From: Comamonadaceae bacterium
GTDB taxonomy: Bacteria > Pseudomonadota > Gammaproteobacteria > Burkholderiales > Burkholderiaceae_C
Assembly (NCBI GenBank): GCA_027488985.1
Contig: JAIYAR010000010.1
Location: 186,001 to 250,000 of the forward strand
Reading direction: 5' to 3'
Length of the DNA stretch: 64,000 nt
Shown here: in pieces, positions 1 to 64,000 of the stretch
Numbering within the stretch: the stretch's first letter is position 1
Layout of the letters: each line of letters starts with the position of its first letter
Translations under genes and position numbers: made by a program
The notes under the pieces: model-generated
What the model saw: only the letters and a program-made list of their open reading frames with translations
What the model was told of the DNA's origin: nothing
The model's database searches: none

Positions 1-1671
1 CTGGTGGACACGCAGGAGCCTCACTTTGATGGCGAGAAGGTCACGCTGCCGCAGGCCACCTACGATGCGTTCAAAGCCTATGCCGAGTCCGGCATGTTGA
101 GTGCCGCGCAGGACTACGACATCGGCGGCATGCAGCTGCCCTACAGCGTGGAAGCCGCAGCCAATGCGTTTTTTGCCTGTGCGTCTGTCAGCATAGGCTC
201 CAGCTTGCTGTCTGTGGGCAATGCCAATTTGCTGATGGCACACGGCACCGAATTGCAAAAGCAGGTGTTCGCCCACAACGAGTTCTCCGGCCGCTGGGCC
301 GGCACCATGTGCCTGAGCGAGCCCCAGGCCGGTTCATCCCTCAGCGATGTCGCCACCCGCGCGGTGCCGGATGGCGAGGGTTTTGAGTCTGACCCGCTGG
401 GGGCGCGCTACCGGCTGCGCGGCAACAAAATGTGGATCTCCAGCGGCGAGCACGAGCTGACCGAAAACATCGTGCACTTGGTGCTCGCCAAAATTCCGGA
501 TGCGGACGGCAAGCTAGTTCCGGGCACCCGCGGCATTTCGCTCTTTATCGTTCCCAAGAAGATGGTGAGTGCGCAGGGGGAGTTGACGGGCGTGCGCAAC
601 GACGTGGCGCTCGCCGGGCTGAACCACAAGCTGGGCTGGCGCGGTACGACTAATACGCTTTTGAATTTTGGCGAGGGCAAGTTTCCCGTGGATGGTCATG
701 CTGGAGCCGTGGGCTACCTCGTGGGACAGCCGGGCAAGGGTCTGGCCTGCATGTTCCACATGATGAACGAGGCCCGCATCGGCGTGGGCATTGCCGCCAC
801 CATGCTGGGTATGGCGGGCTACTACGCTTCGTTGGACTACGCCAAAAATCGCCCGCAAGGGCGGCCCATTACCGGTGCCGGCAAGGACGCCGTCGCACCG
901 CAAACCCGCATCATTGAGCACGCCGATGTGAAGCGCATGCTGCTCACGCAAAAAGCCTATTGCGAAGGCGCTTTGGCCCTCGAGCTGTACTGCGCCCGCC
1001 TGATAGACGAGCAACACACCGGCACCGCACAAGACGCCGAAGAAGCCCGCTTGTTGCTTGAAGTGTTGACCCCGATTGCAAAAAGCTGGCCCAGCGAGTG
1101 GTGCCTGGAGGCCAACTCACTGGCGATCCAAGTGCACGGTGGCTATGGGTATACCCGCGACTTCCCGGTGGAGCAATACTGGCGCGACAACCGCCTGAAC
1201 ATGATCCATGAGGGCACCCACGGCATTCAGGCCATGGACCTGCTGGGGCGCAAGGTGCTGATGGAGGAGGGCAAAGGCCTCACGCTGCTGAGCCACCGCA
1301 TCATGGCGACCGTTAACCGCTGCAACGGCATTCCTGCGCTGGCGCCACACGCCAAAGCGCTGGCCCGCGCGTTGCAGGATGTGGGTGTTGCCACCCAGAA
1401 GGCCTGGTCCACCGGCGTGCCCGGCGAGGCCTTGGCCAATGCCGTACCGTATATGCAAGCTTTCGGCCACACCGTGCTCGCCTGGATCTGGCTGGACGTG
1501 GCCGGCTGTGCGCTGGACAACGACCCGCAGCAGGAATCCCTGGAGACGCAGGGGCATGTGGGCTGCGCCAGATTTTTCTTCCACTATGAGCTGCCGAAGA
1601 TCAATGCGTGGCTCGGTGTGGTGCAATCGAGGGATATGACTTGTGCAACATTCCCCGAAGGAGCTTTCTGA
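1..1671 (+). CDS. Acyl-CoA dehydrogenase with C-terminal extension (5' end outside window)
   Basis: Flavoenzyme of beta-oxidation that introduces the 2,3 double bond into an acyl-CoA. The frame is open from base 1, so the true start lies upstream. About 556 codons are visible, some 40 short of the roughly 595-residue subfamily. The flavin/substrate motif CLSEPQAGSS lies near visible residue 103 and the catalytic glutamate loop IHEGT near residue 401. The last 120 residues match the helical extension typical of long-form acyl-CoA dehydrogenases. Its TGA overlaps the ATG of the next gene. It heads a same-strand run of acyl-CoA and short-chain dehydrogenase genes, which supports a role in fatty acid or carboxylate breakdown. 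Chain-length specificity cannot be read. Confidence 0.93.
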   Translation: MVDTQEPHFDGEKVTLPQATYDAFKAYAESGMLSAAQDYDIGGMQLPYSVEAAANAFFACASVSIGSSLLSVGNANLLMAHGTELQKQVFAHNEFSGRWAGTMCLSEPQAGSSLSDVATRAVPDGEGFESDPLGARYRLRGNKMWISSGEHELTENIVHLVLAKIPDADGKLVPGTRGISLFIVPKKMVSAQGELTGVRNDVALAGLNHKLGWRGTTNTLLNFGEGKFPVDGHAGAVGYLVGQPGKGLACMFHMMNEARIGVGIAATMLGMAGYYASLDYAKNRPQGRPITGAGKDAVAPQTRIIEHADVKRMLLTQKAYCEGALALELYCARLIDEQHTGTAQDAEEARLLLEVLTPIAKSWPSEWCLEANSLAIQVHGGYGYTRDFPVEQYWRDNRLNMIHEGTHGIQAMDLLGRKVLMEEGKGLTLLSHRIMATVNRCNGIPALAPHAKALARALQDVGVATQKAWSTGVPGEALANAVPYMQAFGHTVLAWIWLDVAGCALDNDPQQESLETQGHVGCARFFFHYELPKINAWLGVVQSRDMTCATFPEGAF

Positions 1672-1895
1672 TGGCATTTTTCAAGAAATACAACGGCACC
1701 ACCAATGCCCGCCTTGTGCGCATGGAACGCCTGATTTGGACTTTGATTTACGGCGGTCTGCTGGCCATGGTGCTGGGTTATTTCATCGACCAGCAAGGTG
1801 TGCAGGATGCGGCTCTGTTCTACAACCTCGGCGGCTTGGCAGTGGGCGGTGGCGTGGTGATGGTGTTCATCCGCTCACGCCTGCGCGAAGAGTAG
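1671..1895 (+). CDS. Small two-helix membrane protein
   Basis: Unrecognised 74-residue protein. I take the ATG at 1671, which overlaps the stop of the acyl-CoA dehydrogenase (TGATG) and sits behind a good Shine-Dalgarno sequence, GAAGGAG. A longer in-frame start would run into the upstream gene. A basic N-terminus (FFKKYNGTTNARLVRMER) is followed by two hydrophobic stretches, about residues 18-36 and 47-63, and an Arg-rich tail (RSRLREE). It looks like an inner-membrane hairpin with both ends in the cytoplasm. Translational coupling suggests co-expression with the dehydrogenase. No function is inferred. Confidence 0.75.
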   Translation: MAFFKKYNGTTNARLVRMERLIWTLIYGGLLAMVLGYFIDQQGVQDAALFYNLGGLAVGGGVVMVFIRSRLREE

Positions 1896-1990
1896 TCCCC
1901 GGTGTGACGGCATATCGCCGCCGGGACAGGCGGCGTGCAATGCACTGCGCACAATGCCGTCCACGTTTTTGATAACCAAGGGCAGACACC

Positions 1991-2782
1991 ATGACACGCA
2001 CCATCCAACAACTCTTTGACCTGACCGGCAAAACCGCGCTCATCACCGGCGGCTCCCGCGGCTTGGGCCTGCAGCTGGCCCATGCCTTGGGCGAAGCCGG
2101 CGCCAAGGTGCTGATCAGCTCGCGCAAAGCCACAGACCTGGAAGAAGCGTGTGCCGAGTTGCAAGCTGCGGGTATCGACGCACGTTGGGTCGCTGCCGAC
2201 TGCGCCAAAGAGTCCGAGATTCAACGCCTAGCGGATGAAACCCTGCAGCGCCTGGGCCATGTCGACATTCTGGTGAATAACGCCGGCGCCTCCTGGGGCG
2301 CACCCGCTGAGGACCATCCGCTGGAAGCCTGGGACAAGGTGATGAACCTGAATGTGCGGGGCTACTTTTTGCTGAGCCAGATCATCGCCAAGAAGAGCAT
2401 GATCCCGCGCAAAACCGGTCGCATCATCAACCTGGCCTCGATTGCCGGGCTGAACGGCAATCCACCGGCCATGCAAACTATTGCCTACAACACCTCCAAA
2501 GGCGCGGTCATCAACTTCACCCGCGCTTTGGCAGCGGAGTGGGGCAAGTACAACATCACCGTCAACGCCGTGTGCCCGGGCTTTTTCCCCAGCAAGATGA
2601 CAGCCGGTTTGTTGCAAGCCATGGGTGAAGAAAACCTGGCCGCTGCCGCACCGCTCAAGCGCCTGGGCGACGACGAGGACTTGAAAGGGCTGTGCGTTCT
2701 GTATGCGTCCGACGCCGGCAAACACATCACCGGCCAATGGCTGGCGGTGGATGGCGGCGTGAGCGTGGTTACCGGTGCATGA
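1991..2782 (+). CDS. SDR family NAD(P)-dependent oxidoreductase
   Basis: Classical short-chain dehydrogenase/reductase of 263 residues. The Rossmann glycine motif TGGSRGLG lies near residue 19 and NNAG near residue 93. The catalytic Ser is in NLASIAG and the Tyr/Lys pair in YNTSK near residues 163-167. The C-terminal DGG is usual for the family. It probably oxidises or reduces a hydroxyacyl or ketoacyl substrate, given acyl-CoA dehydrogenases on both sides and a thioesterase whose ATG overlaps its stop codon. The exact substrate cannot be told from sequence. It could be annotated as a 3-oxoacyl reductase homologue, but fabG itself normally sits in a different cluster. Confidence 0.9.
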   Translation: MTRTIQQLFDLTGKTALITGGSRGLGLQLAHALGEAGAKVLISSRKATDLEEACAELQAAGIDARWVAADCAKESEIQRLADETLQRLGHVDILVNNAGASWGAPAEDHPLEAWDKVMNLNVRGYFLLSQIIAKKSMIPRKTGRIINLASIAGLNGNPPAMQTIAYNTSKGAVINFTRALAAEWGKYNITVNAVCPGFFPSKMTAGLLQAMGEENLAAAAPLKRLGDDEDLKGLCVLYASDAGKHITGQWLAVDGGVSVVTGA

Positions 2783-3243
2783 GTAACCTTTGGGAAAAAG
2801 CGGTGGGCTTCGGCGTTGAGATTCCCTTCGTCACCCACCTCGGCTTCGAGCTCACGGTGTTTGAGGGCGGGCGCTCTGAGATCCGCTACACGCCACGGCC
2901 TGAACACCTGAACTCGTTCAACGTCACCCATGGTGGCGCGCAAATGACCCTGCTGGACGTGACCATGGCCAGCGCGGCACGGAGCGAGACGCCGGAGTTG
3001 GGCGTAGTCACCATTGAGATGAAAACCAGCTTCATGCAGCCTGCCGTCGGCGCGCTGACCGCCAAGGGTGAACTCATGCACCGCACCGCTACCATGGCCT
3101 TCACCCAGGCCACGGTCTATGACGCTAACGGCAAAGCCTGTGCCCACGCCACCGGCACCTTCAAATACATGAAACGCCTGGCCATCGGCGCACGCAGCGT
3201 GAACGCACTGAGCGCACCGGGCACTGGCATTGCCACCGACTAG
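2779..3243 (+). CDS. PaaI-like hotdog-fold thioesterase
   Basis: 154-residue hotdog-fold protein that probably hydrolyses an acyl-CoA thioester in the cytoplasm. The start at 2779 is chosen because ATG overlaps the SDR stop (ATGA). The family signature HGGAQMTLLD lies near residue 51, where the PaaI-type helix and catalytic residues fall, followed by the strand VVTIEMKTSFMQPA. The 25 C-terminal residues (from about IGARSVNA) run past the fold and look disordered. It is translationally coupled to the SDR and fits the acyl-CoA theme of the run. Confidence 0.87.
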   Translation: MSNLWEKAVGFGVEIPFVTHLGFELTVFEGGRSEIRYTPRPEHLNSFNVTHGGAQMTLLDVTMASAARSETPELGVVTIEMKTSFMQPAVGALTAKGELMHRTATMAFTQATVYDANGKACAHATGTFKYMKRLAIGARSVNALSAPGTGIATD

Positions 3244-3261
3244 CGCTTTATGGGCCGAATT

Positions 3262-3310
3262 GGCCTCTATCGCCTGTTGAATATGCGCGAGCAGCTATCA
3301 AAAGAATAGC
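3262..3310 (-). repeat. Dispersed 48-base repeat, copy A (intergenic)
   Basis: Read on the minus strand it runs GCTAT, variable bases, TTGATAGCTGCT, C, GCGCA, variable bases, then GGCGATAGAGGCC. This is one of the least altered copies and it lies between a thioesterase gene and the AidB-like gene. It matches the intergenic copy at 58692-58738 and the copies inside genes. Confidence 0.8.
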
Positions 3311-3325
3311 GTTTGAGGAGACAGC

Positions 3326-5008
3326 ATGCACAGCGAGACCGACTTCCCGGCGACCCACACGGTGTTCAACCAGGCCGAGCCCTTGGCAGATACGAATCTG
3401 CTTGAGGGCAACCGCGCCTTGCAGAGCGCACTGACTTTTCATGCGCCGGGCATGGACACGTCCGCACTGCATTTCCTGGGCAGGCAAATGGGCAGCCGCG
3501 CCATGCAGACCCATGCGCGCTTGGCCAACACCCACCCACCGGTGCTCCACAGCCACGACCGGCTGGGGCGTCGGGTGGACCAGGTGGAATTCCACCCCAG
3601 CTACCACGCGCTAATGGATGCTGCCGCCCAAGCCGGCCTGCATGGCAGCCCCTGGGACCCGGCGGCGGGTGAGGGCGCCCACCTGCGGCGGGCGGCTGCA
3701 TTCATGGTGTTCACCGAAGCTGAGCCCTCCATCCTGTGCCCCATTTCCATGACCTACGCGGTGCTACCCGCACTGCGGGGCAACCCTGCCGTGTTTGAAG
3801 CCTGGGCACCCGGCCTGATGGCGCGGGCCTATGACTCTGGGTTCAAGCTCTACCGCCACAAACGCGGCCTGACCATGGGTATGGGCATGACCGAGAAGCA
3901 AGGCGGCTCGGACGTGCGGGCCAACACCACGCAAGCCATCCCCGATGGCGAAGATGCATGGGGCCAGCGCTTCAAGCTGCTGGGCCACAAGTGGTTTTTC
4001 TCGGCTCCCATGTGCGACGCTTTTCTGGTGCTGGCGCAAAGCCCGGCGGGCTTGTCCTGCTTTTTTGTGCCCCGCATCCTGCCGGACTTTGCGGATCTGC
4101 AGTCACCCGGCGCGGTAAATGCCATCCGCATCCAGCGTCTGAAAGACAAGCTGGGCAACCACGCCAATGCCAGCTCGGAAGTGGAGTTTCAACATGCCAC
4201 AGCCTGGCTGGTGGGTGTGGAGGGGCGCGGCGTGTCGCAGATTCTGGAAATGGGCACCATGACCCGGCTGGACTGTGCCTTGGGCACTACCGGTCTGATG
4301 CGGCAGGCGCTCAGCATCGCGCTGCACCACACCACGCAGCGCCGGGCCTTCGGCAAGGCCCTGATCGAGCAAGCGCTGATGCGCAATGTGCTGGCCGACC
4401 TTGCTATCGAATGCGAAGCGGCTTGCGCACTCTCCATGCGGCTCGCAAGCGCTTTTGACCATGCTTCTGACCCGCATGAACTGCTGATGGGCCGCCTGCT
4501 GACGCCGGTGGCAAAATACTGGATCTGTAAGCGCGGCGCTGCTTTTGCCCAAGAGGCCATGGAGTGCCTGGGCGGCAACGGCTATGTGGAGGAGGGCGGA
4601 GAAGGCACCATGGCCCGTATCTACCGCGAGATGCCGCTCAACTCCATCTGGGAAGGCGCCGGCAACATCATGGCGCTGGACCTGTTGCGCGCCCTGCGCA
4701 AGGGCGATACCGCTGCAGCCCTGGCCCGTGAACTTGCTCCCGCCCATGGCGCACACCCCGCGCTCGACCGGCTGGCAGCGTCCTTGCCCACGCGGGTGGA
4801 ACTCATGGCTACCGAGGTGGAAGCCCGCCGCCTCGCACAAGACGTGGCACTCGCGGTGCAAGCTGCGCTGCTGTACCAAACGGCTCCCACTGCGGTATTC
4901 GAGGCGTTTTGTGATTCCCGGCTGGGTGGCAACTGGGGCTACAGCTTCGGCACCCTGGGTGCTGCGGTGGACTTTGACGCCATCCTGCAGCGCGCCATGC
5001 CCTATTGA
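3326..5008 (+). CDS. AidB-like acyl-CoA dehydrogenase family protein
   Basis: 560-residue flavoprotein of the AidB branch of the acyl-CoA dehydrogenase family. The branch signature MTEKQGGSDVR lies near residue 190, and ICKRG, EAMECLGGNGY and NSIWEGAGN occur in the C-terminal half. E. coli AidB binds DNA and FAD and is induced by alkylation damage. Related proteins in beta-oxidation clusters act as isovaleryl-CoA-type dehydrogenases, and this context (acyl-CoA genes, no ada or alkA nearby) leaves both roles open. The ATG at 3326 has GAGGAG eight bases upstream. The C-terminal domain is full length. Confidence 0.88.
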   Translation: MHSETDFPATHTVFNQAEPLADTNLLEGNRALQSALTFHAPGMDTSALHFLGRQMGSRAMQTHARLANTHPPVLHSHDRLGRRVDQVEFHPSYHALMDAAAQAGLHGSPWDPAAGEGAHLRRAAAFMVFTEAEPSILCPISMTYAVLPALRGNPAVFEAWAPGLMARAYDSGFKLYRHKRGLTMGMGMTEKQGGSDVRANTTQAIPDGEDAWGQRFKLLGHKWFFSAPMCDAFLVLAQSPAGLSCFFVPRILPDFADLQSPGAVNAIRIQRLKDKLGNHANASSEVEFQHATAWLVGVEGRGVSQILEMGTMTRLDCALGTTGLMRQALSIALHHTTQRRAFGKALIEQALMRNVLADLAIECEAACALSMRLASAFDHASDPHELLMGRLLTPVAKYWICKRGAAFAQEAMECLGGNGYVEEGGEGTMARIYREMPLNSIWEGAGNIMALDLLRALRKGDTAAALARELAPAHGAHPALDRLAASLPTRVELMATEVEARRLAQDVALAVQAALLYQTAPTAVFEAFCDSRLGGNWGYSFGTLGAAVDFDAILQRAMPY

Positions 5009-5025
5009 TTTTTCTGGAGAAACCC

Positions 5026-5964
5026 ATGACAGACCTCATTCTTCACCACTACCCCACGTCACCGTTTTCCGAGAAAGTGCGCTTGGTGCTCGGCTACAAA
5101 CAGCTGGCTTGGAAGTCGGTCATCATTCCGGCCATCATGCCCAAACCCGATGTGGTGGCCCTGACTGGCGGCTACCGCAAGACACCGTTCTTGCAGATTG
5201 GCTCCGACGTGTATTGCGACAGCGCCCTGATCTGCGAAGTGCTGGAGCAGCTGCGGCCCACACCGACCCTCTACCCCGAAGACGACAAGGGCCTGAGCCG
5301 CATCGTGGCGCAATGGGCGGACAGCACTTTGTTCTGGGCCGCCATGGCCTACAACCTGCAGCCCAAAGGGGCGGCCAGCATGTTTGAAGGTGCGCCCCCC
5401 GAAGCGGCCAAGGCCTTCGGCGCCGACCGCGCCGCCATGTCCAGCGGCATGACGCGCCTGCGCCCTGGTGATGCAGCTGCCGCCTACAAGAGCTACCTGC
5501 GCCGCATCGCCAGCATGCTCGAAGGCCAGGACTTTTTGCTTGGCAGTGCCCCTTGTGTGGCTGACTTTGCCGCCTACCACCCGCTGTGGTTCACCGCCAA
5601 ACGGGTGCCGGTGATGGCCGACATCCTGAATGCTACGCCCTCGGTACAGGCCTGGATGGCACGCATGGCGGCCATCGGCCACGGCAGCTTAGAGAAACTG
5701 TCTGCTACAGAAGCCATAGCAACTTGCGCACAATCCGCGGGCGCTAAAGCCCCATTGGACACCTATTTCCAGAACGAGCACGGCATTCCTCTGGGTAGCG
5801 AAGTGACCATCGCCGCCGAGACTTTCGGCCAGGAAACCACTGCCGGCACCTTGGTCGCCGCCACCCGCACCCGCTTTACATTGAAGCGCGTGGACGAGCG
5901 CGCTGGCACTGTGCATGTGCACTTTCCGCGCATCGGCTATGTGCTCAAGACGGCCCAGGCATGA
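5026..5964 (+). CDS. Glutathione S-transferase family protein with C-terminal extension
   Basis: 312 residues. The N-terminal thioredoxin-like GST domain shows HHYPTSPFSEKVRL with the Ser-Pro-Phe active-site region, the cis-proline segment RKTPFLQ, and DSALICEVLEQ of the glutathione-binding motif. The all-alpha domain follows (GQDFLLGSAPCVADFAAY). About 70 residues follow the usual GST end (residues 240-312) and form a small beta-rich tail. The ATG at 5026 sits behind GGAGAAACCC. The substrate is unknown. A repeat-like sequence (5704-5752) falls at the junction of the two parts. The gene overlaps the next by four bases. Confidence 0.85.
   Translation: MTDLILHHYPTSPFSEKVRLVLGYKQLAWKSVIIPAIMPKPDVVALTGGYRKTPFLQIGSDVYCDSALICEVLEQLRPTPTLYPEDDKGLSRIVAQWADSTLFWAAMAYNLQPKGAASMFEGAPPEAAKAFGADRAAMSSGMTRLRPGDAAAAYKSYLRRIASMLEGQDFLLGSAPCVADFAAYHPLWFTAKRVPVMADILNATPSVQAWMARMAAIGHGSLEKLSATEAIATCAQSAGAKAPLDTYFQNEHGIPLGSEVTIAAETFGQETTAGTLVAATRTRFTLKRVDERAGTVHVHFPRIGYVLKTAQA
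5704..5752 (+). repeat. Dispersed repeat, copy B (inside the GST gene)
   Basis: GCTAC, variable bases, CATAGC, CTTGCGCA, variable bases, GGGCGCTAAAGCCC. The first base of the repeat is the first base of a codon, giving ATEAIATCAQSAGAKAP. The match is moderate. The encoded stretch may be largely native to the family, so this copy is less certain than C, D and E. Confidence 0.5.
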
Positions 5965-6524
5965 GTCAGGACGTCCAATGGCAGTGGCTCGCATTTAATG
6001 CACTGAGCCGCGATCAGTTGTACGAACTGCTGCGCCTGCGTAGCGAGGTGTTTGTGATCGAACAGAACTGCGTGTTCCAGGACATGGACAACCTCGACCA
6101 ACAAGCCATGCACCTTCTGGGAGTGAGGGTGGCTGTGGGTTCTGCGCAGGTCAAGGAGGAGCACGCGCAGCGGGCGGGGGACACGGAGCAGAGCCCGCTG
6201 CCGCCCTCACTCCCCGGCGGATCTGTTGGGCAAGCCAAGACAGAACTCATTGCTTACGTGCGCTGCTTCCCCGCCGGCGTGACTTTTGACGAGGCCAGCA
6301 TAGGCCGGGTGGTGACTAAGCCCAACGCCCGCGGCGGCGGTCTCGGCCACTTTCTGATGGTTGAGGCCGTCAAAGCGCTGGAAGGCGAGTGGGGAGCACA
6401 ACCGATTCGCATCGGTGCACAAGCCCACCTCAAGTCCTTTTACGAGCGACACGGCTTTGTGGACGTGGGCAAGCCTTATATCGAAGACGGCATTCCGCAC
6501 CTGGAAATGCTGCGCGGCGCCTGA
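5961..6524 (+). CDS. ElaA-like GNAT N-acetyltransferase with internal insert
   Basis: 187-residue GNAT protein resembling ElaA: LYELLRLRSEVFVIEQNC at the N-terminus, the acetyl-CoA loop region GRVVTKPNARGGGLGHFLM, and AHLKSFYERHGF near the end. ElaA proteins are usually about 150 residues. The surplus is a polar, Pro/Gln/Glu-rich insert (about residues 56-88) between two strands of the core. The start overlaps the GST stop (ATGA). The acceptor substrate is unknown. I see no frameshift, since both flanking parts of the fold read in one frame. Confidence 0.85.
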   Translation: MSQDVQWQWLAFNALSRDQLYELLRLRSEVFVIEQNCVFQDMDNLDQQAMHLLGVRVAVGSAQVKEEHAQRAGDTEQSPLPPSLPGGSVGQAKTELIAYVRCFPAGVTFDEASIGRVVTKPNARGGGLGHFLMVEAVKALEGEWGAQPIRIGAQAHLKSFYERHGFVDVGKPYIEDGIPHLEMLRGA

Positions 6525-6564
6525 AAAGTACCGTTTTCAAATACTTTTAACGAGGAGAACCCCT

Positions 6565-7473
6565 GTGATTTCAAACTTTCAAGGCAAAACCGCCGTACTG
6601 ACCGGCGCAGGTTCCGGCTTCGGGCTCGAGTGCGCACGCATAGGCGCCCGGCTGGGCATGAACCTGGTGCTCGCTGACGTGCAGCAAGACGCGCTGGACA
6701 AGGCGGTTGCCGAAATGGAAGCCGCAGGCGCCCAGGTGCTAGGCATGCGGGTCGACGTGTCCCAAGCCGCCCAGGTGGAGGCGCTGGGTGCCGCCACGCT
6801 GCAGCGCTTTGGTGCGCCGCACCTGGTGTTCAACAACGCCGGGGTGGGGGCAGGGGGCCTGATCTGGGAGAACTCCGCCCGCGACTGGGAATGGGTGCTG
6901 GGCGTCAACCTCATGGGCGTGGCCCACGGCGTGCGGGTGTTCACCCCGATGATGCTGGAAGCCGCCCAACAAGACCCGACCTGGCGGGGCCACATCGTTA
7001 ACACCGCCAGCATGGCGGGCCTGTTGAACGCCCCCAACATGGGGGTTTACAACGTGAGCAAACACGCCGTGGTGTCGCTGAGCGAGACCCTGTACCAGGA
7101 CTTGGCGCTGGTCACCGACCAGGTATCTGCCAGCGTGCTGTGCCCCTTCTTCGTGCCGACCGGCATCAGCCAGAGCGAGCGCAACCGACCGTCAGGTGCG
7201 GCGCCAGCCCAGCTCACCCGCAGCCAGCTGATCGGCCAAGCCATGACTGACAAAGCAGTGACGAGTGGCAAAGTCACCGCCGCCCAAGTGGCGCAAATGG
7301 TGTTTGATGCGGTAGCTGAAGGTCGTTTTTACATTTACAGCCACCCCAAAGCCATCGGCTCCGTCCAGACCCGGATGGAGGACGTGATGCTGGCCCGTAA
7401 CCCGACCGACCCGTTTGCCCACAAGCCGGAATTGGGCGTGGAATTGCGAAAAGCCCTGCGAACTCCAGCGTGA
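6565..7473 (+). CDS. SDR family NAD(P)-dependent oxidoreductase
   Basis: 302-residue short-chain dehydrogenase. The start is GTG at 6565, eight bases after CGAGGAG; no ATG fits better. TGAGSGFG lies near residue 12, NNAGVGAGG near 88, the catalytic Ser in NTASMAG and YNVSK near residue 158. It resembles the SDR group that travels with acyl-CoA metabolism genes. It closes the 1-7473 run, and the next gene begins after a short gap with a different theme. Confidence 0.88.
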   Translation: MISNFQGKTAVLTGAGSGFGLECARIGARLGMNLVLADVQQDALDKAVAEMEAAGAQVLGMRVDVSQAAQVEALGAATLQRFGAPHLVFNNAGVGAGGLIWENSARDWEWVLGVNLMGVAHGVRVFTPMMLEAAQQDPTWRGHIVNTASMAGLLNAPNMGVYNVSKHAVVSLSETLYQDLALVTDQVSASVLCPFFVPTGISQSERNRPSGAAPAQLTRSQLIGQAMTDKAVTSGKVTAAQVAQMVFDAVAEGRFYIYSHPKAIGSVQTRMEDVMLARNPTDPFAHKPELGVELRKALRTPA

Positions 7474-7546
7474 AGCGTGGCAGCTTGAGGTAGAGTAATC
7501 TCCAACGTAGAGGCATCATTTTGATGCGTCTAACTTGGAGCCATTG

Positions 7547-8161
7547 ATGCCCTGGAAAGCTCTTACCCGCCGGTTACTTCTACTCGCAGGCTTGGCCTCC
7601 GCGGGGCTCAGTGCTTCTGCAGCAGCGCTGCAGGTGCAGGTACAAGACAAAAACGGCAAACCACTGCCCAATGCGGTAGTGTTTCTGGAGTCTTCAGATG
7701 CCAAATCCGCAGTCAAACCGCTCCGGGGTATCGAAGTAGTGCAGGCTGCCAAACAGTTTTCCCCGGCGGTAACGGTGGTGACCACCGGTACCTCGATTCT
7801 TTTTCCCAACAACGACACGGTTCGGCACCACGTGTACTCGTTTTCACCCGCCAAGACCTTCGATTTGAAGCTGTATGCCGGTGTGCCGGCCAATCCCGTA
7901 GTTTTTGACAAGAGTGGCATCGCCGTGCTGGGCTGCAACATCCACGACAACATGGTGGCCTGGGTCGTCGTTGTCGACACACCGTACTTCGGTAAGACCG
8001 ATGCGCAGGGCAACGTGGTGCTGGATGCACCTACCGGCAACTACAAGCTGCGCGCTTGGCACGCCAGCCTGCCCACCGGCGCAGCAGCTGCGGAACAAAG
8101 CCAGGCGCTTGGCGCAAGCAATGCACCTATCGTCATCAAACTGGCAGGGAGTGCGGCTTGA
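7547..8161 (+). CDS. Periplasmic cupredoxin-like protein (methylamine-utilisation-like)
   Basis: 204 residues with a signal peptide (RRLLLLAGLASAGLSASAAA), so exported to the periplasm. A carboxypeptidase-regulatory-like strand pattern (VQVQDKNGKPLPNAVVFLE) is followed by a cupredoxin-like region: His in NNDTVRHHVYSF, then Cys, His and Met in GCNIHDNM. These are the ligand types of a blue-copper site, though copper binding is not shown. Proteins like this are often labelled 'methylamine utilization protein', but no amine dehydrogenase genes are nearby. I prefer ATG 7547 to the TTG 12 bases upstream. Its stop overlaps the TTG start of the GGDEF-EAL gene, which links it to that sensor. Confidence 0.8.
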   Translation: MPWKALTRRLLLLAGLASAGLSASAAALQVQVQDKNGKPLPNAVVFLESSDAKSAVKPLRGIEVVQAAKQFSPAVTVVTTGTSILFPNNDTVRHHVYSFSPAKTFDLKLYAGVPANPVVFDKSGIAVLGCNIHDNMVAWVVVVDTPYFGKTDAQGNVVLDAPTGNYKLRAWHASLPTGAAAAEQSQALGASNAPIVIKLAGSAA

Positions 8162-10509
8162 TTCTGGGAAGGATTTACGACCGTTGGGGCGTAGGCACCA
8201 AGTTTGTCGCGTTCTCGCTCGTGCTTTTGCTCTTGATCCAGGCGGCGGTGTACGGTGTGGTGCAGTTCAACGTCGAGCGGAACGTGCGGGGTCAGGTGAA
8301 ACAGGAGTTGGTGATCGGCGACAAGGTGTGGTGGCAGCTGATGGACCTGAACGCCCAGCGCCTGCGCTTCGGCGCAGAAGTAGTAGCCAAAGATTTCGGC
8401 TTCCGCTCGGCACTCGGAACCGGAGACACAGAGACGCTCAGGACCACCCTGGAGAACCATGGTGGGCGGGTCAACGCGACAGTGACAGCATTTTTGGATC
8501 CGCAGTTTGCACTCCAGGCCACCGGTTTTGAGATAGCTGCCCAAGACAAACTGGCCCCGGTCCTGCATCGCGTGGCCATGGAGCTGGGTAAGGGCGAACT
8601 GACCTACAAAGTTGAACAGATCGATGCCAAGCTCTTCCAGTTTGTGATGGTGCCCGTCAAGGCACCACTCACAATCGGATGGGTGTTGATGGGCTTTGCG
8701 TTGGAGCAGGCCCAGGCGGACAGCATGTTCCAGCTCTCAGGCGTTCAAATAGCCTTGCTCAGCGAGAGTGGCAAGTTACTGCTCAGCAGCCTGCCTGAGG
8801 CCTCTGCGAAGCAACTCAGTGCATTGGCACCTTCAGCGGATCTCGTACTGGCGAATGACACCTTGGTCGTGCAAAGCAGTGAGACTCGTGCGCAGGCAAA
8901 GGGCATCAAAACCTATGTGCTTCGGTCGCTCGATGATGTAGTGGCCCCGTACCGGAAGGTGCAACTGGCCTTGCTGCTGATTACTGCAGTAGGTCTGGCT
9001 TTGTTTGCGTTGGGCAGCGCGCTGCTGGCCCAGCGGGTCACGGTGCCTTTGCGTTCGCTGGCTGGTGCTGCTGAGCAACTCAGCCGCGGAGACTATTCGC
9101 AAGCATTGCCCGCAACGCGCCACCGGGATGAGGTGGGTGATTTGTCCCGCGCATTTGACCAGATGCGCACCAGCATCCAGAGCCAGCAACATGAAATCAT
9201 GCAGCTCGCGTATTGGGACCGCCTGACCGGCCTGCCCAACCGCACCCAGTTCCGCGACCTGATCAAGCAATCCATCCAAGCTAGCCAGGCAGGCGGCGGA
9301 GAAGTACACCCCGTGACGGTGATCATGCTGAACCTCGACCGGTTCAAGCACGTCAACGATGTGCTGGGCTATGCCTTCGGCGACCAGCTGCTCAAGGCCG
9401 TGGCAGACCGCTTGTCCACCCACATCACGCCTGATGTGGGCACTGTGGCGCGCTTGGGGGGCGACGAGTTCGCCGTCATGGTGGAAGACCAAGATGCCAC
9501 CCAAGCCACCCCGATCGCCCACCGCATTGCCACCGCCTTTGAGGCCCCGCTGAAGCTGGAAGACCAAACCGTCGACCTGAGTGCAGGCATTGGCCTGGCG
9601 TCCTGGCCCCTGCATGCGCAGGATGTAGACATGCTGCTCAGCCGTGCCGAGATTGCCATGTATGTGGCCAAGCGCAAGACGACCGGCATCCAGATTTACG
9701 ACCCTGCACTGGATTCTTCCAGCACTCAGACGCTGTCTTTGCTGACAGAGTTGCGCCATGCAGTGGAAGACGGTCAGTTGCGTCTCTATTTGCAGCCCAA
9801 GCTCAACCTGTCGGACAACACGGTGATTGCTGCTGAAGCGTTGGTTCGCTGGCAGCACCCGGTGCGCGGCTTGGTACCGCCCATGCAGTTCATCCCGTTT
9901 GCAGAGCAGACCGGTTTCGTCCGCCAGCTCACACTGTGGATGTTTGAAGAAGTCGCCAAAGAATTGCCTCGCTTGCGGGCTGATGGACGCCCCTTGCGTG
10001 TGGCCATCAACCTGTCAACCCGTGATTTGCTGGACCAGGACTTCCCCGCCAAGCTCGATGCCATGATGCTCAAGCACAACGCACCCACCAACGCGTTTTG
10101 TCTGGAGATCACCGAGAGCGCCATCATGGACGACCCCCAGCGTGCAGAGGCTACCTTGAATCGCCTCTCGGAACGTGGATTCAAACTCTCGATTGACGAC
10201 TTCGGTACCGGGTATTCGTCTTTGGCCTACCTCAAGCGGCTGCCGGTCAATGAACTCAAGATCGACAAATCGTTTGTGATGGGCATGGAGAACGACGAGA
10301 GCGACGCCAAAATCGTACGCTCCACCATCGATCTGGCGCACAACCTTGGCCTGAGCGTAGTGGCCGAAGGGGTGGAGAACCAGGCCATCCTGGACAAGCT
10401 GGTGGAACTGCAGTGTGACGAGGCGCAGGGCTACTTCATGAGCAAGCCGATTCCACTACCTGATTTCATTGCCTGGCGCGCCAAACACCAGGCTTCGCAG
10501 GCGGCTTGA
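8158..10509 (+). CDS. Membrane sensor with HAMP, GGDEF and EAL domains
   Basis: 784-residue cyclic-di-GMP enzyme. TM1 spans about residues 9-35, a periplasmic sensor domain 36-265, TM2 266-294, HAMP 295-350, GGDEF 365-530 and EAL 540-780. RLGGDEF (near residue 434) is intact, as are AAEALVRW, EITES and DDFGTGYSSL, so both cyclase and phosphodiesterase chemistry look possible. The likely start is TTG at 8158, overlapping the stop of the upstream cupredoxin-like gene (TTGA), with AGGGAG upstream. An in-frame TTG 102 bases earlier would sit deep inside that gene. The periplasmic domain is the natural place to read the upstream exported partner. Confidence 0.9.
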   Translation: MILGRIYDRWGVGTKFVAFSLVLLLLIQAAVYGVVQFNVERNVRGQVKQELVIGDKVWWQLMDLNAQRLRFGAEVVAKDFGFRSALGTGDTETLRTTLENHGGRVNATVTAFLDPQFALQATGFEIAAQDKLAPVLHRVAMELGKGELTYKVEQIDAKLFQFVMVPVKAPLTIGWVLMGFALEQAQADSMFQLSGVQIALLSESGKLLLSSLPEASAKQLSALAPSADLVLANDTLVVQSSETRAQAKGIKTYVLRSLDDVVAPYRKVQLALLLITAVGLALFALGSALLAQRVTVPLRSLAGAAEQLSRGDYSQALPATRHRDEVGDLSRAFDQMRTSIQSQQHEIMQLAYWDRLTGLPNRTQFRDLIKQSIQASQAGGGEVHPVTVIMLNLDRFKHVNDVLGYAFGDQLLKAVADRLSTHITPDVGTVARLGGDEFAVMVEDQDATQATPIAHRIATAFEAPLKLEDQTVDLSAGIGLASWPLHAQDVDMLLSRAEIAMYVAKRKTTGIQIYDPALDSSSTQTLSLLTELRHAVEDGQLRLYLQPKLNLSDNTVIAAEALVRWQHPVRGLVPPMQFIPFAEQTGFVRQLTLWMFEEVAKELPRLRADGRPLRVAINLSTRDLLDQDFPAKLDAMMLKHNAPTNAFCLEITESAIMDDPQRAEATLNRLSERGFKLSIDDFGTGYSSLAYLKRLPVNELKIDKSFVMGMENDESDAKIVRSTIDLAHNLGLSVVAEGVENQAILDKLVELQCDEAQGYFMSKPIPLPDFIAWRAKHQASQAA

Positions 10510-10510
10510 A

Positions 10511-11464
10511 CTAAGCCGCCTGCAGCAGGCCCGCCCAGCGATTACGGTAACTCGCAGCCACCCTATAGGTGGTGAGCTGCACACCCACCGTGTCTTCCAG
10601 ATTCACACCGTAGCCGCCTCCCATGGTGATGACCGCCGGAATCCGGCGCTGCCAGCACCAGTCCAACACACGGCGGTCGCGGGCCTCCAGACCATCAGCC
10701 GTGAGCTTCAAGCGGCCCAGACGGTCGCCTTCATGCGGGTCCGCACCTGCGAGAAAGAACACCATGCCGGGGGTGAAGCGCCCTTCCAACTCTTGCAAGG
10801 CGTGCTCCAAGGTGCTCAGGTACTCAGCGTCCGCGCAGCTATCGGGCAGCGGAATGTCGAGGTCGCTGTCCTCCTTGCGGAAGGGAAAGTTTTTGTCGCC
10901 GTGCAGTGAAAGTGTGAACACCGATTCGTCCTCCCGGAAAATGCTGGCTGTGCCGTTGCCTTGGTGTACGTCCAAGTCAATCACCGCCACATGCAGGGGT
11001 TGCCGCCGGCTGCCATCGGGGTGGCGGCTGCGGCCCCATTCGGCCTGCAGCACGCGTGCGGCCACTGCCAGGTCATTGAACACACAAAAGCCGCCACCTT
11101 TGTGCGCATAGGCGTGGTGGGTGCCGCCGGCAAGGTTGGCTGCCAAGCCCTCAATCATTGCCACACGCGCCGCGGCCACGGTAGCACCCACCGAGCGCAA
11201 GGCGCGTTCGGCCATGGCAGGGCTCCAGGGAAAGCCGATTTCGCGCAGCACGGCAGGCTCTGCGGTGCCCTGAAGAATCGAGTTTATGTAGGCCGGGGTG
11301 TGCACCAGCGCCAGCTCGCCCTCGGTGGCGGCGGGTGCCTCTGTCAATAGGACGGAGGGCAGCTCTGCAGCGATTCGGTCCCGAAGCATGCGGTACTTGG
11401 CCATGGGAAATCGGTGGCCCTCGGGCAAGGGCAAAACGAACTGGTCGGAGTAAAAGGCATGCAT
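10511..11464 (-). CDS. Histone deacetylase family protein
   Basis: 317-residue zinc-dependent deacetylase of the class II/acetoin-utilisation type. Visible are the active-site tandem His (GGTHHAYAHKGGGFCVFND), metal ligands in VIDLDVHQGNGT, AGADPHEGD with the third metal Asp, and the closing MGGGY. Bacterial members deacetylate polyamines, acetyl-lysine or other small amides. The substrate is not readable here. The start is taken at ATG 11464 (MHAFYSDQF); a GTG seven codons upstream is possible. It converges with the GGDEF-EAL gene, leaving one base between their stops. Confidence 0.9.
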   Translation of the reverse strand: MHAFYSDQFVLPLPEGHRFPMAKYRMLRDRIAAELPSVLLTEAPAATEGELALVHTPAYINSILQGTAEPAVLREIGFPWSPAMAERALRSVGATVAAARVAMIEGLAANLAGGTHHAYAHKGGGFCVFNDLAVAARVLQAEWGRSRHPDGSRRQPLHVAVIDLDVHQGNGTASIFREDESVFTLSLHGDKNFPFRKEDSDLDIPLPDSCADAEYLSTLEHALQELEGRFTPGMVFFLAGADPHEGDRLGRLKLTADGLEARDRRVLDWCWQRRIPAVITMGGGYGVNLEDTVGVQLTTYRVAASYRNRWAGLLQAA

Positions 11465-11601
11465 GCTCGGATTGTGGCAAACCACGCCAATCCACGGGCC
11501 TTGGGGGCTATGGGTCAGGGCATTGTGTCAAGGAGCTGGAAATAGCGCCCGAAAAAATGAGAAAATACGCGTTTTCACACCAACCTCAACAGGATCGCCA
11601 C

Positions 11602-11763
11602 ATGGGCAACAAAATCTTTACCGAAGCCGACCGCAAAGCCACTCCCGCACCCAAGCCCCTGCCTGGCTACACCCTGCCCACCGCGGGCCGCGGTCAGCGC
11701 ATCAGCTTGGAACGTGGTGTTGCAACACGCAGCAAGAAGAACCCCGGCAAGCGTCACCGCTAA
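11602..11763 (+). CDS. Small basic protein of unknown function
   Basis: A 53-residue reading frame starting at ATG 11602. It begins MGNKIFTEADRK, has a Pro/Lys-rich middle (PAPKPLPGY) and ends very basic (RSKKNPGKRHR). No membrane segment or known domain is visible. It stands alone between an HDAC gene and a VOC gene on the other strand, with an intrinsic terminator 44 bases after its stop, which supports a real transcript. The basic tail would suit nucleic-acid or ribosome contact, but that is a guess. Confidence 0.65.
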   Translation: MGNKIFTEADRKATPAPKPLPGYTLPTAGRGQRISLERGVATRSKKNPGKRHR

Positions 11764-11806
11764 GCCCTGCATACGCTGGCGACCCCGCGTCGCCGCATGC
11801 AAAACA

Positions 11807-11832
11807 AAAAGGCCCTCTGTTAAGGGCCTTTT
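11807..11832. terminator. Bidirectional intrinsic terminator
   Basis: AAAAGGCCCT, six-base loop, AGGGCCTTTT: a perfect stem flanked by A and T runs, so it can serve both strands. It lies between the convergent small basic protein gene (+) and the VOC gene (-). Confidence 0.85.
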
Positions 11833-11851
11833 GCATTTGAGGGCGCGCAGC

Positions 11852-12265
11852 TTAGGCAGCGTACACCGCCTCCCAAGACGCGAACCCTTTCACCTCAATC
11901 GGGTTGCCGCTCGGGTCGCGGAAAAACATGGTGGCTTGTTCTCCGGGTTGCCCTGCAAATCGGACTTGGGGCTCCAGCACAAAAGCCACCTTGTGCTCCT
12001 TTAGGCGGTCTGCCAGAGCATTCCAATCGTCCATCAGCAGGATCACACCCAGGTGCGGCATGGGCACCATATGCGCGCCGACCTTGCCGGTGTTGGTGGT
12101 GTGAAAGGGTTCGCCCAGATGCAGTGAAATCTGGTGGCTGAAGAAGTCGAAGTCCACCCAGGTGTCGGTGCTGCGGCCTTCGGGGCAGCCCAGCACGGCG
12201 CCGTAGAAGGCGCGAGCCTCGTTCAGATCGCGGACATGAAAAGCCAGATGAAACAGTGCGCGCAT
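11852..12265 (-). CDS. VOC (glyoxalase/dioxygenase fold) family protein
   Basis: 137 residues with the paired beta-alpha-beta-beta-beta modules of the vicinal oxygen chelate fold: LFHLAFHVRDLNEARAFY at the start, VAFVLEPQVRFAGQ in the middle, then TMFFRDPSGNPIEVKGF with the closing metal-ligand Glu. His5 (MRALFH), the histidine in ISLHLGE and the final Glu are plausible metal ligands. Function cannot be set by family alone (lyase, dioxygenase or resistance-type). It appears monocistronic. Confidence 0.85.
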   Translation of the reverse strand: MRALFHLAFHVRDLNEARAFYGAVLGCPEGRSTDTWVDFDFFSHQISLHLGEPFHTTNTGKVGAHMVPMPHLGVILLMDDWNALADRLKEHKVAFVLEPQVRFAGQPGEQATMFFRDPSGNPIEVKGFASWEAVYAA

Positions 12266-12302
12266 AGCGTCCTCACAAAATGTCCCTCCGATAGTAGCCG
12301 CC

Positions 12303-13574
12303 TTATTGCAGGGTCGCTGGTGCTACGCCCAGACGCCACAGCGTGGTGACTTCGCGGCTGCGGGCGCGGTGCAAAGCGTCCTGCTTATCGAGCACTTTGG
12401 CGTGTTGCGGGCGGGCGTCAAAACGGCCCAGCACCACGAGGCCGGCTGCACCAATCGCATCCGCCAGCATGGTGGCGCTACGCAGGCCCAGGCGCTCGGC
12501 CAAGTCAGAAATGATGAGCCAGCCTTCGCCGCCCTCCCGCAGGTGGGCGGGTAACCCGGCCAAGAAGGCCAGCAGCATGCGGCTGTTTTCGTCGTAGACC
12601 GCGTATTCCACCGGTGCACTAGGGCGCGCGGGCAGCCAGGGCGGATTGCACACCACCAGGTTGGCGCGGCCTGCGGGGAACATATCGGTCTGCTGCAGGT
12701 CTATGCCCGCAGTCACCCCCAAGCGGGCAAAGTTTTCTGTGGCGCAGGCCATGGCGCGGGCGTCCTGGTCGGTCGCCACGATGTGCATGTCCTGGCGCCG
12801 GGCCAGCACCGCCGACAACACGCCGGAACCGGTGCCTATGTCAAAGGCCACAAAGGGCAAGGCGTCGCGCTGGTCGCTGCCTGACTGGGCGGGCAGGGGC
12901 GCAGCAGCTACAAGGTCCACATATTCACCACGCACCGGCGAGAACACGCCGTAGTGCGGGTGGATTCGGTTGTCGGGACCGGCGCCCAAGGCAGCGATCT
13001 CGACGCCATTTTTGCGCCACTCACTGGCGCTACGCATGCCCAACAGGTCGCGCAGGGAGGCCACGCTGGCCGGTTCGTCCGCCGCCGCTGCGCCCCAAGC
13101 CTGGGTGCAGGCCAGCTTGGCGTCCGGCGCGCGGCGCAGGGGTATGGTGTAGTCCGCATCAAACGGCAGCAGCACCATGGCCAGAATGCGCGCATGCTGG
13201 GCTTGGGCCTGGCGGTGCAAGTGAAAGACTTGCGGGTCCATCGCCGCGTCGGCAGAGGCGGTTTGTGTTTTGACGGGGGTGGCGCCGCGGCTTTTGCGGC
13301 GGGGCGGTGTGTCGATGCGGCGCTGCAAGGCCTGCAGCAGTTGCCGGGCGTTGTTGAAATCGCCGCGCCACAAGAGGGCCGTGCCGCCGCAGGCCAGCTG
13401 GTAGGCGGTGTCTGCGGTCATGGTGTCGTCGGCCAGCACTACTTTGGCCGGGGCTGCAGCGCCGCGCTCCGAGCGCCAGACGGCGGAGCAAGGCTGGCCG
13501 TGTTCAGTCCAGTGCAAAAGCGGGCGGGGGACGGCAGAAGGCAATGTGCCGACGCTGTGGGTGGAAGAAAGCAT
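12303..13574 (-). CDS. Class I SAM-dependent methyltransferase with NPPW motif
   Basis: 423 residues. The SAM-binding motif AFDIGTGSGVLSAVLARR lies in the second half and the catalytic NPPW tetrad follows (VVCNPPWLPARP), a signature of methyltransferases acting on amide or ring nitrogens (PrmC, RsmC, TrmN6 types). The N-terminal 170 residues form a separate domain with a linker rich in Lys, Arg and Thr. The target is unknown; a translation-related target is typical of the NPPY/W group. It lies downstream of the solute-binding protein gene on the same strand, with a hairpin between. Confidence 0.82.
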   Translation of the reverse strand: MLSSTHSVGTLPSAVPRPLLHWTEHGQPCSAVWRSERGAAAPAKVVLADDTMTADTAYQLACGGTALLWRGDFNNARQLLQALQRRIDTPPRRKSRGATPVKTQTASADAAMDPQVFHLHRQAQAQHARILAMVLLPFDADYTIPLRRAPDAKLACTQAWGAAAADEPASVASLRDLLGMRSASEWRKNGVEIAALGAGPDNRIHPHYGVFSPVRGEYVDLVAAAPLPAQSGSDQRDALPFVAFDIGTGSGVLSAVLARRQDMHIVATDQDARAMACATENFARLGVTAGIDLQQTDMFPAGRANLVVCNPPWLPARPSAPVEYAVYDENSRMLLAFLAGLPAHLREGGEGWLIISDLAERLGLRSATMLADAIGAAGLVVLGRFDARPQHAKVLDKQDALHRARSREVTTLWRLGVAPATLQ

Positions 13575-13618
13575 CGGTTTGCCATCTGAGAGGGAAGGAC
13601 AGCGTTTGTAACCCAGAA

Positions 13619-13633
13619 AGCCGGAATCCGGCT
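13619..13633 (-). terminator. Possible weak terminator after the solute-binding protein gene
   Basis: AGCCGG, three-base loop, CCGGCT, followed on the minus strand by TTCTGG. The stem is good but the T run is short. It sits just past the stop at 13638. Confidence 0.4.
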
Positions 13634-13637
13634 GCCT

Positions 13638-14390
13638 TTATGGGAAGTTGGCGTATTTTTTCAAGAGTGCGTCGTAGACACCATTGGCCTGAATGGTTTT
13701 CAGACCGGCGTTGAACCGGTCACGCAAGTCGGCATCCTTGAAAACCGCTTTGCGCGGGGTGGCAGGAAACACCTGATGGATAGTGACTGGCTTGCTGACA
13801 TCAATCTTGGGGTCGAGCTGGCTACTGAAATAGTGCAGGATGCGACGGTCCCCCACGATGACATCGACCCGCTCACTGAACAGCAAGTTGGTCTGGATGA
13901 TCTGCTGGGAATACTCGTTGTAATTTGCGTGCACCCGGGCGACTGCACTTAAACGCGGACCCAGCGTCAAGCTGGCGTTTTGAAAAGCAGCGACCGAATA
14001 GCCTGAAAGGTCCTCGATACGCCGGATGTTCAATTTGCGTGCGGTCAGGGACAAGGCGACATTCTGGTAATTCAAATACGGCTCTGAGAAGAAGCCGTCC
14101 CCGCCTATACCCTCATCCACGCTCAGCAACACGTCCAGCTGGCCGGCCCGTTGCAGCATCAATCCGCGTGCCGGTGGCAATTGTTGAGGCCGCATGGTCA
14201 GCCCCACAGCGGCGAGTGCCTCCCTCGCTATGTCGACTTCCAGGCCGGCTGCACCGCCGTCCATCGCGTAAGGCGGCCTGTTCAAGCCCATGCCCACCGT
14301 TACGGTTTGGGGTTGCGCAAACGCCATTCCGGCAGCAAGAGTTGCCGCTAAGAGATAAACCCGCAAGCGCAAGAAATGGTGCCACCGCAT
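13638..14390 (-). CDS. Periplasmic solute-binding protein, family 3 type
   Basis: 250 residues with a signal peptide ending near AFAQ and the bilobed binding-protein pattern: GMGLNRPPYAM, VDIAREALAAVGL, DLSGYSVAAFQNAS, then DLRDRFNAGLKTIQANGVYDALLKKY. Such proteins deliver amino acids or other small solutes to ABC importers, or act as sensors. No permease or ATPase gene is adjacent, so this is an orphan binding protein. The start is ATG 14390, which gives a proper signal peptide; the longer frame upstream is antisense to tex. Confidence 0.82.
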   Translation of the reverse strand: MRWHHFLRLRVYLLAATLAAGMAFAQPQTVTVGMGLNRPPYAMDGGAAGLEVDIAREALAAVGLTMRPQQLPPARGLMLQRAGQLDVLLSVDEGIGGDGFFSEPYLNYQNVALSLTARKLNIRRIEDLSGYSVAAFQNASLTLGPRLSAVARVHANYNEYSQQIIQTNLLFSERVDVIVGDRRILHYFSSQLDPKIDVSKPVTIHQVFPATPRKAVFKDADLRDRFNAGLKTIQANGVYDALLKKYANFP

Positions 14391-14447
14391 GGTGCCAGTG
14401 TAAGGCGCTTGCGTGTGGCACACTCCCGCCCTTGATCGATTTCCCCT

Positions 14448-14470
14448 GCCGGTGTCAGACCGGCTTTTTT
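14448..14470 (+). terminator. Terminator-like hairpin directly before the tex start codon
   Basis: GCCGGT, five-base loop, ACCGGC, then six T. It has the form of an intrinsic terminator on the plus strand but ends only four bases before the tex ATG. No plus-strand gene lies upstream for it to end, so it could be an attenuator in the tex leader. Confidence 0.5.
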
Positions 14471-14474
14471 CGCA

Positions 14475-16916
14475 ATGCAGAAAATCATCGCGCAAATTGC
14501 GCAAGAAATCCGTGTACGCCCCCAGCAGGTAGAGGCCGCCGTGGCCTTGTTGGATGGCGGCGCCACTGTGCCCTTCATCGCCCGATACCGCAAAGAAGTG
14601 ACGTACGGGCTGGACGACATCCAGCTGCGTGAGCTGGAAGCCCGCCTGAGCTACCTGCGTGAACTGCGCGACCGCAAGGAAGCGGTTGTCAAAAGCATTG
14701 AAGAACAAGGCAAGCTCACGCCCGCCTTGTTGGCCGCCATCGACGCGGCCGCGACCAAGCAGGAAGTGGAAGACATTTACCTGCCGTTCAAACCGAAGCG
14801 CCGCACCAAGGGCATGATCGCCCGCGAGGCCGGCATTGAGCCGCTGGCGGACAAGCTGTTTGCCAATCCGATGTTGGTGCCCATGGACGAGGCCCAGGCC
14901 TTTGTGCTCAAGGAAAAAACCGAAGCCGGCGACGACTTCACCACCGTGCTGGCGGTGCTGGACGGCGTGCGCGACATCTTGAGCGAGCGCTGGGCCGAAG
15001 ACCCGGTGCTGGTGCAAGACCTGCGCGAGTGGCTGTGGCAAGAGGGCCTGTTCCGCTCCAAACTGATGGACGGCAAGGACGAGAACCACGTCGACGTGTC
15101 CAAGTTCCGCGATTACTTTGACTACGATGAGCCCATTGGCCGCGTGCCCAGCCACCGTGCGCTGGCGGTGTTCCGGGGCCGCTCACTGGATATTCTGGAT
15201 GCCAAGCTGGTGTTGCCCGAGCCAGTTTCTACATCAAATGTGGCTGTAGCGCCCGCAGTATCTGCGCAAGCAGCTACGAATTCAGTAGCAAAACGGCCTG
15301 CAGCGGTGGTGTCTTTGGCGGAAGGTCGCTTGGCGCTCAAGCTGGGTTGGAGCCACCAGGGCCGCCCCGCCGATGACCTGATCCGCAAGTGCGTGGCTTG
15401 GACCTGGAAGGTCAAGCTCAGCCTGTCCACTGAGCGCGACCTGTTTGCCCGCTTGCGCGAAGACGCCGAGAAGGTGGCCATCAAGGTGTTTGCCGACAAC
15501 TTGCGCGACCTGTTGCTGGCAGCGCCCGCCGGCCCGCGCGTGGTGATGGGCATGGACCCCGGCATCCGGACCGGGGTGAAAGTGGCGGTGGTCGATGCAA
15601 CTGGCAAGCTGGTGGATACCGCGACTGTGTTCCCCCACGAACCGCGCAAAGACTGGGAAGGGTCACTCCACACCCTGGGCAAGCTGTGCGCCAAGCACAG
15701 CGTGAACCTTATTGCCATCGGCAACGGTACCGCCAGCCGCGAGACGGACAAACTGGCTGCAGATTTGATCAAGCTCCTGGCCAAAATGGCAGCGCAAGCC
15801 GGCGCGCCTGAAATCAAGGTCGACAAAGTGGTGGTGAGCGAAGCGGGCGCCTCGGTGTATTCCGCCAGTGAATACGCTTCTCAAGAGATGCCCGATGTGG
15901 ACGTGAGCCTGCGCGGTGCGGCCTCGATTGCCCGCCGCCTGCAAGACCCGCTGGCTGAACTGGTGAAGATCGACCCCAAGAGCATTGGCGTGGGCCAGTA
16001 CCAGCACGATGTGAACCAAAGCGAACTGGCCAAGACGCTGGACGCGGTGGTCGAAGACTGCGTGAATTCGGTGGGCGTGGACTTGAACACCGCCTCCGTA
16101 CCGCTGCTGTCTCGCGTATCCGGCCTGTCAGGCACCGTGGCCAAGGCGGTGGTGCGCTGGCGCGAGTCGAACGGGGCTTTTGGCAGCCGCCAGGATTTGA
16201 TGAAGGTGACCGGCTTGGGTGCCAAAACCTTTGAGCAGAGCGCAGGCTTTTTGCGCATCCGTGGCGGCAGCAACCCGCTGGACATGACGGGCGTGCACCC
16301 CGAGACCTACCTGGTGGTCGAAAAAATCATGGCGCAGACCGGCAAGCCGGTGGCCGAGATCATGGGCCGGGCCGACATGCTCAAAACGCTCAAGCCCGAG
16401 CTGTTTGCCAATGAAAAGTTTGGGGTGATCACCGTCAAAGACATCTTCACCGAGCTGGAAAAGCCCGGCCGCGACCCGCGCCCGGACTTCAAGGTGGCCC
16501 GCTTCAACGACGACGTGGAAGACATTGCCGACCTGAAGGAAGGCATGATTCTGGAAGGCACCGTGAGCAACGTGGCCCAGTTCGGAGCCTTTATTGACTT
16601 GGGCGTGCACCAGGACGGCTTGGTACATGTGAGCCAACTGGCGCACAAGTTTGTCAACGATGCGCGCGAGGTCGTCAAAACCGGCGACATCGTCAAAGTG
16701 CAGGTCGTGGAAGTGGATGTGGCTCGCAAGCGCATCGGCCTTACTATGAAAATAGGAGCAGCTCCCGCAGGTGCCAAGGGCGCTGGAGGCCAGAAAGCCG
16801 GTGATAACCGATACCAGGGCCCCGCCCGTGGCGAACGCCAGGTCGGCCGCTACCAGGACAGTGCACCGGCTGCCGGCAACGCCATGGCAGCGGCGTTTGC
16901 CAAGCTCAAGCGCTGA
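14475..16916 (+). CDS. tex: Tex family transcription accessory protein (S1 RNA-binding)
   Basis: 813 residues. The order is that of Tex: N-terminal helical domain (GGATVPFIARYRKEVT near residue 28), YqgF-like nuclease-fold domain (VVMGMDPGIRTGVKVAVVD), helix-hairpin-helix region (NTASVPLLSRVSGL, MKVTGLGAKTFEQ) and a C-terminal S1 domain (GMILEGTVSNVAQFGAFIDLG). Tex binds nucleic acids and acts in the cytoplasm around transcription and RNA. It is about 35 residues longer than usual, which two repeat-derived stretches can explain: about residues 251-272 and 757-772. The start has no clear Shine-Dalgarno sequence and is preceded by a terminator-like hairpin. Confidence 0.95.
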   Translation: MQKIIAQIAQEIRVRPQQVEAAVALLDGGATVPFIARYRKEVTYGLDDIQLRELEARLSYLRELRDRKEAVVKSIEEQGKLTPALLAAIDAAATKQEVEDIYLPFKPKRRTKGMIAREAGIEPLADKLFANPMLVPMDEAQAFVLKEKTEAGDDFTTVLAVLDGVRDILSERWAEDPVLVQDLREWLWQEGLFRSKLMDGKDENHVDVSKFRDYFDYDEPIGRVPSHRALAVFRGRSLDILDAKLVLPEPVSTSNVAVAPAVSAQAATNSVAKRPAAVVSLAEGRLALKLGWSHQGRPADDLIRKCVAWTWKVKLSLSTERDLFARLREDAEKVAIKVFADNLRDLLLAAPAGPRVVMGMDPGIRTGVKVAVVDATGKLVDTATVFPHEPRKDWEGSLHTLGKLCAKHSVNLIAIGNGTASRETDKLAADLIKLLAKMAAQAGAPEIKVDKVVVSEAGASVYSASEYASQEMPDVDVSLRGAASIARRLQDPLAELVKIDPKSIGVGQYQHDVNQSELAKTLDAVVEDCVNSVGVDLNTASVPLLSRVSGLSGTVAKAVVRWRESNGAFGSRQDLMKVTGLGAKTFEQSAGFLRIRGGSNPLDMTGVHPETYLVVEKIMAQTGKPVAEIMGRADMLKTLKPELFANEKFGVITVKDIFTELEKPGRDPRPDFKVARFNDDVEDIADLKEGMILEGTVSNVAQFGAFIDLGVHQDGLVHVSQLAHKFVNDAREVVKTGDIVKVQVVEVDVARKRIGLTMKIGAAPAGAKGAGGQKAGDNRYQGPARGERQVGRYQDSAPAAGNAMAAAFAKLKR
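15242..15289 (-). repeat. Dispersed repeat, copy C (inside tex, reversed)
   Basis: On the minus strand: GCTACTGAATTCGTAGCTGC, T, TGCGCA, variable bases, GCGGGCGCTACAGCC. It lies in tex between the conserved FRGR region and the segment before AWTWK. On the coding strand it reads TSNVAVAPAVSAQAATNSVA, an Ala/Val/Ser stretch with no counterpart that I recall in E. coli Tex. Confidence 0.8.
16743..16791 (+). repeat. Dispersed repeat, copy D (3' part of tex)
   Basis: ACTATGAAAATAGGAGCAGC, TCCCGCA, variable bases, AAGGGCGCTGGAGGCC. In frame it gives TMKIGAAPAGAKGAGG, forming the linker that follows the S1 domain. Confidence 0.75.
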
Positions 16917-16994
16917 GTCTTTACCCACGCACGGCAGCGCCCTCTGCAGGCCATAATCTAGCGGTCATCGTTTGTAGTTTGCGGAAGGCACGTC

Positions 16995-17801
16995 ATGAAT
17001 CTCAGCGCGTTGCTAGAGCAGCAGTTCCACCTGCCCAGCATTCCCAAAGTGGTCGCCTTGCTGCTGAGCGAACTGGAACGCCCGGAGCCTGACCTTCACA
17101 AAATCAACCGGCTGATCAGCACCGACCCGGCGCTGACCACCCGTTTGCTGCAGCTCGCGAACTCCAGCTTCTTCCAGCAGTCCGGCAAGATCAGCACCGT
17201 CTCGGAAGCCTTGGCCCTGCTGGATCTGAGCCATGTACAGACCATGGCGCAGGCGGCAGCTGCGGCGGCCTCGCCGAAGGCGGTGCCCGGCATTCATTTG
17301 CCGCAGTTCTGGGACTACAGCCTGAATGTGGCCAAGCTCTCGCGCTCGCTGGCCACCTTGGTGCGTCTCAACCCGCAAGCCGCCTTCACGACCGGGCTGA
17401 TTCACGCGGTGGGCGAACTCGCCATGCACCTAGCCATGCCCGAGGTGTGTGCCATGCTGGACAACGAAGTACCGGCCCTCGGCATGAACCGTGGTTTTGT
17501 GGAACGCAGTGTGCTGGGCTATTCCTACGCCAATGTAGGCGCTGGCTATGCCCGTATGTGGCAGTTCCCCAAGCCCATGGTGGACGCCATCGAGCACCAA
17601 TACGCACCGTTTGAAAACAACGTTTACGAGCCCTTGGCTGGTGTGATCCACTTGGCAGCTTGGCGCGCACGCGGCAAGGAAGCCCACTTGAACGACAAAG
17701 GCCTGGCTGTGACCTACCCCGACGCGGTAGGTGTGGCGCTGGGCCTGAACATCGACATGGTGCTGCAGCAGGACCCTTTTGACTGGGCAGCCCATACCTG
17801 A
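16995..17801 (+). CDS. HDOD domain protein
   Basis: 268 residues, essentially a single HDOD domain: LPSIPKVVALLLSEL near the N-terminus, INRLISTDPALTTRLLQLANSS, ALALLDLSHVQTMA, and FTTGLIHAVGELAM where HD-GYP enzymes carry HD. The metal-binding His-Asp pair is absent, as in HDOD proteins, so no phosphodiesterase activity is expected. Such proteins act as output or scaffold modules in motility and stress signalling. It is followed seven bases later by the patatin gene. Confidence 0.88.
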   Translation: MNLSALLEQQFHLPSIPKVVALLLSELERPEPDLHKINRLISTDPALTTRLLQLANSSFFQQSGKISTVSEALALLDLSHVQTMAQAAAAAASPKAVPGIHLPQFWDYSLNVAKLSRSLATLVRLNPQAAFTTGLIHAVGELAMHLAMPEVCAMLDNEVPALGMNRGFVERSVLGYSYANVGAGYARMWQFPKPMVDAIEHQYAPFENNVYEPLAGVIHLAAWRARGKEAHLNDKGLAVTYPDAVGVALGLNIDMVLQQDPFDWAAHT

Positions 17802-17808
17802 CTGAATC

Positions 17809-18972
17809 ATGAAAGCACTTCGAATTTATGCGGGCCCGGTGGCCCGCGCGTCTTTGGCGGCCCAAGGGCTGCAACCCCAGCATGTCGCCACCATACCCGG
17901 CGCCGCCGGTGGCCCCAAGGGGCTGATACTGGGCGCGATGGACCGGTTTCTGTTCGGGGAGTGGCTGCCCCGCTCGGACCAAGCCGTGGACTTGGTCGGT
18001 GCGTCGATCGGTGCCTGGCGCATGGCAACCGCCTGTCTGGACAACCCGGTGGCTGCGTTTGAACGGCTGGAGCACGACTACATCCACCAGCATTACGAGC
18101 TGGCACCAGGCCAGAAGCGGGTGACTGCGGACCAGGTGAGCGAGACCTTCGGGCGTAACCTGCAGGCGTTTTATGGCGGGCGTATTCCCGAGGTGCTGAA
18201 CCACCCACGCTACCGGCTGCACATCGTGACTTCGCGCGGACGCCACTTGCTGCACACCGAGCACGGGTTGCGCACGCCACTGGGCTACTTGGGCGCCTTC
18301 CTGACCAACACGGTGCGCCGCAAAGCCATGGGCGCCTGGCTGGAGCGGGTGGTGTTTTCAAGCACGGTGGCAGGTCAGCGTGGGGCGGCGGCCTTGCCGT
18401 TTGCTACCGGTGACTACCGCACCCGCCAGGTGGCCTTAAGTGAAGGCAACTTCAACCCGGCGCTGCAAGCCAGTTGCTCGATTCCTTTTGTGTTGCGGGC
18501 CATCCAGGACATCCCGGGGGCTCCCAAAGGCGCCTATTGGGATGGCGGCATCACCGACTACCACTTGCACCTGAACTACCCGGGTGCCGGCCATCAGCGA
18601 AACGCTATCAATTCAGGAGCGGCTCGCGCTGATTCAACGGGCGCTAGCGGCCAAATGGATGCCCCAAGGCTGGTGCTGTATCCGCATTTCCAAAAGAGCG
18701 TGGTGCCTGGATGGCTGGACAAAAGCCTGAAGTGGAGGCACCGCAGCAGTCCGTTCCTGGACACCATGGTGCTGCTGGCCCCCAACCCGGATTGGGTGAA
18801 AACTTTACCGAACAGCAAACTACCGGACCGCACAGACTTTACGCACTACGGCAATGATCTGGATGCGCGGGTCAAGGCGTGGACTGGCGCCACCCGTGCC
18901 AGCCAGCAGATGGTGGACGAGTTCATCGCCTGGCTGGACAAGCCCGACATGAACCTGGTGCACCCCCTATGA
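17809..18972 (+). CDS. Patatin-like phospholipase
   Basis: 387 residues. Patatin-type acyl hydrolases use a Ser-Asp dyad: the nucleophile elbow GASIG lies near residue 67 and the Asp in DGGITDYH near residue 246. Between the Asp motif and LVLYPHFQ, where I would expect a short link, there is a stretch of about 30 residues containing repeat copy E (NAINSGAARADSTGASG). No signal peptide is seen, so it is probably cytoplasmic and acts on lipid acyl esters. The stop overlaps the start of the next esterase-like gene (ATGA). Confidence 0.87.
   Translation: MKALRIYAGPVARASLAAQGLQPQHVATIPGAAGGPKGLILGAMDRFLFGEWLPRSDQAVDLVGASIGAWRMATACLDNPVAAFERLEHDYIHQHYELAPGQKRVTADQVSETFGRNLQAFYGGRIPEVLNHPRYRLHIVTSRGRHLLHTEHGLRTPLGYLGAFLTNTVRRKAMGAWLERVVFSSTVAGQRGAAALPFATGDYRTRQVALSEGNFNPALQASCSIPFVLRAIQDIPGAPKGAYWDGGITDYHLHLNYPGAGHQRNAINSGAARADSTGASGQMDAPRLVLYPHFQKSVVPGWLDKSLKWRHRSSPFLDTMVLLAPNPDWVKTLPNSKLPDRTDFTHYGNDLDARVKAWTGATRASQQMVDEFIAWLDKPDMNLVHPL
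18604..18652 (+). repeat. Dispersed repeat, copy E (inside the patatin gene)
   Basis: GCTATCAATTCAGGAGCGGC, TCGCGC, variable bases, ACGGGCGCTAGCGGCC. It is close to the family consensus and in codon register with the host gene, giving AINSGAARADSTGASG in a surface-loop position. Confidence 0.85.
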
Positions 18973-19955
18973 CAAACCTGCGCTTTCCGCCTGTTGCTCT
19001 TGCTACTTTGCTGGGCGTTTGCCTGCTGACCCAGGCCATGCCTGTACATGCCGGCCCCTTGTTGGACCGCATCAAGCAGCATATCTCGGAGCGGCGGGAG
19101 GGCGGAGGCAAAGGTGCTGTCGAAGATTCCATGGAGGATCCGGACGGATCCGTAGTCAGCGACAACCGCCTCAAAGTGCTGCGCGATGTGGCGTATGGCA
19201 GCGATCCCAAACAGAAAATGGACATCTACCTCCCGGAGGCCACCTCGGGCACCGCTGCCCCGGTGATCTTCATGGTGCACGGCGGCGGCTGGCGTACCGG
19301 CGACAAGCGCCACCGCAATGTGGTGGACAACAAGGCCAACCGCTGGCTGGCCAAAGGATTTGTTTTCATTTCAGTGAACAACCGCCTTTTGCCTGAGGCC
19401 GATCCGCTGGACCAAGTGCGCGACGTGGCACGGGCGTTGGCCAGCGCACAGTCCAAGGCGCAAGGGTGGGGTGCCGACCCCAAGCAGTTTGTGCTGATGG
19501 GGCATTCCGCCGGTGCGCATCTGATTGCCTTGCTTTCTTCGTCTTCCACCTACGGGCCCCAAGCGGGCGCACAGCCATGGCTGGGCTCGGTGTTGCTGGA
19601 CAGCGCGGCGCTGGACGTGGCCCCCATCATGAAAGAGCGCCACTTCAAGCTCTACGACGCGGCCTTTGGCACCGATCCGGATTTCTGGAAAGCAGCATCC
19701 CCCTACCAGCAGTTGCAGGCCTCGGCCAAGCCCATGTTGGCGGTATGTTCCACCCGGCGCGAAGATTCCTGCGCTCAAGCCAAGGCATTCAGTGCCCATG
19801 CCACCACCTTGGGCGTACGGGTGCAGGTGTCAGGGCATGACATGAGCCACGGGGAAATCAACAAAGAACTGGGCACTGTGGGGGCCTATACGCAGGCCGT
19901 CGAGCAATTCATGGGCGGGCTCAGCCCGGTCGTCGCCGCGGCACTGTCCCGCTGA
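18969..19955 (+). CDS. Exported alpha/beta-hydrolase (esterase/lipase type)
   Basis: 328 residues beginning at ATG 18969, which overlaps the patatin stop. A signal peptide (ALATLLGVCLLTQAMPVHA) points to the periplasm. The oxyanion motif HGGGWRTGDK, the nucleophile elbow GHSAGAH and the histidine in HDMSHGE form a complete carboxylesterase set. It resembles the arylformamidase/acetyl-esterase group; the substrate is unknown. Coupling with the patatin suggests a two-gene lipid- or ester-handling unit. Confidence 0.87.
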   Translation: MTNLRFPPVALATLLGVCLLTQAMPVHAGPLLDRIKQHISERREGGGKGAVEDSMEDPDGSVVSDNRLKVLRDVAYGSDPKQKMDIYLPEATSGTAAPVIFMVHGGGWRTGDKRHRNVVDNKANRWLAKGFVFISVNNRLLPEADPLDQVRDVARALASAQSKAQGWGADPKQFVLMGHSAGAHLIALLSSSSTYGPQAGAQPWLGSVLLDSAALDVAPIMKERHFKLYDAAFGTDPDFWKAASPYQQLQASAKPMLAVCSTRREDSCAQAKAFSAHATTLGVRVQVSGHDMSHGEINKELGTVGAYTQAVEQFMGGLSPVVAAALSR

Positions 19956-19984
19956 TTTGGGGGGCCCGAGGACCCCACGAGCAC

Positions 19985-21121
19985 TTACATCGCGCTGCTG
20001 AGCATCTGCCGGTAATCGTCTGCCGTCGCAATACGCGGGTTGGTTTTATGGCAGTGGTCCGCCAAAGCACCGCTGATGATGCGGTCGAACAGGTCCTCTG
20101 TGATGCCCATGGCCGCCAGACCGGTGGGCAAGCCTAGCCTGGCGTTCATGTCCTTTACCGCCTCGCCTAGGTCAGAGCCGGACGCCACACCCATGGCGTG
20201 GGCCATGCGTTGCAAGCGCTTGTCTTTTTGCACGGATTCAGCGGCTGCATTGAAGGCGATGACTGCCGGCAAAAACATGGCATTCAGGGTGCCATGGTGC
20301 AGGCGAGGGTCCACACCGCCCAGACTGTGGCTCAAGGAGTGGACGCAACCCAGCCCTTTCTGAAAGGCCATGGCGCCTTGCATGCTGGCACTCATGAGCT
20401 GAGTACGTGCCTCCACGTCACTACCGTTGGTGGTGGCGCGCTCGATGTGTGCCCATGCCCGCTCCAGGCCATCCAGCGCAATGCCGTCCGCCGGCGGGTT
20501 GAAGGCAGCCGCCATGAAGGTTTCCATGCAATGCGCGACGGCGTCCATGCCGGTGGCCGCCGTCAGACGCGGTGGCAGGCCCAAAGTGAGTTCCGGGTCG
20601 CAAATCGCGGTTTTGGGCACCAGGTGCCAGCTATGAAAACCGAGTTTGCGGTGGTCATCCACGATGATGATGGCGCCCCGTGCCACTTCGCTGCCGGTGC
20701 CGCTGGTGGTGGGCACCGCGATCAAGGGCGCAACCCGCTCGGTGATGCGCGCGGAGCCGCCCTCGATGGTGGCGTAGTGGGTGAGGGGGCCTTCATGCGT
20801 AGCGGCAATGGCGACACCCTTGGCGCAATCGATCGCGGAGCCGCCGCCCACCGCAATCAGCCCATCGCAGCTCTGAGCGCGGTAGAGGGCTGCCGCCGCT
20901 CGAACCGCGGCCTCTGTGGGGTTGGAGGGGGTCTGGTCGAAAACCGCCACATGCATGTCGCCCAAGGCATCCAATGCTTTTTGCAGAACACCGGCCGCTT
21001 TGACACCTGCGTCGGTCACGATCAGGGGGCGGGTGATGCCGGTGCGCTCGCATTCGCTGCGCAGCAGACGGATGGCGCCATACTCGAACTGAATCTGAGT
21101 CACGTAATAGATCAAAGCCAT
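19985..21121 (-). CDS. Iron-containing alcohol dehydrogenase
   Basis: 378-residue group III (iron-type) dehydrogenase. GGGSAIDCAKG lies in the NAD-binding half. The metal ligands are in GMDAVAHCMETF (Asp and His) and in GCVHSLSHSLGG with PRLHHGTLNA (two His). It oxidises alcohols or reduces aldehydes or maleylacetate-type substrates in the cytoplasm. The start is ATG 21121. It is divergent from the HSL-type hydrolase gene with about 55 bases between, so the two may share a control region. Confidence 0.92.
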   Translation of the reverse strand: MALIYYVTQIQFEYGAIRLLRSECERTGITRPLIVTDAGVKAAGVLQKALDALGDMHVAVFDQTPSNPTEAAVRAAAALYRAQSCDGLIAVGGGSAIDCAKGVAIAATHEGPLTHYATIEGGSARITERVAPLIAVPTTSGTGSEVARGAIIIVDDHRKLGFHSWHLVPKTAICDPELTLGLPPRLTAATGMDAVAHCMETFMAAAFNPPADGIALDGLERAWAHIERATTNGSDVEARTQLMSASMQGAMAFQKGLGCVHSLSHSLGGVDPRLHHGTLNAMFLPAVIAFNAAAESVQKDKRLQRMAHAMGVASGSDLGEAVKDMNARLGLPTGLAAMGITEDLFDRIISGALADHCHKTNPRIATADDYRQMLSSAM

Positions 21122-21176
21122 GGTGCCGCCGTGTAGGATTGAACGAATCCCCACTGTAGCGATTCTTCTGCCTGCC

Positions 21177-22169
21177 ATGAGTCACCATTTTGACCACCAC
21201 GCCAACCCGCGCACGCTGCTCACGCCGGCCACCCTGAAGGTGGTAGACAGCATCGCCCGCGCCGGCCATGTGCCCATGCACGCGATGAATGCAGCACAGG
21301 CCAAAGCGGCCTACGCGGCGGCATCCAATGTGCTGGAGCTGCCAGTGCAAAAGCTGACCCGTGTGGAGGACTTCACGATCCCTGCACGGGATGGCTACGC
21401 ATTGCCGGCACGCCACTATGCGCCCACCCACGACACCTTGCCGGTGCTGCTTTACTTGCACGGCGGCGGCTTCACCGTTGGCAACATAGCCACCCACGAC
21501 GGCTTGTGCCGCCGATTGGCCCACTTGGCGGGCTGCGCGGTGGTGTCGCTGGACTACCGGTTGGCGCCGGAGTTCAAATTTCCCAGCGCCCATGAAGACA
21601 GCTGGGATGCATTGCAGTGGATCGCGCACCATGGAGCCACCAAAGGATTGGACGGAACGCAGCTGGCCATCGGGGGTGATAGTGCAGGGGGCACTTTGTC
21701 GGCGGCTTGCGCCATCGAAGCGCGAGACCACGCGTTGCCCTTGGCATTGCAGCTTTTGTTTTATCCGGGCTGCGTCGGCCACCAGAACACGGCCTCCCAC
21801 AAGCGATTTGCCAAGGGCTTTGTGCTGGATGAAGCGAACATCACCTACTTTTTTGAACAGTACATCCGCACCCCCGCAGACCGTGATGATTGGCGCTTTG
21901 CACCCCTGGACGGAAAGCGCGCGGACGGATTTGAAGCCGACTTGTGCGGCGTAGCACCGGCTTGGATAGGCCTCGCGGAATGCGACCCGCTGGTGGACGA
22001 GGGGGTGCAATACGCAGATCGTTTGCGTATGGCCGGTGTTGCGGTCGACCTGGAAATTTACCGGGGCGTAGTTCATGAATTCATCAAAATGGGTCGGGCC
22101 ATCAGCGAGGCCGCAACGGCCCATGCGGACGCGGCCCGCGCGTTGCGCGCCGCTTTTCACCTGAATTAA
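21177..22169 (+). CDS. HSL-family alpha/beta-hydrolase
   Basis: 330 residues of the hormone-sensitive-lipase family (family IV). HGGGFTVGN gives the oxyanion hole, GGDSAGG the nucleophile Ser, ECDPLVDEG the Asp and VVHEFIKMG the His. No signal peptide, so it is cytoplasmic. It acts on short acyl esters. The ATG at 21177 gives a full-length N-terminal cap. It is followed 12 bases later by the thioesterase-GNAT gene, probably in one transcript. Confidence 0.9.
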   Translation: MSHHFDHHANPRTLLTPATLKVVDSIARAGHVPMHAMNAAQAKAAYAAASNVLELPVQKLTRVEDFTIPARDGYALPARHYAPTHDTLPVLLYLHGGGFTVGNIATHDGLCRRLAHLAGCAVVSLDYRLAPEFKFPSAHEDSWDALQWIAHHGATKGLDGTQLAIGGDSAGGTLSAACAIEARDHALPLALQLLFYPGCVGHQNTASHKRFAKGFVLDEANITYFFEQYIRTPADRDDWRFAPLDGKRADGFEADLCGVAPAWIGLAECDPLVDEGVQYADRLRMAGVAVDLEIYRGVVHEFIKMGRAISEAATAHADAARALRAAFHLN

Positions 22170-22181
22170 GGAGGCTCAGCC

Positions 22182-23063
22182 ATGACCCTTACGCGCAATG
22201 ACTTCCGCTTCTTTCACACCCTGCGGGTGCGTTGGTCTGAAGTGGACATGCAGAGAATAGTATTCAACGCCCACTACCTGACCTATCTGGACACCGCCAT
22301 GGCCGACTATTGGCGGGCATTGGCCGTGCCGTACGAGGCTGCCATGGTGATGTTGGAGGGAGATCTCTACGTCAAGAAAGCCACGGTGGAGTACCACGCC
22401 TCCGCGCGTTATGACGAGGTCTTGCAGGTGGGCCTGCGCTGTTTGCGCATTGGCACGAGCTCCATCACCTTTCAAGGCGCAGTTTTTCATGGCGATGTGT
22501 TGCTGATCACCGCTGAATTGATTTACGTTTTTGCCGATCCGGCCAGTCAAAAGTCACGACCGGTACCCGAAGCCCTGCGAGCGCTGTTAACGGGTTATGA
22601 GGCAGGTGTTCCGTTGATCCAAACGCACACCGGTTCGTGGGAGTCACTGGGGGGCCGCATCACACCATTGCGCCATCGGGTTTTCAACCTAGAGCAGGGC
22701 ATCGATGCCAATCTGATGTGTGACGAGGAAGACCATGGTGCCGTTCATGCTGTGGCTCTGAACGGTTTGGGTCAGGTGGTGTCTAGCGGGCGCCTTTTGG
22801 TCCCCACGACGGGTACCGGCAAGATAGGCCGCATGGCAACGGAAAAGGCACTGAGGGGTCAAGGCTTCGCAAGGTACGTACTTCATGCCCTGATGCGGGC
22901 ATCAAAAGACCGCGGTGACGCCGGCATTCTCCTCCATGCCCAAGTCAGCGCTGTCGGTTTTTACCTTAAGGAGGGGTTTGCCCCTATCGGGCCGGAGTTT
23001 GAAGAAGCGGGAATCAAGCACCAGAGCATGGAAATCCGCTGGACGGAACAGGTCGTGCCTTAA
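22182..23063 (+). CDS. YbgC/FadM-type thioesterase fused to GNAT acetyltransferase
   Basis: 293 residues with two domains. Residues 1-135 are a hotdog thioesterase of the YbgC/FadM type: RWSEVDMQRIVFNAHYLTYL carries the active-site Asp. Residues 150-293 are a GNAT fold: IDANLMCDEEDHGAVHAVAL, the acetyl-CoA loop ATEKALRGQGFARYVL and the C-terminal VGFYLKEGFAPIG. Each is usually a separate protein of about 140 residues. The frame is continuous and both domains look complete, so this is a fusion rather than a frameshift. AAGGAGG precedes the ATG. Confidence 0.88.
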   Translation: MTLTRNDFRFFHTLRVRWSEVDMQRIVFNAHYLTYLDTAMADYWRALAVPYEAAMVMLEGDLYVKKATVEYHASARYDEVLQVGLRCLRIGTSSITFQGAVFHGDVLLITAELIYVFADPASQKSRPVPEALRALLTGYEAGVPLIQTHTGSWESLGGRITPLRHRVFNLEQGIDANLMCDEEDHGAVHAVALNGLGQVVSSGRLLVPTTGTGKIGRMATEKALRGQGFARYVLHALMRASKDRGDAGILLHAQVSAVGFYLKEGFAPIGPEFEEAGIKHQSMEIRWTEQVVP

Positions 23064-23695
23064 AAGCCCAGAGAAGCGAGCAGGTCGTCTACATCGTCCT
23101 GCTTGAGGGCTGTGTCCGCGGTTTGCGGACCTTCGAGCACATGGGTGTCGACAGAGGCTGCATCCACACTCTCGCCACTTTTTGGAACGGCAACCGTTTC
23201 CGGTGAGCTGTCGATGAGCAGTTGGACCAACTGCATTTCGGTACGGGTGATGATGTCGATCACTTTTTTGATCACCTGACCGGACAAGTCCTGAAAGTCC
23301 TGGGCCATCATGATGTCGCTCAAGACCTCTGCCTGCTTGCCGGAGAATTCCGCAGTGGACTGCGCGAACTTGGCGCAGGTGACCAGCATCCCACGGGCTT
23401 TGTCGGTGTTCAATTCGGGTGACTGTGCGAAACGGGATAACGCTTCGCCAAGCTCCTGGCCCCGCCCGGAAAGGTCATCGCAGGCCGGCTTGGCGACTTC
23501 CACCAAAGTAAGTACTTTGTTGGCTGCGTCTTCTGTCATTTTGCCCACGTAAGCCAAGCGATCCCTGGCATTGGGTATCTCGGCCACGATGTTGTGGAGC
23601 TGGTTGGTGCCCAGCACCGACAGCGCCTCGTGCATTTCACGGGTAATGGCGCCCAGGCGGGCGAATGCTTCTTCTTTGCTGAGCGACGTGGACAT
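23060..23695 (-). CDS. cheZ: CheZ, CheY-P phosphatase
   Basis: 211 residues. CheZ speeds dephosphorylation of CheY-P and so sets flagellar switching. The active-site segment MMAQDFQDLSGQVIKKV with the catalytic Gln lies near residue 130 in a long helix, and the C-terminal CheY-tethering peptide QDDVDDLLASLGF is intact. Usual CheZ length is about 210. No cheY or flagellar gene lies in the window, so this copy is detached from a chemotaxis cluster. The gene ends four bases inside the convergent thioesterase-GNAT gene. Confidence 0.93.
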   Translation of the reverse strand: MSTSLSKEEAFARLGAITREMHEALSVLGTNQLHNIVAEIPNARDRLAYVGKMTEDAANKVLTLVEVAKPACDDLSGRGQELGEALSRFAQSPELNTDKARGMLVTCAKFAQSTAEFSGKQAEVLSDIMMAQDFQDLSGQVIKKVIDIITRTEMQLVQLLIDSSPETVAVPKSGESVDAASVDTHVLEGPQTADTALKQDDVDDLLASLGF

Positions 23696-23736
23696 AAGCG
23701 AACGGATTCCCTTCGGCGCGTTGTCTATCTTTCCCT

Positions 23737-23765
23737 ATTATGGGGGGCGAACCCGCCGGAGTCAC
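23737..23765 (-). promoter_or_regulatory. Candidate sigma-70 promoter for cheZ
   Basis: Minus strand: GTGACT, 17 bases, CATAAT (4 of 6 and 5 of 6 matches to consensus), placed about 42 bases before the cheZ start. This would give cheZ its own promoter in the gap after ygfZ. Confidence 0.4.
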
Positions 23766-23799
23766 TCGTCTAGAGGGAAATTCGGCAGGTGAAAGCCGC

Positions 23800-24729
23800 T
23801 CAAATGTCTTCCAGCAGCGGATAAGGTAACGGTAGCAGCTGTAGCGCAGCTCCGCCAATGCTTAAAGGCGTATCTTTGGCAGAAAGCTGCAAAGACACAA
23901 TGGCAGTCCAGCCGCCCTCAGGGCTTGGTGCCGCTTGCACCACCTGACCTGCGGGCTGGTCCGGGTCTCCACCTGTAAGGACTTCCTCGCCCGGTGTCAT
24001 CTGCGCATCGCTGATCGCGATGAATGCCCTGCGTTTCAAGGTACCGCGGAACTGGCTGCGGGCTACCACCTCCTGCCCCGGATAGCAGCCTTTCTTGAAG
24101 CTCACACCACCCACTGATTCATAGTTCAGCATTTGGGGCACAAAGGCCTCAAACGCGGGCATGCTGACGGTAGCTACACCACTCAGCACCTCGCCCCATT
24201 GCCAGACGGCGAGCTCCATGGGAGTGCCTTGGGGCTGCGGATGCTGTGCATCTGCAATAAGCAATTGGCGGGGAACGTCACCAGCAGGATACAGATTCAC
24301 TACGGTTTCCGAGTCGAATTCATGTTTTGCCCAGACGGAGTGTGCGCCAGCAGCTACATTTTTCGTAGCGCTTCCGGCCAGTCCCCAAAGCGCCAAATCG
24401 TCACTGGCGTCTGTGAGTTTTGCCTTCGCCCGCATGACAAACATGGATAGCCGCTTCAGTGTGCCAGGCAAGAGGTCGCGACTACAGACCAACAGAACAT
24501 CGCCATTGCCCTGCTTGAAGCCGATGAAACTTGCCTGCATGCGCCCTTTGGCGGAGCAGAAGGCCGCGAGCCGTGCCTGGTCGGTACCCAGTAGCGCAAA
24601 GTCTTGTGTCAATTGGCCGTGAATGAATTTGGCGGCGTCTTCACCCTGGATACGGATCACGCCCCAATGGGTGAGTCGGGTGACGCCATGAGGCAAGGAA
24701 GGGGAGGGCAAAGTGGTCTGGCTGGTCAT
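23800..24729 (-). CDS. ygfZ: YgfZ/GcvT-domain folate-binding protein
   Basis: 309 residues. YgfZ-type proteins use folate and support Fe-S enzymes such as the tRNA methylthiolase MiaB. The signature KGCYPGQEVVARSQFRG lies near residue 230. DAAKFIHGQLTQD marks the N-terminal folate-binding fold. The start is ATG 24729; a start 27 bases earlier would overlap the divergent mltG gene. Repeat copy F sits in the middle of the protein (ATKNVAAGAHSVWA). Confidence 0.9.
   Translation of the reverse strand: MTSQTTLPSPSLPHGVTRLTHWGVIRIQGEDAAKFIHGQLTQDFALLGTDQARLAAFCSAKGRMQASFIGFKQGNGDVLLVCSRDLLPGTLKRLSMFVMRAKAKLTDASDDLALWGLAGSATKNVAAGAHSVWAKHEFDSETVVNLYPAGDVPRQLLIADAQHPQPQGTPMELAVWQWGEVLSGVATVSMPAFEAFVPQMLNYESVGGVSFKKGCYPGQEVVARSQFRGTLKRRAFIAISDAQMTPGEEVLTGGDPDQPAGQVVQAAPSPEGGWTAIVSLQLSAKDTPLSIGGAALQLLPLPYPLLEDI
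24329..24369 (-). repeat. Dispersed repeat, copy F (inside ygfZ)
   Basis: Minus strand: GCTACGAAAAATGTAGCTGC, TGGCGCA, variable bases, TGGGC. The left half matches well and the right half is decayed. It is in codon register with ygfZ. Confidence 0.6.
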
Positions 24730-24739
24730 AGGCTGAATT

Positions 24740-25756
24740 ATGATTCCCCGTTTCATCCAGACAGAGAGTAGGGCTGTGCGCTTTTTGATTGCGGTTGTTC
24801 TGGCAGTAGCTGCCCTGTTTGCCGCAGGATTTGTATGGGTGAACGCTCCATTGGCGCAGACGGCTGTCAGCGTCGATTTGAATATTGAGCCCGGGAGCAG
24901 CGCACGGGAGATTGCCCGCCAAGTGGCTGCATCTGGGGTCGAGGTGCAGCCGGATCTGCTGTACTGGTGGTTCCGGGTATCTGGAAAAGCCCGAAATATC
25001 CGAGCCGGTAGCTACGAGTTGAGTCAGGGAACCACGCCTGCGACGCTCCTTCAAAAGCTGGTCCAAGGTGACGAAGCCTTGCGGTCAGTAACGCTGGTGG
25101 AAGGATGGACCTTCCGCCAGGCGCGACAGGCATTGGCCAAGGCAGAGGGCCTGCGTCAGGACAGCAAAACCATGTCTGACGAGTCGCTGATGGAGATACT
25201 GGACCGGAGTGGGCAACACCCCGAGGGCCGCTTTTTCCCGGATACCTATACCTACTCCAAAGGCAGCAGTGATCTGGCAATACTCCGCCGTGCCATGCGA
25301 TCAATGGACCAACATCTGGAGGGTGTCTGGAAAATACGCCAGCCCGGGCTGCCCCTGCAAACCCCTGAGCAAGTCCTAGTGTTGGCCAGCATTATCGAAA
25401 AAGAGACCGGTCGTGCGTCTGATCAAGCACTCATTTCCGCTGTGTTCCACAACCGCCTGCGTCTGGGGATGCGTTTGCAAACAGACCCCACGGTGATTTA
25501 TGGCCTGGGAGAAAGCTTCGATGGCAATTTGCGACGCGCCGATCTCCAGGCAGATACTCCCTACAACACCTACACCCGCAACGGCTTGCCACCAACGCCC
25601 ATTTCCCTGCCCGGGCGTGCAGCATTGATTGCTGCCGTTAGCCCCGAAGCATCCAAGGCGATTTACTTTGTCGCTCGAGGCGATGGGACCAGCCACTTCA
25701 GCACCACCCTGGACGAGCACAATAGGGCGGTCGACAAATACCAAAGAGGGCGATGA
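24740..25756 (+). CDS. mltG: Endolytic murein transglycosylase MltG
   Basis: 338 residues. MltG cuts nascent peptidoglycan strands and limits glycan length at the inner membrane. An N-terminal TM helix (about residues 13-34, [20 protein letters not shown]) anchors it. LysM-like and YceG domains follow, with the catalytic Glu in [10 protein letters not shown] near residue 218 and [14 protein letters not shown] near the end. It is divergent from ygfZ with 10 bases between the starts, and its stop overlaps tmk (ATGA), the common mltG-tmk-holB order. Confidence 0.94.
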
Positions 25757-26424
25757 GTCTGTCAGTTATGCAAGGTCTTTTCATCAGCTTTGAAGGTATC
25801 GACGGGGCAGGGAAGTCCAGCCATATCGATGCCGTGCGCGAGGCGTTCGAGCGCGCCGGTCGCAACGTTACCCTGACGCGGGAGCCGGGCGGAACGCCCT
25901 TGGCTGAGCAGTTGCGCCAGATGGTTCTGAATGACCCCATGGACGCGATGACCGAGGCTTTGCTGGTGTTTGCGGCGCGGCGTGATCATTTGTGCAGCAT
26001 CATCTTGCCGGCCCTGAAAAAAGGCAATGTGGTTCTTTGCGACCGATTTTCAGATGCAAGTTTTGCCTACCAAGGTGCTGGGCGTGGCTTTGACTGGCGC
26101 ATGCTGGAGACGCTGGAGGCTTGGGTCCAGGGCAAGGACGATGCAGCAGACACCACCACTGGTCGGGCACTTTGGAAGCCACACACGACGATCTGGTTTG
26201 ACCTCCCCCCTGCGGTCGCCGCCACGCGATTGGCTGGAGCGCGGGTACCTGACAAATTTGAGTCCCAACCACAGGCTTTTTTCGAGCAGGTTGCCTCAGG
26301 TTATGCGCGCCGTGTTGCGGCGGACCCGGTGCGCTTCGCGCGCATCAATGCAGACCAAAGCCTTCAGGCAGTTCGGGGCGAGGTCATGGCTGCCCTAGTC
26401 TCCCGGGCGCACCTTCCCGCATGA
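25753..26424 (+). CDS. tmk: Thymidylate kinase
   Basis: 223 residues. It phosphorylates dTMP to dTDP for DNA synthesis. The P-loop [10 protein letters not shown] lies near residue 14, then [11 protein letters not shown], and [16 protein letters not shown] for the substrate site. The start at 25753 overlaps the mltG stop and has AGAGGG upstream; ATG 25768 is a second choice. The stop overlaps holB. Confidence 0.95.
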
Positions 26425-27443
26425 CCGGTTTATCCCACTCCCATGCTCCGTGGATCCAGCGCCAAACGGAGCTGCTCCTTGCACAGCGCGGTCACGCTTG
26501 GCTGCTGCAAGGTCCATCCGGCTTGGGCCAGTACACATTGGCTTTGTCGCTGGCGAAGTCATGGCTCTGTGAATCACCGGGAACATCGGGTGCTTGCGGA
26601 ATCTGCGGGAGCTGTCATGCCATTGAGGTGCGCACTCATGCAGACCTGTGCGTGCTGATGCCCGAGACTTACATGATGGAGCTGCAGTGGCCCATGAGTG
26701 AGAAAGCACAGGCGGAAATCGATGATAAAAAACGCAAACCTAGCAAGGAAATCCGGGTGGATGCGATTCGGGATGCGGTTGAGTTTGCGCAGAGAACCAG
26801 TGCGCGGGGTAGGGGCAAGGTCGTTCTGGTGTTTCCGGCAGAAGATATGAACCACGTCACCGCCAATGCCCTCTTGAAAACTCTTGAGGAGCCTGTGGGC
26901 GACGTACGTTTTGTGCTGGCCAGCGAATCTGCGCATCAACTCTTGCCTACGATTCGGAGTCGCTGCATCTCACACACCATGCAGTGGCCATCAGCACATG
27001 ACGCTCAAGCTTGGCTGCTGGCCGAGGGAATGCAACAGGGCTCAATTCCCCTTGCTATGCAAGCGTCGGGCGGTCGTCCGGATGATGCAATGGCGATTTG
27101 GAAAGCGGGGGGGGCTTTGGAAGACTGGCCACGTATTCCCGCAGCGCTCAAAAATGGGGATCTGTCCGTCTGGAAAGACTGGTCTGTTGGCATACAGATT
27201 GACGCAGCGCACAAACTCTGCCATGACTTGATGGCTCTTCATGTAAATGCAGAACCCCGTTTTTTCCATCGATCTTCCTTGCAGGGCATCCGACCTGACG
27301 TCAGGCTTCTTTCGGAGTGGGCCAAAGCCTTGGCGCACAGCATGAAGACCATGGATCACCCCTTCAATGCGGGCTTGATGACTGAAACGCTTGTTTCTCA
27401 AGCGCAAACCGTCCTAAACTCCAAGGATTCGAGGAAGCCATGA
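26421..27443 (+). CDS. holB: DNA polymerase III delta' subunit
   Basis: 340 residues. Delta' is part of the clamp loader. The zinc-finger cysteines are in CESPG and ACGICGSC, the sensor-1 region in [11 protein letters not shown], and the SRC motif in TIRSRCISH. The P-loop reads GPSGLGQY, lacking the lysine, which is expected because delta' (as in E. coli) is a non-ATPase member. It sits between tmk and a PilZ gene, with four-base overlaps at both ends. Confidence 0.93.
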
Positions 27444-27802
27444 GCAGCACATCCACTCCAAGTGCACGCCCGAGCGTGATCCAACTTTCCATCAAGGAAA
27501 AGGCAGCGCTTTATGCAGCCTACATTCCGATGTTCACCGAAGGTGGTGTTTTCATCCCAACCACCAGGGATTACAACTTGGGTGACGACGTTTACGTGCT
27601 TCTGTCGTTGCCCGAAGATGTGCAGCGCTATCCGGTTGCCGGAAAAGTGGCGTGGGTGACCCCGGCCAAGGCCGCCGGCGGCAGGACCCAGGGCGTCGGA
27701 ATTTTGTTCCCGAAAGACGAGAAGTCGCGAACTCTCAAGCTCAAAATCGAAGAAATTCTGGGTGCCCACATGGCCTCCGACCGTCCTACTCAAACCGTTT
27801 AA
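27440..27802 (+). CDS. pilZ: PilZ domain protein (type IV pilus assembly type)
   Basis: 120 residues, nearly all one PilZ domain: LSIKEKAALYAAYIPMFTEGGVFIPT, then VAGKVAWVTP and TQGVGILFP. The RxxxR and DxSxxG c-di-GMP motifs of binding PilZ domains are not clear, matching the pilus-assembly type found after holB, which does not bind the nucleotide in other bacteria. It is expected in the cytoplasm with the pilus machinery. The start overlaps the holB stop. Confidence 0.88.
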   Translation: MSSTSTPSARPSVIQLSIKEKAALYAAYIPMFTEGGVFIPTTRDYNLGDDVYVLLSLPEDVQRYPVAGKVAWVTPAKAAGGRTQGVGILFPKDEKSRTLKLKIEEILGAHMASDRPTQTV

Positions 27803-27869
27803 CCGCCATTACTGCGGGATTGCCTGAGATGAGTTTCCATGCACGTCCGCGCTTTTTACCGGGTACTGC

Positions 27870-28661
27870 ATGTTTACTGACTCCCACTGCCACCTGACCT
27901 TCCCTGAACTTGCGGAGGAATGGCCCCGGATTGCCGAGGCCATGAAAGTGGCTCAGGTTGACCGTGCCCTTTGCATTTGTACTACCTTGGAAGAGTTCGA
28001 TACGGTCCATGCATTTGCTCAATCAGTCCCCTATGTTTGGGCTACAGCGGGGGTTCATCCGGATAACGAAGGCGTACGTGAAGCGGATTTGGCGACTTTG
28101 TTGCGTCTGGGCTCATTGCCGAAAGTGGTGGGTATTGGCGAGACCGGTCTGGACTACTACCGTTTGGGTGATCGCAGCATTGATGACATGGAATGGCAAC
28201 GGGATCGTTTCCGTACCCATGTCCGAGCGGCCCGTGAACTGAGTAAGCCGCTGGTGATTCACACACGCAGTGCCTCAGAAGATACCTTACGCTTGCTGGC
28301 CGAGGAGGGGGAGTGTGGCGATTCAGCCAGTGCTGGGGGCGTGTTTCATTGCTTTACAGAGGATGTTGATACTGCCCGGCGCGCCTTGGACTTGGGTTTT
28401 TTCATATCCTTTTCAGGCATCGTGACATTCAAATCTGCGCAAAGTATCCGCGAAGTAGCCGCGATGGTGCCTTTGGATCGCTTGTTGATTGAAACCGATA
28501 GCCCCTACCTGGCGCCTGTACCTTTCAGGGGCAAGACGAACAACCCTTCTTACGTACCATTTGTTGCCCAGGCCTTAGCTGGAATCCGCGCCTGTGCAGT
28601 GGAGGAAATTGCCACTGCGACAAGCCGCAACTTTGAACGTCTTTTTGGGATTTCTTTATGA
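27870..28661 (+). CDS. TatD family metal-dependent hydrolase
   Basis: 263-residue TIM-barrel DNase/hydrolase. The metal ligands are present: DSHCHL at the N-terminus, GIGETGLDYY, IHTRSAS, FHCFTE and ETDSPYLAP. Family members act as 3'-5' exonucleases or D-aminoacyl hydrolases. It often follows holB-pilZ in proteobacteria, as here. The stop overlaps the ankyrin gene by four bases. Confidence 0.93.
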   Translation: MFTDSHCHLTFPELAEEWPRIAEAMKVAQVDRALCICTTLEEFDTVHAFAQSVPYVWATAGVHPDNEGVREADLATLLRLGSLPKVVGIGETGLDYYRLGDRSIDDMEWQRDRFRTHVRAARELSKPLVIHTRSASEDTLRLLAEEGECGDSASAGGVFHCFTEDVDTARRALDLGFFISFSGIVTFKSAQSIREVAAMVPLDRLLIETDSPYLAPVPFRGKTNNPSYVPFVAQALAGIRACAVEEIATATSRNFERLFGISL

Positions 28662-29317
28662 GAAATTACTTTAAGTTTGGGCTTTTGGTTATTGTTTTTC
28701 AAGGTTTTTCAGTCTGTTTTGCTGGGTCATATGAAGACTTCTTTTTGGCTATTGATAAGGACAATCCGGCCATCGTTCAGACCTTGTTGGATCGCGGCTT
28801 TGATCCGAACACGGTAAATCCTCGCGGTGCGCCGGCATTGATGGTTGCGATCAAAGCTCCAGCTCCGAGGGTTACCGAGGTCCTCTTGGCACATCCGGAG
28901 ATCAAAGTGGAGATTCGCAATCCGCAAGATGAAAGTGCTTTGATGCTGGCTGCTTTTTCCGGCAGCCTGGCGCTGTGTGAAGCGCTTGTCGCGAAGGATG
29001 CAGACATCAACAAGCCGGGTTGGACAGCCTTGCATTACGCATCTACCAATGGGCATTTGGTGGTCATGCAGTACCTGGTGGATCGGTTCGCCTACGTGGA
29101 CGCAGCTTCGCCGAATGGGACCACGCCATTGATGATGGCGGCCATGTACTCCAACAGTTCTGCAGTGAAGTTGTTGCTTGAGGCTGGTGCGGATCCTGGC
29201 TTAAAGAACGAGAAAGGACTCACTGCTTTGGACTTCGCCCAGCAAGCCCAGAAGGACGACTCCAAGGGAATCATTGCCGCCTTTATCCGCGCAAGGCGCC
29301 CCAAGGGCGTGTGGTAG
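28658..29317 (+). CDS. Exported ankyrin-repeat protein
   Basis: 219 residues. A signal peptide (about residues 1-22, LLVIVFQGFSVCFA) is followed by four to five ankyrin repeats: DKDNPAIVQTLLDRGFDPN, DESALMLAAFSGSLALCEAL, GWTALHYASTNGHLVVMQYL and GTTPLMMAAMYSNSSAVKLLLEAG. It is likely periplasmic and protein-binding. The 5' part of the gene is less GC-rich than its neighbours. It is the last gene of the mltG operon, overlapping tatD (ATGA). Confidence 0.9.
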   Translation: MRNYFKFGLLVIVFQGFSVCFAGSYEDFFLAIDKDNPAIVQTLLDRGFDPNTVNPRGAPALMVAIKAPAPRVTEVLLAHPEIKVEIRNPQDESALMLAAFSGSLALCEALVAKDADINKPGWTALHYASTNGHLVVMQYLVDRFAYVDAASPNGTTPLMMAAMYSNSSAVKLLLEAGADPGLKNEKGLTALDFAQQAQKDDSKGIIAAFIRARRPKGVW

Positions 29318-29363
29318 CGAACTTTATACGATGTATATTATGTTAAGTTAAGTCGCAAATGGA

Positions 29364-30278
29364 TTAGCGGACTTCAAACCCTACGGTCGGAGCCGTAGCA
29401 TCTGCAAAAGATGCCCCCAAGGCCAAAAAGCCGTTACCGTGCAATACACATTCGTCGCGACGAAGCAAGATATCTCCGGGTGCGTCGTCTGAGAAACGTA
29501 CCCAGGTCCCATAAGTACTAAGGTCAACAAGGATCACACCACCATTTCGCCAAATCAGTTTGGCGTGTGTACGGGATACGCGCGGGTCTGAAACCACAAA
29601 CTCTGCAGTCTTAACTCTGCCGATATGTACCGGCAACTCAAAAGACCTGAATGAAGCGTGGAACTCCCCCATGGTCAAACGGACCTCTTTGCCCAAAGAG
29701 TCACGACTTTGGCCGAGGTCGTCCATGATCTGTGCTTGCATTGTCAGGAAGTCTGACGGCTCCTCTTCGCGCCATTCGACCTGAAAAACGCCTACCGGCT
29801 CGGCACGCCCCCGGATTTGAATAGGCCCCAACGAACGGGTGCTTACCCCTCGGAGATGCAATAGGCCCCTAATTACTGATTCACTTGCCCAAATTTGATT
29901 GGGGCCACAAAGGTCACAAAGTCGAGAGGCAACGTTTACAGCGTCGCCATAACAATCCCCGGCCAGTTCCTCGACGTCGCCGGATGCTACCCCAACACGA
30001 ATTGGAAGTCGGATGCCACCATGTGTCGGCGAAGACTTTTTGGCGTGGATTCTTTGTACTTCAACAACAAATTCGACCGCTTTGCTGCTATCGGAAAAAA
30101 CAACCATTACCCCATCGCCTAGGGTCTTCACCAAGCGCCCGTCATGAGCCGCAGTCAGGGCCGCTATCCAAGTAGTGATAGCCGTAATGGCCTCTGTTGC
30201 CCGCGCGTTGCCAAGAGCACCAAACACAGCGGTGCTTCCATGAAGATCGGTAAATACAACAGTAGATTGAACGCCCAT
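29364..30278 (-). CDS. Class III nucleotide cyclase with C-terminal FHA domain
   Basis: 304 residues. The N-terminal class III cyclase domain shows VVFTDLHGSTAVF with the first metal Asp, TLGDGVMVVFSD with the second, and YGDAVNVASRL with the transition-state Asn and Arg, so it should be active, probably making cAMP. A C-terminal FHA domain follows: IGRVKTAEFVV, VSRTHAKLIW and STYGTW, which bind phosphothreonine peptides. No membrane segment. No kinase gene is adjacent. Base composition is lower in GC than the flanking operons. It is transcribed away from the unknown ORF at 30443. Confidence 0.9.
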   Translation of the reverse strand: MGVQSTVVFTDLHGSTAVFGALGNARATEAITAITTWIAALTAAHDGRLVKTLGDGVMVVFSDSSKAVEFVVEVQRIHAKKSSPTHGGIRLPIRVGVASGDVEELAGDCYGDAVNVASRLCDLCGPNQIWASESVIRGLLHLRGVSTRSLGPIQIRGRAEPVGVFQVEWREEEPSDFLTMQAQIMDDLGQSRDSLGKEVRLTMGEFHASFRSFELPVHIGRVKTAEFVVSDPRVSRTHAKLIWRNGGVILVDLSTYGTWVRFSDDAPGDILLRRDECVLHGNGFLALGASFADATAPTVGFEVR

Positions 30279-30442
30279 TCACACTTTCCGTTACGTTAGC
30301 TCTACGCTAGAGTTTAGGGGAATCCAGCGAACTGAAAACCAGAAAAGCACACAGCCTAGTCACGTAACTTTCACGACACTCCGGTAACCTTGAAACAATT
30401 AAATGGGTTTAAGGCACCTGATTATGTTGCTGCAAGGTAACA

Positions 30443-30871
30443 GTGTCAGTAATTGCCCCCCTTGCACCAGACGAAGTCTTTATCTATCGTCTACGTGAAC
30501 AAAAAAATCATATGCGTTGGAAATCCTCTACCTTTTTGAGTGGCGTAAATTCTTTTTTCAGGTACACATCTAGTGTCAAAGAGAAACCGATTGCCCGATC
30601 CATTCATGATATCCGTGAGGCAATGCTGCTTGCGATGGGTTCTGACGCTTCCTCGAAGTTTCCGGTTATCCAATTGCGCATCACCTACGCCGATGATGTT
30701 CATGATCTTTGGTATCTCCGTGGCGATGTAATGGCCGCAATTGCCAGCTTTGACGGCGAAATGCTTGCAAGGGAAAAAGTCGCTTCGATAAGTGAAATGT
30801 TTGTCGGGCTTGTTCCCAAAACACTCACATCGACGACCAGTACCTTGAGCCGCCGTTTGACTGCGAATTAG
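30443..30871 (+). CDS. Hypothetical protein
   Basis: 142 residues, not recognised. I use GTG 30443, seven bases after AAGG; ATG 30512 is possible but lacks a ribosome-binding site. The protein has an N-terminal Arg/Lys-rich part, a central VIQLRITYADDVHDLWYLRG that looks like two beta strands, and a Thr/Ser-rich tail. No signal peptide or TM. Composition is AT-rich for this genome (about 47% GC in one sampled line), which may mean acquired DNA. Its stop overlaps the convergent LD-carboxypeptidase stop by four bases. Confidence 0.6.
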   Translation: MSVIAPLAPDEVFIYRLREQKNHMRWKSSTFLSGVNSFFRYTSSVKEKPIARSIHDIREAMLLAMGSDASSKFPVIQLRITYADDVHDLWYLRGDVMAAIASFDGEMLAREKVASISEMFVGLVPKTLTSTTSTLSRRLTAN

Positions 30872-31797
30872 TGACCCCAAAGAAGCAGTGCATCGCGGCC
30901 AGAGAGCACAAGGTCAACTTTTGCTCCAAATGGAAGCAATACTTTCGTCTGAACATGCCCGTAGGGCAAATTCGTAAGGATCGGGACATTTGTTTTGGAC
31001 CGCATCCACTCGACCACACTTGAAAGCCTAAAGCCCTTGTCATGCGAGCTGAGCTGGTAACCCGTGAACTGCCCTAACAATATAGCTTTCTGACGAGCGA
31101 TAACGCCGGAGTAGAGCAATTGGGTGAACATACGTTCAATGCGATAAGGGTGTTCCGCAACATCCTCCAAAAAAAGTAATCCGCCATCAACAGCAGGAAA
31201 GAACTCTGTTCCCAATAAATTGCAAAGCACAGATAAATTGCCGCCCCAGAGGATTGCATCTGAAGCAAGTTGATGTTCCTCAGGTATCGTGAATCCGTAG
31301 CGATCTTGTCTCCAACCAGTGCCCTCACCTTGCCCTTGCATCAGGTCTGCAAAGCAGTCTTCCATGATGTCATCTGGCATTGCACCATCAGAACCCCCAA
31401 CCCCGAAGCCCTCGCAAAGCGCAGGTCCTGCCCAGGTCATACGCCCAGTTTTGGCAAAAACAGCGGTTTGAAAGGCCGTGAAATCACTGATCCCGACAAA
31501 ATGGGTACCACGGTCAACCGCCCTTGCGACGCCGGCGAAATCAATGGAATCCAAAATCCGGGTAATGCCGTACCCTCCCCGACTGATTAACGCCACATCT
31601 GCGCCGCTGTCGCATGCTCTCGCAATCGCGTTAACCCGCGTCACGTCATCACCCGCGAACCTCGTATGAGAAGACAGCGCATCAATATCAACTTCAACGT
31701 CATATCCCAACTGAGACAGTCGGCGAACACCACGCTTGAAAGCGTTCTTGTCTCGAACCGCGCCTGAGGGAGAATAGATATAGATTGATTTTTTCAC
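30868..31797 (-). CDS. ldcA: LD-carboxypeptidase (peptidase family S66)
   Basis: About 309 residues. It removes the terminal D-alanine from murein tetrapeptides during cell-wall recycling. The Ser nucleophile is in VGISDFTAF, the Glu in LLFLEDVAEHPYR and the His in LPYGHVQTK; SRGGYGITRIL is the substrate-binding turn. The start is uncertain: I take GTG 31797, eight bases after the upstream stop, but TTG 31827 inside the tadA fusion is possible. It is probably co-transcribed with the tadA fusion. Confidence 0.88.
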   Translation of the reverse strand: MKKSIYIYSPSGAVRDKNAFKRGVRRLSQLGYDVEVDIDALSSHTRFAGDDVTRVNAIARACDSGADVALISRGGYGITRILDSIDFAGVARAVDRGTHFVGISDFTAFQTAVFAKTGRMTWAGPALCEGFGVGGSDGAMPDDIMEDCFADLMQGQGEGTGWRQDRYGFTIPEEHQLASDAILWGGNLSVLCNLLGTEFFPAVDGGLLFLEDVAEHPYRIERMFTQLLYSGVIARQKAILLGQFTGYQLSSHDKGFRLSSVVEWMRSKTNVPILTNLPYGHVQTKVLLPFGAKVDLVLSGRDALLLWGH

Positions 31798-31804
31798 ACC
31801 GAGA

Positions 31805-33037
31805 TTATGGCCGGTCAAGTAACTCAATCACCGCATCCAAGCAGTCATTTGGTAGTCTGAAAAGCGGACCTCGACCGAGAGGATAAACGTCAAAACCATG
31901 CTGATTTTTTTCTATGGGTAGGAATGAACTGTGGGCCCTACCGGCAAGCACCTGGGCATGCCCCTGATCCGGAAATGGCGCGTCAACAGCTAGTTGCTCG
32001 AAATTGTCTAAGCCTTGGAGAAGGGATTTGTGTGCGCCAGTCCACACTCGACCCGATACTTTTTTTGTGGAGATCACCGAACGGTCGGTCTTCATCTTGT
32101 TCGGTTCGCTCGTTAACACCCGAATCAATGTGGTGTTGCACCAACCTTCTGCTTCGATAAGTTCAAGGCCTACCGAGCTTCCTGCACCTATACCCATAAC
32201 ATGTGAGGGAATTAGCCCCAACTCATTCAATAACTCACGGAGAAGCATCGCATGATTTTTTGCTTGATGCCATGAAGCCTTTTTGGGCTTGTCACTCAAA
32301 CCACACCCTAAGAGATCAGGAAGTATCAATCGCCTATTTGTAAGCTGCAATGAAGAGATCCATGGATCGATCTGCCGAGACCAAAAAGGGAGATCGTGAA
32401 GGCAAAGAATCGCCTCGCGCTCATGATTAGCGCGCACATCCCGATAATGAAGTCGGAAACCCTCTGAACTAAGAAAATAGAAGCTCTGCCGACTATCTGG
32501 CTCCACCTTACTGAAACACTCGATTGGTGTTCGCACCACATCTTCTCTGGTGGGAATGTAGCCATTACGCTTCGAATGACGAGTCTTTCCAAAAAAATCC
32601 CTCAACAGTGCCGTGCATTCGTTCGCCAAGACCCCACCGACAACACGTGTGTGGTGATTTAGCTCAGGCACAGAAAACAAATTCGTTACAGATCCGGCAC
32701 AACCTGTTTTGGGATCGTGTGCGCCAAAAACCACACGTTGTAAGCGGCCGTGAAAAACGGCACCACTGCACATTGCGCACGGCTCCAACGTAACAAAGAG
32801 CTCTACGCCCGGCAATCTGTGAGTGCCCAAGACCCTTGCAGCCTCCCGCAAGGCGATGACCTCTGCATGTGCGCTTGGGTCATTGAACTCAATTGTGCGA
32901 TTGCGCCCCACAGCCACAACCACGCCGTCCTTGACAACTACAGCACCTACTGGGACTTCTCCGGCTTGCTCAGCCTCAAATGCTTGGCGAATAGCCAGGG
33001 CCATGAAGTGCTCGTCAGGGTATCCCAAAGCATCCAC
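31805..33037 (-). CDS. tadA: TadA tRNA adenosine deaminase fused to an inactive alpha/beta-hydrolase domain
   Basis: 410 residues. Residues 1-155 are TadA, which converts A34 to inosine in tRNA-Arg(ACG): the zinc and proton-shuttle motif HAE at 57-59 and PCAMC with Cys87/Cys90 are intact. Residues 185-410 follow an alpha/beta-hydrolase: LCLHDLPFWS, PDLLGCGLSDKP, then GIGAG at 282-286 where GxSxG should be. Gly replaces the nucleophile Ser, and the usual late His is not seen (PLGRGPLFRLP). This half is therefore probably a non-catalytic binding domain. GTG 33037 overlaps the end of the REC-EAL gene by 23 bases; ATG 33004 is the alternative. Confidence 0.88.
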   Translation of the reverse strand: MDALGYPDEHFMALAIRQAFEAEQAGEVPVGAVVVKDGVVVAVGRNRTIEFNDPSAHAEVIALREAARVLGTHRLPGVELFVTLEPCAMCSGAVFHGRLQRVVFGAHDPKTGCAGSVTNLFSVPELNHHTRVVGGVLANECTALLRDFFGKTRHSKRNGYIPTREDVVRTPIECFSKVEPDSRQSFYFLSSEGFRLHYRDVRANHEREAILCLHDLPFWSRQIDPWISSLQLTNRRLILPDLLGCGLSDKPKKASWHQAKNHAMLLRELLNELGLIPSHVMGIGAGSSVGLELIEAEGWCNTTLIRVLTSEPNKMKTDRSVISTKKVSGRVWTGAHKSLLQGLDNFEQLAVDAPFPDQGHAQVLAGRAHSSFLPIEKNQHGFDVYPLGRGPLFRLPNDCLDAVIELLDRP

Positions 33038-34802
33038 GGTTTTGTAGCCAATCTTTGAGGGCAGGAGGCGTCATGGGTTTTGCATAGAGGTAGCCCTGCC
33101 CTTCATGACAACCAAGCATCTTGAGCCGCTCGGCCTGATCCGCGGTCTCTATGCCTTCTGCAATCACCTTGAGTTGAAGATTGCGCCCGAGCTCTATCAC
33201 CATGGACGCGATATGTCCACCCAACACGTCACTACTCAACTCGGAGACAAATGCCCGGTCAATCTTTAGCCGATCAATCGGCAATTGACGAAGTTGACTC
33301 AGAGATGAATACCCTGTTCCAAAGTCGTCGATAGCAATTGAAATACCGAGTTGTCGTACTCCATGAAGAGTCTCCAGCATGAACTCCGCATCTTCCATCG
33401 CCACCGATTCGGTAATTTCGAGCTCCAAACAGCTAGGACTTATACGTGTATCGATCAAAGCCGCATTGAGCTTCTCAAGGAACTCCGGATGACGGAACTG
33501 GATTTGCGAAACGTTCACGGACATCCGTAAATTGCTGAGCCCCATGGATTGCAACCGCACAAGCTCATGACAGGCCATCCTGAGCACCCAGTCCCCGATA
33601 GCAACAATCATTCCGGATGCTTCAGCCAGAGGTATGAACCTATCTGGGGGTACGAACGTTCCATCCTCATTCCGCCATCGGATCAGGGCTTCCATACCCA
33701 CAACCGAGCCTGAAACAAGTTCGATTTGTGGCTGGTAAACAATAAAGAGACGTTCACTTTCCACGGCACTGCGTAAGCTTTGAAGCAATCGGACTCGCTC
33801 GCGAATGTCTGAGCCCATCTCCACGGAGAACATAACGAAGCTTCCACGCCTGCTTTTTTTGGCTCGCTTGAGCGCGATATTGGCATCTTTGAGTGCATCG
33901 CGACCAGAGCTCCCCCCAGGGAACAAGCTTGTCAAGCCCATCGTCGCAGTGACAACCATTGCATCGTCTTGCACGACGAACGGTGTACGAAACAATGCCA
34001 AAACGCGCAATGGGTCGACAACATGTGCCGGGCCCATCAGTCCAAACGTATCGCTTCCTATGCGGGCTAGGACGGCATCTGGCCCAAGCTCCAATTTCAA
34101 GCGATCGGCCACAGACTGCAGAAGCCGATCTCCCTGCTGATGCCCCAATGCATCGTTGATTTCTGAAAAGTCATCGATATCCAAAATGGCCATCATGTCG
34201 TCCTGCAAAGATGCATTGGACAAGCGTTCGTCACTGAGATCGATAAACTTATTGCGGTTCGGCAAGCATGAAAGACGATCGTAGAACGCCATTTCATCCA
34301 GCTTCCGGATCTGCTCATAGGCCCGGAGTGCTGCCGTAACGGTGGCATAAAGCTTGGTGCGGGTCAGCTCAGATTTGGTCTTGTAATCATTGATGTCGAA
34401 ATCGTGGATCGTTTCGATCTCGGGCGCATAGCCCGGCTGTCCTGTGCGAAGGATGATTCGCAAATCAGTAAGCTTGAGTTCCTGGCGGATGGTTCGTACC
34501 AAAGCGAGACCGGCGTCTTCGCGCTCCATCACGACATCAAGCAAAACTATAGCTACTTCGGCTTCGGTACCGAGAAGAGTTGCCGCCTCGGTCGCTGAAT
34601 AGGCATGCAAAAACTCGAGATTTCTGCCAAGAATTTGGACACCTGCCAATGCAAACGTTGTGGCGCGATGAACATCCGGTTCATCGTCAACAATCAACAA
34701 CCTCCATACTGGCTCTTTTTCAAGGCCAACGATGGCGTCATCCTCCAAAAACTGGAGTGCATCAGTGTCTGTGTGCTGTTCCAACAGATTCCCAGTACTC
34801 AT
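33015..34802 (-). CDS. Response regulator with degenerate GGDEF and intact EAL domain
   Basis: 595 residues. A receiver domain (about 32-155) has the acidic DDE at 39-41 and phospho-acceptor Asp89 in LLDVVM. A GGDEF-fold domain (165-330) carries GSDTF at 249-253, so cyclase activity is unlikely. The EAL domain (345-590) has MEALIRW, EITES and DDFGTGYSSL, consistent with c-di-GMP hydrolysis. No TM. No histidine kinase gene is adjacent, so its partner is elsewhere. ATG 34802 is preferred; TTG 34838 would overlap the guaA terminator region. Confidence 0.9.
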   Translation of the reverse strand: MSTGNLLEQHTDTDALQFLEDDAIVGLEKEPVWRLLIVDDEPDVHRATTFALAGVQILGRNLEFLHAYSATEAATLLGTEAEVAIVLLDVVMEREDAGLALVRTIRQELKLTDLRIILRTGQPGYAPEIETIHDFDINDYKTKSELTRTKLYATVTAALRAYEQIRKLDEMAFYDRLSCLPNRNKFIDLSDERLSNASLQDDMMAILDIDDFSEINDALGHQQGDRLLQSVADRLKLELGPDAVLARIGSDTFGLMGPAHVVDPLRVLALFRTPFVVQDDAMVVTATMGLTSLFPGGSSGRDALKDANIALKRAKKSRRGSFVMFSVEMGSDIRERVRLLQSLRSAVESERLFIVYQPQIELVSGSVVGMEALIRWRNEDGTFVPPDRFIPLAEASGMIVAIGDWVLRMACHELVRLQSMGLSNLRMSVNVSQIQFRHPEFLEKLNAALIDTRISPSCLELEITESVAMEDAEFMLETLHGVRQLGISIAIDDFGTGYSSLSQLRQLPIDRLKIDRAFVSELSSDVLGGHIASMVIELGRNLQLKVIAEGIETADQAERLKMLGCHEGQGYLYAKPMTPPALKDWLQNRGCFGIP

Positions 34803-34840
34803 GCAAACATTGTGCACCAAGCCAAGAATGAAAGCCAAAA

Positions 34841-34871
34841 GAAAAAAGCACCCCGTGAGATCACGGAGTGC
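34841..34871 (-). terminator. Intrinsic terminator of guaB-guaA
   Basis: Minus strand: GCACTCCGTGA, short loop, TCACGGGGTGC, then six T. A strong stem with one mismatch, 34 bases after the guaA stop. Confidence 0.88.
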
Positions 34872-34904
34872 CCTTTTGCTCAGGAATGACAGCGAATGAA
34901 GGAA

Positions 34905-36551
34905 TCATTCCCACTCAATGGTGGCCGGGGGCTTACTACTCACGTCATAGGTGACACGGTTGATCCCGCGCACTTCATTGATTATTCGGCCAGACACCGT
35001 CTTTAGAAGGCTATACGGCAGCTCAGCCCAATCCGCAGTCATGAAATCGCTAGTTTGAACAGCCCGCAATGCAACTACATAGTCGTAGGTGCGGCCGTCG
35101 CCCATGACGCCAACACTCTTTACAGGCAAAAACACGGTAAACGCCTGAGACACTGCTTCGTACCAGGTTTTTGGCGGTTTTCTTGGATTGGCGCCGGGCA
35201 AAACGCTACCTTCGTAAGGCGCCTTGCGCAGTTCCTCGATAAAAATGGCGTCCGCTCGGCGTAAAAGATCAGCGTACTGTTTGTGGACCTCTCCCAGAAT
35301 TCGTACACCCAGTCCGGGCCCTGGAAACGGATGGCGGTACACCATATCGGCGGGCAATCCGAGTGCAACTCCCAATTCCCGAACTTCATCCTTAAAGAGC
35401 TCACGCAGAGGCTCCAGCAACTTCAAACCCAGTTGCTCTGGCAAACCGCCAACATTGTGGTGGCTTTTGATCGTGACCGCTTTCTTGCTTTTCGCGCCAC
35501 CCGACTCAATGACATCGGGGTAAATCGTCCCTTGAGCCAACCACTTCGCTCCGTTTTTGGATTCTCCTGTTGCGGTAAGTCTTGCTGCCTCCGCCTTGAA
35601 CACCTCAACAAATTCTCGACCGATGATTTTGCGTTTGCTCTCGGGATCACTCACGCCTGCAAGATGCCCCAAGAATTGCTCTGAAGCATCTACACGGACA
35701 ACTTTGGCCTTCAACTGTCCGACAAACATGTCCATCACCATGTCACCTTCGTGCAAACGAAGAAGGCCGTGGTCTACAAACACGCAAGTCAGTTGATCCC
35801 CTATTGCACGGTGAATCAGCGCTGCAGCTACCGAGGAGTCCACCCCGCCACTCAATCCGAGAATGACCTCTTCGTCCCCCACTTGCTCCTGGATTTTCTT
35901 GACTGCTTCGGCAATGTAGTCCCCCATGATCCAGTCCGGGCGCGCCTGACAAATGTCCAGTACGAATCGTTCCAGCAAGTCTTGACCCTTGGGGGTATGG
36001 GTGACCTCCGGGTGAAACTGAACAGCGTAAAAACGGCGAGTTTCATCTGCCATGCCTGCAATCGGGCAAGATGGATTCGACGCCATCAGGGAGAAACCGG
36101 GGGGCAACTCGGTCACTTTGTCACCATGGCTCATCCAGACATTCAGCAACCCCTCTCCGTTCACTCCTTGTGCGTCTTGAATTCCTTCAAGAAGTCTGGT
36201 GTGCCCGTGGGCCCGAACTTGGGCTGCACCGAATTCCCGCGTGTGACCTGCTTCGACCTTACCGCCCAATTGCTGGGCCATCGTCTGCATGCCATAACAA
36301 ATACCCAACACCGGCAGACCCAACTCGAATACAGCTTGAGGGGCCTTGTCAGTGGCCTCCTCATAGACACTCGCATGACTGCCAGACAGGATCACCCCTT
36401 TGAGAGTTCCGTCAGCTGCATAAGCCTTTACCCAATCATCTGAAACATCGCAGGGATGAACTTCACAAAACACGTGGGCTTCGCGAACACGACGCGCGAT
36501 CAGTTGCGTAACCTGAGAACCGAAATCTAAGATCAGAATTTTTTGGTGCAT
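34905..36551 (-). CDS. guaA: GMP synthase (glutamine-hydrolysing)
   Basis: 548 residues. It converts XMP to GMP using ATP and glutamine. The glutaminase domain begins [18 protein letters not shown] and has the nucleophile Cys in GICYGMQ and the His/Glu in FHPEVTHT. The ATP-pyrophosphatase P-loop reads GLSGGVDSS. The dimerisation domain closes with [12 protein letters not shown]. Length is slightly above E. coli (525). It follows guaB by 12 bases in one operon and has its own terminator. Confidence 0.97.
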
Positions 36552-36563
36552 GTCCGGAGGTGC

Positions 36564-38093
<1,530 letters not shown>

Positions 38094-38106
38094 CTAAACT
38101 TGGGCC

Positions 38107-38598
38107 ATGAAACTTCTCAAGCCCTTCATTGCATTGACCATTGCGACCGCCTCGATTGGCGCCTTTGCCCAGTGGCAGTGGATCGACAAAGATGGACGCA
38201 AAATATTCAGCGACCGTGGCCCCGGGCCTGAAGTCCCTGAGAAAAACATTCTGAAGAAACCTGCAGGAAGCAAACAGTCAGAAATCCCGTCCGCTCCGGT
38301 GGAACCGGTGCCTGCGTCCCCTCAGGTTCCCAAGGATTCTGGCGTCGATAAGAATCTAGAGGCAAAAAAGAAACAAGCTGAGGCTGCCGAAACTGCCAAG
38401 CGAAAGGCCGAAGAAGAGCGCATTGCAAAAGCAAAAGCTGAAAACTGCAAACTCGCCAGACAAGCCAAAACCACTTTTGACTCTGGTGTCAGAGTCGCGA
38501 GAACGAACCAAGCAGGGGAAAGAGAATTTCTGGATGATGCCGCCCGGGCCGCGGAAACCCAGCGGATTCAAGGCGTGATCGACGCTGACTGCAAATAA
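38107..38598 (+). CDS. DUF4124-domain exported protein
   Basis: 163 residues. The signal peptide ends near AFAQ. QWQWIDKDGRKIFSDRGP is the DUF4124 signature, a short strand-rich motif after the signal. Next comes a Pro-rich stretch, then a charged Lys/Glu/Ala helix (about 75-120) likely to form a coiled coil. Family function is not known; envelope location is inferred from the signal. It is divergent from guaB with 73 bases between. Confidence 0.83.
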   Translation: MKLLKPFIALTIATASIGAFAQWQWIDKDGRKIFSDRGPGPEVPEKNILKKPAGSKQSEIPSAPVEPVPASPQVPKDSGVDKNLEAKKKQAEAAETAKRKAEEERIAKAKAENCKLARQAKTTFDSGVRVARTNQAGEREFLDDAARAAETQRIQGVIDADCK

Positions 38599-38625
38599 TT
38601 CGAAGCGGAGGCTGCTTCGCGGACC

Positions 38626-38985
38626 TTAGTACCCCGCTTTACTGCCGGCACGTCGCTGTGCGAACAAGCCGGCCGATTTCGCACCCTGCTTGGCAAATCG
38701 TTCTCTCCGAGCCACTTTGGGGTCGACTCTCAGCGCGCGCAGTAACTCGACCCGATCGCCATCACACAAAATCTGATTGGGGCTCGCCTTGCGACCCCAT
38801 ACGGTGATGGCAAAAGAATCGATAGTTTCCGGAGATGCGCCTTGCAACAATCGGCTGCGTGCAATTGCTTCGGCCACCGGCGTTCCAGGTGGTACATCCA
38901 GGTAAGTCTCATCGGTAGACCTGGTAGCCCTCGACACCACAATTGAAACTCGGACTGAAGATGGAAGCTGCACTTCAATCCCCAT
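38626..38985 (-). CDS. rnfH: RnfH family ubiquitin-like protein
   Basis: 119 residues with a beta-grasp fold. VSIVVSRATRSTDETYLDVPPG and GDRVELLRALRVDPKVARRERF are family hallmarks. The role is not settled; the name comes from some rnf operons, but the usual partner is ratA, as here. The start overlaps the ratA stop by 11 bases. Confidence 0.9.
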   Translation of the reverse strand: MGIEVQLPSSVRVSIVVSRATRSTDETYLDVPPGTPVAEAIARSRLLQGASPETIDSFAITVWGRKASPNQILCDGDRVELLRALRVDPKVARRERFAKQGAKSAGLFAQRRAGSKAGY

Positions 38986-39418
38986 AAACTTGCTGTGCCC
39001 GCTTGACGAAAGCTTCCACGAGGTTGGCGGCTATCTTGTCAAACACCGGCCCGACCAACTTGCCCAAGGTGGCATTCTCAAAACCGTAGTTCAACACCAG
39101 CGAGACCTTGCATGCCCGCTGACTGCCGTCCCCGACGGCGGCAAACACCCACTCACCATCCAAGTTGGAAAACGGACCCTTGACAAGTTGCATGCCGATT
39201 CGTTGAGCATTCGCATGACTGTTGCGGGTGGTAAAGGTCTGACGAATACCGCCAAAAGATATTCCAACCTCCGCGGTCATGCCGGACTCGTTTGCCTCGA
39301 GTACGTGGGCATGGTCGCACCAAGGAAGAAACTGGGGGTAGTGTGCCACGTCGCTTACCAAGGCATACATTTCAGCGGGGCTGTACCAGATCAGGACGGA
39401 CTTGTTGACAGTTTTCAT
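38975..39418 (-). CDS. ratA: RatA family START-like protein (CoQ10-binding type)
   Basis: 147 residues with the SRPBCC/START fold: SVLIWYSPAEMYALVSDVAHYPQFLPWCD and LNYGFENATLGKLVGPVFDKIAANLVEAF. Homologues include E. coli RatA, described as inhibiting 70S assembly, and mitochondrial COQ10, which binds ubiquinone. The quinone role seems at least as likely. It is divergent from smpB and coupled to rnfH, the conserved arrangement. Confidence 0.9.
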   Translation of the reverse strand: MKTVNKSVLIWYSPAEMYALVSDVAHYPQFLPWCDHAHVLEANESGMTAEVGISFGGIRQTFTTRNSHANAQRIGMQLVKGPFSNLDGEWVFAAVGDGSQRACKVSLVLNYGFENATLGKLVGPVFDKIAANLVEAFVKRAQQVYGD

Positions 39419-39498
39419 AGAATGCAGGGTTGCGCGGGATTGTAGACAAGCCCTAACGCGTGTCTTTCAAACCTGCCCTTCGCCCCCACTTTCACTCC

Positions 39499-39972
39499 AT
39501 GGCCAAAAAACCCGAAACTGCCTCCCGCATCGCCGACAACAAAAAAGCCGCTTTCAATTATTTCTTTGAAGAGCGCTTCGAGGCGGGCCTTGTGCTTGAA
39601 GGCTGGGAGGTAAAGTCCTTGCGGGAAGGCAAAGTGCAGTTGACCGACGGCTATGTGGTCATACGCGATGGTGAAATGTTCATCATCGGACTGCAGATCA
39701 ACCCTTTGCACACGGCCTCCAGCCACGTTAGCCCGGACAAAATCCGCACCAAAAAGCTGCTTTTGCACAAGGAAGAAATCAAGCGATTGACGGGCAAGGT
39801 TGAACAAAAGGGCTACACGCTGGTTCCCATTAACCTGCACTGGAAAAGTGGAAAAGTGAAGTGCGATATTGCTTTGGCCAAAGGCAAGGCCGAGCATGAC
39901 AAGCGGGACACCATCAAGGACCGCGAGGGTAAGCGGGAAGTCGAACGCGCCATGAAAGATCGGAACCGTTGA
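39499..39972 (+). CDS. smpB: SsrA-binding protein SmpB
   Basis: 157 residues. It carries tmRNA to stalled ribosomes in trans-translation. [33 protein letters not shown] and [15 protein letters not shown] are family-typical, and the basic tail ([19 protein letters not shown]) is the part that enters the decoding site. The start is ATG 39499, which matches family length; the longer frame upstream has no support. The tmRNA gene itself is not in the window. Confidence 0.96.
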
Positions 39973-39988
39973 TTTTTTCCGGCGACAT

Positions 39989-40014
39989 GGAATAAACCGT
40001 CACGGTCCGGCGTT
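39989..40014 (+). promoter_or_regulatory. Candidate ECF sigma promoter before the lipoprotein-sigma-antisigma operon
   Basis: GGAAT, 17 bases, CGTT, the spacing and motifs of ECF-sigma promoters, about 50 bases before the lipoprotein ATG. The spacer contains a perfect palindrome ACCGT-C-ACGGT (39996-40006). Autoregulation by the sigma factor encoded downstream is the simplest reading. Confidence 0.6.
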
Positions 40015-40062
40015 TATCTGGTGAGCACGCATCCCGCGCGCTTCACAACTCCGGAGTACTCC

Positions 40063-40437
40063 ATGAAATTTCTTGCGATCGCGACACTTTCCGCCGCCCT
40101 GCTGGGCGGCTGCGCGGCCATGGCGCCATCGGCACCCGTTGCCGTGAATGGCGGCATTTTGACTGGCAGCAACGGCATGACCCTGTACACCTTTGACAAA
40201 GACACAACCGGCAGTGGCAAGTCGGTGTGCAATGGTCAGTGCGCGATCAATTGGCCCCCACTGATGGCTTCGGACACCGACAAGGCCGCCGGCGACTACA
40301 GCATCATCACCCGCGATGACGGCAAGAAGCAGTGGGCTCTCAAAGGCAAACCCCTGTACTTCTGGATCAAGGACACCAAGCCCGGAGACGCCACTGGCAA
40401 TGGCGTGCAAAACGTCTGGCGCACCGTCACCCCCTGA
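40063..40437 (+). CDS. COG4315-type small lipoprotein
   Basis: 124 residues. A lipoprotein signal with lipobox LGGC puts the mature N-terminal cysteine at residue 17. Two repeats of the family motif follow: GMTLYTFDKDTTGSGKSVCNGQCAINWPP and, less clearly, KPLYFWIKDTKPGD. The function of the family is unknown. It is first in a three-gene operon with an ECF sigma factor and its anti-sigma, so envelope stress is a reasonable inference for its expression. Confidence 0.87.
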   Translation: MKFLAIATLSAALLGGCAAMAPSAPVAVNGGILTGSNGMTLYTFDKDTTGSGKSVCNGQCAINWPPLMASDTDKAAGDYSIITRDDGKKQWALKGKPLYFWIKDTKPGDATGNGVQNVWRTVTP

Positions 40438-40443
40438 TTCGCC

Positions 40444-40974
40444 ATGGATGCAGCGCAGCTGAAAGATCAGATCCCTGCGCTGCGCCGCTACGCCAGAGCG
40501 CTTACCGGCAGCGCATGGGCCGCGGATGATCTCGTGCAGGACACACTAGAGCGTGCCTGCACGAAATGGGCCTTTTGGACCGCAGGCAGTAACCTGCGCG
40601 CATGGTTGTTCACCATCATGCACAACATACACGTCAGTGATGTACGGCGAATCACCCGGCAACATGCAGGGACCGATCCGGATGGGCTTGAGGGAGAAGC
40701 CTCTGGGCTCACGGCGCCCGCCTCTCACGCGGACAGTCGCATGGACTTGCAACGTTGCCTGCTTCAGCTACCCGAAGACCAAAGAACCGTCCTCCTGCTG
40801 GTGGCATTGGAAGACATGAGCTACGCAGAAGTGGCCAAGATCACCGGCAGCCCTTTGGGCACCGTGATGTCAAGGTTGTCCCGGGCCCGGACACGTTTGC
40901 AAAACCTGATGGATGGAGCGCCCGCCAGCAGCAAACGCGGTGCGGACGTTGTTCCTCTCCAACGAGTGCGTTGA
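40444..40974 (+). CDS. ECF RNA polymerase sigma factor
   Basis: 176 residues with sigma region 2 (RRYARALTGSAWAADDLVQDTLERA, then LRAWLFTIMHNIHVSDVRR) and region 4 (LQRCLLQLPEDQRTVLLLVAL, then SYAEVAKITGSPLGTVMSRLSRAR). It starts six bases after the lipoprotein stop and is followed 10 bases later by the anti-sigma gene, so the three are one operon. Confidence 0.93.
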   Translation: MDAAQLKDQIPALRRYARALTGSAWAADDLVQDTLERACTKWAFWTAGSNLRAWLFTIMHNIHVSDVRRITRQHAGTDPDGLEGEASGLTAPASHADSRMDLQRCLLQLPEDQRTVLLLVALEDMSYAEVAKITGSPLGTVMSRLSRARTRLQNLMDGAPASSKRGADVVPLQRVR

Positions 40975-40984
40975 GAACCTGCCT

Positions 40985-41803
40985 ATGAATCACCCTTCTT
41001 CCCCTCCCCCGCGCCCGGATGATGTGCATGCCTGGGTTGACGGGCGCCTCCCGGAGGATCAGCGCGCGACATTGGAAGACCAACTACGGGATCAACCCGC
41101 ATTACTGGCAGATGCACAGGAATGGAAACGCCTGAACCAACGCATCAGTGAATTGCACGCTGACGTTCTGGATGAACCATTGCCGGCGCATCTGCTGCAG
41201 GCGGCGTCACAACTCGGTCAGCGTCAACAGCAAAGAAACCAATGGACTCGCTGGGGTGGTATGGCTGCCAGCGTGTTGTTTGCATTCGGGATGGGCTGGT
41301 TTTTGCAACCTGTGCTGAGCGGCTTTAGCCCTGGCACTTACGCCAGCCAACAGCGCAGCGAAAAGGCATTTGTCATGCAGGCTAGTGTGGCCCATGCCGT
41401 GTTTTCACCGGAAGTGAAGCACCCCGTCGAAGTCAGTGCAGCAGAACAACAGCATCTGGTCCAGTGGCTTTCCAAACGCTTGGGGCGCGAACTCAAGGTG
41501 CCCGATCTGTCTGCCCAGGGCTTTCAGCTGATGGGCGGGCGTCTTTTGTCGGGGGATAGCGGTGCCCGCGCCCAGTTCATGTTCGACAACGCCACCGGCA
41601 AGCGCGTCACCTTGTATGTGGGCGGTCTCACCAGCACTACGAACGCATCCTCAACAGCAACCTCGTTCCAGTTCAGCCAACAGGGCAAGAGCCTCAGCTT
41701 ATTCTGGGTAGACCGCAATTTCGGTTATGCCTTGACCGGCGACCTGGACCGCCCTGCCCTCATGGCCTTGTCCGAAGCCGTGTACGCCCAACTTCCGCGC
41801 TGA
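40985..41803 (+). CDS. Transmembrane anti-sigma factor
   Basis: 272 residues. The N-terminal cytoplasmic part (DDVHAWVDGRLPEDQRATLE) is the zinc-finger-like anti-sigma domain; a His-Cys-Cys cluster is not evident. One TM helix (about residues 91-108, GMAASVLFAFGMGWFL) is followed by a periplasmic domain with a conserved HPVEVSAAEQQHLVQWLSKRL. It should hold the ECF sigma factor at the membrane until an envelope signal frees it. The start is ATG 40985. Confidence 0.87.
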   Translation: MNHPSSPPPRPDDVHAWVDGRLPEDQRATLEDQLRDQPALLADAQEWKRLNQRISELHADVLDEPLPAHLLQAASQLGQRQQQRNQWTRWGGMAASVLFAFGMGWFLQPVLSGFSPGTYASQQRSEKAFVMQASVAHAVFSPEVKHPVEVSAAEQQHLVQWLSKRLGRELKVPDLSAQGFQLMGGRLLSGDSGARAQFMFDNATGKRVTLYVGGLTSTTNASSTATSFQFSQQGKSLSLFWVDRNFGYALTGDLDRPALMALSEAVYAQLPR

Positions 41804-41822
41804 GCGGAGATGCCGATTCGTT

Positions 41823-42935
41823 TCAGGCAAGCGTACGCAAGGGGTGAGAGTTCGCGGGCCATGGGCTGTCAAAGAAAGGGGCCACCATGGCGGTGGTCAC
41901 ATCCTCAATCCGTGCCGGGTTCCACTGTGGCTGGTGGTCCTTGTCCACCGCAAGTGCACGGATGCCCTCCACCGTTTCACTGCGCGCTCCAGCGCGATCC
42001 AAATGGCGGGTGACGAAGCAGTGCCGCACCATGTCACGCTCCATGCGCAAGTCCTCGGTCAGGCTCATGGTGCGCGCTCTGCGCACCTGCTCCAGCACCA
42101 CATGCAACATCAGGGGCGAACGCTTGCGCAAAGTCGCTGCAGTATGTTGTGCCCACTCAGAACTGTCGGCCTCCAGAGCACCCACGATAGATTGCACATC
42201 CGCCCGAGAAAAATAGGCATCAATTTGATCTCTAGCGCCCATGGAATCTGCGTGAGCAGCTATAGAAAATGTAGCAATCCAAGGGTCGAGTGAACCTGCA
42301 GACTCCCAATCCACGCCAGCCAAGGCATCCCAAGCTTCCTGGAGTCGACCTGCGTCCAGCATGTGGTCCGCCAATTGCACCGCAATAGCAGCGTCTGCAC
42401 CAATAACCTCTCCGGTTAGTGCCAACCATTCGCCGGTGTTACCCGGACAACGGCTCAAGAAGTAGCCCCCGCCTACATCCGGAAATAGGCCGATGTTGGT
42501 TTCGGGCATGGCCATCTTGGTTCGCGAGGTCACCAAGCGGTGTGACGCCCCTTGGCTGATACCCATGCCCCCGCCCATCACGATGCCGTCCATGAATGCC
42601 AAGTAAGGCTTGGGGTAGGTGTGGATGAGGTGGTTCAGCACGTACTCCTCGGTGAAGAAGTCCTCCAGCGCCGGGTCGCCTGACAGTGCCGCAGCGTGGA
42701 AAAAGCGGATATCCCCGCCTGCACAAAATCCGCCGAAGGGGCCTTCTTTGTTGCTGCCGCGGATGGCCACTGCATGGATACTGGAATCATCCTTCCACGC
42801 CAAAAGAATCGCTGTGAGCGAGCGCACCATACCCAAGCTCAAGGCATTCAATGCTTTAGGGCGGTTCAGGGTGATGTAACCCACCCCACCGGTCACCTCG
42901 GTAACGACATCCAGACCCCAGTCTCCGTGTTTCAT
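41823..42935 (-). CDS. Enoyl-CoA hydratase/isomerase family protein, 3-hydroxyisobutyryl-CoA hydrolase type
   Basis: 370 residues. Crotonase core: oxyanion-hole segments GFCAGGDIRFFH and MGGGMGISQGASHRLVT, and PETNIGLFPDVGGGYFLSR, which together with the length match the valine-pathway hydrolase group rather than plain enoyl-CoA hydratases (about 260). The start is ATG 42935, overlapping the upstream stop (ATGA) with GGAGAC upstream. Repeat copy G lies mid-gene, between the core and the C-terminal helices. Confidence 0.88.
   Translation of the reverse strand: MKHGDWGLDVVTEVTGGVGYITLNRPKALNALSLGMVRSLTAILLAWKDDSSIHAVAIRGSNKEGPFGGFCAGGDIRFFHAAALSGDPALEDFFTEEYVLNHLIHTYPKPYLAFMDGIVMGGGMGISQGASHRLVTSRTKMAMPETNIGLFPDVGGGYFLSRCPGNTGEWLALTGEVIGADAAIAVQLADHMLDAGRLQEAWDALAGVDWESAGSLDPWIATFSIAAHADSMGARDQIDAYFSRADVQSIVGALEADSSEWAQHTAATLRKRSPLMLHVVLEQVRRARTMSLTEDLRMERDMVRHCFVTRHLDRAGARSETVEGIRALAVDKDHQPQWNPARIEDVTTAMVAPFFDSPWPANSHPLRTLA
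42227..42275 (-). repeat. Dispersed repeat, copy G (inside the hydratase/hydrolase gene)
   Basis: Minus strand: GCTACATTTTCTATAGCTGC, TCACGCA, variable bases, ATGGGCGCTAGAG. In codon register it gives ATFSIAAHADSMGARD. Confidence 0.75.
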
Positions 42936-43804
42936 TTGCGTTGTCTCCATCCAATCAGTTCATTCACCAGCAGCGCACCGATGACCAAGGCACCGCCGGA
43001 CACAACGGCGCTCCCTGGCGCCTCGTTCGCACCCAGCCACGCCAGCAGAATGCCGAAAATAACCTCCAGCAATTGGAGCAAGGATATCTCGGGCGCTTTC
43101 AGCACCTGGGCCACCCGCACGCTCAAGACACAGGGCACGGCGAGCTGAAAGACGCCCAGAAATCCCAACAGGGCCACGTCATGTGCAGTTGCTTGCAAGG
43201 GCAGCGCCAGGGGCAAGGTAACGATACAAGAAATCACGCCTCCCACCCACACGGCGGGCATCAGGTCGATGTCATGCCCTTGGTCATGTGCGTGCTGCGT
43301 CACCGTCCAGTTGGTCGCGCCCGCAATGGGCACACACAAGGCGACCAAGGTTCCCCACAGCGTGATGCTGTCTACTTGCGAGGCATACATATACACAATG
43401 CCCGCGCCTGCCACCAGCACCGCTATCCAGGTGCGCGCGGGTATCCGGTGCCCGATGAAGATGCGCGCCATCAGGGCAGTCAGCAGCGGCCCCATGGACA
43501 TGGTGACCAACACATTGCCCACCGAGGTCAGGGTGAGTGCCACCATGAAGGCTGTGAACATCACGCTCCAGCACACGCCGGAAAGCCAGAACGCTGGCGT
43601 AGCACTGCGCAGTTTGGCGAACACGCCCCTCCCACTGACCACCGGCAGGATCACCAGCAAGCTGATCACTGTGAAAAACGAGCGCCAGAAGGTCACTTCG
43701 AAGCTTCGCGCAGACTCCAAATGGCGCGTCACCACGCCGGCGGTGGACCACATCAGGGCGACCAGCACCATCAGCAAAACAGCGCGGTTGTGGGTGAGCT
43801 TCAT
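42932..43804 (-). CDS. EamA/DMT family transporter
   Basis: 290 residues with about ten TM helices in two EamA repeats, starting AVLLMVLVALMWSTAG and again WIAVLVAGAGIVYMYAS/GTLVALCVPIAGATNW. Inner-membrane exporter of metabolites; substrate unknown. The start is ATG 43804, behind AGGAAACTGC. It is coupled to the following hydratase/hydrolase gene. Confidence 0.9.
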   Translation of the reverse strand: MKLTHNRAVLLMVLVALMWSTAGVVTRHLESARSFEVTFWRSFFTVISLLVILPVVSGRGVFAKLRSATPAFWLSGVCWSVMFTAFMVALTLTSVGNVLVTMSMGPLLTALMARIFIGHRIPARTWIAVLVAGAGIVYMYASQVDSITLWGTLVALCVPIAGATNWTVTQHAHDQGHDIDLMPAVWVGGVISCIVTLPLALPLQATAHDVALLGFLGVFQLAVPCVLSVRVAQVLKAPEISLLQLLEVIFGILLAWLGANEAPGSAVVSGGALVIGALLVNELIGWRQRK

Positions 43805-43821
43805 GCAGTTTCCTGTGCTGA

Positions 43822-43842
43822 CATGCCTTGGGAGAAGGCATG
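43822..43842 (-). promoter_or_regulatory. Inverted repeat in the leader of the EamA gene
   Basis: CATGCCTT, five-base loop, AAGGCATG: a perfect 8-bp stem 18 bases before the ATG. It has no T run, so it is not a plain terminator. It could be an operator or a translation-control hairpin. Confidence 0.4.
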
Positions 43843-43909
43843 GTGAAAACAACAACGCCGCGGGACCAGCTCTGCCGGACCGCGGACGTTGATTCCCCTT
43901 GCGGGGCGT

Positions 43910-43938
43910 TCATGCACCGGCTGTCGCCGGCCGCATGA
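43910..43938 (-). terminator. Hairpin after typA, possible terminator
   Basis: TCATGC...GCATGA encloses CCGGC...GCCGG just after the typA stop. The stem is GC-rich but no T run follows on the minus strand, so a factor-dependent or processing role is possible. Confidence 0.35.
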
Positions 43939-43939
43939 A

Positions 43940-45763
43940 TTAATCGCGGGAGGCGCGCTTGCGTTCGTGCTCTTTCAGGAAACGCTTGCGCAGACGCACG
44001 GACTTGGGCGTGATTTCCACCAGCTCGTCGTCCTCAATGAATTCAACACCGTATTCCAAGGTCAACTCGATAGGGGGAGTGATCTTGATCGCATCTTCCT
44101 TGCCGGACACGCGGAAGTTGGTCAGCTGCTTGGTACGGGTTGCGTTCACCACCAGGTCGTTGTCACGGTTGTGGATACCCACAATCATGCCTTCGTACAC
44201 CGGATCGTTCGCCTTCACGAACATGCGACCGCGGTCGTCCAGCTTGCCCAGGGCGTAAGTGAAGATTTCACCGTCGTCCATCGAGATCAACACACCGTTC
44301 TTGCGGCCACCGATGTCACCCTTGTGCGGCTCATAGCTGTCAAAGATGTTGGAGATCAGGCCGGAACCACGGGTCAAGTTCAGGAATTCGTTGGAGAAGC
44401 CGATCAAGCCACGGGCAGGAATGCGGTATTCCAAACGGACACGGCCACGGCCGTCCGGTTCCATGTTGATCAACTCGCCTTTGCGTTCGCCCAGTGCCTG
44501 CATCACGCCGCCTTGGTGCTGTTCTTCGATGTCCGCAGTCACCAGCTCGATAGGCTCGTGCTTCTCGCCGTTGATCTCCTTGAACATCACGCGGGGCTTG
44601 GAGACGGCCATTTCATAGCCTTCACGGCGCATGTTTTCCAGCAGGATGGTCAAGTGCAGTTCACCACGACCCAGTACTTCAAACACGCCTTCTTCGTCGG
44701 TTTCGTTGACGCGCAGCGCCACGTTGTGTTGCAGTTCTTTTTGCAGACGATCCCAGATCTGGCGGCTGGTCACGAACTTGCCTTCACGACCTGCCAAGGG
44801 GCTGGTGTTCACGCAGAAGTTCATGGTCAAGGTAGGCTCATCCACCTTGAGCATGGGCAGCGGCTGGGGATTGGCAGGGTCGGTCACTGTCACGCCGATA
44901 CCGATGTCTTCGATACCGTTGATCAGCACGATGTCGCCGGGGCCTGCCAGTGGGCTTTGCATGCGATCCAGACCTTGGAAGGTCAAGACCTGGTTCACGC
45001 GGCCTTTGACAGCCTTGCCGTCCGGGCCTTCCATAACCACCACGTCTTGCATGGGCTTGATCGTGCCCTGGCTGATACGGCCCACACCAATGCGGCCCAC
45101 GAAGCTGGAGAAGTCCAGTGCAGAGATTTGCAACTGCAAGGGAGCCGCCGGGTCACCGGAGTTCGGTGGAACGTGCTTCAGAATGGTGTTGAACAGGGCC
45201 GACATGTCAGGGCCCCACTGCTCACCGGGAGCGCCTTCTTCGAGGGAAGACCAGCCATTGATACCGGAGGCGTACACCACGGGGAAGTCCAGCTGCTCGT
45301 CGGTCGCACCCAGTTTGTCGAACAGGTCAAAAGCAGCGTTCACCACCTTGTCGGGGTTGGCGCCGGGCTTGTCCACTTTGTTCACCACGACGATGGGCTT
45401 CAGACCCAAGGCCAAGGCCTTCTTGGTCACGAAACGGGTCTGGGGCATGGGGCCTTCTTGCGCATCAATCAGCAGCAACACGCTGTCGACCATGGAGAGG
45501 GCACGTTCCACTTCGCCGCCGAAGTCCGCGTGTCCGGGGGTGTCCACGATGTTGATGTGGGTACCTTCCCAGCTCACTGCGCAGTTCTTGGCCAGAATCG
45601 TGATGCCGCGTTCTTTTTCGATGGCGTTGTTGTCCATCACGGTGTCGACCACTTTTTCGTGCTCGGCAAAGGTGCCGGACTGACGCAGCAACTGGTCAAC
45701 CATGGTGGTTTTGCCGTGGTCGACGTGCGCAATGATGGCGATGTTTCGGATTTGTTTACTCAT
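43940..45763 (-). CDS. typA: Ribosome-associated GTPase TypA/BipA
   Basis: 607 residues. A translational GTPase that aids 50S assembly and stress growth. The P-loop is AHVDHGKTT, switch II DTPGHADFGGEVER, and G4 NKVDKPGANP. The C-terminal domains include RGLIGFSNEFLNLTRG. It is the last gene in the rimP-nusA-infB-rbfA-truB-typA series, 14 bases after truB. Confidence 0.97.
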   Translation of the reverse strand: MSKQIRNIAIIAHVDHGKTTMVDQLLRQSGTFAEHEKVVDTVMDNNAIEKERGITILAKNCAVSWEGTHINIVDTPGHADFGGEVERALSMVDSVLLLIDAQEGPMPQTRFVTKKALALGLKPIVVVNKVDKPGANPDKVVNAAFDLFDKLGATDEQLDFPVVYASGINGWSSLEEGAPGEQWGPDMSALFNTILKHVPPNSGDPAAPLQLQISALDFSSFVGRIGVGRISQGTIKPMQDVVVMEGPDGKAVKGRVNQVLTFQGLDRMQSPLAGPGDIVLINGIEDIGIGVTVTDPANPQPLPMLKVDEPTLTMNFCVNTSPLAGREGKFVTSRQIWDRLQKELQHNVALRVNETDEEGVFEVLGRGELHLTILLENMRREGYEMAVSKPRVMFKEINGEKHEPIELVTADIEEQHQGGVMQALGERKGELINMEPDGRGRVRLEYRIPARGLIGFSNEFLNLTRGSGLISNIFDSYEPHKGDIGGRKNGVLISMDDGEIFTYALGKLDDRGRMFVKANDPVYEGMIVGIHNRDNDLVVNATRTKQLTNFRVSGKEDAIKITPPIELTLEYGVEFIEDDELVEITPKSVRLRKRFLKEHERKRASRD

Positions 45764-45777
45764 GGTTCACTTTCTGC

Positions 45778-46779
45778 TTACGCCCCGAGGGCCAAGGTTT
45801 CGTTACTCTGTTTCAAACTCTGTTCCAGGGCCTGCTGCTGGCCCAAGGTTTCGCTGATCTCCAGCGGACTCAGCAAACGCACCGGAATCAACTCCCCGGC
45901 GTTCACATGTGCCGTGCCCAAAAGGGCTTTCGGCATCGTGGCGTACACCGCCACTTGCTCAGCATCCGCCCACGCCCCGCGCCTGCGCATGCCACTCAAA
46001 AATCGTGCCGCATTCTCACTGTCCAATGTGACAGCCACATGCTGCGGTAGCAAAGCATCTACCGGTAAGAGACACGCCAGACGCTGCTCTTCCGTCATGG
46101 CCTCCAGGGCCTCCAGACTCACACACTGGCTGGTATCAAACCCACCCGTGCGGATCCGGCGCAATGCGCTCAAATGCGCACCGCAACCCAAGGCCTCACC
46201 AATGTCCTCACCCAGGGTTCGGATGTAGGTTCCCTTGCTGCACTCCACTACCAATTTGATAGCTGGTTGCGCAATATCCATGGGCGCTGGCAGCTGTTTC
46301 AATGCATAAATCACTACGTGGCGGGGCTCGCGTTCCACCTCAATCCCGGCTCTTGCGTACTCGTACAACGCCTTGCCGTCCTTCTTCAAGGCACTGTGCA
46401 TGGGCGGCACCTGGGCAATGGGCCCGGTGAAGCGCTGCAACACGGTATCCAATTTCACTTGCGAAAAATCTACCGGTCGCTCACTCAATACATCGCCCTC
46501 CACATCGGCCGTGCTGGTTTTAATGCCCAGCCGCACTGTCGTTTCGTAGGCTTTGTCCGCATCCAGATGCATCTGGCTGAATTTTGTCGCCGCACCAAAA
46601 CACAAGGGCAGCACGCCTGTCGCCAAAGGATCCAGCGTTCCGGTGTGTCCTGCTTTTTCAGCCCGCAACAACCATTTGGCCTTCTGCAATGCCTGATTAC
46701 TGGACAGGCCTATCGGCTTGTCCAGCAACAGCACCCCATGCACAGGGCGCCTTGCAACCCGTGCACGTGGCGCGTTCAT
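45778..46779 (-). CDS. truB: tRNA pseudouridine(55) synthase TruB
   Basis: 333 residues. It makes pseudouridine 55 in the T-loop of tRNAs. The catalytic Asp is in [19 protein letters not shown], and [15 protein letters not shown] marks the conserved C-terminal half. A short loop before CSKGTYIRT carries repeat copy H. The start is ATG 46779, five bases after the rbfA stop, with GAGGG upstream. Confidence 0.96.
46247..46294 (+). repeat. Dispersed repeat, copy H (inside truB, reversed)
   Basis: ACTACCAATTTGATAGCTGG, TTGCGCA, variable bases, ATGGGCGCTGGCAGC. Opposite in direction to truB. On the coding strand it gives [16 protein letters not shown], a slightly longer loop than in E. coli TruB. 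Confidence 0.7.
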
Positions 46780-46783
46780 GTGT

Positions 46784-47152
46784 TCAGCCCTCTTTGGCGC
46801 GCGATGACACCGCGCGGGCAATCAAGGCATTCATGTCAGCCGCACGTTCTGTGGTCTGGTCAAAAATGAAATGCAATGTCGGCACCGTGTGGATATGCAA
46901 ACGCTTGAACAGACCGGCGCGCAAAAAGCCCGCAGCCTGGTTCAGGCCTTCGGCCGTCTCCACCGGATCGCCGACCAGCAAGCTGAAAAAGACCTTGGCG
47001 TGGGCATAGTCGGGCGTGACTTCCACGCCCTGGATAGTGACCATACCCACCCGCGGATCCTTGAGCTCGCGCGCGATCAGCTCGGCCAGATCCCGTTGGA
47101 TCTGGTCGGCCACCTGAAAGCTGCGATTGGGTGTAGCTGACTTTTTGCGCAC
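46784..47152 (-). CDS. rbfA: Ribosome-binding factor A
   Basis: 122 residues. It binds the 30S subunit for 16S 5'-end maturation and cold growth. The KH-like fold shows [28 protein letters not shown]-type segments, and [15 protein letters not shown] is typical. It lies between infB and truB as in most bacteria. Confidence 0.95.
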
Positions 47153-47166
47153 TCGGGTTCTCTCGC

Positions 47167-50085
47167 TTACAGGGTACGGGCGATTTCTTTGACTTCGAAG
47201 AACTCTAGCTGATCACCTTCTTTGATGTCGTTATAGTTCTTGAGCTTGATACCGCACTCGAAGCCTTCTTTGACTTCGCGTACATCGTCTTTCATGCGCT
47301 TCAGGGAGTCCAGCTCGCCGGTGTAAATCACCACGTTGTCGCGCAACAAGCGGAAATGCGCGTTGCGGGTAACAAAACCGTTGGTGACCATACATCCAGC
47401 AACCGTACCGATCTTGGATGCCACGAAGACCGTGCGGATCTCGGCCATACCGATGATCTCTTCGCGCTTCTCGGGTGCCAACATGCCGGACATTGCTGCC
47501 TTCAACTCATCGACTGCGTCGTAAATGATGTTGTAGTAACGGATGTCCACACCATTGCCTTCAGCCAACTTGCGCGCGCCGGAATCGGCACGGGTGTTGA
47601 AGCCGATGACGATCGCCTTTGAAGCGATAGCCAAGTTGATGTCGGACTCGCTGATACCACCCACGGCGGAGTAGACCATCTGCACCTTGACTTCTTCGGT
47701 CGACAGCTTGAGCAGCGACTGCGCCAATGCTTCCTGCGAACCTTGCACGTCTGCCTTGACGATGATAGGCAACATCTTGACGTCGCCGGCACCGATGTCG
47801 GAGAACATGTTCTCCAACTTGGCAGCCTGTTGCTTGGCCAACTTGGTGTTGCGGAACTTGCCGGCGCGGTAGGTAGCAATTTCACGGGCACGACGTTCGT
47901 CGGTCAGCACCATGAATTCGTCACCCGCTTGCGGCACTTCAGTCAAGCCCTGGATTTCCACGGGAATGGAAGGTCCGGCGGTTTCGATCTTGTGACCGTT
48001 CTCGTCCAACATGGCTCGCACGCGGCCGTAAGTCTGGCCTGCGAGCACCACGTCGCCCACCTTCAAAGTACCGGACTGCACCAGCATGGTGGCTACAGGA
48101 CCGCGGCCCTTGTCCAGCTTGGCTTCAATCACCAGGCCCTTTGCCATGGCATCGACGGGCGCCCTGAGTTCCAATACTTCTGCTTGCAACAGTACTTGTT
48201 CCAGCAGAGCGTCAATACCCATGCCAGTCTTGGAAGACACCGGTACAAATGGAGAATCACCACCGTACTCTTCCGGCACGACCTCTTCCACCACCAGCTC
48301 CTGCTTGACCCGGTCCGGGTTGGCATCGGGTTTGTCGGACTTGGTAATCGCCACTACCAAAGGAACCCCAGCCGCTTTCGCGTGCTTGATCGCTTCCTTG
48401 GTCTGAGGCATCACGCCGTCATCGGCAGCCACCACCAAGATCACAATGTCAGTCGCCTGGGCACCACGGGCGCGCATGGCGGTAAACGCTTCGTGTCCGG
48501 GGGTATCGAGGAAAGACACCATGCCGCGGGGAGTTTCCACATGGTATGCACCAATGTGTTGTGTGATACCGCCAGCTTCGCCAGCAGCCACTTTGGCACG
48601 GCGGATGTAGTCCAACAGAGATGTTTTGCCGTGGTCCACGTGGCCCATTACGGTTACCACAGGAGCGCGTGGCAAGGAAGGAGCTTCCTGGCCTTGCACT
48701 TCGTCGTCAGTAAAGGCTTCCGGGTCATCCAGAGCAGCGACCACTGCTTTGTGGCCCAGCTCTTCCACCACGATCATGGCGGTGTCCTGGTCCAGTGGCT
48801 GGTTGATGGTGACCATCTGGCCCAGCTTCATCAACTGTTTGATGACTTCAGATGCCTTGATCGCCATTTTGTGCGCCAATTCGGCCACGGTAATGGTTTC
48901 CGGCACGTGCACTTCAATTACGCGCGCTTCCACCGGAGCGGACTGCTGGTTGTGGTGATCATCACGATCACGGTCGTTGCCGCGACGGCCCTTGGGTCCT
49001 GCACGCCAGTTGCTGGAACGCCCAGCACCTGCTGTGGTGTCGCCGCGGGTCTTGAGTTCTTTCTTCTTGGCGGTGTCGCCAGCCCAGCTGCTGGACAGCT
49101 TGGCAGACTTCACTTCCTTGCCGTTGCCGGCTGGAGCGCCCGCTCCGGTTGTGCCAGGTGCCGGTTTTGCAGGCTTGGCAACAGCAGATCCGTTGGCAGG
49201 CTTGTGAAGAGTACCTTTCATTCCGGCCTTGGTGTCGGCTGCAGGCTTCGGCTCTTCCACCTTTTTGGGAGCAACCATGACCTTCTTGGGGGCGGCCATC
49301 ATGGAACGGATGGCCGCGGCTTCGGCCTCAGCCTTGCGACGACGCTCACCCAAGTCGGCTGCACGCAAAGCCTCCTCAGCAGCAGCAGCTTTGGACGCTT
49401 GAGCCGCAGCAGCTGCGCGCTCTTGAGCTGCGGCCTTCGCAGCGGCTTCTTTGGCGGCGGTTTCAGCAGCCACGTCCACCACTTGGGCCGCAGGGGCTGT
49501 TTCTGCCTTAGCGGTTGTCTGGACTTTTGCCAATTCTTGGGCCTTTAGTGCAGCTGCTTCACGCTCGGCAGCAGCGGCGAGTTCCGCAGCCTCTCTGGCG
49601 CGGGCTTCCTGCTCTTCACGTTCGCGGCGGCGCTGGGCCAACTCTTCTTCCTGTCGACGGATCAGCTCGGCCTGACGGCTGGCCTCTTCCTCACGGCGGG
49701 CCAACTCGGCCTCTTCCAATGCTTGCGCTGCCTGAGCGGATGCGGCATCTTGCTCGTCGACTTCCACAGTGCCTTCCAAGCCGTCATCACGGCGGACAAA
49801 GGTGCGTTTCTTGCGCACTTCCACCTGGATGGTGCGTGCCTTGCCGGTCGCGTCGGCCTGCTTGATTTCTGTGGTTTGCTTTTTCACCAGCGTGATTTTC
49901 TTGCGCTCAGAGCTGGCAGTGCCATGGCTACTTTGCAGGAAATTCAGCAGGCTGTGCTTGTCAGCATCGGTCAGTACATCGCCTGCGGAGGCCTTGGGCA
50001 CTCCTGCGGACTTCAACTGATCAAGCAGCGTTTCGGTAGATTTTTTGAGTTCACTGGCAAACTCGGCAACGGTCGTACTGGTCAT
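47167..50085 (-). CDS. infB: Translation initiation factor IF-2
   Basis: 972 residues. It brings fMet-tRNA to the 30S subunit. A long Ala/Glu/Arg coiled-coil-like N-terminal half (about residues 120-400) is typical of the beta-proteobacterial long form. The GTPase domain has [22 protein letters not shown] and [10 protein letters not shown]. The conserved [16 protein letters not shown] segment is near the end. The Ala-rich N-terminal part produces long antisense open frames, which I ignore. Confidence 0.97.
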
Positions 50086-50109
50086 ATCTTGTGGAACCTT
50101 TCATGACCG

Positions 50110-51606
50110 TTACTCTTGAGAAGCGCCGTCATTGGTAAACCAATGCTCACGCGCCTTCATGATCAGGGCCTTGGCCTCGTCCGCAGACTGGCCGGTAATA
50201 TCTGTCAATTCATCTACGGCAAGGTCAGCCAGTTCATCGCGGGTGTGAACACCGCCGTCTGCCAGTTTGCCGATCAATTCAGGGGTCAAGCCCTCCAGGT
50301 CGCGCAGGTTCTGCGAGACCTCTTCCACGCTCTCTTCGTGGGCAATTTCCATGGTCAGCAACGCATCTTTGGCTCGATTGCGGAGTTCATGCACGGTGTC
50401 TTCGTCGAAGGACTCGATTTCCAGCATTTCCTGCAGCGGCACATAGGCCACTTCTTCCAGGCTGGTGAAACCTTCTGCAATCAGGATGTCGGCGATTTCC
50501 TCGTCCACATCCAGCTTTTCCATGAAAAGCTTGCGTCCGGAATCAGTTTCGACGGCCTGTTTTTGCGCGGATTCAGCCGCATCCATGATGTTGATCTTCC
50601 AACCTGTCAGATCTGAAGCCAAGCGCACGTTTTGGCCACCACGGCCGATGGCAATCGCGAGGTTCTCTTCGTCCACTACCACGTCCATCGCGTGACGCTC
50701 TTCGTCCACCACAATGGATGTAACGTTGGCGGGTGCAAGCGCACCGATCACGAACTGCGCAGGATCTTCACTCCAAAGCACGATATCGACGCGTTCACCC
50801 GCGAGCTCGTTGGTAACGCCGTTCACGCGGGTCCCGCGAACACCTACGCAGGTGCCGATGGGGTCCACACGCTTGTCGTGGGACAAGACCGCAATCTTGG
50901 CGCGTGAGCCTGCATCACGAGCGCAAGACTTGATCTCCAAGAGACCCTGTTCGATTTCTGGCACTTCCTGACGGAATAGCTCGATCATGAATTCAGGCGC
51001 CGAGCGGGACAGCACTATAGGTGCACCACGCAGGGTCAGGTCCACTTCCATGATCATGGCGCGGACCCGATCACCGGTACGCAGGTTTTCCTTCGGGATC
51101 ATTTCCCCGCGGCGCAAACGGCCTTCAACACGACCGCTTTCGACAATGATGTCACCCTTGTCCATGCGCTTGACGGTACCGACAAAAATTTTCTCGCCAC
51201 GCGACATGAAGTCGTTGAGCAGCATTTCACGCTCTGCGTCACGGATTTTCTGCAAGATCACTTGCTTGGCTGCCATCGCACCGATGCGGCCGATGGGTAC
51301 CGAAGCCACTGCTTCTTCGATGTATTCGTCAACTTCGATGTCGGCGATTTGTTCTTTGGCTTCGAACAGCAGGATTTCCTGGTCAGGCAGTTGCAAACCG
51401 GCTTCATCGGGGACAACGTGCCAGCGACGGAAGGTCTCATAGTTGCCGCTGTCACGATCCAACGCGACACGGATATCCACGTCACCGGCGTACAACTTTT
51501 TGGTCGCCTGGGCCAAGGCTGCCTCAACGGCGCCCAAAACCACATCACGCTCCACGTTCTTCTCACGGGAAATTGCTTCCACCAGCATCAACAGTTCGCG
51601 ATTCAT
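50110..51606 (-). CDS. nusA: Transcription termination/antitermination factor NusA
   Basis: 498 residues. It binds RNA polymerase and RNA during pausing, termination and antitermination. The order is NTD ([18 protein letters not shown]), S1 ([19 protein letters not shown]), two KH domains ([23 protein letters not shown], then [17 protein letters not shown]) and C-terminal acidic repeats ([13 protein letters not shown]). It lies between rimP and infB. Confidence 0.97.
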
Positions 51607-51670
51607 GCCATGACTCTCCTGAACACTCTAATCAACCAATACAAAAACTGAGGGTGTGACAAACGGGCAT

Positions 51671-52270
51671 TCAGGCCTCGTCAGCTTGCCCCTGGCCGCC
51701 ACGGCCTTTGAAATTCACAATGGGTGCCAAACGGGCATCCCGCAATTCGTCGAAAGCAAAGCCCAGCGCCTGCAGGGGCGGTGGCACACGTTTTTTGCTG
51801 ACTTTCTGGCCGGGCTTGACCTCAGGGGCATCGCTCCAGACGATTTGCCATCCTGTGCTGCCATCAGCCGCTGGCACTCGCTCCAGCGTGCCGCGGAATT
51901 TTTTGCGGTTCGCACTGACCTGGCCATTGGCTGCAGCCCCCATGGGCGCCTTCAAAGTGATATCAATCACGTGACCGGCAAAACGCTCGAAATCCTGGGT
52001 GTGCCGAAGGGGGCGATCAATACCCGGCGAAGACACCTCAAGCCGCTTGTATTCAATGCCATCCACTTCCAGCGCAAACTGCAGCTGGCGATTCACTTTT
52101 TCACAGTCTTCGACGTTCACAAACTGCTCAGACACAGGCTGCCCCTCAACAGGCGCAACCCAAGGCAAATCAATCGTAATGCGCAACAAGCCACCGGCAG
52201 AGCGTTCAATCTCTACCAGGTCATATCCCAGTCCTGCTACGGTTTGTTCAACGATTTCCTGTAATGCCAC
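51671..52270 (-). CDS. rimP: Ribosome maturation factor RimP
   Basis: 199 residues from GTG 52270. It assists 30S assembly. VEQTVAGLGYDLVEIERS is the family start, then LEVSSPGIDRPL and FRGTLERV. I choose GTG 52270 (VALQEIVEQ, with AGGCAGG upstream) because the longer frame would start at TTG 52318, inside the terminator hairpin upstream. First gene of the translation operon. Confidence 0.93.
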   Translation of the reverse strand: MALQEIVEQTVAGLGYDLVEIERSAGGLLRITIDLPWVAPVEGQPVSEQFVNVEDCEKVNRQLQFALEVDGIEYKRLEVSSPGIDRPLRHTQDFERFAGHVIDITLKAPMGAAANGQVSANRKKFRGTLERVPAADGSTGWQIVWSDAPEVKPGQKVSKKRVPPPLQALGFAFDELRDARLAPIVNFKGRGGQGQADEA

Positions 52271-52314
52271 GTCTGTAAAGCCTGCCTGATATTGAGCGAG
52301 TGAAAAACGATCGA

Positions 52315-52348
52315 CCAAAAAAAACGGGCGGTAATTACCCGCCCGTTT
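52315..52348 (-). terminator. Intrinsic terminator between the yej operon and rimP
   Basis: Minus strand: AAACGGGCGG, loop, CCGCCCGTTT then T, a ten-pair stem with eight T in total. It lies 60 bases after the yejF stop and 45 bases before the chosen rimP start, so it ends the peptide-importer transcript and lies in the upstream region of rimP. Confidence 0.88.
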
Positions 52349-52407
52349 GGTCGTGACCTTTGGATTGTACTCGAAAAGCGTGCTAAGTCCCTTGATTCTT
52401 AAGGAAA

Positions 52408-54012
52408 TTAGGCACTGGCTGCCAGAAGTTTTGCGGTGTAAGGGTGAGCAGGAGCCTCCAAAACGGCGTCCACATTACCGGATTCCACAATTTCGCCGCC
52501 CTGCATCACCAGAACCCGGTGCGCCATCGCCCTGATTACCGCCACATCATGGGTGATCAGCAGATAGGCCAACCCCCGCTCCCTTTGGAGAGACTGCAGC
52601 AAGCGAAGCACCTGCAGGGCCATGGTGACGTCCAAGGCGCTTGTGGGCTCGTCCAGCACGATGACTGAAGGCTCCAAAACCAAAGCTCGCGCAATCGCCA
52701 AGCGCTGGCGCTGGCCGCCGGAGAACTGATGCGGGTAGCGCTGCAGGACCGCCGGAAACTGCTGCTCCCCCATGCCGACGACCTCCAGCACTTGTGATAC
52801 CCGCTCACGCCGGGATTCCACGGAAAGGCCGGGCATATGCACATCCAAACCCTCGCCTACCAACTCCTCCACGGTCATCCGCGGAGACAGGGAGGAAAAC
52901 GGATCCTGGAACACCACTTGCACTTGTTTGCGCAAGGCCACATCGCGGGCGGCCTTGCCGGACCAGGGTGCGCCCCCTACCTGGACGGTGCCTTCAAACG
53001 CGGTCAAACCCAAGGTCGCCAGCGCCAAGGATGACTTGCCGGACCCGGACTCACCCACAATGCCCAGCGTCTCGCCGCGGTGCAACAGAAAGTTTGCTGA
53101 GCGCACTGCGAAAAACAAACCGCTGGAGAACCATCCCCGGAAGCCCGGCTTGGGAATCGGGTAAGTGACATTTACAGCTTTGGCATCCAGCAATAGCGGC
53201 GCATCAGATGCCACCGAAGGAACATCACGAACCGGCAAGCTGTTCAACAGCTGGCGGGTGTAGGCGTGCTGAGGCTTTGAAAAAGCCTCCGCCACCGTGC
53301 CCTGCTCCACAATTTCGCCTTTTTCCATCACAGCCACGCGATCCGCAAACTTGCGGACCAGATGCAAGTCATGGGTGATGAGTAACACGGCCATGCCCTT
53401 ACGTCGTTGCAAGTCGGTGAGCAAATCCAGAATCTGCTGCCGCACACTCACGTCCAGCGCTGTAGTGGGCTCATCCGCCAGCAGCAATTTGGGGGCGCAG
53501 GCCAGAGCCATGGCGATCATGGCGCGCTGGCGTTGGCCCCCTGAGAGCTGGTGTGGATAGGCGTTCGCGCGTCGCACTGGATCGTCAATGCCGGTTTCTG
53601 CTATCAATTCAATAGCTGCCCGCGCAGATTCCTTGGGCGCCAGACCCTGCTTCTCTTCTAAAACTTCAGCAATCTGGCTGCCGATGGTGAATACCGGGTT
53701 CAGCGCCGTCATGGGCTCCTGAAACACCATGGCGATGTCCTGCCCGCGTATGCCACGCAGCTGCCGCTCCGGCAAGGCCAATAAATCGACGGAGCCTTTG
53801 CCGGACGCAAAGTCCGCCCGCCCCGTGACGCTGGCACCTTGTGTCAAACCTAGCAGGCTCAGAGCGGTGATGGTTTTGCCGGAGCCGGACTCTCCCACGA
53901 GCGCCAACTTTTCTCCGGGTTGGATATCGAAGTGGATTCCACGAACCACTTCCCGACCATCGAATGCCACCTGCAGTCCTTCCACTCTTAACAAGGCAGT
54001 TGGCTTCCTCAT
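52408..54012 (-). CDS. yejF: YejF-type double ATPase of a peptide ABC importer
   Basis: 534 residues with two ABC domains in one chain. Each has a Walker A (GESGSGKT and GESGSGKS), an ABC signature (QLSGGQRQR and QFSGGQRQR) and a Walker B ([12 protein letters not shown] and [12 protein letters not shown]). It drives uptake through the permeases encoded just upstream, with a four-base overlap. Repeat copy I falls between the first Q loop and the first signature ([16 protein letters not shown]). Peptides or microcin-like compounds are the usual cargo. Confidence 0.92.
53600..53647 (+). repeat. Dispersed repeat, copy I (inside yejF, reversed)
   Basis: GCTATCAATTCAATAGCTGC, CCGCGCA, variable bases, TTGGGCGCC. 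Opposite in direction to yejF, in the same register as copies C and H. The encoded helix is about the length expected of the family, so it may have replaced rather than added residues. Confidence 0.6.
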
Positions 54013-55064
54013 GTGTCTTGCTTCCGGGGGTCCAGGGCGTCACGCAGCGCATCGCCCATCTGCGTGAGAAGCAGTAAGGTCACCACCAACACGCAAAAAG
54101 TTGAGAGTGAGATCCACCAGGCATCAATATTGTTCTTCCCTTGGGACAACAGCTCCCCCAGTGAAGGCGTACCGGGCGGCACACCGAGGCCCAAAAAATC
54201 TAAAGAGGTGAGTGCCAGAATCGCCCCACTCATACGGAATGGCAAAAAGGTCACCACCGGCGTCAAGCTATTTGGCAGGATATGTCGCAGGATGATGGCC
54301 CGGTTAGACACCCCCAGCGCTCTGGCCGCGCGCACGTAGTCCAACTGACGGTTGCGCAAAAACTCGGCCCGCACATAGTCGGACAAGCCCATCCAGCCGA
54401 ACAGGCTCAGGAGGATCAGCAGCAAGCTCACACTGGGCGCAAACAGGGCACTGAAAATGATCAGCAAATAAAGCTCCGGCATGGAGCTCCATATCTCAAT
54501 GAAGCGCTGAAACACCAAATCCGTCTTGCCGCCGAAAAAGCCTTGAATCGCACCGGTCAGGACGCCAAGCAAGACTCCCGTCACCGTCAGCGCCAACGCA
54601 AACAACACGCTGACGCGAAAGCCATAGAGCAGCTGGGCCAGCAGATCACGGCCCCGGTCATCCGTCCCTAGCCAATTGGCAGCGCTGGGTGGTGCCGGGT
54701 TGGGTGCGGTCGCAAAGTAGTTCAGGGTTTTGGGGCCGTAGCGGTTGGGAGCGAAGAGTGCCCAATTACCAGGCTCGGAAAGCTTCTGCTGGATGAAGGG
54801 GTCCAAGTAGTCGGTCGGCGTGGCGAAGTCGCCGCCGAAAGTGGTTTCCGGGTAGTCTTTGACCAGAGGCCAATAGGTCGTGCCTTGGTAGACCACAACC
54901 AAAGGCTTGTCGTTCGACACCAGCTCTGCCGCGAGACTCAACAACACCAAGCCACAAAAAATGATCAGGCTGGCAAAGCCCAATCGGTTGCCGCGAAAGC
55001 GCCGCCAGGCGCGCAGAGCGGGGCCGGGATTATTCAAAGGTAACACGCGGGTCCACCCAGGCAT
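54009..55064 (-). CDS. yejE: YejE-type ABC importer permease
   Basis: 351 residues, inner membrane, about six TM helices. The first TM is LGFASLIIFCGLVLLSLAAEL, then a periplasmic loop with NWLGTDDRGRDLLAQLLYGFR typical of the YejE/OppC group, and the EAA-like loop YVRAARALGVSNRAIILRHILPN that contacts the ATPase. ATG 55064 overlaps the end of yejB by 35 bases; a GTG at 55046 is possible. Confidence 0.9.
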   Translation of the reverse strand: MPGWTRVLPLNNPGPALRAWRRFRGNRLGFASLIIFCGLVLLSLAAELVSNDKPLVVVYQGTTYWPLVKDYPETTFGGDFATPTDYLDPFIQQKLSEPGNWALFAPNRYGPKTLNYFATAPNPAPPSAANWLGTDDRGRDLLAQLLYGFRVSVLFALALTVTGVLLGVLTGAIQGFFGGKTDLVFQRFIEIWSSMPELYLLIIFSALFAPSVSLLLILLSLFGWMGLSDYVRAEFLRNRQLDYVRAARALGVSNRAIILRHILPNSLTPVVTFLPFRMSGAILALTSLDFLGLGVPPGTPSLGELLSQGKNNIDAWWISLSTFCVLVVTLLLLTQMGDALRDALDPRKQDT

Positions 55065-56055
55065 AACAAAGGTCCGACACCAGCTTGGTCACCAAGCCGA
55101 TGAGTGTGAACAAGTACAGCGTGCCCATTACTACGGGATAGTCACGCCGGATCACGCTCTCGTAGCTCAAGAGGCCCAGGCCATCGAGAGAAAACTGGGT
55201 CTCAATCAAAAGAGAGCCGGTAAAAAATGCGCCGATGAACGCAGCAGGAAACCCGGTCACGATGGGAATCAAGGCGTTGCGCATCACATGCTTCCACAGC
55301 ACTTTGCGCTCGGGCAGGCCTTTGGCGCGGGCCGTCAACACATACTGCTTACGGATTTCTTCCAGAAAAGAATTCTTTGTGAGCATCGCAATGGTGGCAA
55401 AGCTGCTCATCACCATGGCTGTGACCGGCATGGCGATGTGCCAAAGGTAGTCCGTCACTTTGGCGCCCCAGGACAAGCTCTCCCAGTTGGCGGATACCAG
55501 CCCTCGCAGCGGAAACCACTGCAACTGCCCGCCAAATATCACCAGCAGCGCTACCCCCAGCACAAAGCCGGGAATGGCGAAGCCCACCAGCACCACGATG
55601 CTGGTCACCAAATCGAACCGGGAGCCCGCACGGACCGCCTTGGCAATGCCCAACGGGACCGCAATCCCGTAGCTCAGAAAAAAGGTCCACAGCCCCAAGC
55701 TCATAGAGACCGGTAATTTTTCCCAGATCAGCTCCGAGACTTTGCGGTTCTGGAAAAAGCTGGTGCCCAGATCAAAGCGGGCGAACTGGGTAAGCATCTG
55801 CCAGAAGCGCTCGGGCGCCGGTTTGTCAAAGCCATACAGCACTTTGGCTTGCTCCAGGCGTTTTGGGTCAACCCCTTGCGCGCCCCGATAACTGATGCCC
55901 CCTTCAGCACCCACGCCGGCACCCGCCTTGGCTTCCGCCAGATACTGCTCCACGGGCCCTCCGGGCACAAATTGCACTACGACAAAGGTCAATAGCAGCA
56001 CGCCGAACAGCGTGGGCAGCATCAACAACAACCGCTTGAGGGTATAGACCATCAT
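55030..56055 (-). CDS. yejB: YejB-type ABC importer permease
   Basis: 341 residues. The N-terminal TM is LLLMLPTLFGVLLLTFVVVQFVPGGPVEQ, which is characteristic, with several further TMs and the EAA-like loop VLTARAKGLPERKVLWKHVMRNAL. ATG 56055 overlaps the yejA stop (ATGA). It forms the channel with YejE. Confidence 0.91.
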   Translation of the reverse strand: MMVYTLKRLLLMLPTLFGVLLLTFVVVQFVPGGPVEQYLAEAKAGAGVGAEGGISYRGAQGVDPKRLEQAKVLYGFDKPAPERFWQMLTQFARFDLGTSFFQNRKVSELIWEKLPVSMSLGLWTFFLSYGIAVPLGIAKAVRAGSRFDLVTSIVVLVGFAIPGFVLGVALLVIFGGQLQWFPLRGLVSANWESLSWGAKVTDYLWHIAMPVTAMVMSSFATIAMLTKNSFLEEIRKQYVLTARAKGLPERKVLWKHVMRNALIPIVTGFPAAFIGAFFTGSLLIETQFSLDGLGLLSYESVIRRDYPVVMGTLYLFTLIGLVTKLVSDLCYAWVDPRVTFE

Positions 56056-57851
56056 GGCTTGGCCCACCAGGTGTCAATGGCCCAGCCCTCGCCCTGAGCA
56101 TAGGGCGGCATCTGCGCAGGTTTTTCCAGGCGCCATGCGTTGTACGCAATGCGGTGCGTGGCGGCCGACCATTGCGGCACCAGCACATGGCTATGGGCAA
56201 TCAGGCGGTCCAGCGCCCGACAGGCGGGCAGCAAGGCGGCCTTGGACTTGGCTCCCGTCATGTGCTGAATCAGTGCATCTACCGCCGGGCTCTTCATCCC
56301 ACTGAAATTGCCGGAGTCCTCCTGGTCTGCCGCTTTGCTGCCGAACAAGTCCATAAACTCCTGTCCGGGGTTCTGGGTGCCGGCATAGGCGATGGAGGTG
56401 ATTTCGAAATCGAACTTCTGTAGTCGTTGCTGGTACAGCGCAAAGTCCACCGGGCGGAATTTGAGCGTGACGCCAATTTTCTCCAAATTACGCGCCCATG
56501 GGGTTACTACCCGCGCGCCGGATTCATTGCTGTCCAGGTACTCCAGCTCAAACGCCTGGCCTTTGGCGTTGCGCAAGGCGCCGTCGCGGTAAGTCCAGCC
56601 GGCGTCTTTCAACAAGGCTTGGGCCTTGCGCAAATTGTTACGCAGAGAGTCTTCGCCATCGGTGCGCGGTGGAATTGCTATGACTCCGAATGCAGCCTCC
56701 GGCACTTTGCCGCGCCATGGATTCAGCAAGCTCAGTTCTTGTTCCGGTGGCAAACCCGTGGCCTGACAGTCGGTGTTTCCGAACAGGCCTTGCACGCGCT
56801 GGTAGGCACCATAAAACATCTGGCGATTCATCCACTCGTAGTCCAGCGCCAGCCCCAGGGCTTGGCGCACCCGCACATCCTGCAGCAAAGGCTTGCGGCT
56901 ATTGAGCACATAGCTCTGGAAACCCGTGGGCAAGCGGTGTTTGAACTCGGTCTTGACCAATTCGCCGCTTTCAAACTTGCGCCCGTTGACGCGGCGCGCC
57001 CAATCCCCCGCAGAGAAAAAGCGCATCAGGTCGAACTCACCGGCCTTCAGGGCCTCCAAGCGCGCCGTGCTGTCTTTGTAGATCTTGACGGTGATGCGGT
57101 CAAAGTTGGCCGTGCCACGGCGCACGTTCAGATCACGCGCCCAGTACTGCGGGTCACGCACATAGGTAATGTCTTTGCCGAAGTTCACCGGGCCCACTTT
57201 GTAGGGCCCACTACCGATGGGGATGTCCATCACGATCTGGTCAAAGGGTTTGAGCTTGCCGCCCTCTTCGCCCCAGCGATGGCTGAACACCGGCAACCCA
57301 CCCACGGTCAGCGGCAGGTCGCGGTTGGGCTTGGCAAAGCGGTAGCGCACGGTACGTTCATCCAGCACATCCACACCCAACACGTCTTCCAGCATGCTCC
57401 GAAAGCCAGGGGACGCCAGCGGGCCTTTAAGCATGTCAAAGCTGTGTTTCACGTCGCGCGCAAGGACTGGATCACCATTGTGAAAACGCGCCTCCGGCCG
57501 CAATACAAAGGTAGCGCTCAAACCGTCCGCGGGCACGCTGATATCTTTGGCCAGAAGCCCGTAGCCCGCTGCCGTCTCATCCAGTGCACCGGCAAGCAGG
57601 CTGTCAAACATCAGGCTGCTCAGGTAGGCAGGCGCAGAGCCTTTGACCGTGAACGGGTTGTACTTGTCGAAGGTGGAGACCCGCAAGTTGCTGACCAGCC
57701 GCAACTCCCCGCCCTTGGGTGCGGCCGGATTGACATAACTGAAGTGGGCAAAGCCCGGCGGGTATTGCAGGTCGCCCCAAAGCGCATAGCCATGCGCAGC
57801 CCACACGCTGCCCGCCATGAAACTCCCCAGTAATGCCACCCATTTCCGCAT
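56052..57851 (-). CDS. yejA: YejA-type periplasmic peptide-binding protein
   Basis: 599 residues with a signal peptide ([18 protein letters not shown]) from ATG 57851. Family-5 binding-protein fold: [23 protein letters not shown], then [18 protein letters not shown] and [25 protein letters not shown]. It delivers oligopeptides to the YejBEF complex. It is the first gene of the operon and is divergent from fabI, with 42 bases between starts. Confidence 0.92.
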
Positions 57852-57893
57852 GAGACAATTCTGCACCAGACCACGCATTTTTATGAGGACGAT

Positions 57894-58679
57894 ATGGGCT
57901 TTTTAGCAGGCAAGAAGTTGTTGATCACAGGGGTGTTGTCGAACCGCTCCATCGCCTACGGCATTGCAAAAGCGTGCAAAGAACAAGGCGCGGAATTGGC
58001 TTTCAGTTACGTGGGTGAGCGCTTCAAGGAACGCATCACCGAGTTCGCGGCCGACTTCGACTCCAAGCTGGTCTTTGACTGCGATGTCGGCAACGATGAG
58101 CAGATCGACCAGTTGTTTAAAGACCTGTCTGCCCACTGGCCTACCTTTGACGGTTTCGTCCACAGCATCGGCTTTGCGCCCCGTGAAGCGATTGCAGGCA
58201 ACTTCCTGGACGGCCTGACCCGCGAGAACTTCAAAATCGCCCACGACATCAGCGCTTACAGCTTCCCGGCGATGGCCAAGGCGGCCCTGCCCTACCTGAG
58301 CCCCAAAGCGGCTTTGCTAACCCTGTCGTACCTGGGCGCTGAGCGCATCATCCCCAACTACAACACCATGGGCTTGGCCAAGGCGTCGCTGGAAGCCAGC
58401 GTGCGCTATCTGGCCGAAGCCGTGGGCCCCAAGGGCATTCGAGTGAACGGTATCAGCGCAGGCCCGATCAAGACACTGGCTGCCAGCGGTATCAAAGACT
58501 TTGGCAAGTTGCTCAACATGGTGGCCAGCGCATCCCCCATTCGTCGTAACGTGACGACAGAAGACGTGGGCAACGTGGCAGCCTTTCTGCTGAGCGACCT
58601 GGCGGGTGGCGTGACTGCAGAAATCACCTATGTGGACGGCGGCTACAGCCAGACCATGGGCGTAACCACCGAGGTTTAA
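57894..58679 (+). CDS. fabI: Enoyl-ACP reductase FabI
   Basis: 261 residues. It does the last step of each fatty-acid elongation round (NADH-dependent). [26 protein letters not shown] at the N-terminus is the FabI form of the Rossmann motif. The catalytic Tyr and Lys are in [23 protein letters not shown] (Tyr-x6-Lys, with the earlier Tyr in SYLG). ATGAGGACGAT precedes the ATG. It is the usual triclosan target. Confidence 0.96.
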
Positions 58680-58691
58680 GCATCCAATAAG

Positions 58692-58738
58692 CATCCTGCG
58701 CTCATGGAATATGCGCGGGTAGCTATTAAAAAGAGAGC
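58692..58738 (-). repeat. Dispersed repeat, copy J (intergenic, after fabI)
   Basis: Minus strand: GCTCTCTTTTTAATAGCTAC, CCGCGCA, variable bases, ATGAGCGCAGG. Its end overlaps the left arm of the fabI terminator. Confidence 0.7.
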
Positions 58739-58769
58739 GCCTGCAGAGTGATCTGCAGTCGCTCTTTTT
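58734..58769 (+). terminator. Intrinsic terminator of fabI
   Basis: AGAGCG, C, CTGCAG, six-base loop, CTGCAG, T, CGCTCT, then a T run. A twelve-pair stem with one mismatch. Confidence 0.88.
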
Positions 58770-58797
58770 GTTAAGGCTAAGTTTTCGCGGAGTCGAT

Positions 58798-61068
58798 TCA
58801 GACTTTCACGCAGTCAGCGAAGTAGCGGACCTTGCCGTCCTCGCCGACTTCACTCACCAAACCGTGCACATCGGTCTCGAAACCGGGGCACTGCGCATTG
58901 AACTCGCGAGAGAACTTGAGGTAGTCCACCACTTTCTTATTGAACACCTCTCCGGGCACCAGCAAGGGAATGCCGGGCGGGTATGGCGTGACCATGCCCA
59001 CCGATACACGGCCTTCCAGGTGGTCGATTTCCACCCGCTCGGTCTTACGCAAGGCAATGTGGGCATATGCATCACTGGGCTTCATTGCCGGCACCAGATC
59101 GCTGAGGTACACCTCAGTGGTCAGTCGGGCGATGTCGAACTTGGCATACAGCTGGTGGATGTGCTGACACAGGTCGGCCAAGCCCATCTTTTCGTAACGC
59201 GGGTACTTTTGAACGAACTCAGGCAAAACACGCCACATGGGCTGGTTCTTGGCGTAGTCGTCTTTGAACTGCTGCAGGGCAGTCAACATGCTGTTCCAGC
59301 GGCCTTTGGTGATACCGATGGTGAACATGATGAAGAAGCTGTACAGGCCGGTCTTCTCGACCACCACGCCATGCTCCGCCAAAAATTTGGTCACGATGGA
59401 GGCCGGAATGCCGGTCTTGGCAAACTTGCCGTTCAAGTCCAGACCGGGTGTCACGATGGTGGACTTGATCGGATCCAGCATGTTGAAACCGCTGGCGAGT
59501 TTGCCGAAACCGTGCCAGTTGGCCTTGGCAGTTTTGCTTTCGCCCTTGATGATCCAGTCAGCTGCCTTGCCGATGCCTTCGTCAGCCAGCTTGTCCGGTC
59601 CCCAGACCTTGAACCACCAGTCATCACCGTACTCTTGGTCCACCTTGCGCATGGCGCGGCGGAAGTCCAGTGCTTCGGCAATGCTCTCTTCCACCAACGC
59701 TGTGCCGCCAGGTGGCTCCATCATGGCAGCGGCCACGTCGCAGCTGGCAATGATGCTGTATTGCGGGCTGGTGGAGGTGTGCATGAGGTAAGCCTCGTTG
59801 AACAAGTGCTTGTCCAACTTGACAGTTTGGGAGTCCTGCACCAGCACATGGCTGGCTTGGCTAATGCCGGCCAGCAGCTTGTGGATGGACTGCGTGCTGT
59901 ACACCACGGCTTCTTTGGGGCGCGCGCGGTTCTTGCCCATGGCATGGTACGTGCCGTAGAACGGGTGGAACGCAGCGTGAGGCAGCCATGCCTCGTCGAA
60001 GTGGATGTTTTCCACGTAGCCATCGAGCATGCTTTTGATGGTTTCGGTGTTGTAGAGAACACCGTCGTAGGTGCTCTGCGTCAACGTCAGGATGCGCGGC
60101 TTGATCTTCTTGGTGTCAACGCCCTTGAGCAAGGGGTTGGCTTTGATCTTGGCTTGGATAGCAGCCGGTTCAAACTCGCTTTGCGGGATCGGGCCGATGA
60201 TGCCGAAATGGTTGCGCGTCGGCTTCAGGAAGACCGGAATCGCGCCGGTCATGATGATCGCGTGCAGGTTGGACTTGTGGCAGTTGCGGTCCACGATCAC
60301 GATGTCACCCGGCGCCACCGTGTGGTGCCATACCATTTTGTTGGATGTGGAGGTGCCGTTGGTTACAAAGAAGCAGTGGTCGGCATTGAAAATACGCGCT
60401 GCGTTGCGCTCAGAGGCACCAATGGCGCCGTTGTGGTCCAGCAACTGGCCCAGCTCTTCCACCGCGTTGCAGACATCGGCCCGCAACATGTTTTCTCCAT
60501 AAAACTGGTGGTACATCTGCCCTACCGGGCTCTTCAAAAAGGCTACGCCGCCAGAATGACCCGGGCAGTGCCAGCTGTAGGAGCCGTCTTCGGCGTAATC
60601 GAGCAGAGCTTTGAAGAACGGGGGCTGCACACCCTCCAGATAGCCTTTGGCCTCGCGGATGATATGGCGCGCCACGAACTCAGGCGTATCTTCAAACATG
60701 TGAATGAAGCCATGCAGTTCCCGCAGGATATCGTTGGGAATATGGCGACTCGTCTTGGTTTCGCCGTACACATAAATGGGTACGTCCAGATTCTTGCGGC
60801 GCACTTCTTCAATGAAGTGACGCAGATTCAGCACCGCAGGGTCAAGGTCCGGACCGGGGGTGAACTCTTCGTCGTCAATGGACAAAATGAAGGCACTGGC
60901 GCGACTCTGCTGCTGGGCAAACTGGCTCAAATCACCATAGCTCGTGACGCCCAAAACCTCGAAGCCTTCCGACTCGATGGCTTGTGCAAGGGCACGGATA
61001 CCCAAGCCCGACGTGTTCTCCGAACGGAAATCTTCGTCAATGATGATGATGGGAAAGCGAAACTTCAT
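58798..61068 (-). CDS. Biodegradative-type arginine/lysine/ornithine decarboxylase
   Basis: 756 residues, a PLP enzyme of the acid-resistance family. An N-terminal wing domain (FRFPIIIIDEDF, like a receiver fold) is followed by the PLP core. The PLP lysine is in TQSIHKLLAGISQASH near residue 395. GHSGGVAF and VTNGTSTSNKM bind the cofactor. The C-terminal domain includes YPPGIPLLVPGE. Which basic amino acid it uses is not readable. The start is ATG 61068, behind GGAG. No antiporter gene is adjacent, unlike adi, cad or spe operons. Confidence 0.93.
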   Translation of the reverse strand: MKFRFPIIIIDEDFRSENTSGLGIRALAQAIESEGFEVLGVTSYGDLSQFAQQQSRASAFILSIDDEEFTPGPDLDPAVLNLRHFIEEVRRKNLDVPIYVYGETKTSRHIPNDILRELHGFIHMFEDTPEFVARHIIREAKGYLEGVQPPFFKALLDYAEDGSYSWHCPGHSGGVAFLKSPVGQMYHQFYGENMLRADVCNAVEELGQLLDHNGAIGASERNAARIFNADHCFFVTNGTSTSNKMVWHHTVAPGDIVIVDRNCHKSNLHAIIMTGAIPVFLKPTRNHFGIIGPIPQSEFEPAAIQAKIKANPLLKGVDTKKIKPRILTLTQSTYDGVLYNTETIKSMLDGYVENIHFDEAWLPHAAFHPFYGTYHAMGKNRARPKEAVVYSTQSIHKLLAGISQASHVLVQDSQTVKLDKHLFNEAYLMHTSTSPQYSIIASCDVAAAMMEPPGGTALVEESIAEALDFRRAMRKVDQEYGDDWWFKVWGPDKLADEGIGKAADWIIKGESKTAKANWHGFGKLASGFNMLDPIKSTIVTPGLDLNGKFAKTGIPASIVTKFLAEHGVVVEKTGLYSFFIMFTIGITKGRWNSMLTALQQFKDDYAKNQPMWRVLPEFVQKYPRYEKMGLADLCQHIHQLYAKFDIARLTTEVYLSDLVPAMKPSDAYAHIALRKTERVEIDHLEGRVSVGMVTPYPPGIPLLVPGEVFNKKVVDYLKFSREFNAQCPGFETDVHGLVSEVGEDGKVRYFADCVKV

Positions 61069-61199
61069 CGAATGGCTCCAACGGCAGGCTAAAAAAGGCA
61101 AACAGGCGCGAAGTGTAAGGACTTATTGCGGCAACTCTGCGGCAGTGTCATTCAATTGGCCCACAATGTGGCGTCATCAATACAACCGGAGTCGGACTC

Positions 61200-61625
61200 A
61201 TGTCAGAACCCACCCTATGGTGGCTACTCACCGGCGCCCTCGTAGCTATTGAGCTGCTGACAGGCACGTTCTATTTGCTCATGCTGGCCGTGGGCGCTGT
61301 GGCCGCTGCACTTGCGGCACATGCCGGAGCCAATCTGACCACGCAGCTGGTGCTGGCAGCCGCAGTGGGTGGCGGCGCCGTAGCAGTGTGGCACTTGAAA
61401 CGCACCCGACGCAGCGGCGAGCCGCCGGCCCAAGCCAACCCGAATGTCAATCTGGACATCGGTGAAACCGTGCAGATCAGTGAGTGGAACCCAGATGGCA
61501 CCGCCAGCGTGCAGTACCGCGGGGCCCACTGGACAGCCATTCACCGCACCGGGGTCATCCCGGTACCGGGCGCGCACCGGGTGGCAGAAATGGTGGGCAA
61601 CCGCCTGTTGGTCGACAAATCGTAA
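61200..61625 (+). CDS. NfeD family membrane protein
   Basis: 141 residues. Two or three TM helices (LWWLLTGALVAIELLTGTFYLLML, then AVGAVAAALAAHAGANL), followed by a soluble OB-fold domain (IGETVQISEWNPDGTASVQYRGAHWTAI). NfeD partners an SPFH protein in membrane microdomains; the SPFH gene follows 12 bases later in the usual pair. Confidence 0.9.
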   Translation: MSEPTLWWLLTGALVAIELLTGTFYLLMLAVGAVAAALAAHAGANLTTQLVLAAAVGGGAVAVWHLKRTRRSGEPPAQANPNVNLDIGETVQISEWNPDGTASVQYRGAHWTAIHRTGVIPVPGAHRVAEMVGNRLLVDKS

Positions 61626-61637
61626 GAAGGAAACCCT

Positions 61638-62546
61638 ATGGAAATCGCAATCGTACTTTTGGTCATCGCCGTTATCTTTATCACGCGCTCTGTCAAAGTC
61701 GTGCCGCAACAGCACGCTTGGGTGATCGAGCGGCTGGGCAAGTACCACGGCACCCTCACACCGGGATTGAACTTTTTGGTGCCGTTTATCGACAGGGTTG
61801 CTTACAAGCACGTGCTGAAAGAAATCCCCTTGGATATTGCCAGCCAGGTGTGTATCACCAAGGACAACACCCAGCTCCAGGTCGATGGAATTTTGTACTT
61901 TCAGGTGACAGATGCCATGCGAGCCAGCTATGGCTCCAGCAACTACATCATCGCGATCTCGCAGCTGGCACAGACGTCATTGCGCTCTGTCATCGGTAAG
62001 CTGGAGCTGGACAAAACGTTTGAAGAGCGCGACATCATCAATGCGCAAGTGGTGGCTGCCATTGATGAAGCCGCACTGAACTGGGGTGTCAAGGTGCTCC
62101 GCTATGAAATCAAGGACCTGACGCCGCCCAAGGAAATTTTGCATGCCATGCAGGCGCAGATTACGGCCGAGCGCGAAAAGCGCGCTTTGATCGCCGCTTC
62201 CGAGGGGCGTCGCCAGGAACAGATCAATATTGCAACCGGTGAGCGTGAAGCGTTTATCGCCCGTTCAGAAGGTGAAAAGCAGGCCGCCATCAACAGTGCG
62301 CAAGGCGAAGCGGCCTCGATCACCGCAGTGGCAGAGGCGACTGCAGCGGCCATTGAGCGCATCGCAGCAGCCATCCGGCAACCCGGTGGTGAACAAGCCG
62401 TGCAACTCAAGGTGGCTGAGCGCGCTGTGGACGCCTACGGCAAAGTAGCAGCAGATGCGACCACGACACTGATCATTCCTGGCAACATGAGCGAAGTATC
62501 CGGTCTGATTGCAACTGCCATGAAGATGGTGCAATCCAGCAAGTAA
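61638..62546 (+). CDS. qmcA: SPFH/band-7 protein, QmcA/paraslipin type
   Basis: 302 residues. One N-terminal TM (IAIVLLVIAVIFITRSV), then VVPQQHAWVIERLGKYHGTL and the band-7 domain with PFIDRVAYKHVLKEIPLDI. A long helical coiled-coil region (about residues 180-260, AEREKRALIAASEGRRQEQ) makes oligomers. It is paired with NfeD and acts at the inner membrane in quality control. It resembles the HflC/QmcA group. Confidence 0.93.
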   Translation: MEIAIVLLVIAVIFITRSVKVVPQQHAWVIERLGKYHGTLTPGLNFLVPFIDRVAYKHVLKEIPLDIASQVCITKDNTQLQVDGILYFQVTDAMRASYGSSNYIIAISQLAQTSLRSVIGKLELDKTFEERDIINAQVVAAIDEAALNWGVKVLRYEIKDLTPPKEILHAMQAQITAEREKRALIAASEGRRQEQINIATGEREAFIARSEGEKQAAINSAQGEAASITAVAEATAAAIERIAAAIRQPGGEQAVQLKVAERAVDAYGKVAADATTTLIIPGNMSEVSGLIATAMKMVQSSK

Positions 62547-62566
62547 GCGAAAGCGGACAAAAACAA

Positions 62567-62599
62567 AAAAGCCTGTAACGCATTGCGTTACAGGCTTTT
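62567..62599. terminator. Bidirectional terminator between qmcA and tRNA-Ser
   Basis: AAAAGCCTGTAACG, five-base loop, CGTTACAGGCTTTT. A perfect 14-pair stem that serves qmcA (+) and the tRNA gene (-). Confidence 0.9.
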
Positions 62600-62606
62600 C
62601 ATTTTC

Positions 62607-62696
62607 TGGCGGAGCAGGCGGGATTCGAACCCGCGGTGGGTTTTACCCCACGCACGCTTTCCAGGCGTGTGACTTAAACCGCTCATCCACCGCTCC
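62607..62696 (-). tRNA. tRNA-Ser (anticodon GGA)
   Basis: A class II tRNA of 90 bases with CCA encoded. The acceptor arms GGAGCGG and CTGCTCC pair with one G-U. The anticodon loop reads CTGGAAA with GGA in the middle, reading UCC and UCU. A long variable arm (GCGTGGGGTAAAACCCACC) and the T-arm GGTTCGAATCC follow. TAGAAT lies about 10 bases upstream and could be its -10 box. Confidence 0.95.
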
Positions 62697-62801
62697 AGAG
62701 CCTCGTATTCTAGCCCGTTATTCTTCGCATTCCGGACTAACGGTAAAACTTTTTAGAAAAATGTCCGTGCGTCAGGACACGAGTTACATGGGCACCTTGC
62801 A

Positions 62802-63121
62802 CTAAGGGCGGTCGACATCCTGCAGTTTTTCGGAGGTTGTCCTGATTGCGGAGCGCACCGCACCTTCGAGGTCCGCCATCACCGCTGGCAACAGTCGCTC
62901 CAACTGCATTTGCAAACTTTGACGTAAAGCATTCTGAACCAGCAACTCCAGATCGGGCATCAGTCGTTCCATCACGGCCGCAACCAATTGGCCTTCGTCC
63001 ATGGGGTTCTGCAAACTTGTTTCTGACGAAGTTGCCGCTTTCTCTTCCTGGGACATGACCGGAGGCTTCACTACTTCGGTCAAGGTCGGCAAAAACCGAG
63101 GTGTGGCCTTGGGTGCCTGCA

Positions 63122-63122
<1 letters not shown>
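62802..63122 (-). CDS. DUF2486-like hypothetical protein
   Basis: 106 residues. The N-terminal segment FLPTLTEVVKPP resembles the short N-terminal motif that I recall in DUF2486 proteins, which lie after holC in Burkholderiales. The C-terminal half is an amphipathic Leu-rich helix region (MERLMPDLELLVQNALRQSL, then LERLLPAVMADLEGAV) that could self-associate. Function unknown. ATG 63122 overlaps the holC stop (ATGA). Confidence 0.7.

Positions 63123-64000
<878 letters not shown>

Follow-up and report, generated by a model that had tools for sequence, protein, structure and literature searches.

The repeat copies of the window

The window, that is the whole stretch of 64,000 nucleotides of Comamonadaceae DNA analysed here, carries ten copies of a repeat, placed as the sequence-only reading had reported: five in sense and three in antisense orientation within genes, and two between genes (Table 1). 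That reading was also right in counting about ten recurrences, but its length of about 48 bases falls short of an element of about 60 bp. Genes of the window are named by Pfam; the Patatin match of the patatin-like gene lies slightly below the cut-off. A search for known RNAs with Rfam at gathering thresholds gives only a tRNA in the window.

Table 1. Motif copies of the window, their setting, profile score and length of the site in relatives
Copy	Strand	Setting	Score (bits)	Length comparison
3253..3310	-	intergenic, 5' of AidB-like acyl-CoA dehydrogenase gene (3326-5008)	53.4 (itself profile seed)	equal in G007, G034, G001; low-copy orthologue absent from comparison
5703..5760	+	GST-family gene 5005-5964 (Pfam GST_N/GST_C), sense	26.3	equal in repeat-free G014, sole low-copy orthologue
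15232..15290	-	middle of tex (14475-16916), antisense	46.2	15-54 nt shorter in eight low-copy relatives
16744..16792	+	tail of tex, sense, degenerate	5.8	-9 nt in four low-copy relatives (taken from orthologues)
18604..18661	+	patatin-like gene 17809-18972, sense	18.6	-48 to -69 nt in five low-copy relatives; -33 nt in high-copy G029
24329..24369	-	YgfZ-like gene 23800-24756 (Pfam GCV_T), sense	16.6	0, -9, -9 nt in three low-copy relatives
42218..42276	-	enoyl-CoA hydratase family gene 41823-42950 (Pfam ECH_2), sense	40.7	0, -6, +12 nt in three low-copy relatives
46247..46303	+	truB (45778-46821), antisense	41.3	
53599..53657	+	YejF-like ABC ATPase gene 52408-54012, antisense	31.7	equal in low-copy G018, G032, G004
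58681..58738	-	intergenic, between SDR gene 57894-58679 and gene at 58768	27.3	variant copies in relatives; -41 nt in G013

Occurrence and structure of the motif

The core ATAGCTGCTNGCGCA, allowing at most one mismatch, gives 110 + 110 matches genome-wide versus 1 + 0 for the reversed pattern. These 220 matches against one in the backwards control bear out the existence of a repeat family and amount to the strong over-representation in the host genome that marks the uptake sequences of Pasteurellaceae (USS) and Neisseriaceae (DUS). The complete layout of about 60 bp reads GCTAY - A/T tract - TAGCTGCTNGCGCA - N10 - GCGCTAGAGGCC - A/T tract.

A profile of 61 columns was derived from 46 seed copies (30 loci of the own genome and 16 from relatives; seed L008 is the window copy 3253-3310 itself) and holds 54 bits of information over its 61 positions. 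It recovers nine of the ten noted window copies at 13 bits or more, one of the nine being that seed; the tenth, noted at 16743 in the Tex tail, reaches only 5.8 bits, and its orthologues in G001, G007 and G020 score 14.9-15.6 bits. The top score in 1,222,632 bases read backwards is 11.1 bits. Across 464 kb sampled from the own genome, the window among them, the scan yields 54 full copies, 8 of which had served as profile seeds. This density of about one copy per 8.6 kb extrapolates to roughly 400 in total, far more than the ten for which such a scan had originally been proposed.

The two A/T tracts occupy motif positions 8-12 and 52-55, and the step TpA is rare in both. Among 76 copies it is absent at positions 9/10 (0/76, with 10.1 expected from single positions), occurs once at 53/54 (14.8 expected) and is present anywhere in the tracts in 5 and 3 copies, respectively. 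AAAA, TTTT and AATT tracts occur interchangeably.

Placement and reading register

In the 464-kb sample 31 of the 54 copies lie within genes, where a common register is used by 12/13 sense and 18/18 antisense copies, leaving one exception. The single register noted for the window holds there (for the Tex tail it was calculated), and the genome sample bears out a bias far above one in three. Stop avoidance, to which it had been attributed, is only part of the explanation because 13 of the 18 antisense copies leave a second stop-free frame unused (0.5^13 = 1.2e-4). The remaining 23 copies (43%) are intergenic, compared with a non-coding share of about 12% in the sample; this share comes from a basic in-house gene caller, which is likely to overlook short genes.

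Insertion or substitution

Rickettsia palindromic elements are found in frame in unrelated genes, where each copy is an insertion that lengthens the protein by a peptide and can fold. The sequence-only reading had likened the window copies to them. Fifteen in-gene sites having a low-copy orthologue, among which all eight of the window were kept, were submitted to a gap test. At 7/15 the length is exactly equal in a repeat-free relative and at 3/15 it differs by 9-12 nt. Another 3/15 are compatible with insertion and 2/15 are unreadable, namely 56735 (gap +935) and 206633 (gap -345) of the C3 sample, both of which match a low-copy genome in the flanks. One or more repeat-free relatives match the GST, YgfZ-like, hydratase and YejF sites and two further ones in length, and the YejF stretch is covered by alignments to the distant solved homologues DppD and Rv1281c, which have gaps there of 2 and 1 residues.

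Judged by length against repeat-free orthologues, insertion of the Rickettsia type is rejected for most readable sites, whose copies add nothing to the protein, and is kept for the patatin site. The observation named beforehand as evidence against it, repeat-free homologues carrying residues at the same place, counts against insertion at most readable sites. The expected extra stretch is present at three: the patatin copy looks like a full-length addition; the middle copy of Tex, a stretch that is extra also relative to P. aeruginosa Tex, could be an insertion; and a gene-start site is 39 nt longer than in one relative, making insertion possible. Origin by substitution, as in USS and DUS, thus applies to most sites, not to all. 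The hairpin implied by the word palindromic is not borne out either, since stem covariation is not seen: positions pair about as often as in shuffled columns (pair 5/15, 28/54 versus 32.7). Of the two hallmarks of Rickettsia palindromic elements, peptide insertion and a foldable palindrome, the patatin copy fits the first.

These data bear on the possibility of a mobile palindromic element, of the Rickettsia or REP/MITE type, whose copies were inserted long ago and later homogenised by gene conversion. The patatin copy, missing in five low-copy relatives, speaks for it, as could the Tex middle and gene-start sites. The Y1_Tnp transposase (PF01797), the RAYT type of enzyme that accompanies REP repeats, was surveyed in 36 relatives besides the own genome and offers some association: four copies of at least 13 bits occur in 3/30 Y1 loci versus about 2.1 expected, one of them in G023, a genome with only 14 core matches in total, and five Y1 genes (L060, L066, L077, L085 and L089) are followed closely on their 3' side by a good or weak copy (3.3-34.8 bits). 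However, Y1_Tnp is found in 35/37 genomes irrespective of copy number and was not found in G031, a genome of 91% completeness with 81 core matches. Signs of recent copying are also scarce: a single pair of the 76 own copies exceeds 0.82 identity, its members being separated by 1.7 kb, and the identical copies of G180 and G075 sit within larger duplications. Together with the absence of added length at nearly half of the in-gene sites and of stem covariation, this makes a mobile element a rather improbable origin of the family.

The TruB site

The truB copy, the most closely studied of all, also argues against insertion. The motif keeps one position with a length difference of 0 in 31/31 genomes from 9 genera, the own included, and the alignment of a distant solved homologue passes through this stretch with a gap of 4 residues. 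The copy is strong in 17/18 high-copy genomes and erased in 11/13 low-copy genomes; the exceptions are a strong copy in low-copy G222 and G343 and none in high-copy G188.

Lineage dialects

The copies show concerted evolution, each lineage having its own dialect. The within-genome identity across different sites is reached in 0/2000 label permutations, and the TruB copy fits best the profile of its own genome in 8/10 genomes, G015 and G075 being the misses. The dialects are in this sense uniform inside a genome, as those of USS and DUS are. Over the full length, identity is 0.648 for the same site in different genomes and slightly lower, 0.614, for different sites of one genome.

Rewriting in place and concerted dialects would both be accounted for if a source resembling a transposase or a retron released single-stranded copies of the element, and these annealed at partial matches and overwrote them by a conversion resembling recombineering. 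Copying from a template should, however, homogenise the variable positions, and the tract types stay interchangeable; the copies are near independent draws from the profile, although their spread is wider (sd 0.069 versus 0.056). We regard such overwriting as very improbable.

Distribution across genomes and replicons

Similar sequences in other Comamonadaceae, which the sequence-only reading had suggested, are indeed present. At least 50 core matches are present in 43/299 family genomes examined (hand count from the table). The distribution is patchy within the genus, where 14 of the 37 genomes examined have at least 50 and 19 have at most 8. In six low-copy samples (40-118 kb) the top seven 9-mers show no comparable motif that could be a hidden dialect. 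This is a weak test, for with the known motif as a control the same lists succeed in G095 (ranks 1-2) and in G000 (ranks 5 and 7) but fail in G034. A blast search of a plasmid collection matched 13/72,556 records and is too insensitive for counting; 17 stretches from viral contigs, whose hosts are unassigned, were left out of the evidence.

The 305-kb second replicon of G001 has a single copy, compared with 32.4 expected from 17 copies in 160 kb of the G001 chromosome (P 2.8e-13). Its newly acquired status is assumed; in this single case the replicon may simply be recent.

Such a near-absence would also suit a site for a cytoplasmic protein of the chromosome, acting for instance in nucleoid shaping or partitioning, with selection on binding keeping hundreds of copies and dialects reflecting co-evolution. 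The A/T tracts in fixed geometry are what bound, bent DNA might look like, the TruB site is held at one place across genera, and intergenic copies are enriched. For a system organising the chromosome it is nevertheless odd that congeneric species are practically devoid of copies. Neither is there order in the spacing, which is random in the 464-kb sample (CV 0.92 versus 0.97 +- 0.12), nor a dyad in the motif that exceeds permuted columns, 32/500 of which reach its level. A chromosomal protein is in our opinion an unlikely reader, though the strongest of the alternatives.

Candidates from the competence machinery fail as discriminators. comEC is present, and ComEC is found in 59/60 genomes, high- and low-copy alike; the sole genome without a match, G026, has 74 core matches. 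GspH-type pilins occur in 40/40 genomes of both groups and no receptor is singled out among them.

Relation to described repeats and uptake sequences

The motif pairs ATAGCT(N)22CAAAAG of Polaromonas naphthalenivorans (125 copies) and GCTTAT(N)5AAGCG of Acidovorax ebreus (114 copies), described in 2017 (PMC5217627), are possibly fragments of the Comamonadaceae motif family: 1/1 and 2/5 of the matches to these patterns in all loci analysed fall inside motif copies, a thin basis. They are presented there as mostly intergenic and unexplained, with neither dialects, analysis within genes nor mechanism in the text available. The beta-proteobacterial repeat element (BRE) likewise occurs in Comamonadaceae with some copies within coding sequences (PMC3110155), but in Bordetella it is 75-91 bp long, has 69% GC and is often in tandem; this comparison is by description only. 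A separate 82-bp hairpin repeat was also found and fits the description of BRE better than the motif does. The motif is absent from the available text of PMC3164672 and PMC2755013, and the literature searched, mostly outside subscription journals, gave no description of it as a family or with a function.

Strong preferences for uptake sequences are described for two families (PMC7811141). In the first, Pasteurellaceae, the likeness is considerable: the same gap test revealed that USS of Haemophilus are not insertions but arose in place (PMC1626085), there are two lineage types with AT-rich flanking segments (PMC7811141, PMC1626085), and rigid AT tracts matter in uptake (PMC7811141). USS are under-represented in newly acquired segments (PMC7811141), to which the scarcity of the motif on one second replicon may be a parallel. 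The coding share of USS is 65% (PMC1626085), compared with 31/54 for the motif. USS have a 9 bp core and 1,465-2,206 copies (PMC7811141), whereas the motif has about 60 bp and roughly 400 copies, and the uptake bias that is measured for USS is for the Comamonadaceae motif an analogy only. Neisseriaceae DUS resemble it in forming family-wide dialects along lineages and in having usable frames limited by stop codons (PMC3630211); their distribution marks mobile DNA (PMC7371117). DUS are about 10 bp long, reach up to thousands of copies and have a known receptor, ComP; the present motif is longer and sparser.

Interpretation

Taken together, these analyses are best explained by a double-stranded DNA signal of about 60 bp that would have arisen in the chromosome chiefly through substitution of bases already there, is kept uniform within a lineage as a dialect and decays in lineages no longer maintaining it. 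Its most likely driver would be biased DNA import, an explanation to which we give about an even chance. The machinery of natural competence would include a DNA receptor at the cell surface that favours fragments bearing the signal; imported fragments would recombine with the chromosome, spreading the alleles nearer to the signal by molecular drive, and a shift in receptor preference would carry all sites along. The observations behind this reading are the excess across the genome, the limits on register, the unchanged length of most readable in-gene sites, the concerted dialects, the A/T tracts with few TpA steps, the lack of hairpin covariation, the scarcity on one large second replicon and the patchy distribution. 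From them we infer that the motif has a protein reader, that this reader is part of the competence apparatus and that the motif is maintained by drive, not by a cellular function.

Several observations stand against this uptake reading. The motif exceeds DUS and USS in length and is sparser than both; three of the 15 in-gene sites are compatible with insertion and two are unreadable; ComEC and GspH are alike in both groups of genomes, and G026 combines its many core matches with no ComEC match; the TruB site has its three exceptions in copy strength and two in dialect; identity at the same site across genomes is slightly higher, over the full length, than identity between sites within a genome; and the second replicon is one case and may simply be recent.

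We tentatively propose, with a confidence slightly below even, that Comamonadaceae are a third family, beside Pasteurellaceae and Neisseriaceae, with self-recognition in DNA uptake, based on a dialect signal of about 60 bp that spans at least 8 genera, has been lost repeatedly and overrides protein sequence at sites like that of TruB. Even if its reader were a chromosomal protein, the motif would be an unusual force at the DNA level that dictates amino-acid sequence at one place of a conserved enzyme across genera. It also cautions that an in-frame repeat is not necessarily an inserted peptide. If DNA import is indeed the driver, this would be a third, independent case of uptake sequences, in environmental bacteria and with several dialects, and the coexistence of high- and low-copy species within genera would make molecular drive, receptor co-evolution and loss of the system open to comparison.

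Repeat family and copy number

The ten window stretches that the sequence-only reading had grouped as one repeat family were all read and do form one. A profile of 61 positions, built from 46 seed copies including the window copy at 3253, gives at least 13 bits to nine of them. The tenth (16743) is degenerate in the window and scores 14.9-15.6 bits in three relatives; the top score in a 1.22-Mb backwards-sequence control is 11.1 bits. The predicted genome-wide excess was borne out, with 220 matches to the core ATAGCTGCTNGCGCA (at most one mismatch) in 3.56 Mb versus a single one when the pattern is read backwards. Within 464 kb sampled from the window's own contig, the window itself among them, there are 54 full copies, eight of which were profile seeds; extrapolation gives about 400 copies for the genome.

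Motif anatomy

The profile of 76 copies from this genome carries 54 bits of information. The core lies between A/T tracts at positions 8-12 and 52-55, which are separated by about four helical turns. The tracts vary freely in their letters, but TpA is scarce. Positions 9/10 read AA in 32 copies, TT in 24, AT in 16 and TA in none (10.1 expected from single positions), positions 53/54 read TT in 48, AA in 21, AT in 3 and TA in 1 (14.8 expected), and TpA occurs anywhere in the left tract of 5/76 copies and the right tract of 3/76. Such scarcity with free letters would be expected for a groove-shape-sensing protein and is not what template copying gives. A hairpin, implied by the likeness to palindromic elements, finds no support: pair 5/15 is matched in 28/54 copies versus 32.7 in shuffles, the other stem pairs depart from shuffles by no more than about one standard deviation, and the imperfect dyad is no better than permuted columns (32/500 permutations reach its score).

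The copies behave nearly as if each had been drawn independently from the profile. The top pair identity is 0.90 (two copies 1.7 kb apart) and otherwise 0.82, simulated maxima being 0.77 +- 0.02; identities are also more spread out (sd 0.069) than in the simulation (0.056), therefore some shared history or coding structure is left. Identical copies in the relatives G180 and G075 fall within larger duplicated units. G180 also has an array of ~325-bp units, mostly 82-93% alike and several with a motif copy, that resembles a cassette array or an array of intergenic repeats (see table). Inverted core pairs about 24 bp apart in the genome under study recall the terminator-forming inverted USS pairs of Haemophilus mentioned in PMC5217627.

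Placement and register in genes

Genes called by a simple codon-usage method contain 31 of the 54 sampled copies, 13 in sense and 18 in antisense orientation; the other 23 are intergenic. The shared register noticed earlier extends to this sample: 12/13 sense copies start at codon position 1, the copy at 177299 in the first sample block being the sole exception, and all 18 antisense copies use a single register. Out of 54 copies, the numbers free of stops are 47, 10 and 23 for the three sense frames and 36, 49 and 0 for the antisense ones. Stop codons account for part of the bias; a second open frame is present yet unused in 13/18 antisense in-gene copies.

Rewriting in place or insertion

Flank-anchored lengths of motif sites were compared with same-genus relatives and further low-copy stretches. 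A low-copy orthologue was available for 15 in-gene sites, eight from the window and seven from the sample blocks. Seven (GST, YgfZ-like, hydratase, TruB, YejF, 149550 and 177299, first block) match one or more repeat-free relatives exactly in length; at the YgfZ-like and hydratase sites there are also low-copy relatives with differences of 6-12 nt. Three differ by at most 12 nt (Tex tail, -9; 32681, +12, and 35703, -12, both second block), three by more (Tex middle, -15 to -54; patatin, -48 to -69; 33580, -39, at the gene start), and two are unreadable (56735, +935; 206633, -345). The suggestion that the motif adds a peptide to its host proteins is thus contradicted at the seven equal-length sites and the three within 12 nt, and is compatible with Tex middle, patatin and 33580, where some copies may have a mobile origin. 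The Tex-middle stretch is missing from P. aeruginosa Tex (PA5201). Solved homologues align through the YejF stretch (gaps of two residues in DppD and one in Rv1281c), and the TruB stretch aligns with a gap of 4 to solved TruB chains (1k8w, which we take to be E. coli TruB).

Outside the genus, TruB was found in 16 genomes belonging to eight genera (neighbourhood fetched for 15). Together with same-genus genomes and the one under study, the site was mapped in 31 genomes spanning nine genera, and in all 31 the length difference is 0. For scoring the site, a profile was built from copies of the genome under study, leaving out the window TruB copy. The site gives 20-54 bits in 17/18 genomes with at least 50 core matches (the exception, G188, gives 0.8) and -34 to -63 bits in 11/13 genomes with fewer. 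The two other low-copy genomes, G222 (17 core matches, 33.6 bits) and G343 (6, 40.9 bits), may have a dialect unseen by the core pattern or be losing the system. These lengths and scores place the motif at one position of one conserved enzyme in eight genera, with plain codons there in most genomes without the system.

Dialects and distribution

Dialects were analysed with 33 of 64 assigned copies, taken from nine orthologous sites and six lineages within the genus; G003, G020 and close relatives of the genome under study were left out. Different-site copies of one genome have an identity of 0.614 over the whole length and 0.697 in the core, versus 0.570 and 0.629 with permuted labels, and 0/2000 permutations reach either value. 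Sites within a genome do not evolve independently. Same-site copies across genomes are slightly more alike over the whole length (0.648), as coding constraint predicts. Preferred spellings are CTCCCGCACTATCC at 5/5 sites of G009, TGTGCA or TGTACA at 6/6 sites of G026 and TTGAGCA in 8/10 copies of G095. A genome's own profile is the best fit for its TruB copy in 8/10 genomes (it ranks second in G015 and sixth in G075), nine of the ten profiles being built from 3-9 copies only.

Among 37 genomes of the genus, 14 have at least 50 core matches and 19 at most eight; in the family, 43/299 reach 50 (hand count; maximum 442), other dialects being undercounted since the core was searched as spelled in Rhodoferax. 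Outside the family, 24 genomes of the same order show core matches at background level. Hosts among the matches listed are Rhodoferax, Polaromonas, Acidovorax, Curvibacter, Simplicispira, Variovorax, Xenophilus, Ottowia and Giesbergeria, and several genera hold high-copy species beside near-empty ones. In a Tex + UvrA tree, the low-copy clade G006/G014/G018/G032 lies between high-copy clades sharing sites, suggesting that this clade lost the motif or that predisposed positions gained it more than once; the midpoint rooting leaves the direction unproven. A 305-kb second replicon of the relative G001 has one copy where 32.4 are expected (P 2.8e-13, one replicon), and its chromosome has 17 in 160 kb (nine in 80 kb that correspond to the window, eight in a further 80 kb).

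Other repeats and earlier sightings

Two motif pairs reported without explanation in a 2017 spaced-motif search are ATAGCT(N)22CAAAAG, present 125 times in Polaromonas naphthalenivorans, and GCTTAT(N)5AAGCG, present 114 times in Acidovorax ebreus; of all genomes there, that of Rhodoferax ferrireducens had the most motif pairs (PMC5217627). In the fetched loci, 1/1 and 2/5 matches to these two patterns, respectively, fall inside motif copies, so both pairs may be fragments of the present family.

An unrelated second repeat of ~82 bp (66% GC) forms a near-perfect hairpin (-44 kcal/mol as RNA) and has 18 blast matches in the fetched loci. It lies inside tex with the frame open near residue 450 in G026 and G029 and near residue 265 in G022. 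Unlike the main motif, it looks like an inserted palindromic element. It fits the description of BRE, another beta-proteobacterial repeat, a comparison by description alone because the text of PMC3110155 lacks the sequence letters. Downstream of Y1_Tnp (RAYT-like) genes of the genus there is often a conserved stretch containing blocks of GTCCC and TCTGACCCC; this stretch is a candidate for the actual repeat partner of these transposases.

Positions of further repeat features in the window, in fetched loci (L) and in genome G000, the one under study
Feature	Sequence	Positions
~82-bp repeat	window	6127-6206
~82-bp repeat	L107	10715-10796
~82-bp repeat	L104	4856-4937
~82-bp repeat	L143	9109-9187
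Array of ~325-bp units	G180, L336	2348-15682
Inverted motif-core pair	G000, C2	132810-132848
Inverted motif-core pair	G000, C14	14873-14911
GTCCC/TCTGACCCC stretch	e.g. L060, L083, L085, L086, L089	

Possible function

The hallmarks described for uptake sequences of Pasteurellaceae and Neisseriaceae are in-place origin, dialects, AT tracts, foreign-DNA avoidance and patchy loss (PMC1626085, PMC7811141, PMC3630211, PMC7371117), and the same gap test identified USS as non-insertions (PMC1626085). The motif shares with USS and DUS a mostly in-place origin, dialects, AT tracts and patchy loss, and the single G001 replicon, if newly acquired, would point to avoidance of foreign DNA. It is much longer and sparser than either. 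A chromosomal protein binding the motif is a possible alternative. No receptor was singled out when ComEC (59/60 genomes) and GspH-type pilins (40/40) were compared across high- and low-copy genomes; neither splits the two groups. We favour the hypothesis, built on these likenesses, that the motif most likely works like a USS/DUS uptake sequence.
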